From contig NC_134029.1 in NCBI RefSeq assembly GCF_964204645.1, positions 7,272,001-7,336,000 on the forward strand: a stretch of DNA of 64,000 nt. The letters are read 5' to 3'. This document shows positions 1 through 64,000 of this stretch, in pieces. The notes beneath the pieces were generated by a model. It was given only the letters and a program-made list of their open reading frames with translations, ran no database searches and was not told the origin of the DNA. Each line of letters opens with the position of its first letter. Positions within the stretch are counted from its first letter, which is position 1. Origin of the DNA: Tubulanus polymorphus. Taxonomy: Eukaryota > Nemertea > Palaeonemertea > Tubulaniformes > Tubulanidae. The position numbers and the translations under genes were made by a program.

Positions 1-6
1 GTCAAT

Positions 7-2703
7 ATGAGTATGATTGCTCTAGAGTATGTTAGAGCTCCTTTTCTAGCTAAAGATGCTAAAGAAATTGATAAGTTTCTTAACATGGCAACTTCTACTA
101 AAGACAGCCTACCCAAAGATTTCAGCAGTGCAGAAGCCATGACTAGGAGTGGGAACGTAGATTCTGCTGGGGATAACGGATCAGATGAAATTTCAATTCG
201 GAATGAGAAAGCTTGTGACGGAAAGATTTTTCAAAAAAGTTTGGAGTCTAAATCTGATTCCATCTCGAACAATCATGTAGTACTGGGTGCAATAGATGGA
301 GAACCATGCATAGATAATCGTAATGCATCGAATGCAAATATGATAACTTCAACTCAGCTACCTCCAAGCTCAACTACCAACAAGACTTTGTCAACATACA
401 CTGGCAATGATCAGCTTTTGAGTTGTAAGCTTCCTCAATGCGGTATCGTCGGTATTTCTTGGGATTGCCCGGAATGTTTGATTAGTATACCAACAAAAGA
501 AGGCCTTGCCAAACATTTCAGCACTAAGGATGCAACTTACAAAGGAAATTGTGATGTCTGTTACTTGATGATGCCGAACAAATGTTCATTCGCTGCCCAC
601 AAACGCACTCATAAATTCACGCCTCCATATGTTTGTCCCGAATGCGGAAAGCAGTTACTTTCTTTAAGTCTTTTCAAGCGCCATTTAACAGCGAAATGTT
701 TTCATAATTGTCGCTTGATGTGGCTATCTTGTCCAAAATGTCCCAGTTCCGGGTTTTCGAATACTTTTTTGCTGAAAACGCATTTTCAAATGCACCACCG
801 AGACCTGTTTTATCGTTGTACACAATGCCCAGTTGCGTTTACAACCTGGGATGGCATCAGCAAACATTCAATTGATGTGCACAAGGTTTCAGCTAATCTC
901 GGGTTCATTTCAAAACAGGTTTACCAATGTCATTTCTGTAAGATATGCTTTGGAGACAATGTTATGTTCATCGAACATTTAGAAAATCACATAGATGCCA
1001 CTTTCAAATATAGCATACCAAAGTATAAATGTCAGATATGTTGTGAACTGTTTTTGTTGCCAAGCGATCTTGTTCAGCATTTAATGGCTCATAACAACCG
1101 TCGACATCAGGTAGTCCCGTTTATGTGCGATTACTGTGGACACCCGTGCGATAATCTTGCAAGCGAAATAAACCATGAAACCCAGAACCATCAGACATAT
1201 ATTCGAAATTTCTTTCTGAACGTTCAAAAACGCGGTCTCATTAAGGTTAATGATCCGCTGGAAAATAAAAAAAATGGTGCAAATGTTACTAGCGAAGTGA
1301 ACATGTCTGCTGATGTAACTGGTGGCAATGGAAATAAGTCAGCTCTATCTACCAAAATAAGTTCTTCTGTTCCAAAGAATGATAATAATCCATTTTCAGA
1401 TCTTTTGAATCCAGATGTGGTGATAAAACAAGAAGTGCCCGATTCCCAATGTGATTGCGGTGGGCTTGACCGAACTGGACCAATTATATCTTCGGATGAT
1501 AGAAATGAAGTGCTTAAAGCACTTGAGAAACAATTGAAGCAAGAAGTCGTTGAAGTTCGCGAAAAGATACGAAATATGCAACATGTTTGTAAATTTTGCG
1601 AGATGGGATTCGAAATTGAAGATGAGTTAATTTCCCACCGTTGTCCAAATGATCACCATGAAATTTCTACAGATGCATTTGAAGATCTACCCGCACGTAA
1701 TGCTGATGTAACCACTACAGTGCCAATAGCAGATGAACTGACCAGTGGTCTAAGAGCTGCTTATATGCTATTACACTATCATGTTTGTAAAACTTGCAAA
1801 AAGTCATTCAACTGTAAACAAGACTTAGAAGAACATTTGACTGAAGCGCATGGCTTTTCTATTGGATGTCAGTTCTCTTGTCTTCTTTGTGGCCTTACAT
1901 ATGCTAGTATTGAAGATCTGAATCGGCACGATAAAAATGTCCATCAACGTCAAAAAGAGCACAGCTTTTATTGTACACTATGCAAAGAGCAGAATATTGC
2001 TAAAAGTTACAAGCACAAAGTTTACCTGATTAATCACTTGAATAAGGTTCATAAGGTGAATCGAAATAAGGAACTGTGGGCTGAAATGAAGAAACAAGTC
2101 GAAGAAATGGAGTTACAAGTCTATGGCAAATGTGTCAGACTTGAAGAAGATGGGTCAAGTCAGTCAGAAGAATCAGATGCGAATACTTCCAAAAGGCCAT
2201 CGGTGTCCATTCCACAGGAAGAAGAAACTCCTGCTTTGAAGCGACTGCGACTTGAGGGAGGAAATAGTTATCATTGTGCCAAATGTTCATACTCGTCGGA
2301 GGACCACAACCAGTTTTTAGATCATATAAAAATGCACAAAATTGAGGAAGATTCTTTCCAGTGCAGTGAATGCGGTGTTTGCTTCTCCGTGATCCCGTCA
2401 TTAAAACGCCATCTCATCATTGTACACAAAGTTCGAAATATATCCAGATATGTGGGTTCTCTAGAGTCTAAACAGAAAGCGAACTTGTATGACTCGACCT
2501 TGTATTTCAAGCTCGATTCCTCGAAGAAAAAAACTGAAGCCTCCCCTAAACGGACACAGGATGAATTCACTGTACTTCAGAATGGTTGGCTCGAGTGCCA
2601 AGTTTGTTATAAGGCCTTTAACGACATGCCATTACTTAAGTCGCATATGCGAACGCATGGTATGGCCTTTATTCAGTCCAAGCGTATTCAAGCCCTTCCG
2701 TGA
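7..2703 (+). CDS. C2H2 zinc-finger protein, large 3' coding exon (5' end may lie outside window)
   Basis: An open frame of 898 codons from the first Met at 7 to TGA at 2701-2703. The frame is also open through bases 1-6, so upstream exons may be missing. About fifteen C2H2 fingers are visible. Eight lie between residues ~150 and 400 (for example YVCPECGK..H, YRCTQCPVAF..H, YQCHFCKICF..H). Seven lie between ~530 and 890, the last being LECQVCYKAF with an HMRTH end. The fingers are irregularly spaced and lack the TGEKP linkers of tandem DNA-binding arrays. Between the clusters is an acidic/polar stretch with IKQE, a possible SUMO site. The finger number, spacing and C-terminal HGMAF tail recall the ZNF532/592/687 group, which is a weak guess from memory. 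The product is probably a nuclear chromatin-associated or transcription factor. Confidence 0.85.
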   Translation: MSMIALEYVRAPFLAKDAKEIDKFLNMATSTKDSLPKDFSSAEAMTRSGNVDSAGDNGSDEISIRNEKACDGKIFQKSLESKSDSISNNHVVLGAIDGEPCIDNRNASNANMITSTQLPPSSTTNKTLSTYTGNDQLLSCKLPQCGIVGISWDCPECLISIPTKEGLAKHFSTKDATYKGNCDVCYLMMPNKCSFAAHKRTHKFTPPYVCPECGKQLLSLSLFKRHLTAKCFHNCRLMWLSCPKCPSSGFSNTFLLKTHFQMHHRDLFYRCTQCPVAFTTWDGISKHSIDVHKVSANLGFISKQVYQCHFCKICFGDNVMFIEHLENHIDATFKYSIPKYKCQICCELFLLPSDLVQHLMAHNNRRHQVVPFMCDYCGHPCDNLASEINHETQNHQTYIRNFFLNVQKRGLIKVNDPLENKKNGANVTSEVNMSADVTGGNGNKSALSTKISSSVPKNDNNPFSDLLNPDVVIKQEVPDSQCDCGGLDRTGPIISSDDRNEVLKALEKQLKQEVVEVREKIRNMQHVCKFCEMGFEIEDELISHRCPNDHHEISTDAFEDLPARNADVTTTVPIADELTSGLRAAYMLLHYHVCKTCKKSFNCKQDLEEHLTEAHGFSIGCQFSCLLCGLTYASIEDLNRHDKNVHQRQKEHSFYCTLCKEQNIAKSYKHKVYLINHLNKVHKVNRNKELWAEMKKQVEEMELQVYGKCVRLEEDGSSQSEESDANTSKRPSVSIPQEEETPALKRLRLEGGNSYHCAKCSYSSEDHNQFLDHIKMHKIEEDSFQCSECGVCFSVIPSLKRHLIIVHKVRNISRYVGSLESKQKANLYDSTLYFKLDSSKKKTEASPKRTQDEFTVLQNGWLECQVCYKAFNDMPLLKSHMRTHGMAFIQSKRIQALP

Positions 2704-3250
2704 TTGAATTACTACGTAATTACCTATTTACCTGATATCAAATTTATTTGGAACAGTTAAAGCCTGGATAAGTTAAAGCCAGATTTGAATCAAAAGCAAT
2801 TTGTAGTACAGCCCAACTACAGTTGACTTAAGCGAGTTTGACTGTATAGCTGACTTAACCAGAAATCTTTAAGATGACCAGTTTTTATCGGTACTGAGGA
2901 AGGGTAGGTCTGCTGTATTGATTGTAAATTGTATGCTTCTTCCGCTTTTATCAATTAAGAAACTTTTTAAATGCTGATTTTATATAATGTTCTTTGCATA
3001 AATAGATGTTAAGTCTTATCTGTGGTTAAGGGTTCTAAAATATGTATTTTTATTCCGGAAAACAATTATGGAATGTTTATTGAATAGAGAAGTTTTCAAA
3101 ACTGTACAGCTAACATTCTTGAATTTCAGTAAAAATGATGTGGCGTAGAATAATCTTTGTTGCACATGAATTGAATATTTGACAGCTCTTTATACCTTGA
3201 AAAGATACATGTATATTCTGAATAAATACAATTCATTTCTCAACGAAATT
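2704..3250 (+). other. 3'UTR of the zinc-finger gene with poly(A) signal
   Basis: AT-rich non-coding sequence directly after the stop codon. A canonical AATAAA lies at 3221-3226, followed by a GT-rich stretch (about 3250-3265), as expected at a cleavage/polyadenylation site. The exact mRNA end is inferred. Confidence 0.55.
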
Positions 3251-5727
3251 CTTGTGTTGTATATGTATATTCTTCTAGGTATGAATGAAGATGGTGAAGG
3301 AAGATTTCCATGATTTCTAATATTTATCGAACTACATATTTTTGTTATGCTCTGCTTAAGGATTTTTTCAAGAGGTTGAAAAGTACAGTCATGGAAGACG
3401 GAACTGTTTTGAGGATATTGTGTATAAACAAGACTAATACAGAGTTACCACTATCATCCACTTCCAAATTCCCTGGGTTTTCCGGGTAAAACCAGAACTT
3501 TCCCTGTATTCTGATGAAAGCCAGTGTAGAAGAGATGGAGAACATAATTCAGGAGCAAAAAATTCTGGGAAAACATGCGCAACGTAAACCTCATTTCCCT
3601 GTGTTTTCCAAAGAAACACCTCTTCCCGATGTATTCCCAGAGAAATCAGTTGCCTGGGCATTTCCTGTTTTCCAGATTTGTGGTCACCCTGAAATATGTA
3701 CTTGCGGAAATCAATCGACATCATCCTATCGTAGTCGGTGAAGCTTTCCTATTTTCAAGGATTCTGTGGAATGAATATAACTCGACATTTCATATATTTT
3801 CAAGGAACTTTTATTGGTCTCAAAATTTCATCAATAACAACTATATACAAAGTGAAACATAACAAACAAAACTAATGTCGAATATGTGCACAGTCATTTT
3901 AGCAATGAATTGATAACTATTAAGCTAAATACCAGTAGTTGCGAATATCAGATATCCCATTGAGCATAACGGTATCAGAGCAAGGTCGCCAATGAAAGGA
4001 CTTTGATCGGTGTCCAAAGAAGGACATTTAATGACATAAATCAATTCTTAAACATTTAATTCATATGCTCACAGACTAGGCATGTTTCTCCCTATGATTA
4101 AATCACCTACAATTAAATTTGGGAGACCAAGGTTCACACACTAAGGTAGAATTCAGTGTGAAGACTGATTGCCGATCACAGGATTATGTATATTTTCGCT
4201 GAACTAATTGGTGGTGACACTCGGCAGATTTGGTAATAGCTGATTGATAAATTTTACAATAATACATGTTCATGTATCTAGCATGTTTGATTTATGTGAG
4301 TTGATTTGCTTACTAGAAAGTTTGCATCGCATCCCTCGGCGCGTAATGCAAAATTAGGTGAAAATCAATTTGCCAATGAAATTTGCCTAGTCTATTACAA
4401 TAGGCTTTACAGGAGGGTCCCAAATACCAATGCTATGTACAATTTATAAAAAGGTTATTTACCTTTTCACCTACGTTCAAATTCTTTGAATTGAAACTAT
4501 AGAACCGTTGAACAGTTTTTTGTACAGAAGGAATCTACAATAATTCTAAACAATAAATTAAACCGAGAATTAAAACAAATGTACAAAATATCTCATCGAG
4601 TAGTCTGATAAAGAAAATGCATTGGGAGTAGATTGACCTCATCGGACAAAATCGAGTCACCAGTATCATGAAATGCAAACGCGACTCCAGTAAAAAGTTT
4701 TCTGTTCATAAAGTATGGATGCAGATAATAAACGATTTCTAGATTCCTCAATTAAATGATACATGCAAAATGTACACTTTTAATGTAACTCACAGGCAAC
4801 AGCCGAGACTCGAGCGCTTTCTCCAAAAACCCTGTGTCAGAGATACACATAAGTACAAATACTAAGTAGACTTGTGCCTTGCCAATGCACCCTTTCCAAA
4901 AAGATAGTACCACACCCAGTTGACACCGAAATTCCCGGTCTCTAGTGATCTGATCAAATAACTTCTAAATAAAGCCCCAACAAAGATCAGAGGTGAACAT
5001 ACATACTTTACGAACAGGAGGTTATTTCAATTTCATTAATGAAATGAATAAACATTGGCGCTGCGCCACGACACATATTCTCTCATCAAGAACATAAAAT
5101 CTTTTCATTGCAATATCAGTGATTAGCTATACATGTAGAAGCTTCATGGCAGCCTTTTATAATTGTTTTACGAAATCTTCATTGCAAAAATAAATGAATA
5201 ACTGTTTTGAAGTTAGTTTTATTTTTTCTTCTAAGTTCTCTTTTGTTCGTTGTTTCTTTCCTAGCCATAGAAAAGCAAATTCAAAGACTCGCGCTATCAA
5301 CTTTACTCATAACGCATACAATCATAAAAGATGCACACCTCTTTCATATTAACGAGTACTCGACCTCAACATGCTTGTTCATACAACCAAGCCCACTTAA
5401 TCTGGGAGCTAATGGTTAACTCTAGACTCCCTCAGTAAAACAAAATGTCCAAATTAGTTCATTTTTTGAACCACCCTGGTTTTACAAATGACTGGTAGTT
5501 TATCATAAACCTTTAAATCATACATTCGTCTTTAACATACTTATGTTATGTAGCTGGTCTCATGACTGTCTATAACACTGGCCATAGGTACTCCATCCGT
5601 TTAATCTGATTTCAATCCACAACTGCATAACTGGGTCCCGGGGTACATCCTTCGAGGTTAACAGGTATCCCATACATGTGCAGCAGGGACTAGGAATGAT
5701 TGTCTTAACTTTCACAATTCACAATCA
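3251..5727. other. Intergenic DNA between convergent genes
   Basis: No convincing gene is seen. At about 3460-3700 is a stretch rich in repeated TTCCCTG and TTTTCC words, probably an old dispersed repeat. The right end must include the 3'UTR of DCAF12 on the minus strand. One possible minus-strand AATAAA is at 5218-5223, but it is not confirmed. Confidence 0.4.
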
Positions 5728-9278
<3,551 letters not shown>

Positions 9279-10583
9279 TATTATTGGCGAAGTCGGAAGA
9301 GTTTATCTTTTATGTACAATATCTAGTAGTCAGTCGGTTAAAGGCTCCTATCCATTGACCAAATCATTTTGACATTTTCAGTTCACTGACTGGAAACTGG
9401 AGTCGACAGATTGAAGAGTCCTAACTGGAAAATTCAAAAAAAAGAAAAAAGGTGAATAGCCTAAAATTTATTCTGTGATTTGCAAGGCTTTGTAAGGATC
9501 GTTGACGTTAAAGTCAGGCCTAACAATCTAAAATTCACTCTTACCGAGGCAAATGTTACGCCTGTTTTCACCACCAGACACTTGGAAAAAAATCAAAATA
9601 CATACATACAATTTTTTTCAAACGATGCCATCTAGCGTCGTACTTTTGTACAGGTAAATTTCGGATCAGGATTAAAAATTGGCTTTCAATTCACTTTATT
9701 AATGCTTCTTGTGGTAAAAATAAGCAAAATGTGATTTACAAAAATAAATTACAGGTGCAAATATAGATTTTAAGAGTACAGTATATGAACACTAAGGAAA
9801 TGGATGATAGATTTCCACGAATAAAAAGGAGTTTGAAACAAAAAATCTGACTTATCTATAATTTCATAGGTAAATTTCGGATCACGGACCGAAAACTGGA
9901 TTGAATCGAATGTTCTGTCACTGTGTCAATTAATTCGATACAACTCATTTAATGCAGTTATTCGAATGGAATAAAGGTCATAATGAACTCCATATATTAT
10001 ATTTCAATCTTCAATACAATGACGGAGTCGAAAGAATCAAATTTTGGGGCCTAAAACAGCGAATTTTGGGGAATATATGTTGTCCCTTCAGGCCAGGGTC
10101 CTCAAAATTAGTCTGGGTGACTTTCGTTCAGTTTTGTAAATTGTTATCGGTGAGGGTTGATTTAACTTAGAAAAAAATTACTTGAGGGTTCACTCTTCAA
10201 ATGCCATAACCACATTAAAAGTTCGAATTACTGCATGCCATAGAGCTAAATTATTTTTCTGTGATACCACCGAAAGCCGCAGCGCGGCAATACTAATTTA
10301 CTGATTGACGACACGTTTTAAAATTGCTTCCAACGCACCAGCCTACATCCTGGTTCCTTTTGAAGGGTAATTGCACATTGATAGTCTGGTATTCAGACTA
10401 ATTATAGCCCTCTATCCTTTAGTCTCAACTTTGTGAGTTCTATTGCAAGGCTAAGTCCGCTAATGCTGGCTTTGACATCGACCTATCATGATCATCAGAC
10501 TTGAGCCTATATTCTTTCTGTTATGCCTATGCCAAAGTAGAATTAGCCTAATAATTTTTTTTTCAAATCATCATATGTTACAG
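9279..10583. other. Intergenic spacer between the divergent DCAF12 and SUPT20H
   Basis: About 1.3 kb that must hold the 5'UTRs and promoters of both genes and could be a bidirectional promoter. No clear TATA box or other motif was identified. A short direct repeat around GTAAATTTCGGATCA occurs at about 9654 and 9871. A pyrimidine-rich tract and TTACAG just before 10584 look like a splice acceptor, which would place an untranslated first exon of SUPT20H in this spacer. Confidence 0.4.
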
Positions 10584-22044
<11,461 letters not shown>

Positions 22045-22430
22045 AACAACAACAAAAAACGATTTGCCGATTCTGTGCTACGATCATATCAAAACTATAT
22101 TCAAACCAGGGCTGAATGTTCAAAACTTTGAAGTTGATTTATCGTAAATGAATATCGTATTCATTTAGTAAAAGTTACGTACAATGAACCTTTCTGTAAC
22201 GTGTGCTCCAGAACTTCTAAAGTATAGCTGCGTCTGCTTTTAATCGTTATAGAATTCCTTTGAAAAAGGACTTTCTTAGAGATAAACTCAATGTATCTAC
22301 GATAAATGAAATGAATTTTACGCCTGATTAAAATATGTGTGTATAATGAATGTCAATGTGTCATTCTTATCTAACAAGAAACCCTGTTTGCGAATGTTGA
22401 ATTAATAAATACCATCGATTGTAATGGTAA
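22045..22430 (+). other. 3'UTR of SUPT20H with poly(A) signal
   Basis: AT-rich sequence after the TAG at 22042-22044. AATAAA lies at 22404-22409, and the transcript probably ends shortly after. The end point is inferred. Confidence 0.5.
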
Positions 22431-23002
22431 AAAGCTGTATTTTAATTCTAATTTTAATGGAAAACATTTTAGGCCACGAACTATTTATTGTTATTTAGAA
22501 CAAAAAATGTTTAACGATTTCCTGAATTAATGTGTATATATTTGTACAAAATGTTTTGTACAGTTATTCTTTTATGAAATATAAGTTACTAGTCTTCATT
22601 GATTCAGAAATGTTTTTTCTTCATTGTCTATCAATTTTCGTTTCTTAAAAGAAATTCTCTGAAATCTTTCTCCGACTTGTTTTGAGCTGAAATTCTGATG
22701 GAATCGAAGTGCTGATAAATCCTGCATAGATCTACTTATTGGATATACCCCTTGGTGGCCTCTAACGCGTCTAATGAGAAAAAAATCTGACCGTCAATAT
22801 TGTGCCATAAATCATGCATTTGATTTTCCAAAAAAATAAAAATTTTGAAGGATTCGAAGGTTTTAGAAACAAATACATCGGCTCGGGACATAACTGTTAT
22901 GAGGACCCTGTCATGAAGCCCGTGTAAAAAATATACTGGGACCTGTTGGTCTTCGGTCCAGGAATTTCCAAATTCGGTTCCAGCAGCATTATGTGATTGC
23001 TA
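22431..23002. other. Intergenic DNA before the tandem array
   Basis: No gene or recognisable element. Similarity to the tandem unit starts only at about 23003 (TAATTTTATTTTAGATCCCGG), slightly diverged from the internal unit borders. This marks the left edge of the array. Confidence 0.45.
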
Positions 23003-24159
23003 GCAATAATTTTATTTTAGATCCCGGTCTGCATCCCTGAACGGATGAATCATTTTTCCAACGTAAATCAGTAAATGATTAGGTGGCAAACATCAAGAAT
23101 TTGCTAATAACAGTGGTCGCAACGTGTCAGAGGCTGTAGGACTGTTACTTGATAGTGACTTGCTCGTAGTAGCTTCGTGACTCCGATGTACAATATCCCT
23201 TTACCCAGATTCTCACATCCAAAATTATATTTGGTTGATAAGTTTTTCTTGAAGTCTCTACGATCGGAGGGCTCTCATATGCTTCCCGAGTGAATATTCC
23301 CAATTTTGTATTCATACTTAATGCCATCGCGAGGTTGAGTGTGTGGGTTGAGTGTTTGTGCCGGTGTAAGAGCCAAATGTCAGAGAATCGCTTTGCTAAT
23401 GTGCTCAGTCGTCTAACTAAACTAGTTATTTTGGTTTAAGAATTGATATTCTACTAATCATTGCCTTCGCCATTGCATCTCATAACATCTTCATTGGAAT
23501 TGACAGCGAAGGCAACGTAGATGTTCTTAAATATTTTAGTTTTTCCGGCCAATGATATTATTATAGTTACGTATGGCAGTAGGAAATGTTGTGGTGATTG
23601 ACTAGACGACGCACAGAAAAAGACACATGGTTGACTATTTCGATGCTTGGGGTTTTTCTAAGGTGTCTTCTTCTTGAAAAAGGTGAATGTAGTTACTGCT
23701 GACGGGATGGCTATCAAACAAACGCACCTATTGCAATAAGTAGCAACTGGCCGTCCGCGATACTATCGTACTTCTACTTCTTCCAGGCAAAAACTTCTCC
23801 CTCATTATGTGACAAATATCAAACTCGAAGGCCTAACTAACTAATTGGACAAGTAACGAAATCTCTGTCGTCGAATATAACCAGTGGATTCCAAACGAAT
23901 TTTGAAGAAATAACAATTTATTGGCTGTATAGGCCGTATAAACAAACAAATATATGAGACTCAGGCGGAGGTATTGGTCGTTACGAATCACATTCAGAGT
24001 ATATACACGATCGAAGTGGATATTAATTTCTTCGAACAGCATTGCAAATGAATAATCTGCGAAATCCGCGACGTAAATATCTAGCAAATTTTCTCATTTT
24101 TCCTACAAATAGAGAATATAATATAAGTAAATTGTGAGTTAGAATGACAAATATAAATA

Positions 24160-25643
24160 TTACAATTTCCATGTAACTCCATAAGAAGGGCTGAGAAACT
24201 GAATTTGAATTATGTCAACACCTGAAAAGTCAAATTTTTCATTCTTCAAGTCAGTGAAGCTCTTACCACGAGTTTCTGATTTACTGCGTCGTGTCGTCGG
24301 TTCTTCAGTTTTTGATCTGATACCCATCCCTGGTTTTTTGTTATTCTGCTCTCGTCCATCAAGCGATATTTCATCAATTTCAATTTCTTCCGTAATGACT
24401 ATCTTTTCATCTATTGGTTCTGTAATTATGATAAAACAATAACGCATCTAGCAGCCTGCCATAGACCTGTTTAAAAAGGTTTCCTCAATCTTAGTGTAAA
24501 ACATTTTTTCAGATTTCTTACCATTAAAACCGATGAACCCGTTGCCAGTAATGTTTAGTTTGGTTTCACATGTGGGCGGTATAACCGCTACAATCGGTTT
24601 AACTTGTACTTCGATATCATGTCTTTTGGTGCAATTTCTTTCGTCTGCATCAATCGATGATTTACCATCTTTGGATTCGGTGACATGAATTTCGGCTTTT
24701 ATCTCACGAGGCAGTGAATTCTCACTCACTGGTTTGTGTTTAGCTAAATGCTTTTCCACGTCTAGCTTTTCTTCGGAATAGCGTTTAAGTTGCACAGCTC
24801 CCATTCTGTTCAGTTTGGCAACGTCTCGTTGAGCTGCAGCCGATGTCAATTTTCTTTTATTTCCTGCAGCTTGGTGATCATTCGACTTGTCTAAAACAGA
24901 AAAAAAACAGGAACATCCAACCCTGTTTCTATCGTTCAACTATTTGCATCATACTTTGTCACGTTCAAACTTACCATCGACCATCACGGATGCCTGGCCC
25001 CACTGGCAGAAGTAAATTCCCGCCGATTTTACAAATCGATTAGCTCTCGGCTCCCACTTTATATCTCCATTTTCACTCACAACCGCCAGTTTGTATTCAG
25101 TTCCCAGTTGTTGTTCCGTCAGGTGACCTTCCCACCAGTTACTCTCGGGGATTCTCTGAAGAAATGTGCCATCGCTCCAACCGACGGTTTCGCCGAACAT
25201 TTTAACCGTTTCGCCCGGGGATGTTTCATAATGAGTCAGTATCACGGCAAACCTCTGACGGATGGATAGCCAGAACAATTTTGTAATACCTATACCTATA
25301 ATAGCATAGGAATTTTAGGCTATCGTATGATTAAAGTAGGTTATAGTTGTTTTAGTTGAAAATTCATTTATTCAATTTGAAAACGGATTTTCCATATTTA
25401 TATATATGTTACCTGGAATTGTTCTTATGTTTTCCGCAGAGTAGAATTTGCCATTGAGGCAGAAAACGTTTTCGTTTTCGGAATCTGAAAAATGAAGATG
25501 AATTTTGTAAAACTTACATTTATCTAATTATGGGAATCAACTTCTGTAAAGGTTATGCTTTTACCATATTTTGGCGTCGTCTCGACGCTCGATCTCAACA
25601 CCCAATCAACAAAATTAGATACCATTTCGTCGGAATTTTCCAT
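24160..25643 (-). CDS. CBM20-like domain protein, array copy 1
   Basis: Exons 5' to 3': 25643-25565, 25484-25413, 25289-24975, 24890-24522, 24419-24160. All four introns are phase 1 with GT-AG borders, giving 364 aa. Residues about 64-137 resemble a carbohydrate-binding module 20 (starch/glycogen-binding) domain: FAVILTHYETSPGETV, a GE..GW turn, NWWEGHL, GTEYKLAVV, then WEPRANRF with the typical WEP..NR. Residues 157-364 are charged, Lys/Glu-rich and probably disordered. No signal peptide or membrane segment is seen, so a cytosolic protein is likely. CBM20 occurs in laforin, STBD1 and GPCPD1, but the rest matches none of them, so the function is unknown beyond likely glucan binding. A minus-strand AATAAA at 23917-23922 lies 238 bp past the stop. 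Confidence 0.75.
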
Positions 25644-25892
25644 TTTGTCGTAAAATAACAATTGCAAGCAAAAGCGCGCGTGTAAAAGCGATTTCACGTG
25701 TAGTGAAAACTGATGCTAACACAGCAACGCGGCAACAGCTACCTAGCAACTGATTCGTGACATACATCATTACGACGTAACCAACCACGGAAATTACCGA
25801 CAGCTGCCGGGAACCAGCGTATATTTCTCAATTACTAACATTAAACAAATTGACGGTTTAAGATTATTTATAAATTATTATTTTTATTTTAG
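25644..25892 (-). promoter_or_regulatory. 5' flank/promoter region of the array gene (copy 1; repeated in each unit)
   Basis: About 250 bp separates the ATG from the next unit's start, so the core promoter must lie here. Visible words are CACGTG (E-box) about 50 bp before the ATG, two GTTGC half-sites and GGTTACGTCGTAA, a CRE-like palindrome around ACGTCGT. No TATA box was recognised. Assignment as promoter rests on position only. Confidence 0.35.
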
Positions 25893-27031
25893 ATCCCGGT
25901 CTACAGTCTCTGAACGGATGAATCATTTTTCCAACGTAAATCAGTAAATGATTAGGTGGCAAACATCAAGAATTTGCTAATAACAGTGGTCGCAACGTGT
26001 CAGAGGCTGTGGTAGGACTGTTACTTGATAGTGACTTGCTCGTAGTAGCTTCGTGACTCCGATGTACAATATCCCTTTATCCAGATTCTCACATCCAAAA
26101 TTATATTTGGTTGATAAGTTTTTCTTGAAGTCTCTACGATCGGAGGGCTCTCATGTGCTTCCCGAGTGAATATTCCCAATTTTGTATTCATACTTAATGC
26201 CATCGCGAGGTTGAGTGTGTGGGTTGAGTGTTTGTGCCGGTGTAAGAGCCAAATGTCAGAGAATTGCTTTGCTAATGTGCTCAGTCGTCTAACTAGACTA
26301 TATTTTGGTTTAAGAATTGATATTCTACTAATCATAGCCTTCGTCTTTGCATCTCATAACATCTTCATTGGAATTGACAGCGAAGGCAACGTAGATGTTC
26401 TTAAATATTTTAGTTTTTCCGGCCAATGATATTATTATAGTTACGTATGGCAGTAGGAAATGTTGTGGTGATTGACTTGACGACGCACAGAAAAAGAAAC
26501 ATGGTTGACTATTTCGATGCTTGGGGTTTTTCAAAGGTGTCTTCTTCTTAAAGGTGAATGTAGTTACTGCTGACGGGATGGCTATCAAACAAACGCACCT
26601 ATTGCAATAAGTAGCAACTGGCCGTCCGCGATACTATCGTACTTCTACTTCTTCCAGGCAAAAACTTCTCCCTCATTATGTGACAAATATCAAACTCGAA
26701 GGCCTAACTAACTAATTGGACAAGTAACGAAATCTCTGTCGTCGAATATAACCAGTGGATTCCAAAAGATTTTTTGAAGAAATAACAATTTATTGGCTGT
26801 ATAGGCCGTATAAACAAACAAATATATGAGACTCAGGCGGAGGTATTGGTCGTTACGAATCACATTCAGAGTATATACACGATCGAAGTGGATATTAATT
26901 TCTTCGAACAGCATTGCAAATGAATAATCTGCGAAATCCGCGACGTAAATATCTAGCAAATTTTCTCATTTTTCCTACAAATAGAGAATATAATATAAGT
27001 AAATCGTGAGTTAGAATGACAAATATAAATA

Positions 27032-28509
27032 TTACAATTTCCATGTAACTCCATAAGAAAGGCTGAGAAACTGAATTTGAATTATGTCAACACCTGAAAA
27101 GTCAAATTTTTCATTCTTCAAGTCAGTGAAGCTCTTACCACGAGTTTCTGATTTACTGCGTCGTGTCGTCGGTTCTTCAGTTTTTGATCTGATACCCATC
27201 CCTGGTTTTTTGTTATTCTGCTCTCGTCCATCAAGCGATATTTCATCAATTTCAATTTCTTCCGTAATGACTATCTTTTCATCTATTGGTTCTGTAATTA
27301 TGATAAAACAATAACGCATCTAGCAGCCTGCCATAGACCTGTTTAAAAAGGTTTCCTCAATCTTAGTGTAAAACATTTTTTTCAGATTTCTTACCATTAA
27401 AACCGATGAACCCGTTGCCAGTAATGTTTAGTTTGGTTTCACATGTGGGCGGTATAACCGCTACAATCGGTTTAACTTGTACTTCGATATCATGTCTTTT
27501 GGTGCAATTTCTTTCGTCTGCATCAATCGATGATTTACCATCTTTGGATTTGGTGACATGAATTTCGGCTTTTATCTCACGAGGCAGTGAATTCTCACTC
27601 ACTGGTTTGTGTTTAGCTAAATGCTTTTCCACGTCTAGCTTTTCTTCGGAATAGCGTTTAAGTTGCACAGCTCCCATTCTGTTCAGTTTGGCAACGTCTC
27701 GTTGAGCTGCAGCCGATGTCAATTTTCTCTTATTTCCTGCAGCTTGGTGATCATTCGACTTGTCTAAAAAAAAAAAACAGGAACATCCAACCCTGTTTCT
27801 ATCGTTCAACTATTTGCATCATACTTTGTCACGTTCAAACTTACCATCGACCATCACGGATGCCTGGCCCCACTGGCAGAAGTAAATTCCCGCCGATTTT
27901 ACAAATCGATTAGCTCTCGGCTCCCACTTTATATCTCCATTTTCACTCACAACCGCCAGTTTGTATTCAGTTCCCAGTTGTTGTTCCGTCAGGTGACCTT
28001 CCCACCAGTTACTCTCGGGGATTCTCTGAAGAAATGTGCCATCGCTCCAACCGACGGTTTCGCCGAACATTTTAACCGTTTCGCCCGGGGATGTTTCATA
28101 ATGAGTCAGTATCACGGCAGACCTCTGACGGATTGATAGCCAGAACAATTTTGTAATACCTATAAGATAACATAGGAATTTCAGGCTATCGTATGATTAA
28201 AGTAGGTTATAGTTGTTTTAGTTGAAAATTCATTTATTCAATTTGAAAACGGATTTTCCATATTTATATATATGTTACCTGGAATTGTTCTTATGTTTTC
28301 CGCAGAGTAGAATTTGCCATTGAGGCAGAAAACGTTTTCGTTTTCGGAATCTGATGAATGAAGAAAAATTTTGTAAAACTTACATTTATCTAATTATGGG
28401 AATCAACTTCTGTAAAGGTTATGCTTTTACCATATTTTGGCGTCGTCTCGACGCTCGATCCCAACACCCGATCAACAAAATTAGATACCATTTCGTCGGA
28501 ATTTTCCAT
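27032..28509 (-). CDS. CBM20-like domain protein, array copy 2
   Basis: Same five-exon structure as copy 1; the last two exons are 27763-27395 and 27291-27032. All splice borders and frames are intact. It belongs to the B type: the exon-3 acceptor lacks the 6-bp duplication of copy 1, and exon 1 reads VDRVLGSS. The CBM20 part begins RSAVILT instead of RFAVILT. The tract before exon 4 is a pure poly-T on the coding strand, which keeps a usable acceptor (CTAAAAA on the plus strand). Confidence 0.72.
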
Positions 28510-29902
28510 TTTGTCGTAAAATAACAATTGCAAGCAAAAGCGCGCGTGTAAAAGCGATTTCACGTGTAGTGAAAACTGATGCTAACACAGCAACGCGGCA
28601 ACAGCTACCTAGCAACTGATTCGTGACATACATCATTACGACGTAACCAACCACGGAAATTACCGACAGCTGCCGGGAACCAGCGTATATTTCTCAATTA
28701 CTAACATTAAACAAATTGACGGTTTAAGATTATTTCTAAATTATTATTTTTATTTTAGATCCCGGTCTGCAGTCTCTGAACGGATGAATCATTTTTCCAA
28801 CCTAAATCAGTAAATGATTAGGTGTCAAACATCAAGAATTTGCTAATAACAGTGGTCGCAACGTGTCAGAGGCTGTGGTAGGACTGTTACTTGATAGTGA
28901 CTTGCTTGTAGTAGCTTCGTGACTCCGATGTACAATATCCCTTTATCCAGATTCTCACATCCAAAATTATATTTGGTTGATAAGTTTTTCTTGAAGTCTC
29001 TACGATCGGAGGGCTCTCATGTGCTTCCCGAGTGAATATTCCCAATTTTGTATTCATACTTAATGCCATCGCGAGGTTGAGTGTGTGGGTTGAGTGTTTG
29101 TGCCGGTGTAAGAGCCAAATGTCAGAGAATTGCTTTGCTAATGTGCACAGTCGTCTAACTAAACTAGTTATCTTGGTTTAAGAATTGATATTCTACTAAT
29201 CATAGCCTTCGCCTTTGCATCTCATAACATCTTCATTGGAATTGACAGCGAAGGCAACGTAGATGTTCTTTAATATTTTAGTTTTTCCGGCCAATGATAT
29301 TATTATAGTTACGTATGGCAGTAGGAAATGTTGTGGTGATTGACTAGACGACGCACAGAAAAAGACACATGGTTGACTATTTCGATGCTTGGGGTTTTTC
29401 TAAGGTGTCTTCTTCTTGAAAAAGGTGAATGTAGTTACTGCTGACGGGATGGCTATCAAACAAACGCACCTATTGCATTAAGTAGCAACTGGCAGTCCGC
29501 GATACTATCGTACTTCTACTTCTTCCAGGCAAAAACTTCTCCCTCATTATGTGACAAATATCAAACTCGAAGGCCTAACTAACTAATTGGACAAGTAACG
29601 AAATCTCTGTCGTCGAATATAACCAGTGGATTCCAAAAGATTTTTTGAAGAAATAACAATTTATTGGCTGTATAGGCCGTATAAACAAACAAATATATGA
29701 GACTCAGGCGGAGGTATTGGTCGTTACGAATCACATTCAGAGTATATACACGATCGAAGTGGATATTAATTTCTTCGAACAGCATTGCAAATGAATAATC
29801 TGCGAAATCCGCGACGTAAATATCTAGCAAATTTTCTCATTTTTCCTACAAATAGAGAATATAATATAAGTAAATCGTGAGTTAGAATGACAAATATAAA
29901 TA

Positions 29903-31385
29903 TTACAATTTCCATGTAACTCCATAAGAAAGGCTGAGAAACTGAATTTGAATTATGTCAACACCTGAAAAGTCAAATTTTTCATTCTTCAAGTCAGTGA
30001 AGCTCTTACCACGAGTTTCTGATTTACTGCGTCGTGTCGTCGGTTCTTCAGTTTTTGATCTGATACCCATCCCTGGTTTTTTGTTATTCTGCTCTCGTCC
30101 ATCAAGCGATATTTCATCAATTTCAATTTCTTCCGTAATGACTATCTTTTCATCTATTGGTTCTGTAATTATGATAAAACAATAACGCATCTAGCAGCCT
30201 GCCATAGACCTGTTTAAAAAGGTTTCCTCAATCTTAGTGTAAAACATTTTTTTCAGATTTCTTACCATTAAAACCGATGAACCCGTTGCCAGTAATGTTT
30301 AGTTTGGTTTCACATGTGGGCGGTATAACCGCTACAATCGGTTTAACTTGTACTTCGATATCATGTCTTTTGGTGCAATTTCTTTCGTCTGCATCAATCG
30401 ATGATTTACCATCTTTGGATTTGGTGACATGAATTTCGGCTTTTATCTCACGAGGCAGTGAATTCTCACTCACTGGTTTGTGTTTAGCTAAATGCTTTTC
30501 CACGTCTAGCTTTTCTTCGGAATAGCGTTTAAGTTGCACAGCTCCCATTCTGTTCAGTTTGGCAACGTCTCGTTGAGCTGCAGCCGATGTCAATTTTCTT
30601 TTATTTCCTGCAGCTTGGTGATCATTCGACTTGTCTAAAACAGAAAAAAAACAGGAACATCCAACCCTGTTTCTATCGTTCAACTATTTGCATCATACTT
30701 TGTCACGTTCAAACTTACCATCGACCATCACGGATGCCTGGCCCCACTGGCAGAAGTAAATTCCCGCCGATTTTACAAATCGATTAGCTCTCGGCTCCCA
30801 CTTTATATCTCCATTTTCACTCACAACCGCCAGTTTGTATTCAGTTCCCAGTTGTTGTTCCGTCAGGTGACCTTCCCACCAGTTACTCTCGGGGATTCTC
30901 TGAAGAAATGTGCCATCGCTCCAACCGACGGTTTCGCCGAACATTTTAACCGTTTCGCCCGGGGATGTTTCATAATGAGTCAGTATCACGGCAGACCTCT
31001 GACGGATTGATAGCCAGAACAATTTTGTAATACCTATAAGATAGCATAGGAATTTCAGGCTATCGTATGATTAAAGTAGGTTATAGTTGTTTTAGTTGAA
31101 AATTCATTTATTCAATTTGAAAACGGATTTTCCATATTTATATATATATGTTACCTGGAATTGTTCTTATGTTTTCCGCAGAGTAGAATTTGCCATTGAG
31201 GCAGAAAACGTTTTCGTTTTCGGAATCTGAAAAATGAAGAAAAATTTTGTAAAACTTACATTTATCTAATTATGGGAATCAACTTCTGTAAAGGTTATGC
31301 TTTTACCATATTTTGGCGTCGTCTCGACGCTCGATCTCAACACCCGATCAACAAAATTAGATACCATTTCGTCGGAATTTTCCAT
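29903..31385 (-). CDS. CBM20-like domain protein, array copy 3
   Basis: Complete five-exon copy with intact CBM20 core (NWWEGHL, GTEYKL, WEPRANR). Changes from copy 1 include F64S and E to K in the VTESKDG segment of exon 4 (VTKSKDG). The 3' flank shares private words with copy 6 (CTTGCTTGTAG; AACCTAAATCAG), linking the two as one subtype. Confidence 0.72.
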
Positions 31386-32756
31386 TTTGTCGTAAAATAA
31401 CAATTGCAAGCAAAAGCGCGCGTGTAAAAGCGATTTCACGTGTAGTGAAAACTGATGCTAACACAGCAACGCGGCAACAGCTACCTAGCAACTGATTCGT
31501 GGCATACATCATTACGACGTAACCAACCACGGAAATTACCGACAGCTGCCGGGAACCAGCGTATATTTCTCAATTACTAACATTAAACAAATTGACGGTT
31601 TAAGATTATTTCTAAATTATTATTTTTATTTTAGATCCCGGTCTGCAGTCTCTGAACGGATGAATCATTTTTCCAACGTAAATCAGTAAATGATTAGGTG
31701 TCAAACATCAAGAATTTGCTAATAACAGTGGTCGCAACGTGTCAGAGGCTGTAGGATTGTTACTTGATAGTGACTTGCTCGTAGTAGCTTCGTGACTCCG
31801 ATGTACAATATCCCTTTATCCAGATTCTCACATACAAAATTATATTTGGTTGATAAGTTTTTCTTGAAGTCTCTACGATCGGAGGGCTCTCATGTGCTTC
31901 CCGAGTGAATATTCCCAATTTTGTATTCATACTTAATGCCATCGCGAGGTTGAGTGTTTGTGCCGGTGTAAGAGCCAAATGTCAGAGAATTGCTTTGCTA
32001 ATGTGCTCAGTCGTCTAACTAAACTAGTTATCTTAGTTTAAGAATTGATATTCTACTAATCATAGCCTTCGCCTTTGCATCTCATAACATCTTCATTGGA
32101 ATTGACAGCGAAGGCAACGTAGATGTTCTTTAATATTTTAGTTTTTCCGGCCAATGATATTATTATAGTTACGTATGGCAGTAGGAAATGTTGTGGTGAT
32201 TGACTAGACGACGCACAGAAAAAGACACATGGTTGACTATTTCGATGCTTGGGGTTTTTCTAAGGTGTCTTCTTCTTGAAAAAGGTGAATGTAGTTACTG
32301 CTGACGGGATGGCTATCAAACAAACGCACCTATTGCAATAAGTAGCAACTGGCCGTCCGCGATACTATCGTACTTCTACTTCTTCCAGGCAAAAACTTCT
32401 CCCTCATTATGTGACAAATATCAAACTCGAAGGCCTAACTAACTAATTGGACAAGTAACGAAATCTCTGTCGTCGAATATAACCAGTGGATTCCAAACGA
32501 ATTTTGAAGAAATAACAATTTATTGGCTGTATAGGCCGTATAAACAAACAAATATATGAGACTCAGGCGGAGGTATTGGTCGTTACGAATCACATTCAGA
32601 GTATATACACGATCGAAGTGGATATTAATTTCTTCGAACAGCATTGCAAATGAATAATCTGCGAAATCCGCGACGTAAATATCTAGCAAATTTTCTCATT
32701 TTTCCTACAAATAGAGAATATAAGTAAATCGTGAGTTAGAATGACAAATATAAATA

Positions 32757-34241
32757 TTACAATTTCCATGTAACTCCATAAGAAGGGCTGAGAAACTGAA
32801 TTTGAATTATGTCAACACCTGAAAAGTCAAATTTTTCATTCTTCAAGTCAGTGAAGCTCTTACCACGAGTTTCTGATTTACTGCGTCGTGTCGTCGGTTC
32901 TTCAGTTTTTGATCTGATACCCATCCCTGGTTTTTTGTTATTCTGCTCTCGTCCATCAAGCGATATTTCATCAATTTCAATTTCTTCCGTAATGACTATC
33001 TTTTCATCTATTGGTTCTGTAATTATGATAAAACAATAACGCATCTAGCAGCCTGCCATAGACCTGTTTAAAAAGGTTTCCTCAATCTTAGTGTAAAACA
33101 TTTTTTCAGATTTCTTACCATTAAAACCGATGAACCCGTTGCCAGTAATGTTTAGTTTGGTTTCACATGTGGGCGGTATAACCGCTACAATCGGTTTAAC
33201 TTGTACTTCGATATCATGTCTTTTGGTGCAATTTCTTTCGTCTGCATCAATCGATGATTTACCATCTTTGGATTTGGTGACATGAATTTCGGCTTTTATC
33301 TCACGAGGCAGTGAATTCTCACTCACTGGTTTGTGTTTAGCTAAATGCTTTTCCACGTCTAGCTTTTCTTCGGAATAGCGTTTAAGTTGCACAGCTCCCA
33401 TTCTGTTCAGTTTGGCAACGTCTCGTTGAGCTGCAGCCGATGTCAATTTTCTTTTATTTCCTGCAGCTTGGTGATCATTCGACTTGTCTAAAACAGAAAA
33501 AAAAACAGGAACATCCAACCCTGTTTCTATCGTTCAACTATTTGCATCATACTTTGTCACGTTCAAACTTACCATCGACCATCACGGATGCCTGGCCCCA
33601 CTGGCAGAAGTAAATTCCCGCCGATTTTACAAATCGATTAGCTCTCGGCTCCCACTTTATATCTCCATTTTCACTCACAACCGCCAGTTTGTATTCAGTT
33701 CCCAGTTGTTGTTCCGTCAGGTGACCTTCCCACCAGTTACTCTCGGGGATTCTCTGAAGAAATGTGCCATCGCTCCAACCGACGGTTTCGCCGAACATTT
33801 TAACCGTTTCGCCCGGGGATGTTTCATAATGAGTCAGTATCACGGCAAACCTCTGACGGATGGATAGCCAGAACAATTTTGTAATACCTATACCTATAAT
33901 AGCATAGGAATTTTAGGCTATCGTATGATTAAAGTAGGTTATAGTTGTTTTAGTTGAAAATTCATTTATTCAATTTGAAAACGGATTTTCCATATTTATA
34001 TATATGTTACCTGGAATTGTTCTTATGTTTTCCGCAGAGTAGAATTTGCCATTGAGGCAGAAAACGTTTTCGTTTTCGGAATCTGAAAAATGAAGATGAA
34101 TTTTGTAAAACTTACATTTATCTAATTATGGGAATCAACTTCTGTAAAGGTTATGCTTTTACCATATTTTGGCGTCGTCTCGACGCTCGATCTCAACACC
34201 CAATCAACAAAATTAGATACCATTTCGTCGGAATTTTCCAT
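32757..34241 (-). CDS. CBM20-like domain protein, array copy 4
   Basis: Complete copy. It carries the A-type 6-bp duplication at the exon-3 acceptor (about 33888-33899) and RFAVILT, as in copies 1 and 7, but VTKSKDG in exon 4 as in copies 2 and 3. Its 3' flank has a 10-bp deletion near 31950 and a TTATCTT word otherwise seen in copies 3 and 6, so this copy looks mosaic. Confidence 0.72.
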
Positions 34242-35624
34242 TTTGTCGTAAAATAACAATTGCAAGCAAAAGCGCGCGTGTAAAAGCGATTTCACGTGTA
34301 GTGAAAACTGATGCTAACACAGCAACGCGGCAACAGCTACCTAGCAACTGATTCGTGACATACATCATTACGACGTAACCAACCACGGAAATTACCGACA
34401 GCTGCCGGGAACCAGCGTATATTTCTCAATTACTAACATTAAACAAATTGACGGTTTAAGATTATTTATAAATTATTATTTTTATTTTAGATCCCGGTCT
34501 ACAGTCTCTGAACGGATGAATCATTTTTCCAACGTAAATCAGTAAATGATTAGGTGGCAAACATCAAGAATTTGCTAATAACAGTGGTCGCAACGTGTCA
34601 GAGGCTGTGGTAGGACTGTTACTTGATAGTGACTTGCTCGTAGTAGCTTCGTGACTCCGATGTACAATATCCCTTTATCCAGATTCTCACATCCAAAATT
34701 ATATTTGGTTGATAAGTTTTTCTTGAAGTCTCTACGATCGGAGGGCTCTCATGTGCTTCCCGAGTGAATATTCCCAATTTTGTATTCATACTTAATGCCA
34801 TCGCGAGGTTGAGTGTGTGGGTTGAGTGTTTGTGCCGGTGTAAGAGCCAAATGTCAGAGAATTGCTTTGCTAATGTGCTCAGTCGTCTAACTAGACTATA
34901 TTTTGGTTTAAGAATTGATATTCTACTAATCATAGCCTTCGTCTTTGCATCTCATAACATCTTCATTGGAATTGACAGCGAAGGCAACGTAGATGTTCTT
35001 AAATATTTTAGTTTTTCCGGCCAATGATATTATTATAGTTACGTATGGCAGTAGGAAATGTTGTGGTGATTGACTTGATGACGCACAGAAAAAGAAACAT
35101 GGTTGACTATTTCGATGCTTGGGGTTTTTCAAAGGTGTCTTCTTCTTAAAGGTGAATGTAGTTACTGCTGACGGGATGGCTATCAAACAAACGCACCTAT
35201 TGCAATAAGTAGCAACTGGCCGTCCGCGATACTATCGTACTTCTACTTCTTCCAGGCAAAAACTTCTCCCTCATTATGTGACAAATATCAAACTCGAAGG
35301 CCTAACTAACTAACTGGACAAGTAACGAAATCTCTGTCGTCGGATATAACCAGTGGATTCCAAAAGATTTTTTGAAGAAATAACAATTTATTGGCTGTGT
35401 AGGCCGTATAAACAAACAAATATATGAGACTCAGGCGGAGGTATTGGTCGTTACGAATCACATTCAGAGTATATACACGATCGAAGTGGATATTAATTTC
35501 TTCGAACAGCATTGCAAATGAATAATCTGCGAAATCCGCGACGTAAATATCTAGCAAATTTTCTCATTTTTCCTACAAATAGAAAATATAAGTAAATCGT
35601 GAGTTAGAATGACAAATATAAATA

Positions 35625-37101
35625 TTACAATTTCCATGTAACTCCATAAGAAAGGCTGAGAAACTGAATTTGAATTATGTCAACACCTGAAAAGTCAAAT
35701 TTTTCATTCTTCAAGTCAGTGAAGCTCGTACCACGAGTTTCTGATTTACTGCGTCCTGTCGTCGGTTCTTCAGTTTTTGATCTGATACCCATCCCTGGTT
35801 TTTTGTTATTCTGCTCTCGTCCATCAAGCGATATTTCATCAATTTCAATTTCTTCCGTAATGACTATCTTTTCATCTATTGGTTCTGTAATTATGATAAA
35901 ACAATAACACATCTAGCAGCCTGCCATAGACCTGTTTAAAAAGGTTTCCTCAATCTTAGTGTAAAACATTTTTTCAGATTTCTTACCATTAAAACCGATG
36001 AACCCGTTGCCAGTAATGTTTAGTTTGGTTTCACATGTGGGCGGTATAACCGCTACAATCGGTTTAACTTGTACTTCGATATCATGTCTTTTGGTGCAAT
36101 TTCTTTCGTCTGCATCAATCGATGATTTACCATCTTTGGATTTGGTGACATGAATTTCGGCTTTTATCTCACGAGGCAGTGAATTCTCACTCACTGGTTT
36201 GTGTTTAGCTAAATGCTTTTCCACGTCTAGCTTTTCTTCGGAATAGCGTTTAAGTTGCACAGCTCCCATTCTGTTCAGTTTGGCAACGTCTCGTTGAGCT
36301 GCAGCCGATGTCAATTTTCTCTTATTTCCTGCAGCTTGGTGATCATTCGACTTGTCTAAAAAAAAAAAACAGGAACATCCAACCCTGTTTCTATCGTTCA
36401 ACTATTTGCATCATACTTTGTCACGTTCAAACTTACCATCGACCATCACGGATGCCTGGCCCCACTGGCAGAAGTAAATTCCCGCCGATTTTACAAATCG
36501 ATTAGCTCTCGGCTCCCACTTTATATCTCCATTTTCACTCACAACCGCCAGTTTGTATTCAGTTCCCAGTTGTTGTTCCGTCAGGTGACCTTCCCACCAG
36601 TTACTCTCGGGGATTCTCTGAAGAAATGTGCCATCGCTCCAACCGACGGTTTCGCCGAACATTTTAACCGTTTCGCCCGGGGATGTTTCATAATGAGTCA
36701 GTATCACGGCAGACCTCTGACGGATTGATAGCCAGAACAATTTTGTAATACCTATAAGATAACATAGGAATTTCAGGCTATCGTATGATTAAAGTAGGTT
36801 ATAGTTGTTTTAGTTGAAAATTCATTTATTCAATTTGAAAACGGATTTTCCATATTTATATATATGTTACCTGGAATTGTTCTTATGTTTTCCGCAGAGT
36901 AGAATCTGCCATTGAGGCAGAAAACGTTTTCGTTTTCGGAATCTGATGAATGAAGAAAAATTTTGTAAAACTTACATTTATCTAATTATGGGAATCAACT
37001 TCTGTAAAGGTTATGCTTTTACCATATTTTGGCGTCGTCTCGACGCTCGATCCCAACACCCGATCAACAAAATTAGATACCATTTCGTCGGAATTTTCCA
37101 T
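35625..37101 (-). CDS. CBM20-like domain protein, array copy 5
   Basis: Complete B-type copy, closest to copy 2 (same poly-T tract before exon 4, same TAAGATAAC word at the exon-3 acceptor). Private changes in the last exon include R to G (TTGRSKSE, shared with copy 8) and RGKSF to RGTSF. Exon 2 has K to R (LNGRFY). The frame is open throughout. Confidence 0.72.
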
Positions 37102-38489
37102 TTTGTCGTAAAATAACAATTGCAAGCAAAAGCGCGCGTGTAAAAGCGATTTCACGTGTAGTGAAAACTGATGCTAACACAGCAACGCGGCAACAGCTAC
37201 CTAGCAACTGATTCGTGACATACATCATTACGACGTAACCAACCACGGAAATTACCGACAGCTGCCGGGAACCAGCGTATATTTCTCAATTACTAACATT
37301 AAACAAATTGACGGTTTAAGATTATTTCTAAATTATTATTTTTATTTTAGATCCCGGTCTGCAGTCTCTGAACGGATGAATCATTTTTCCAACCTAAATC
37401 AGTAAATGATTAGGTGTCAAACATCAAGAATTTGCTAATAACAGTGGTCGCAACGTGTCAGAGGCTGTGGTAGAACTGTTACTTGATAGTGACTTGCTTG
37501 TAGTAGCTTCGTGACTCCGATGTACAATATCCCTTTATCCAGATTCTCACATCCAAAATTATATTTGGTTGATAAGTTTTTCTTGAAGTCTCTACGATCG
37601 GAGGGCTCTCATGTGCTTCCCCAGTGAATATTCCCAATTTTGTATTCATACTTAATGCCATCGCGAGGTTGAGTGTGTGGGTTGAGTGTTTGTGCCGGTG
37701 TAAGAGCCAAATGTCAGAGAATTGCTTTGCTAATGTGCTCAGTCGTCTAACTAAACTAGTTATCTTGGTTTAAGAATTGATATTCTACTAATCATAGCCT
37801 TCGCCTTTGCATCTCATAACATCTTCATTGGAATTGACAGCGAAGGCAACGTAGATGTTCTTTAATATTTTAGTTTTTCCGGCCAATGATATTATTATAG
37901 TTACGTATGGCAGTAGGAAATGTTGTGGTGATTGACTAGACGACGCACAGAAAAAGACACATGGTTGACTATTTCGATGCTTGGGGTTTTTCTAAGGTGT
38001 CTTCTTCTTGAAAAAGGTGAATGTAGTTACTGCTGACGGGATGGCTATCAAACAAACGCACCTATTGCAATAAGTAGCAACTGGCCGTCCGCGATACTAT
38101 CGTACTTCTACTTCTTCCAGGCAAAAACTTCTCCCTCATTATGTGACAAATATCAAACTCGAAGGCCTAACTAACTAATTGGACAAGTAACGAAATCTCT
38201 GTCGTCGAATATAACCAGTGGATTCCAAAAGATTTTTTGAAGAAATAACAATTTATTGGCTGTATAGGCCGTATAAACAAACAAATATATGAGACTCAGG
38301 CGGAGGTATTGGTCGTTACGAATCACATTCAGAGTATATACACGATCGAAGTGGATATTAATTTCTTCGAACAGCATTGCAAATGAATAATCTGCGAAAT
38401 CCGCGACGTAAATATCTAGCAAATTTTCTCATTTTTCCTACAAATAGAGAATATAAGTAAATCGTGAGTTAGAATGACAAATATAAATA

Positions 38490-39970
38490 TTACAATTTCC
38501 ATGTAACTCCATAAGAAGGGCTGAGAAACTGAATTTGAATTATTTTAACACCTGAAAAGTCAAATTTTTCATTCTTCAAGTCAGTGAAGCTCTTACCACG
38601 AGTTTCTGATTTACTGCGTCGTGTCGTCGGTTCTTCAGTTTTTGATCTGATACCCATCCCTGGTTTTTTGTTATTCTGCTCTCGTCCATCAAGCGATATT
38701 TCATCAATTTCAATTTCTTCCGTAATGACTATCTTTTCATCTATTGGTTCTGTAATTATGATAAAACAATAACGCATCTAGCAGCCTGCCATAGACCTGT
38801 TTAAAAAGGTTTCCTCAATCTTAGTGTAAAACATTTTTTCAGATTTCTTACCATTAAAACCGATGAACCCGTTGCCAGTAATGTTTAGTTTGGTTTCACA
38901 TGTGGGCGGTATAACCGCTACAATCGGTTTAACCTGTACTTCGATATCATGTCTTTTGGTGCAATTTCTTTCGTCTGCATCAATCGATGATTTACCATCT
39001 TTGGATTTGGTGACATGAATTTCGGCTTTTATCTCACGAGGCAGTGAATTCTCACTCACTGGTTTGTGTTTAGCTAAATGCTTTTCCACGTCTAGCTTTT
39101 CTTCGGAATAGCGTTTAAGTTGCACAGCTCCCATTCTGTTCAGTTTGGCAACGTCTCGTTGAGCTGCAGCCGATGTCAATTTTCTCTTATTTCCTGCAGC
39201 TTGGTGATCATTCGACTTGTCTAAAACAGAAAAAAAAACAGGAACATCCAACCCTGTTTCTATCGTTCAACTATTTGCATCATACTTTGTCACGTTCAAA
39301 CTTACCATCGACCATCACGGATGCCTGGCCCCACTGGCAGAAGTAAATTCCCGCCGATTTTACAAATCGATTAGCTCTCGGCTCCCACTTTATATCTCCA
39401 TTTTCACTCACAACCGCCAGTTTGTATTCAGTTCCCACTTGTTGTTCCGTCAGGTGACCTTCCCACCAGTTACTCTCGGGGATTCTCTGAAGAAATGTGC
39501 CATCGCTCCAACCGACGGTTTCGCCGAACATTTTAACCGTTTCGCCCGGGGATGTTTCATAATGAGTCAGTATCACGGCAGACCTCTGACGGATTGATAG
39601 CCAGAACAATTTTGTAATACCTATAGAATAGCATAGGAATTTTAGGCTATCGTATGATTAAAGTAGGTTATAGTTGTTTTAGTTGAAAATTCATTTATTC
39701 AATTTGAAAACGGATTTTCCATATTCATATATATGTTACCTGGAATTGTTCTTATGTTTTCCGCAGAGTAGAATTTGCCATTGAGGCAGAAAACGTTTTC
39801 GTTTTCGGAATCTGAAAAATGAAGATGAATTTTGTAAAACTTACATTTATCTAATTATGGGAATCAACTTCTGTAAAGGTTATGCTTTTACCATATTTTG
39901 GCGTCGTCTCGACGCTCGATCTCAACACCCAATCAACAAAATTAGATACCATTTCGTCGGAATTTTCCAT
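38490..39970 (-). CDS. CBM20-like domain protein, array copy 6 (promoter interrupted)
   Basis: The coding exons are intact, with L112V in the CBM20 domain (QQVGTE) and a D to K change in the C-terminal tail (SGVKIIQ). Its upstream region is broken: a LINE fragment starts 77 bp before the ATG (at 40047) and a 7.9-kb Penelope-like insertion starts 1.16 kb before it. Most of the unit's normal 5' flank now lies beyond 49043. Expression of this copy is therefore likely altered or lost, which is an inference. Confidence 0.7.
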
Positions 39971-40040
39971 TTTGTCGTAAAATAACAATTGCAAGCAAAA
40001 GCGCGCGTGTAAAAGCGATTTCACGTGTAGTGAAAACTGA

Positions 40041-40046
40041 TGCTAA
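40041..40046. repeat. Target-site duplication, left, of LINE fragment
   Basis: TGCTAA at 40041-40046 recurs at 41082-41087 on the other side of the insert. In the other array copies the word occurs once (GATGCTAACACAGC), giving the empty site. Confidence 0.65.
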
Positions 40047-40977
40047 GAAATACCTAGTCTCACAAGCAAAAAAGGCACTACACGCTCTATACTGTAAGAC
40101 TTATAGTCTAAATCTTCCTCTAGATTGTCAGTTAAAACTATTTGATCAGACGGTGGTACCCGTCTTATTATATGGCTGTGAAGTCTGGGGGTTCTCTAAC
40201 ATAGATTCTATTGAGTCTGTTCACTTAAGTTTTCTGAGACACGTACTGAAAGCGCGAAATAGTACACCAACGTTCATGTTGTACGGAGAAACTGGTAGAT
40301 TCCCCCTTTCTATAGTAATTAAATCTAGAATTGTCTCCTTTTGGGCTAATTTAGTCAGTTCTCAGAACAAACTTTCTAGCATTCTGTATAAATCAGTTAT
40401 GCGACCTTTTTACATTAACGGCATAGCTCCAAATTTCAAATGGATTAGAAATGTAAAAGATATTCTGTATTCTGTAGGTTTAAACAATATATGGGATGAT
40501 CAATCCTTCCCAAACACTAGATGGCTGCAATCTACTTTAAAACAAAAAATAATGGACCAGTTCCTCCAAGAATGGAGAGCATCCATAAGGGAATCACCTA
40601 AAGGTGACTATTACTCTCTATTCAAAGATAATCATAGCCTGGAGTTTATTTACACGTCGGACATTCCTGATGACCTGCTATATAGTTTAAGTAGATTTAG
40701 AACGTGTAACCACAAACTTCCAATTGAAACTGGTAGATGGATGAAAGTACCCAGAGAAAACAGGACCTGTCCTCTTTGCAACAGTGCTATAGGGGACGAA
40801 TATCATTATATATTATGTTGTCCAACCCTTGACGTTTTAAGGACCAAGTACATTGAGAGAAAATTTTCAATTTATCCAAACCAGTATAAATTCTCCTCCC
40901 TTATGCAGACAAAAAACATCAGAACACTTTATAATTTATGTATCTTTATAAGTAAAATTGCTAAAATATTTGTGTAA
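40047..40977 (+). pseudogene. C-terminal remnant of LINE reverse transcriptase ORF2
   Basis: About 309 codons open to TAA at 40975-40977. Motifs typical of the region after the RT core in CR1/L2/Jockey-type LINEs: LYGCEVWGF, then STPTFMLYGETGRFPLSI, and near the end a CPLCN..H..CCPT zinc-type motif. The RT catalytic core and endonuclease are missing, so it cannot be autonomous. The few codons read before 40047 belong to the host promoter. Confidence 0.75.
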
Positions 40978-41081
40978 ACACGGCATTCGCTGCTATGTTA
41001 TTTTGTATAATGTTCTATTTTTCACTCATATTGTCTAATTTGTAGACCTTGAGTTTGTCAAATAAACTGTAAACTGTAAAC
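40047..41081 (+). mobile_element. 5'-truncated non-LTR retrotransposon (LINE)
   Basis: A 1,035-bp insert absent from the eight other array copies. It contains the 3' part of ORF2, a short 3'UTR with AATAAA (41061-41066 area) and ends in a (CTGTAAA)n microsatellite of about three units instead of poly(A), as in CR1/L2-type LINEs. Severe 5' truncation and a short target-site duplication fit target-primed reverse transcription. Confidence 0.8.
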
Positions 41082-41118
41082 TGCTAACACAGCAACGCGG
41101 CAACAGCTACCTAGCAAC

Positions 41119-41132
41119 TGATTCGTGACATA
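41119..41132. repeat. 14-bp target-site duplication (left) of the Penelope-like insertion
   Basis: TGATTCGTGACATA at 41119-41132 is repeated at 49043-49056. The uninterrupted array copies have it once (GCAACTGATTCGTGACATACATC). This defines the insert as 41133-49042. Confidence 0.85.
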
Positions 41133-41199
41133 ACAAGAGAAATCCCACAATAAGTTCAGCCAAAACGAGAAACTTGAATAGAAGAGTTATATATATTTG

Positions 41200-41239
41200 C
41201 GCAACGTTTCGGCTAAAGACTATTAGCCATCATCAGGCG
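41200..41239 (-). ncRNA. Hammerhead-ribozyme-like motif (minus full unit)
   Basis: Read on the minus strand: CGC, CTGATGA, a 6-bp stem GGCTAA/TTAGCC closed by TAGTCT, GAAAC, GTT, GCG. This fits a type I hammerhead with a 3-bp stem I (CGC/GCG), a minimal self-complementary stem III (ACGT) and predicted cleavage after GUU. One extra U sits between the CUGAUGA core and stem II, which is not canonical. Hammerheads are known in Penelope-like elements. Confidence 0.5.
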
Positions 41240-41557
41240 TACTGAGTACAGGAGAATATTACAAGATATTTATACAAGACCAAAACAATAGAAGCAGAGT
41301 GAGTGATTAAAATATTGAAAGGGGAATAGATTAAAGTAATGACATAACAACTAGAAAACAATGCTAAAGTAAGCAAGGCAAACTAGGGGCAATGTAGATT
41401 AAAGTAATTAATAAACAAAGACACAAGCTAAAGTGATTAAAACGGGAGGACAAGCTAAGGGGTAATCAAATAAAACAAAGAGAAGGAACATGAAAGGCGA
41501 TAATCAGTGAGTGAGTGGAAACAAGCAAACTATGATAAAGGCAAAACAATGAGGGAA

Positions 41558-43948
41558 TTAGTATAACGGGGGTACAAGAGAAGCGAGAAATTTGGAGATC
41601 AAAATGTTGTGGGGGGAAAAACCGTTATTCAAATTAACACAATTTTCCAAGTTTTCAATAATCAGGGCCGATTCCATAATGTGTCGTTTAATCTTTTCTG
41701 AACAGGGGAAAATTATGGAGGCTTTTTCAAAATCAAAATTGTGGCTGGTTTCGTATACGTGATTAGCAACACCGCTTTCAGGCTTAAAATTCTTTACATC
41801 ATTCTTATGTTCACGAATGCGCTTGTGTAAATCGCGTCCGGTTTCGCCGATATATATTTTGTTACAAACTTTACAGGGAATTTTATATACACCAATGTTC
41901 AGGGGTTCAATTTTGGGGGAGTTATGAGTAAGATTACGACTAAGTTTGTTGTTATAAGTAAAAATGAGTTGTTTGTTTAAGAGATGGAGGGGAGTTTTAG
42001 ATTTTTCCAGAAAAGGAACAAAAGGTACAATAATAGGCTGTTTACGCGCGCGGGTCCCTTGAGAGTGACTGAAATGTGAACGACGGGCTCTCAAGAGAGC
42101 TTTATTCAAAATGTCGTCGGGGTAAGCTAATTTATTAAGAGAGGTCTTGATCTGGGTTAGTTCATCATCCAAGAAAAGGGGGTCACAAATCCTTAATGCG
42201 CGAAGGAATAAGCTTTGGGCAACACTAAGTTTAATGTTATGAGCGGTGAAGGAGAAATAATGTAGGTATGTTCCAGAGTGGGTAGGTTTCCTATAAACCG
42301 AGAATTTTAGACAAGACAAACAATTGTGTATACAAACATCAAGGAAAGGGATTTTCCCATCAACTTCCAATTCAAATGTGAAGTTCAAGGAGGGATAAAA
42401 AGAGTTAATAAATGTGAGAAATTGATCAATATCAAAGTCAAAAGGTATAAGGGCAAGAATATCATCAACGTATCGTAACCAAAGTTTAGGGAGAGTATCT
42501 GTGTAAAGAGGTAGTAATTCGGTTTCAACGTGTTCCAGGAAAAGATTTGCTAGAATGGGACTAAGCGGGTTCCCCATAGCCATGCCAAAAACCTGTTCGA
42601 AATATGAATTGTTGAAACTAAAAAAGGAGTTCTGGGTGCAAAGTTCAATTAATTCGATAATACAATCAGTAGGAATGTCAAAATTGAAATCCAACGAAGG
42701 AAGTTTCCGTTTAAGAAAATCAAGGGTAGGCCTAAGAGGAACATTGGTAAAAAGAGAACTAGCATCAAACGAAATGAATCTATCGTTACCAGGAATAATG
42801 TTTTTTAACCATTCTAATAAATCTTGGTTGTGTCGTAAATGCGAGGCGGAGAAAGAACCAAGAGCCGGTGATAATTGTTTAGCCAGAAATTTGGATAAAC
42901 GATAAGAGGGCGAATTACAATTAGATACAATGGGGCGCAGCGGAACATCTTTCTTATGGATTTTGGGGAGCCCATAGATATAAGGTAGGGAGGGTAGACG
43001 TGATTGAAATTTCGAAAGAATATCTTTAGAGTCCGGAAACCGTTGGATAATACCAGACAGATTCTTATTGAATGAAGCTTGCATACGTGAGAGAGGGTTG
43101 GATTTCAATGGTTTATAAACATTAGAGTCACCGAGAAGGGAGAACATTTTTTGATTATAATCACAGATATCTAAGAGAACAATTTTGCCACCTTTATCAG
43201 CTTTTGAAATACGAACAGAGTCTAGTTTTCTGAGTTCAGAGAGGGCAATCCTGAAACGACGAGGTAAAAATTCTGAGTAATTATAACGGAGGTTATCACA
43301 AATAGTTTGTAAGTTCATAAACATAAAATTGTAGTCAAAATTCGAGGAAGATGTCTTACGCTGTTCTAATTCCGACATAAAATCCAGGATGTTCGTCTTG
43401 CGGTGAGGTAAAGAAAAGTTCAAACCGAAGCCAAGGAGTTGAAGTTGATACAACGTGAGCGAAACGGAGGAGAGATTCACAATAATGTCCGTGTTGCTAA
43501 ACTTAGTCCAAGGACTAAGAATAATGAGCTGTTGAAGTTTCGAATTAAGTTTACAAGAATTGTCAGAAAAATGACGGTTACCGGAGTCCATAACGATAGA
43601 GCTGAGTAAGTTGAAGAGATGCGGGTCCGGAAGTTGAGATCTGAGGTAATTGTGCGCTTGCCGAGATCTGAAGAATTGATAATCGCAATCATCTTTAGCT
43701 TTGCCGATCGCTGATCTTAGATGAGAATTTGCTTGCTTCGGAAATGGTGAATGCGAATCGAATTTCTTGATCCAGTTCATGGAGCGAGGAATCACCTTTT
43801 CGCTGAGGCAGTCTTGCAGAAATTTCACTTTGGTTTTTGCTGTTTTCGCTTGGATGTACCGCTTTTCATAAGTCCGAAAGCAAGAGATGAGATGTGGAAA
43901 GGTTATAAAGAAGAATTGAAGAACGATTTTCCGATCCGTGGGAAGCAT
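41558..43948 (-). CDS. Penelope-like element polyprotein: reverse transcriptase plus GIY-YIG endonuclease
   Basis: Intact 796-aa ORF in the minus-orientation full unit; its sequence equals that of 46189-48579. The RT core spans about residues 235-560: YGLPKIHKK, then FDASSLFTNVPL with Asp395, GMAMGNPLSPILANLF, and RYVDD with Asp495-Asp496 completing the catalytic triad. The C-terminal GIY-YIG nuclease has GVY at 686-688, a CKVC pair, YIGETGR at 699-705, then the R..EHK helix. The product would copy element RNA at a nicked target. All key residues are present, so it may be active. Confidence 0.9.
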   Translation of the reverse strand: MLPTDRKIVLQFFFITFPHLISCFRTYEKRYIQAKTAKTKVKFLQDCLSEKVIPRSMNWIKKFDSHSPFPKQANSHLRSAIGKAKDDCDYQFFRSRQAHNYLRSQLPDPHLFNLLSSIVMDSGNRHFSDNSCKLNSKLQQLIILSPWTKFSNTDIIVNLSSVSLTLYQLQLLGFGLNFSLPHRKTNILDFMSELEQRKTSSSNFDYNFMFMNLQTICDNLRYNYSEFLPRRFRIALSELRKLDSVRISKADKGGKIVLLDICDYNQKMFSLLGDSNVYKPLKSNPLSRMQASFNKNLSGIIQRFPDSKDILSKFQSRLPSLPYIYGLPKIHKKDVPLRPIVSNCNSPSYRLSKFLAKQLSPALGSFSASHLRHNQDLLEWLKNIIPGNDRFISFDASSLFTNVPLRPTLDFLKRKLPSLDFNFDIPTDCIIELIELCTQNSFFSFNNSYFEQVFGMAMGNPLSPILANLFLEHVETELLPLYTDTLPKLWLRYVDDILALIPFDFDIDQFLTFINSFYPSLNFTFELEVDGKIPFLDVCIHNCLSCLKFSVYRKPTHSGTYLHYFSFTAHNIKLSVAQSLFLRALRICDPLFLDDELTQIKTSLNKLAYPDDILNKALLRARRSHFSHSQGTRARKQPIIVPFVPFLEKSKTPLHLLNKQLIFTYNNKLSRNLTHNSPKIEPLNIGVYKIPCKVCNKIYIGETGRDLHKRIREHKNDVKNFKPESGVANHVYETSHNFDFEKASIIFPCSEKIKRHIMESALIIENLENCVNLNNGFSPHNILISKFLASLVPPLY

Positions 43949-44055
43949 GATGAGACGAGAAGATACACAATATCCGTGTAAGAAGATAACAAGAGAAATC
44001 CCACAATAAGTTCAGCCAAAACGAGAAACTTGAATAGAAGAGTTATATATATTTG

Positions 44056-44095
44056 CGCAACGTTTCGGCTAAAGACTATTAGCCATCATCAGGCG
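44056..44095 (-). ncRNA. Hammerhead-ribozyme-like motif (minus truncated unit)
   Basis: Identical to the motif at 41200-41239 and 2,856 bp from it, exactly one unit. The two sites therefore bracket a unit-length RNA. Confidence 0.5.
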
Positions 44096-44413
44096 TACTG
44101 AGTACAGGAGAATATTACAAGATATTTATACAAGACCAAAACAATAGAAGCAGAGTGAGTGATTAAAATATTGAAAGGGGAATAGATTAAAGTAATGACA
44201 TAACAACTAGAAAACAATGCTAAAGTAAGCAAGGCAAACTAGGGGCAATGTAGATTAAAGTAATTAATAAACAAAGACACAAGCTAAAGTGATTAAAACG
44301 GGAGGACAAGCTAAGGGGTAATCAAATAAAACAAAGAGAAGGAACATGAAAGGCGATAATCAGTGAGTGAGTGGAAACAAGCAAACTATGATAAAGGCAA
44401 AACAATGAGGGAA

Positions 44414-45068
44414 TTAGTATAACGGGGGTACAAGAGAAGCGAGAAATTTGGAGATCAAAATGTTGTGGGGGGAAAAACCGTTATTCAAATTAACACAATT
44501 TTCCAAGTTTTCAATAATCAGGGCCGATTCCATAATGTGTCGTTTAATCTTTTCTGAACAGGGGAAAATTATGGAGGCTTTTTCAAAATCAAAATTGTGG
44601 CTGGTTTCGTATACGTGATTAGCAACACCGCTTTCAGGCTTAAAATTCTTTACATCATTCTTATGTTCACGAATGCGCTTGTGTAAATCGCGTCCGGTTT
44701 CGCCGATATATATTTTGTTACAAACTTTACAGGGAATTTTATATACACCAATGTTCAGGGGTTCAATTTTGGGGGAGTTATGAGTAAGATTACGACTAAG
44801 TTTGTTGTTATAAGTAAAAATGAGTTGTTTGTTTAAGAGATGGAGGGGAGTTTTAGATTTTTCCAGAAAAGGAACAAAAGGTACAATAATAGGCTGTTTA
44901 CGCGCGCGGGTCCCTTGAGAGTGACTGAAATGTGAACGACGGGCTCTCAAGAGAGCTTTATTCAAAATGTCGTCGGGGTAAGCTAATTTATTAAGAGAGG
45001 TCTTGATCTGGGTTAGTTCATCATCCAAGAAAAGGGGGTCACAAATCCTTAATGCGCGAAGGAATAAG
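44414..45068 (-). pseudogene. 5'-truncated Penelope-like ORF (minus arm)
   Basis: The last ~218 codons of the ORF, from FLRALRICD to the VPPLY end. It lacks all RT motifs but has the whole GIY-YIG domain. The apparent start upstream of 45068 runs across the palindrome centre and is not real. It works as the 'upstream' partner that supplies the pLTR for the full unit. Confidence 0.8.
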
Positions 45069-45071
45069 CTA

Positions 45072-45723
45072 ATTCCTTCGCGCATTAAGGATTTGTGACC
45101 CCCTTTTCTTGGATGATGAACTAACCCAGATCAAGACCTCTCTTAATAAATTAGCTTACCCCGACGACATTTTGAATAAAGCTCTCTTGAGAGCCCGTCG
45201 TTCCCATTTCAGTCACTCTCAAGGGACCCGCGCGCGTAAACAGCCTATTATTGTACCTTTTGTTCCTTTTCTGGAAAAATCTAAAACTCCCCTCCATCTC
45301 TTAAACAAACAACTCATTTTTACTTATAACAACAAACTTAGTCGTAATCTTACTCATAACTCCCCCAAAATTGAACCCCTGAACATTGGTGTATATAAAA
45401 TTCCCTGTAAAGTTTGTAACAAAATATATATCGGCGAAACCGGACGCGATTTACACAAGCGCATTCGTGAACATAAGAATGATGTAAAGAATTTTAAGCC
45501 TGAAAGCGGTGTTGCTAATCACGTATACGAAACCAGCCACAATTTTGATTTTGAAAAAGCCTCCATAATTTTCCCCTGTTCAGAAAAGATTAAACGACAC
45601 ATTATGGAATCGGCCCTGATTATTGAAAACTTGGAAAATTGTGTTAATTTGAATAACGGTTTTTCCCCCCACAACATTTTGATCTCCAAATTTCTCGCTT
45701 CTCTTGTACCCCCGTTATACTAA
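45072..45723 (+). pseudogene. 5'-truncated Penelope-like ORF (plus arm)
   Basis: Mirror image of 44414-45068, with the same truncation point inside the ORF. One silent difference (TCC for TCA Ser, 45204) separates it from the other copies. The GIY-YIG part is intact and the RT is absent. It is followed in tandem by the full unit at 46149. Confidence 0.8.
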
Positions 45724-46041
45724 TTCCCTCATTGTTTTGCCTTTATCATAGTTTGCTTGTTTCCACTCACTCACTGATTATCGCCTTTCATGTTCCTTCT
45801 CTTTGTTTTATTTGATTACCCCTTAGCTTGTCCTCCCGTTTTAATCACTTTAGCTTGTGTCTTTGTTTATTAATTACTTTAATCTACATTGCCCCTAGTT
45901 TGCCTTGCTTACTTTAGCATTGTTTTCTAGTTGTTATGTCATTACTTTAATCTATTCCCCTTTCAATATTTTAATCACTCACTCTGCTTCTATTGTTTTG
46001 GTCTTGTATAAATATCTTGTAATATTCTCCTGTACTCAGTA

Positions 46042-46081
46042 CGCCTGATGATGGCTAATAGTCTTTAGCCGAAACGTTGCG
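46042..46081 (+). ncRNA. Hammerhead-ribozyme-like motif (plus truncated unit)
   Basis: CTGATGA at 46045-46051, stem II GGCTAA/TTAGCC, GAAAC at 46071-46075, predicted cleavage after 46078 (GUU), and flanking CGC/GCG as stem I. It lies about 110 bp before the ATG of the full unit, that is, in its 5' pLTR. Confidence 0.5.
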
Positions 46082-46188
46082 CAAATATATATAACTCTTC
46101 TATTCAAGTTTCTCGTTTTGGCTGAACTTATTGTGGGATTTCTCTTGTTATCTTCTTACACGGATATTGTGTATCTTCTCGTCTCATC

Positions 46189-48579
46189 ATGCTTCCCACG
46201 GATCGGAAAATCGTTCTTCAATTCTTCTTTATAACCTTTCCACATCTCATCTCTTGCTTTCGGACTTATGAAAAGCGGTACATCCAAGCGAAAACAGCAA
46301 AAACCAAAGTGAAATTTCTGCAAGACTGCCTCAGCGAAAAGGTGATTCCTCGCTCCATGAACTGGATCAAGAAATTCGATTCGCATTCACCATTTCCGAA
46401 GCAAGCAAATTCTCATCTAAGATCAGCGATCGGCAAAGCTAAAGATGATTGCGATTATCAATTCTTCAGATCTCGGCAAGCGCACAATTACCTCAGATCT
46501 CAACTTCCGGACCCGCATCTCTTCAACTTACTCAGCTCTATCGTTATGGACTCCGGTAACCGTCATTTTTCTGACAATTCTTGTAAACTTAATTCGAAAC
46601 TTCAACAGCTCATTATTCTTAGTCCTTGGACTAAGTTTAGCAACACGGACATTATTGTGAATCTCTCCTCCGTTTCGCTCACGTTGTATCAACTTCAACT
46701 CCTTGGCTTCGGTTTGAACTTTTCTTTACCTCACCGCAAGACGAACATCCTGGATTTTATGTCGGAATTAGAACAGCGTAAGACATCTTCCTCAAATTTT
46801 GACTACAATTTTATGTTTATGAACTTACAAACTATTTGTGATAACCTCCGTTATAATTACTCAGAATTTTTACCTCGTCGTTTCAGGATTGCCCTCTCTG
46901 AACTCAGAAAACTAGACTCTGTTCGTATTTCAAAAGCTGATAAAGGTGGCAAAATTGTTCTCTTAGATATCTGTGATTATAATCAAAAAATGTTCTCCCT
47001 TCTCGGTGACTCTAATGTTTATAAACCATTGAAATCCAACCCTCTCTCACGTATGCAAGCTTCATTCAATAAGAATCTGTCTGGTATTATCCAACGGTTT
47101 CCGGACTCTAAAGATATTCTTTCGAAATTTCAATCACGTCTACCCTCCCTACCTTATATCTATGGGCTCCCCAAAATCCATAAGAAAGATGTTCCGCTGC
47201 GCCCCATTGTATCTAATTGTAATTCGCCCTCTTATCGTTTATCCAAATTTCTGGCTAAACAATTATCACCGGCTCTTGGTTCTTTCTCCGCCTCGCATTT
47301 ACGACACAACCAAGATTTATTAGAATGGTTAAAAAACATTATTCCTGGTAACGATAGATTCATTTCGTTTGATGCTAGTTCTCTTTTTACCAATGTTCCT
47401 CTTAGGCCTACCCTTGATTTTCTTAAACGGAAACTTCCTTCGTTGGATTTCAATTTTGACATTCCTACTGATTGTATTATCGAATTAATTGAACTTTGCA
47501 CCCAGAACTCCTTTTTTAGTTTCAACAATTCATATTTCGAACAGGTTTTTGGCATGGCTATGGGGAACCCGCTTAGTCCCATTCTAGCAAATCTTTTCCT
47601 GGAACACGTTGAAACCGAATTACTACCTCTTTACACAGATACTCTCCCTAAACTTTGGTTACGATACGTTGATGATATTCTTGCCCTTATACCTTTTGAC
47701 TTTGATATTGATCAATTTCTCACATTTATTAACTCTTTTTATCCCTCCTTGAACTTCACATTTGAATTGGAAGTTGATGGGAAAATCCCTTTCCTTGATG
47801 TTTGTATACACAATTGTTTGTCTTGTCTAAAATTCTCGGTTTATAGGAAACCTACCCACTCTGGAACATACCTACATTATTTCTCCTTCACCGCTCATAA
47901 CATTAAACTTAGTGTTGCCCAAAGCTTATTCCTTCGCGCATTAAGGATTTGTGACCCCCTTTTCTTGGATGATGAACTAACCCAGATCAAGACCTCTCTT
48001 AATAAATTAGCTTACCCCGACGACATTTTGAATAAAGCTCTCTTGAGAGCCCGTCGTTCACATTTCAGTCACTCTCAAGGGACCCGCGCGCGTAAACAGC
48101 CTATTATTGTACCTTTTGTTCCTTTTCTGGAAAAATCTAAAACTCCCCTCCATCTCTTAAACAAACAACTCATTTTTACTTATAACAACAAACTTAGTCG
48201 TAATCTTACTCATAACTCCCCCAAAATTGAACCCCTGAACATTGGTGTATATAAAATTCCCTGTAAAGTTTGTAACAAAATATATATCGGCGAAACCGGA
48301 CGCGATTTACACAAGCGCATTCGTGAACATAAGAATGATGTAAAGAATTTTAAGCCTGAAAGCGGTGTTGCTAATCACGTATACGAAACCAGCCACAATT
48401 TTGATTTTGAAAAAGCCTCCATAATTTTCCCCTGTTCAGAAAAGATTAAACGACACATTATGGAATCGGCCCTGATTATTGAAAACTTGGAAAATTGTGT
48501 TAATTTGAATAACGGTTTTTCCCCCCACAACATTTTGATCTCCAAATTTCTCGCTTCTCTTGTACCCCCGTTATACTAA
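46189..48579 (+). CDS. Penelope-like element polyprotein: reverse transcriptase plus GIY-YIG endonuclease
   Basis: The plus-orientation intact 796-aa ORF. The ATG lies 40 bp after the unit start at 46149, directly behind the truncated copy, so transcription could start in the pLTR of that copy. YVDD is encoded at 47665-47676, GVY at 48244-48252 and YIG at 48283-48291. The same amino-acid sequence as the minus-arm ORF argues for very recent duplication or gene conversion between the arms. After the stop come about 425 bp of 3' region, including a hammerhead-like motif. Confidence 0.9.
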   Translation: MLPTDRKIVLQFFFITFPHLISCFRTYEKRYIQAKTAKTKVKFLQDCLSEKVIPRSMNWIKKFDSHSPFPKQANSHLRSAIGKAKDDCDYQFFRSRQAHNYLRSQLPDPHLFNLLSSIVMDSGNRHFSDNSCKLNSKLQQLIILSPWTKFSNTDIIVNLSSVSLTLYQLQLLGFGLNFSLPHRKTNILDFMSELEQRKTSSSNFDYNFMFMNLQTICDNLRYNYSEFLPRRFRIALSELRKLDSVRISKADKGGKIVLLDICDYNQKMFSLLGDSNVYKPLKSNPLSRMQASFNKNLSGIIQRFPDSKDILSKFQSRLPSLPYIYGLPKIHKKDVPLRPIVSNCNSPSYRLSKFLAKQLSPALGSFSASHLRHNQDLLEWLKNIIPGNDRFISFDASSLFTNVPLRPTLDFLKRKLPSLDFNFDIPTDCIIELIELCTQNSFFSFNNSYFEQVFGMAMGNPLSPILANLFLEHVETELLPLYTDTLPKLWLRYVDDILALIPFDFDIDQFLTFINSFYPSLNFTFELEVDGKIPFLDVCIHNCLSCLKFSVYRKPTHSGTYLHYFSFTAHNIKLSVAQSLFLRALRICDPLFLDDELTQIKTSLNKLAYPDDILNKALLRARRSHFSHSQGTRARKQPIIVPFVPFLEKSKTPLHLLNKQLIFTYNNKLSRNLTHNSPKIEPLNIGVYKIPCKVCNKIYIGETGRDLHKRIREHKNDVKNFKPESGVANHVYETSHNFDFEKASIIFPCSEKIKRHIMESALIIENLENCVNLNNGFSPHNILISKFLASLVPPLY

Positions 48580-48897
48580 TTCCCTCATTGTTTTGCCTTT
48601 ATCATAGTTTGCTTGTTTCCACTCACTCACTGATTATCGCCTTTCATGTTCCTTCTCTTTGTTTTATTTGATTACCCCTTAGCTTGTCCTCCCGTTTTAA
48701 TCACTTTAGCTTGTGTCTTTGTTTATTAATTACTTTAATCTACATTGCCCCTAGTTTGCCTTGCTTACTTTAGCATTGTTTTCTAGTTGTTATGTCATTA
48801 CTTTAATCTATTCCCCTTTCAATATTTTAATCACTCACTCTGCTTCTATTGTTTTGGTCTTGTATAAATATCTTGTAATATTCTCCTGTACTCAGTA

Positions 48898-48937
48898 CGC
48901 CTGATGATGGCTAATAGTCTTTAGCCGAAACGTTGCG
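48898..48937 (+). ncRNA. Hammerhead-ribozyme-like motif (plus full unit)
   Basis: Same motif in the 3' region of the full unit: CTGATGA 48901-48907, GAAAC 48927-48931, predicted cleavage after 48934. The distance to the 46078 site is 2,856 bp, the exact unit length. Confidence 0.5.
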
Positions 48938-49042
48938 CAAATATATATAACTCTTCTATTCAAGTTTCTCGTTTTGGCTGAACTTATTGTGGGATTTCTC
49001 TTGTTATCTTCTTACACGGATATTGTGTATCTTCTCGTCTCA

Positions 49043-49056
49043 TGATTCGTGACATA
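49043..49056. repeat. 14-bp target-site duplication (right) of the Penelope-like insertion
   Basis: Second copy of TGATTCGTGACATA. It is followed by the resumed 5' flank of array copy 6 (ACGACGTAACC...), as in all other units. Confidence 0.85.
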
Positions 49057-50322
49057 CATCATCACGACGTAACCAACCACGGAAATTACCGACAGCTGCC
49101 GGGAACCAGCGTATATTTCTCAATTACTAACATTAAACAAATTGACGGTTTAAGATTATTTATAAATTATTATTTTTATTTTAGATCCCGGTCTACAGTC
49201 TCTGAACGGATGAATCATTTTTCCAACGTAAATCAGTAAATGATTAGGTGGCAAACATCAAGAATTTGCTAATAACAGTGGTCGCAACGTGTCAGAGGCT
49301 GTGGTAGGACTGTTACTTGATAGTGACTTGCTCGTAGTAGCTTCGTGACTCCGATGTACAATATCCCTTTATCCAGATTCTCACATCCAAAATTATATTT
49401 GGTTGATAAGTTTTTCTTGAAGTCTCTACGATCGGAGGGCTCTCATGTGCTTCCCGAGTGAATATTCCCAATTTTGTATTCATACTTAATGCCATCGCGA
49501 GGTTGAGTGTGTGGGTTGAGTGTTTGTGCCGGTGTAAGAGCCAAATGTCAGAGAATCGCTTTGCTAATGTGCTCAGTCGTCTAACTAAACTAGTTATTTT
49601 GGTTTAAGAATTGATATTCTACTAATCATTGCCTTCGCCATTGCATCTCATAACATCTTCATTGGAATTGACAGCGAAGGCAACGTAGATGTTCTTAAAT
49701 ATTTTAGTTTTTCCGGCCAATGATATTATTATAGTTACGTATGGCAGTAGGAAATGTTGTGGTGATTGACTAGACGACGCACAGAAAAAGACACATGGTT
49801 GACTATTTCGATGCTTGGGGTTTTTCTAAGGTGTCTTCTTCTTGAAAAAGGTGAATGTAGTTACTGCTGACGGGATGGCTATCAAACAAACGCACCTATT
49901 GCAATAAGTAGCAACTGGCCGTCCGCGATACTATCGTACTTCTACTTCTTCCAGGCAAAAACTTCTCCCTCATTATGTGACAAATATCAAACTCGAAGGC
50001 CTAACTAACTAATTGGACAAGTAACGAAATCTCTGTCGTCGAATATAACCAGTGGATTCCAAACGAATTTTGAAGAAATAACAATTTATTGGCTGTATAG
50101 GCCGTATAAACAAACAAATATATGAGACTCAGGCGGAGGTATTGGTCGTTACGAATCACATTCAGAGTATATACACGATCGAAGTGGATATTAATTTCTT
50201 CGAACAGCATTGCAAATGAATAATCTGCGAAATCCGCGACGTAAATATCTAGCAAATTTTCTCATTTTTCCTACAAATAGAGAATATAAGTAAATTGTGA
50301 GTTAGAATGACAAATATAAATA

Positions 50323-51806
50323 TTACAATTTCCATGTAACTCCATAAGAAGGGCTGAGAAACTGAATTTGAATTATGTCAACACCTGAAAAGTCAAATTT
50401 TTCATTCTTCAAGTCAGTGAAGCTCTTACCACGAGTTTCTGATTTACTGCGTCGTGTCGTCGGTTCTTCAGTTTTTGATCTGATACCCATCCCTGGTTTT
50501 TTGTTATTCTGCTCTCGTCCATCAAGCGATATTTCATCAATTTCAATTTCTTCCGTAATGACTATCTTTTCATCTATTGGTTCTGTAATTATGATAAAAC
50601 AATAACGCATCTAGCAGCCTGCCATAGACCTGTTTAAAAAGGTTTCCTCAATCTTAGTGTAAAACATTTTTTCAGATTTCTTACCATTAAAACCGATGAA
50701 CCCGTTGCCAGTAATGTTTAGTTTGGTTTCACATGTGGGCGGTATAACCGCTACAATCGGTTTAACTTGTACTTCGATATCATGTCTTTTGGTGCAATTT
50801 CTTTCGTCTGCATCAATCGATGATTTACCATCTTTGGATTCGGTGACATGAATTTCGGCTTTTATCTCACGAGGCAGTGAATTCTCACTCACTGGTTTGT
50901 GTTTAGCTAAATGCTTTCCCACGTCTAGCTTTTCTTCGGAATAGCGTTTAAGTTGCACAGCTCCCATTCTGTTCAGTTTGGCAACGTCTCGTTGAGCTGC
51001 AGCCGATGTCAATTTTCTTTTATTTCCTGCAGCTTGGTGATCATTCGACTTGTCTAAAACAGAAAAAAAACAGGAACATCCAACCCTGTTTCTATCGTTC
51101 AACTATTTGCATCATACTTTGTCACGTTCAAACTTACCATCGACCATCACGGATGCCTGGCCCCACTGGCAGAAGTAAATTCCCGCCGATTTTACAAATC
51201 GATTAGCTCTCGGCTCCCACTTTATATCTCCATTTTCACTCACAACCGCCAGTTTGTATTCAGTTCCCAGTTGTTGTTCCGTCAGGTGACCTTCCCACCA
51301 GTTACTCTCGGGGATTCTCTGAAGAAATGTGCCATCGCTCCAACCGACGGTTTCGCCGAACATTTTAACCGTTTCGCCCGGGGATGTTTCATAATGAGTC
51401 AGTATCACGGCAAACCTCTGACGGATGGATAGCCAGAACAATTTTGTAATACCTATACCTATAATAGCATAGGAATTTTAGGCTATCGTATGATTAAAGT
51501 AGGTTATAGTTGTTTTAGTTGAAAATTCATTTATTCAATTTGAAAACGGATTTTCCATATTTATATATATGTTACCTGGAATTGTTCTTATGTTTTCCGC
51601 AGAGTAGAATTTGCCATTGAGGCAGAAAACGTTTTCGTTTTCGGAATCTGAAAAATGAAGATGAATTTTGTAAAACTTACATTTATCTAATTATGGGAAT
51701 CAACTTCTGTAAAGGTTATGCTTTTACCATATTTTGGCGTCGTCTCGACGCTCGATCTCAACACCCAATCAACAAAATTAGATACCATTTCGTCGGAATT
51801 TTCCAT
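50323..51806 (-). CDS. CBM20-like domain protein, array copy 7
   Basis: Complete A-type copy, closest to copy 1: RFAVILT, VTESKDG and the 6-bp acceptor duplication (about 51451-51462). One private change, E to G in exon 4 (KLDVGKH). It is the first copy downstream of the Penelope-like insertion, but its own 5' flank (51807-52055) is intact. Confidence 0.72.
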
Positions 51807-53189
51807 TTTGTCGTAAAATAACAATTGCAAGCAAAAGCGCGCGTGTAAAAGCGATTTCACGTGTAGTGAAAACTGATGCTAACACAGCAACGCGGCAACA
51901 GCTACCTAGCAACTGATTCGTGACATACATCATTACGACGTAACCAACCACGGAAATTACCGACAGCTGCCGGGAACCAGCGTATATTTCTCAATTACTA
52001 ACATTAAACAAATTGACGGTTTAAGATTATTTATAAATTATTATTTTTATTTTAGATCCCGGTCTACAGTCTCTGAACGGATGAATCATTTTTCCAACGT
52101 AAATCAGTAAATGATTAGGTGGCAAACATCAAGAATTTGCTAATAACAGTGGTCGCAACGTGTCAGAGGCTGTGGTAGGACTGTTACTTGATAGTGACTT
52201 GCTCGTAGTAGCTTCGTGACTCCGATGTACAATATCCCTTTATCCAGATTCTCACATCCAAAATTATATTTGGTTGATAAGTTTTTCTTGAAGTCTCTAC
52301 GATCGGAGGGCTCTCATGTGCTTCCCGAGTGAATATTCCCAATTTTGTATTCATACTTAATGCCATCGCGAGGTTGAGTGTGTGGGTTGAGTGTTTGTGC
52401 CGGTGTAAGAGCCAAATGTCAGAGAATTGCTTTGCTAATGTGCTCAGTCGTCTAACTAGACTATATTTTGGTTTAAGAATTGATATTCTACTAATCATAG
52501 CCTTCGTCTTTGCATCTCATAACATCTTCATTGGAATTGACAGCGAAGGCAACGTAGATGTTCTTAAATATTTTAGTTTTTCCGGCCAATGATATTATTA
52601 TAGTTACGTATGGCAGTAGGAAATGTTGTGGTGATTGACTTGACGACGCACAGAAAAAGAAACATGGTTGACTATTTCGATGCTTGGGGTTTTTCAAAGG
52701 TGTCTTCTTCTTAAAGGTGAATGTAGTTACTGCTGACGGGATGGCTATCAAACAAACGCACCTATTGCAATAAGTAGCAACTGGCCGTCCGCGATACTAT
52801 CGTACTTCTACTTCTTCCAGGCAAAAACTTCTCCCTCATTATGTGACAAATATCAAACTCGAAGGCCTAACTAACTAACTGGACAAGTAACGAAATCTCT
52901 GTCGTCGAATATAACCAGTGGATTCCAAAAGATTTTTTGAAGAAATAACAATTTATTGGCTGTATAGGCCGTATAAACAAACAAATATATGAGACTCAGG
53001 CGGAGGTATTGGTCGTTACGAATCACATTCAGAGTATATACACGATCGAAGTGGATATTAATTTCTTCGAACAGCATTGCAAATGAATAATCTGCGAAAT
53101 CCGCGACGTAAATATCTAGCAAATTTTCTCATTTTTCCTACAAATAGAGAATATAAGTAAATCGTGAGTTAGAATGACAAATATAAATA

Positions 53190-54670
53190 TTACAATTTCC
53201 ATGTAACTCCATAAGAAAGGCTGAGAAACTGAATTTGAATTATGTCAACACCTGAAAAGTCAAATTTTTCATTCTTCAAGTCAGTGAAGCTCTTACCACG
53301 AGTTTCTGATTTACTGCGTCCTGTCGTCGGTTCTTCAGTTTTTGATCTGATACCCATCCCTGGTTTTTTGTTATTCTGCTCTCGTCCATCAAGCGATATT
53401 TCATCAATTTCAATTTCTTCCGTAATGACTATCTTTTCATCTATTGGTTCTGTAATTATGATAAAACAATAACGCATCTAGCAGCCTGCCATAGACCTGT
53501 TTAAAAAGGTTTCCTCAATCTTAGTGTAAAACATTTTTTCAGATTTCTTACCATTAAAACCGATGAACCCGTTGCCAGTAATGTTTAGTTTGGTTTCACA
53601 TGTGGGCGGTATAACCGCTACAATCGGTTTAACTTGTACTTCGATATCATGTCTTTTGGTGCAATTTCTTTCGTCTGCATCAATCGATGATTTACCATCT
53701 TTGGATTTGGTGACATGAATTTCGGCTTTTATCTCACGAGGCAGTGAATTCTCACTCACTGGTTTGTGTTTAGCTAAATGCTTTTCCACGTCTAGCTTTT
53801 CTTCGGAATAGCGTTTAAGTTGCACAGCTCCCATTCTGTTCAGTTTGGCAACGTCTCGTTGAGCTGCAGCCGATGTCAATTTTCTTTTATTTCCTGCAGC
53901 TTGGTGATCATTCGACTTGTCTAAAACAGAAAAAAAAACAGGAACATCCAACCCTGTTTCTATCGTTCAACTATTTGCATCATACTTTGTCACGTTCAAA
54001 CTTACCATCGACCATCACGGATGCCTGGCCCCACTGGCAGAAGTAAATTCCCGCCGATTTTACAAATCGATTAGCTCTCGGCTCCCACTTTATATCTCCA
54101 TTTTCACTCACAACCGCCAGTTTGTATTCAGTTCCCAGTTGTTGTTCCGTCAGGTGACCTTCCCACCAGTTACTCTCGGGGATTCTCTGAAGAAATGTGC
54201 CATCGCTCCAACCGACGGTTTCGCCGAACATTTTAACCGTTTCGCCCGGGGATGTTTCATAATGAGTCAGTATCACGGCAGACCTCTGACGGATTGATAG
54301 CCAGAACAATTTTGTAATACCTATAGAATAGCATAGGAATTTTAGGCTATCGTATGATTAAAGTAGGTTATAGTTGTTTTAGTTGAAAATTCATTTATTC
54401 AATTTGAAAACGGATTTTCCATATTTATATATATGTTACCTGGAATTGTTCTTATGTTTTCCGCAGAGTAGAATTTGCCATTGAGGCAGAAAACGTTTTC
54501 GTTTTCGGAATCTGAAAAATGAAGATGAATTTTGTAAAACTTACATTTATCTAATTATGGGAATCAACTTCTGTAAAGGTTATGCTTTTACCATATTTTG
54601 GCGTCGTCTCGACGCTCGATCTCAACACCCGATCAACAAAATTAGATACCATTTCGTCGGAATTTTCCAT
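53190..54670 (-). CDS. CBM20-like domain protein, array copy 8
   Basis: Complete copy. The 3' half (flank and last exon, TTGRSKSE) is B type like copies 2 and 5. The 5' half (exon-4 leader, GAATAGC at the exon-3 acceptor) matches copies 6 and 9. This is a clear mosaic, as expected from unequal crossing-over or gene conversion. The CBM20 core is unchanged. Confidence 0.72.
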
Positions 54671-56057
54671 TTTGTCGTAAAATAACAATTGCAAGCAAAA
54701 GCGCGCGTGTAAAAGCGATTTCACGTGTAGTGAAAACTGATGCTAACACAGCAACGCGGCAACAGCTACCTAGCAACTGATTCGTGACATACATCATCAC
54801 GACGTAACCAACCACGGAAATTACCGACAGCTGCCGGGAACCAGCGTATATTTCTCAATTACTAACATTAAACAAATTGACGGTTTAAGATTATCTATAA
54901 ATTATTATTTTTATTTTAGATCCCGGTCTACAGTCTCTGAACGGATGAATCATTTTTCCAACGTAAATCAGTAAATGATTAGGTGGCAAACATCAAGAAT
55001 TTGCTAATAACAGTGGTCGCAACGTGGGAGAGGCTGTGGTAGGACTGTTACTTGATAGTGACTTGCTCGTAGTAGCTTCGTGACTCCGATGTACAATAGC
55101 CCTTTATCCAGATTCTCACATCCAAAATTATATTTGGTTGATAAGTTTTTCTTGAAGTCTCTACGATCGGAGGGCTCTCATGTGCTTCCCGAGTGAATAT
55201 TCCCAATTTTGTATTCATACTTAATGCCATCGCGAGGTTGAGTGTGTGGGTTGAGTGTTTGTGCCGGTGTAAGAGCCAAATGTCAGAGAATTGCTTTGCT
55301 AATGTGCTCAGTCGTCTAACTAGACTAGTTATTTTGGTTTAAGAATTGATATTCTACTAATCATAGCCTTCGTCTTTGCATCTCATAACATCTTCATTGG
55401 AATTGACAGCGAAGGCAACGTAGATGTTCTTTAATATTTTAGTTTTTCCGGCCAATGATATTATTATAGTTACGTATGGCAGTAGGAAATGTTGTGGTGA
55501 TTGACTAGACGACGCACAGAAAAAGACACATGGTTGACTATTTCGATGCTTGGGGTTTTTCTAAGGTGTCTTCTTCTTGAAAAAGGTGAATGTAGTTACT
55601 GCTGACGGGATGGCTATCAAACAAACGCACCTATTGCAATAAGTAGCAACTGGCCGTCCGCGATACTATCGTACTTCTACTTCTTCCAGGCAAAAACTTC
55701 TCCCTCATTATGTGACAAATATCAAACTCGAAGGCCTAACTAACTAATTGGACAAGTAACGAAATCTCTGTCGTCGAATATAACCAGTGGATTCCAAACG
55801 AATTTTGAAGAAATAACAATTTATTGGCTGTATAGGCCGTATAAACAAACAAATATATGAGACTCAGGCGGAGGTATTGGTCGTTACGAATCACATTCAG
55901 AGTATATACACGATCGAAGTGGATATTAATTTCTTCGAACAGCATTGCAAATGAATAATCTGCGAAATCCGCGACGTAAATATCTAGCAAATTTTCTCAT
56001 TTTTCCTACAAATAGAGAATATAAGTAAATCGTGAGTTAGAATGACAAATATAAATA

Positions 56058-57539
56058 TTACAATTTCCATGTAACTCCATAAGAAGGGCTGAGAAACTGA
56101 ATTTGAATTATGTCAACACCTGAAAAGTCAAATTTTTCATTCTTCAAGTCAGTGAAGCTCTTACCACGAGTTTCTGATTTACTGCGTCGTGTCGTCGGTT
56201 CTTCAGTTTTTGATCTGATACCCATCCCTGGTTTTTTGTTATTCTGCTCTCGTCCATCAAGCGATATTTCATCAATTTCAATTTCTTCCGTAATGACTAT
56301 CTTTTTATCTATTGGTTCTGTAATTATGATAAAACAATAACGCATCTAGCAGCCTGCCATAGACCTGTTTAAAAAGGTTTCCTCAATCTTAGTGTAAAAC
56401 ATTTTTTCAGATTTCTTACCATTAAAACCGATGAACCCGTTGCCAGTAATGTTTAGTTTGGTTTCACATGTGGGCGGTATAACCGCTACAATCGGTTTAA
56501 CTTGTACTTCGATATCATGTCTTTTGGTGCAATTTCTTTCGTCTGCATCAATCGATGATTTACCATCTTTGGATTCGGTGACATGAATTTCGGCTTTTAT
56601 CTCACGAGGCAGTGAATTCTCACTCACTGGTTTGTGTTTAGCTAAATGCTTTTCCACGTCTAGCTTTTCTTCGGAATAGCGTTTAAGTTGCACAGCTCCC
56701 ATTCTGTTCAGTTTGGCAACGTCTCGTTGAGCTGCAGCCGATGTCAATTTTCTTTTATTTCCTGCAGCTTGGTGATCATTCGACTTGTCTAAAACAGAAA
56801 AAAAACAGGAACATCCAACCCTGTTTCTATCGTTCAACTATTTGCATCATACTTTGTCACGTTCAAACTTACCATCGACCATCACGGATGCCTGGCCCCA
56901 CTGGCAGAAGTAAATTCCCGCCGATTTTACAAATCGATTAGCTCTCGGCTCCGACTTTATATCTCCATTTTCACTCACAACCGCCAGTTTGTATTCAGTT
57001 CCCAGTTGTTGTTCCGTCAGGTGACCTTCCCACCAGTTACTCTCGGGGATTCTCTGAAGAAATGTGCCATCGCTCCAACCGACGGTTTCGCCGAACATTT
57101 TAACCGTTTCGCCCGGGGATGTTTCATAATGAGTCAGTATCACGGCAGACCTCTGACGGATTGATAGCCAGAACAATTTTGTAATACCTATAGAATAGCA
57201 TAGGAATTTCAGACTATCGTATGATTAAAGTAGGTTATAGTTGTTTTAGTTGAAAATTCATTTATTCAATTTGAAAACGGATTTTCCATATTTATATATA
57301 TGTTACCTGGAATTGTCCTTATGTTTTCCGCAGAGTAGAATTTGCCATTGAGGCAGAAAACGTTTTCGTTTTCGGAATCTGAAAAATGAAGAGAAAAATT
57401 TTGTAAAACTTACATTTATCTTATTATAGGAATCAACTTCTGTAAAGGTTATGCTTTTACCATATTTTGGCGTCGTCTCGACGCTCGATTTCAACACCCG
57501 ATCAACAAAATTAGATACCATTTAGTCGGAATTTTCCAT
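56058..57539 (-). pseudogene. CBM20-like domain protein, array copy 9, probably decaying
   Basis: Same exon layout, but codon 6 is GAA to TAA (plus strand TTA at 57522-57524), five residues after the usual start. An in-frame ATG follows directly (57519-57521), so a product lacking only the first six residues could still be made. In addition, the Trp of the conserved WEP motif is Ser (IKSEP), removing a residue expected to contact glucan in CBM20 domains. A further change in the last exon is E to K (PIDKKIV). It is the outermost copy, where the array ends. Confidence 0.65.
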
Positions 57540-57766
57540 TTTGTCGTAAAATAACAATTGCAAGCAAAAGCGCGCGTGTAAAAGCGATTTCACGTGTAGT
57601 GAAAACTGATGCTAACACAGCAACGCGGCAACAGCTACCTAGCAACTGATTCGTGACATACATCATTACGACGTAACCAACCACGGAAATTACCGACAGC
57701 TGCCGGGAACCAGCGTATATTTCTCAGTTACTAACATTAAACAAATTGACGGTTTAAGATTATTTC

Positions 57767-58584
57767 TTTGATTATCGTGGCCTATATATAATAATCTACT
57801 AGACTTATCTAAGTAATCCAGCAATTTAATCTACGAAAAAGCAGTGAATCCAACCAGATTAAAAAACCCAAAGTATTTTATCCTGTGTCATAAGTCGTAC
57901 CGATGTGTTTTATTCACATATCGAATCAACAAATTACAATATGTGTTATTTTCTATGCAAACATTATCAAAATATATTCACATAATAATCATAGGCTATG
58001 CTGTAATTGCACAAAAGTTTTAACATCTAAATGAAACTCGTCGATCAAGGTTGCATTGGGTTCGCTTCGGGTGGTGGCAAAGCTTCTCACAGGTGAATAA
58101 TAACCTCGCCCGACCCTGACGATGTACTTAAGCCCTACGTGTACTCCTGAAGACTGATTCGGGTTTACTCAAGATTTCTCTGTACCGCTAGAGGCACGAT
58201 AAAAAAGGCTTTTTACATTGGCCCTTTTTTGTTTTCAAAAATTCATTTGAATTCAAAAAATATTTTGTTTTCTCGCACGAGAATTCAAGACATGTTTGTT
58301 TTCTCACGAAAGACTTCAAAGGGATCTGCTTTCTCGCGTGAGAAATCGTGCCTTTAGTTTTTTCTTTTTGTAAACACATTGAAAGAGCCCATCCATGGTA
58401 ATGGTGCAGTGTATCTTCAGTTAGTCAAGGGGGATTAGAGACGATGTATTACGACAGTTATCGTTGGTCCCAATCTATAGAAACGAATAACAACTTATTC
58501 GTCGAGACTGCAGGAACAAACTAATAAACAATTTCTTAGAGAAACAGTTTATGGAATGTTGGAAGATTCTTAAACACTGATCTT
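57767..58584. other. Spacer between array and DUF229 gene
   Basis: Array similarity stops at about 57766. The rest is probably the 3'UTR of the minus-strand DUF229 gene; one possible minus AATAAA is at 57909-57914. At 58270-58350 there are repeated TTCTCGCRCGAGAA-type words forming small inverted repeats. No gene is recognised. Confidence 0.4.
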
Positions 58585-60543
58585 TCAGTATTTACAGAAG
58601 CAATATTTTTGTAATTGCTGATTTTCCATACACGACGACTGATCGCCGTATCTGTTAATTCGACTTATGTCTCCCATTACGCCAAAGCGTTGGCTATATT
58701 CGTCGTAACGAACTGTCGCTTCGAATAAAGCGTCACTCGGATCTACACGTATTGTTATCAGATATTCTATAAAGGTTTTCGCCCGATTTCCGTACATCAC
58801 TGTGCGTCCGATTACGTCCATGAGACTTTGCCGAAATCTCAAAACTCTGTCGTCTGCGCTCACTTGGCGCGCGTCCAATATTTGGTTCAGTGTCAATATT
58901 TCGCAGGTAGCGATTAAACTGGCACCTAAGATTTTATTGATGTGTTTTACTAAAACCGAAGCTGCTTCTTTGACGTTTGGATGGTCGACACTGATGGGAG
59001 TTTGTTTGTGGCACGTGCACCAATGTGGTAATATACCAGCCCCTTTACAAGTTCTTTCTTCGGGAATTTCGTTGAATAGACTAATTGCGCGTTGACGAAT
59101 ATCGTTTATTTTGATATTATCTGGTTGAAAATTTAACAAATCTGCCAATGTAGCGTGTATATCGAAAGGCGTTGTCAATCGGTTGGTGTTGATTTTCAAA
59201 TTTCTCGAAATCGTCGGATATTTCTGATGAAACCATTTGGGTAATGCGATGTACATGGCGGGTAAACGTTCCTCCAGTTTACCGACGTAAGTTTCTCTGA
59301 GTCCACCGAATCTTGCACCGTGATCGCTGAAATATAAAACTGCCGTGTTGTTTAAACGTCCAGCTTCGTGAAGCGACCTTAAAAACTCGAAATGGGGTTC
59401 GTCTGCGGCCCCCGCAAAATTGACGTCATCGTGAGTCAAACGCGTGATAAATGCGAACGAAAAGAACGGTTTGTTTTTGTTCGTATGAATGAAGCTTTTC
59501 ACCCAGTCCAGTACAACCTCCGTTTCTAATTTGGAACCGACGCAACTGTGGTCGTTGAGCCATATGGATCCGTGGTCTTCCATAGCAAGACTCATCGGCC
59601 TCAAATAGTAATCAGTCGGTTGTTGATAAAAACCTTCTTTGTTATAGTTGAATATAGCGATTTTCGGAGCATCTTCGGCGAACAATGTACAATATCCATG
59701 CGACGAAAAATTCTTCCAAATAAAGTTGTAATCGTCAAACGGTTCCTCCGATTTGCTTTCATCCCACGGAAGTTCTTCAACAAATTTACCAACGAACATC
59801 GGTACCATATTTACAAACGTGTTATCAGCCACTTTGTTGTAACCATTCAATTCATAACCATCCATATTTTCCAGCAAAAACTTCCGCGTCTTTGGCATCT
59901 GGCGAATAAAATTCAGTCGAGACATGGCATCGACTCCGATCGCCAGAATGTTCAATGTTTCTTTTGGTTTTTGTGAAGAAACAAACTTTTCGAATTGCGT
60001 TGTACACCTTTCGTCCATGTGAATTCTCTTTTGCACGAAAGCGTGAAAATTGACGTACATGATATCACCGGAAGTTGAATAGCAGGCGATACGGATAAAG
60101 TCTGCCGAAATAAAAGTGTCATTTCGTATTTGTCTGGGATCTAGTTCGTACTGAAACATGTTATCACTCATCTCGTCCCCGCCGCGAATTATTGACTCGA
60201 CAAAGCAATGATGTAGGGTGCTGTTGTAATTCAACGTAGCTGTCCAATTGAATCGTAACCAGGCCCCATCCACGTACGTTATCGGTGGGTCTGTCTCGCA
60301 TTTCATCGGGTCGGTTTTCATGATGTGTCTAGATATACTCCTATCGAAAGGATCGATATCTGGTATTTTGCATCCGGGGGTGTTTACGAGGAACCCGTCT
60401 TCCTGGGGTCCATCCTCGACGACGTTGTATGGAATCCGATTCATTTCGTCGCTGACACGAGAATAGAACTTGACGCACCAAAACATGATGCACATGAATG
60501 ACGCTATTACCATGCGCTTATTCATCCTACGATATATCGCCAT
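58585..60543 (-). CDS. DUF229-family alkaline-phosphatase-like membrane protein
   Basis: 652 aa in one exon. The start was chosen at 60543 because a splice acceptor (TATTTCAG then GAACGAAA) lies 7 bp upstream; a longer open frame to 60588 would run into that intron. A short basic N-terminus is followed by one hydrophobic segment (about residues 11-27), implying a type II membrane protein with its catalytic part in the lumen or outside. The alkaline-phosphatase/sulfatase-like core is visible: ILAIGVDAMSR with Asp205 and Ser208, ITRLTHDD (His371), and YFSDHGARFGGLRE with Asp407-His408, all probable metal or nucleophile positions. This is the DUF229 family, widespread in nematodes, insects and lophotrochozoans. 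The substrate is unknown. The Cys-rich C-terminus (CFCKY) is unusual. Confidence 0.88.
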   Translation of the reverse strand: MAIYRRMNKRMVIASFMCIMFWCVKFYSRVSDEMNRIPYNVVEDGPQEDGFLVNTPGCKIPDIDPFDRSISRHIMKTDPMKCETDPPITYVDGAWLRFNWTATLNYNSTLHHCFVESIIRGGDEMSDNMFQYELDPRQIRNDTFISADFIRIACYSTSGDIMYVNFHAFVQKRIHMDERCTTQFEKFVSSQKPKETLNILAIGVDAMSRLNFIRQMPKTRKFLLENMDGYELNGYNKVADNTFVNMVPMFVGKFVEELPWDESKSEEPFDDYNFIWKNFSSHGYCTLFAEDAPKIAIFNYNKEGFYQQPTDYYLRPMSLAMEDHGSIWLNDHSCVGSKLETEVVLDWVKSFIHTNKNKPFFSFAFITRLTHDDVNFAGAADEPHFEFLRSLHEAGRLNNTAVLYFSDHGARFGGLRETYVGKLEERLPAMYIALPKWFHQKYPTISRNLKINTNRLTTPFDIHATLADLLNFQPDNIKINDIRQRAISLFNEIPEERTCKGAGILPHWCTCHKQTPISVDHPNVKEAASVLVKHINKILGASLIATCEILTLNQILDARQVSADDRVLRFRQSLMDVIGRTVMYGNRAKTFIEYLITIRVDPSDALFEATVRYDEYSQRFGVMGDISRINRYGDQSSCMENQQLQKYCFCKY

Positions 60544-60550
60544 TTTCGTT

Positions 60551-63500
60551 CCTGAAATATAGAGAAGAACAATTAAATTTCTACGCATATTATCATATTA
60601 TGTATGTGGTATAACCCCCTGTTTCGCTCCCGGCAGGTGTGGTGGGTTTGTAAGGGACACCAAATCAAAACAAACCAAACGAAATCTACCAATCAAACAA
60701 ATAACAGGGTCAATCTCTATTCTAAAATCAAAGATCTGATATATGGTTTTCACTTTTCTGTTACGTTTATCTTTTTTAAGGCTATGAAAAAGTGGCATTG
60801 CGTGAATTGAATGATGGACTATCGAATATTTCATCGAAATCCTATAGATATCGCAATCTTTTGTTCACTGTTCTTTTATAACATACGTATATAGCATTCG
60901 AATTCAAGCGTTAGGCACAAAGAGAATAAAAAGTGTACGTCAAAATGTAGAGCCCGTATCCGAAAAAAAAACAACCCAGGTGATAATAAGAAGGACCCGT
61001 GGAAGATGCCGAGGCACTTAACAGCAGGTCTTACTGCCGTTTAGAACTTAATATCGATGTATACACAGATAATGGTTTTTGTAAGAGAATTAACTCCTCC
61101 GTAACCCCGGGTGTTTCAGGTAATGGTTACCAATTACTGGTATTTTGATATATGTGATTTTGCTGTCTGTTTTCTCACACGTTGGATTTCCACGCGTGAT
61201 GCGCTGCGGTTTATTTAATAGAGTTTAAAATACCCGTATAATTCACCGATGAAATTTACGATCTAATAAGCTGCGTACTATAGCTCTGGTTCTTGCAGTT
61301 GTTTTCTGGTTATTTTCACGGCGGGAATGCTTCTTTCGTTATAGTTTGCGTATAGGCCCTATTATAATTTTTTCGTTTTCAAATTCTTCGCCGTCACATT
61401 TAGTGCCTCTCAGCCAAAGAAAAGATTCAGTAGCCGCAATAACGGGATAATCAGTGAACAGCCTATACAAATTAGGATAACGAGCGATAAAACTGGCAAA
61501 AAGTCGGACTAAGGGACGAATGCGTGCATGAAACGACAGAGACACGGTTCAAGCCAACTTAGTAGAACAGATCAGTTTAAAACCCACTATCTACAAAATC
61601 TAAGCGATCAAAAGCAAGCAAAAACGTTCCGAATTCTCATTAGAGATAGACCATCGTCGGGTATATGTAGTGGGTTCTAAACTTATTATCAATCGCTTGA
61701 TTTACGTAGTTATTTTCAGCAAAGCGAAGCCATCGTATTTATCTTGCACTTTTTCTTTCGATTTTTGCGTACGACGGAATAAATCCCGATTAGAAGAACG
61801 GTTTGATTCATTCATACGGGGAATTATCATCGGCTGCCTTTGTTGATTAATCGTTCGCGCGCAGAACTGACTGCCACAAAGCCAATAAAGATTACACAAG
61901 AATGAGATTGTAAAATGTTTATACGTGAGTAAATAAATATCCCCGTTGCCGAAGATAGAGAAATAACTGACGCGCACGAATTGATGGAAAACAGCACGAA
62001 AAAGATACGCCAACATCAAGCTGCGTTTAGCGCGAGCGATACAACGTAAAATATCGGCACAAAAAATCAAGCCGATAGCAAAACATTGACGGCGATACCG
62101 ATACTGAACTACTAATTGAAGGGTAATTGGCGTAAACCCCACAGGGTCCATAGATAGGATGTCGATAAAATGGCATAAATGCGATCGAAGTGTGATAATA
62201 GAAAAAGGAAAAAAAAATACGTTACTTAAACAAAAACACTTTTTAACTCAATCCAGGCCCGTAAGCATGATTAAATCGGGGGCGGGGGGGGGTTCATGGG
62301 GGTAATCGAAGCCGGTACATTATGCGGCAATGGCTGGTGGTAGCCTGCATCACAAGTGGGAGGAACTTGGAAAGAGATGTTAATGAGTAGATATTCAAAG
62401 ATGTTCATTTGAATGTTGATAATCCAATAAGATTACAAAATTTGGAGGGCACATTTTTGGATAGGGGTTCGCGCGGACGTGGGAAACTGAATGCATTTCA
62501 TTTGTTTCCAAATTCAATAGCTATACTGATTGCATTTTTTTCTAGAAATTCATGATTAATCTGTAATAAGGTTTATTCTCAAATCAAAAGCAATATGATT
62601 AATCGGAGATGATCATTTTTTATTACACCGACTGTAGATTTTCCCAATCAAAAGAGTTGATGAACGCATAACAAATAAAATTCTTGAATTTCTTAATGAA
62701 ATGCACTGCGACGACGAAGTTTCGATGTTTATAATCAGACCGGTATTTTACCCGATGTTTACCCTATCCCGGGTTAACTCAACCGATTATAGATGATATA
62801 CTTGCATTCACGATAGGGTTTTAAATTAGACAATTAAACTTCAAGGAGTGGACCAATGAAATAACAAAATTTCATTCTTTTAGAATGATACGGCTTTCCT
62901 CAGGCATTTATTTATGTTCATCGCCTTTTAGGTACACCAAGATATGGTCATACGCTAATATAAGAATAATATCAACGCCATGGAAATGCGGGACGGGACG
63001 TCTATTTCCACGTCTATTGATTGGGGTATTCAGAGTAATAGTAGAAGTTTTATATCACTGTTTATGCAGAGAGAAGCCCCGGTAAGGTCGTGTTTATTGT
63101 TTCGGTTAATACTTTCTGATCAGATTGTTTGTGTTAATTCGGACTTGGAATGTTCAGGTTGTAGACGAAGTCGGAACCGAATAGAAAAACATAAGTCCTC
63201 ATTTGACTCCGAGATCAGATTTAAACCCTCAACGGCCGCCTCCGTAGAGGCAGATATATGTGTCTGTGTCTGTTGGCTTTGATACACATCGTGATTGTCA
63301 TGAAAATTAACAGAAAATGATTAAGAAAATGCTTTTAAACAAGTTCTTAGGTTCATTATATTTTATCAGGGTTCGTTAAAAATATAATCGAGACCGATTC
63401 CCCGAATACGTACCGGACCAGTGCATAGGTCAGTTCCGCACAGATCACGATAGATTTAGATAAATGTAAGGGAGTAGATTTTGAAATAACAATTACATTG

Positions 63501-64000
63501 ATAAATACATGCTAATAATGAACAATCGAACATCCAGTTTGAACATTCATAGTATACATGATAAGTTGTGAATCGAATATATTCGAATTTTTCCTAAATC
63601 CTTATTATTGTATATGAACACGTTTATACTTACGTTCTAAGGCTCCGCTCAATTCGGTATTTTATCTTATGCGGTCTCCAAAAATCCTCCTTAATTCGAT
63701 ACAATCACTGCGAACAAACTGAAGAAAACCTTGTGTATTCACTCTTTCTCTGTAACAAAAGCGTTTTTAGTCGACAGAATCGTTGAGTAGACTGACTCTC
63801 CGACTCACGCGTGTGTGATATTACACAGACTCAACTTTCATCATCGTTTTACCCTTCACCCTCTCCAGTATAGGCTTTTTGATAACAACAACGAGAAGAT
63901 TAAATCGTGCAGGTGAAAGTGCATCCAGCCAACTAACCCTACCGAGAGACGAATATTCGACGATAAGTGAACGTAAGTTCTCGTGATTCGAACTTTCGGA
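60551..64000. other. Non-coding or unrecognised DNA upstream of the DUF229 gene
   Basis: About 3.4 kb without a supported gene. It should include the first intron and a 5'UTR exon of the DUF229 gene, but no donor could be chosen with confidence. A G-rich tract (GGGGGCGGGGGGGGG area) is at about 62278-62291 and an A-rich tract at 62205-62218. The open frames at 61702-62151 (minus) and 62980-63282 (plus) lack any recognisable domain. Confidence 0.4.

Follow-up and report, generated by a model that had tools for sequence, protein, structure and literature searches.

The nine-unit array described here arose recently, when one gene of a family spread over the genome was amplified locally; protein searches of the genome find at least 24 CBM20-like loci of this family. 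The amplification itself is ordinary; the architecture of the family is the more interesting part. Our preferred reading, for and against which we see about equal chances when working from sequence, is that a family member encoding a protein that would tether glycogen to a membrane has recently been amplified, and that the extra copies are close to neutral. Each unit, in eight of nine cases with an open frame, encodes a 370-aa protein in which a conserved N-terminus is followed by a divergent CBM20-like domain, then by a charged linker that changes fast, and at the end by a cationic exon that is again conserved.

The array lies on contig C5 (NC_134029.1), within the window of 64,000 nucleotides analysed here (7272001-7336000 of the contig), and all positions below are in window numbering. 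An earlier note on this DNA had described nine head-to-tail units at 23003-57766; alignment of the units bears this out, with 97.8-99.5% identity to unit 2, and the coordinates proved right to a few bases. Since the 2.8-kb repeats are about 98% identical, chance can be ruled out. The features are the following.

23007..57767, minus strand: whole array of nine units in head-to-tail order, each about 2.87 kb long, with the genes on this strand
23037..25914, minus strand: unit 1, open frame
25565-25643, 25413-25484, 24975-25289, 24522-24890, 24222-24419, 24023-24102, minus strand: the exons of unit 1
24975..25289, minus strand: CBM20-like domain, exon 3 of unit 1, residues 51-154 of 370
25910..28780, minus strand: unit 2, gene 26895-28509, open
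28776..31656, minus strand: unit 3, gene 29766-31385, open
31652..34512, minus strand: unit 4, gene 32625-34241, open
34508..37372, minus strand: unit 5, gene 35493-37101, open
37368..40046, minus strand: unit 6, main part, gene 38358-39970, open, 5' flank broken
40047..41081, plus strand: insertion 1, an element fragment of 1,035 bp with the 6-bp target repeat TGCTAA on both sides
41082-41132: unit 6, middle remnant between the two insertions
41133..49042, no strand assigned: insertion 2, a Penelope-like element, palindrome with 3.9-kb arms
49043..49206, minus strand: unit 6, remaining upstream region past insertion 2
49202..52077, minus strand: unit 7, gene 50191-51806, open
52073..54941, minus strand: unit 8, gene 53058-54670, open
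54937..57767, minus strand: unit 9, gene 55926-57539, frame interrupted by a stop at codon 6; also W129S

When a 601-bp piece of the unit was searched against the genome (267.8 Mb in 77 contigs), 14 matches were found: the nine array units at 97-100%, a pair at 91% around 19.4 Mb of C5 itself, and another three, on C3, at 71-73%. Compared pairwise, the nine assembled units differ at 3 to 40 positions. Units 1 and 7, with only three differences over about 2,870 bases, are the kind of observation expected if the assembly were inflated and the real copies were fewer than nine; we consider this very improbable, as no two units are the same, one is interrupted by insertions that target repeats flank, and a period of three runs through their order. 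That the DNA is from an animal is suggested by the resemblance of neighbouring frames. As regards the animal group, searches of the genome gave no exact SL1 leader and no match to COX1, Chitin_bind_4 or Col_cuticle_N, misses that do not prove absence, and three weak matches to 7tm_6. Among the telomere-type repeats listed, a short run of TTAGGG stands about 5.3 kb from the end of C1, which speaks weakly against the TTAGG type of arthropods and the TTAGGC type of nematodes.

The same note had described each unit as carrying a complete five-exon gene with its own 5' flank, encoding a protein with a long charged tail. The AG/GT boundaries of the five proposed exons are present in all nine units, but the gene is not complete without a sixth exon located 3' of exon 5, and the tail, while indeed charged, had thus been described without its conserved cationic last exon. 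Exon 5 of unit 1 is spliced at 24222 instead of running to the stop; exon 6 joins it in phase, which gives a corrected coding sequence of 1113 nt (370 aa). The donor of exon 5 (CAG/GTGTTG) is weak, and we infer its use. Eight of the nine frames are open, as had been claimed, and they stay open under the corrected six-exon model. The exception is unit 9, where the stop at codon 6 is directly followed by an ATG at codon 7. With regard to the 5' flank, each unit has at most ~270 bp upstream of the ATG, so the description holds to that extent, except in unit 6: this unit is split by both insertions, the nearer of which (insertion 1) lies 76 bp upstream of its ATG at 39970.

Exon 6 was discovered by reading the downstream open reading frames of 14 loci (13 dispersed family loci and one CBM20 gene). 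It encodes a conserved cationic C-terminus that starts GKMRKFARYLRRGFRRLFIC, and in the window it reads GKMRKFARYLRRGFRRLFICNAVRRN, following the acceptor TTTGTAG. That it is part of the gene follows from the identity of its 80 bases in all nine units, from its linkage to the family, from the in-phase join, from its dN/dS of 0.17, and from an AATAAA poly-A signal ~100 nt downstream of it in every unit. The linkage shows when the exon 6 version of the family loci L001/L002, 24 residues long, is searched against the genome: up to an E-value of 10 there are 19 matches, and every one of them has a CBM20-like domain of the family no more than 1.5 kb upstream. This search gave no match at five of the 24 family loci (L004, L006, L009, L010, L014); by eye, an exon-6-like segment can be recognized in the downstream frames of L006, L009 and L010, while none was seen in L004. 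Just before exon 6 stands the sequence SFTDL, which we take to fit the loose pattern of an Atg8-interacting motif; it recurs in relatives, and such short motifs also arise by chance. At the other end of the protein, the N-terminus (MENSDEMVSNFVDWVLRSSVETTPKY) shows no hydrophobic anchor and no signal peptide when inspected by eye, and no transmembrane segment is evident by eye in the array protein.

The claim that the protein contains a CBM20-like domain agrees with both profile comparison and residue conservation, while the Pfam score is sub-threshold. Searched with exon 3, as had been proposed, the Pfam family CBM_20 (PF00686) gives a match with an E-value of 6e-4, whose 20.0 bits remain below the gathering cut-off of 23.3 bits; for the 364-aa five-exon protein the score is 16.3 bits, and CBM_20 is the only Pfam domain found in it at E up to 10. 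In the genome, PF00686 finds six other loci above the cut-off, and none of the 24 family loci is among its matches. For profile-profile comparison, a family profile was built from 10 of the 24 domains (without near-duplicates, the broken locus and eight of the nine array units), and a CBM20 profile from five domains of the six CBM20 loci (leaving out L018). Of these 15 sequences, ten have a CBM_20 match with an E-value of 10 or lower, 2.9e-16 being the lowest, and hhalign matches the two profiles to each other at 96.5% with an E-value of 9.7e-10. A combined 15-member profile finds the solved human STBD1 domain (8x8k) in the PDB at 2.6e-9; because this profile contains accepted CBM20 genes, the match speaks for the whole group and not for the array by itself. 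Against the PDB, the 10-member family profile found no CBM20 chain and one chance-level match (E 0.35), and the same was true of exon 3 alone against the PDB sequences (E 1.3). An AlphaFold model of exon 3 as a single sequence reached a pLDDT of 42.6, which is too low for any reading of the fold.

The array domain keeps W88, K117, W129, E130 and N134, with W129S in unit 9. These W, K, W, E and N positions are presumably the site-1 glucan contacts of CBM20 domains. According to PMC4076837, W293 of STBD1, corresponding to W32 of laforin, is needed for amylose binding; in our own reading, W293 corresponds to W88 of the array protein. Accepted CBM20 genes of this genome deviate at these positions as well, L015 having E at the K position, and L019 having Q in place of W129 and T in place of N134. 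The profile-profile match and the kept contacts, taken with a Pfam score below the cut-off, are why we call the domain CBM20-like.

Besides the nine array units, the loci found in the family are the two near 19.4 Mb on C5, three similar ones on C3, three that are of the L009 type (C5 has two of them and C4 one), six assigned to a C3 type, and a broken one at 18.37 Mb on C5. We did not count a weaker match at 23.50 Mb on C3 (E 0.41), or a match to a CBM20 gene at 21.27 Mb on C1 (E 0.21). Locus L005 has an in-frame TGA. In the residue table L006, L007 and L011 are without W129 and N134, and from their sequences both L008 domains and L012 likewise are without the contact W and N. Since the six C3-type loci are without these two contacts, sugar binding is not common to the whole family.

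The C-terminal segment encoded by exon 6 has a net charge of +10 in the array, and the values lie between +8 and +10 when six dispersed paralogues are included. Its helical hydrophobic moment in the array was reached by 23 of 2000 shuffled sequences, with corresponding values of 10 for L001 and 13 for L003, while the moment is not significant in L006, L007, L009 and L012 (169-236 of 2000 shuffles); for two CBM20 genes the counts are 57 (L015) and 169 (L019) of 2000. The step from a helix to a membrane is weakened by the four loci in which the moment is not significant, and the cationic segment could bind RNA, calmodulin or a protein instead. A different reading of the whole protein makes the last exon a cationic effector. 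It would be a tail that binds nucleic acid or protein, or else a peptide of the antimicrobial kind, and the CBM20-like domain would serve only as a scaffold or for interaction with proteins. The persistently high charge, the strong constraint on exon 6, and its retention by C3-type loci that have lost the glucan-contact residues all fit such an effector, whereas the lack of a visible signal peptide, the five contact residues kept in the array, and a domain as constrained as exon 6 do not; on balance we think it unlikely. As an observation on another gene of this genome, a long frame downstream of the CBM20 gene L016 ends in a hydrophobic segment, the splice between the exons being putative; a membrane end may thus recur in the same genome.

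In the tether that we prefer, the CBM20-like domain would bind alpha-glucan (glycogen), the C-terminal cationic segment with its Cys would bind a membrane or an acidic partner, and the flexible charged linker would connect the glucan-binding head to the cationic tail. Glycogen might in this way be tethered to a membrane as it is by vertebrate STBD1, with the order of the domains reversed. STBD1 has an N-terminal hydrophobic membrane anchor and a C-terminal CBM20 domain. The array protein resembles it in combining a CBM20-like domain, a long linker and a putative membrane-targeting end, but has its two ends the other way round, with the CBM20-like domain ahead of the linker and the cationic exon behind it; neither an N-terminal anchor nor a C-terminal CBM20 domain is found in the array protein. 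Mouse Stbd1 is described as a transmembrane ER protein in PMC5358331, and PMC4076837 deals with an N-terminal deletion mutant of STBD1 and with the interaction-motif residues W203/V206. Laforin is similar in that its CBM20-type domain is N-terminal (PMC2714694); the array protein differs from laforin and other animal CBM20 proteins in that Pfam finds neither a phosphatase nor any other enzyme domain in its five-exon version. Should the tether reading be right, tethers between glycogen and membranes have evolved with more than one domain arrangement, and within the family there are natural variants that have the sugar site and others that lack it. We speculate further that this could be a separate animal-lineage family of more than 20 glycogen organisers, built as mirror images of STBD1, of which some have lost sugar binding and one is amplifying live; this extended version is possible, though we would not favour it. 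A literature search gave, among the matches listed from open-licence papers, no title on an expansion of animal CBM20 genes or on an array of this kind.

Selection was compared at two levels. Against the near paralogue L002, dN/dS is 0.18 for the N-terminus, 0.20 for the domain, 0.71 for the linker and 0.17 for exon 6 (calculated over residues 344-370, and thus including one codon of exon 5). Within the array, the variable codons comprise 12 nonsynonymous changes (one of them nonsense) and 4 synonymous ones, where 3.52:1 is expected under no constraint. The dN/dS comparison that had been proposed therefore comes out neutral across the copies, while against the paralogue domain and exon 6 are constrained at about 0.2: the lineage was under constraint, and the array copies are as yet without detectable constraint, with 16 sites giving little power. 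A McDonald-Kreitman-type contrast, using counts from the five-exon model with unit means rounded to whole numbers, was not significant for the whole protein (p 0.42) or for the N-terminus plus domain (p 0.13). Earlier dN/dS figures (14 nonsynonymous to 4 synonymous, linker 0.73) had been obtained with the five-exon model and are superseded by the six-exon run.

It had been suggested that the array reflects dosage selection. On that view it would have been amplified and kept because more of the protein is useful, for example in glycogen storage. The eight open copies, the invariance of exon 6 across the nine units, and the further family members that also occur in close pairs or triplets would agree with this. 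Open frames are however also expected from low divergence in the absence of selection, the coding variation stands at the neutral ratio, unit 9 has acquired a nonsense codon and lost a key tryptophan, and the 5' flank of unit 6 is disrupted. We find no support for dosage selection here and regard it as improbable, with the reservation that the neutral ratio is an argument against selection on the individual copies, while selection on how many there are in total would be compatible with it. In the reading we prefer, the extra copies would so far be nearly neutral and not kept for dosage.

Tandemly arrayed gene families can evolve by unequal crossing over, and this array resembles such families in its one common junction, its near-identical units and its block-wise relatedness; there is nothing unusual about it in this respect, the three-unit period being a detail. 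All eight internal junctions have one breakpoint, so that there was one founding tandem duplication; by eye, they carry a short AT-rich stretch that was not seen at either edge of the array. The copies fall best into the classes 1-4-7, 2-5-8 and 3-6-9, which rank first of 280 three-way partitions (1296 of 362,880 orders), while periods of two and four gave nothing in this test of unit order. As a clade, 1-4-7 received 96/97 with the outgroup and 83/95 without it; 2-5-8 appeared in 61% of 200 bootstrap trees without the outgroup and in 4% with it, and 3-6-9 in 0%. This fits an exchange of three-unit blocks followed by conversion. We thus suggest that the founding duplication was followed by unequal exchange, probably partly in blocks of three units, a history that fits the expansion better than dosage selection does. 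The alternative origin offered earlier, a satellite-like expansion, is apt in part only, since the units are whole genes of a lineage that was under purifying selection.

Homology with the pair at 19.4 Mb stops about 226 bp before the ATG, at position 2826 of the unit. This end adjoins the array's own upstream edge, so that the segment which moved ancestrally took little DNA from upstream along. The array can be seen as a clean young coding array, in which the founding junction, the block exchange, the insertions and the first decay are all readable. With regard to the insertions, we take the element in insertion 1 to be LINE-like by resemblance, and it has no reverse transcriptase match in Pfam. 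Insertion 2 is flanked by the 13-bp target repeat TGATTCGTGACAT, and one of its frames, 817 aa long, matches the Pfam domains RVT_1 and GIY-YIG.

The Penelope-like element inserted in unit 6 of the array forms, at 41130-49007, a near-perfect palindrome; comparison of its arms with one another gave 99.9% identity with no spacer between them, and 1.1-kb repeats lie inside the palindrome. Either a genuine inverted dimer or an artefact of assembly could account for this structure.

Features of the array surroundings and of related loci (L001 and L002, near paralogues; L016, a separate CBM20 locus)
41130-45068 and 45069-49007: palindrome arms, 3,939 nt each
58585-60597, minus strand: long open frame, 670 aa, DUF229 match (E 7e-134)
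L001 1-1500; L002 1-1560: diverged satellite-like repeats, many overlapping matches
L016 2140-7633: CBM20 exon, then a 1,674-codon frame

The DUF229 frame lies close to the nine-unit array. The satellite-like repeats lie immediately 5' of the two near paralogues. Part of the unit 3' flank (23187-23402) matches C3:19841562-19841779, on another contig, at 71%.

At the end of exon 5 in unit 1 (24222-24270) lies an SFTDL-type motif that is kept ahead of exon 6 in several relatives; by its pattern it is a possible Atg8-interaction motif. By eye, the ends of many tail exons read G[FIL][KN]G|GT and share one phase, and the two tail exons appear to be present in duplicate within the dispersed paralogue L003 (~1540-2690). 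The long frame of L016 contains internal repeats (EPESILPLGPLEDIRELIAR...) and ends in a hydrophobic segment, CLCIIIVCLVALVPVIGFIFKGR.
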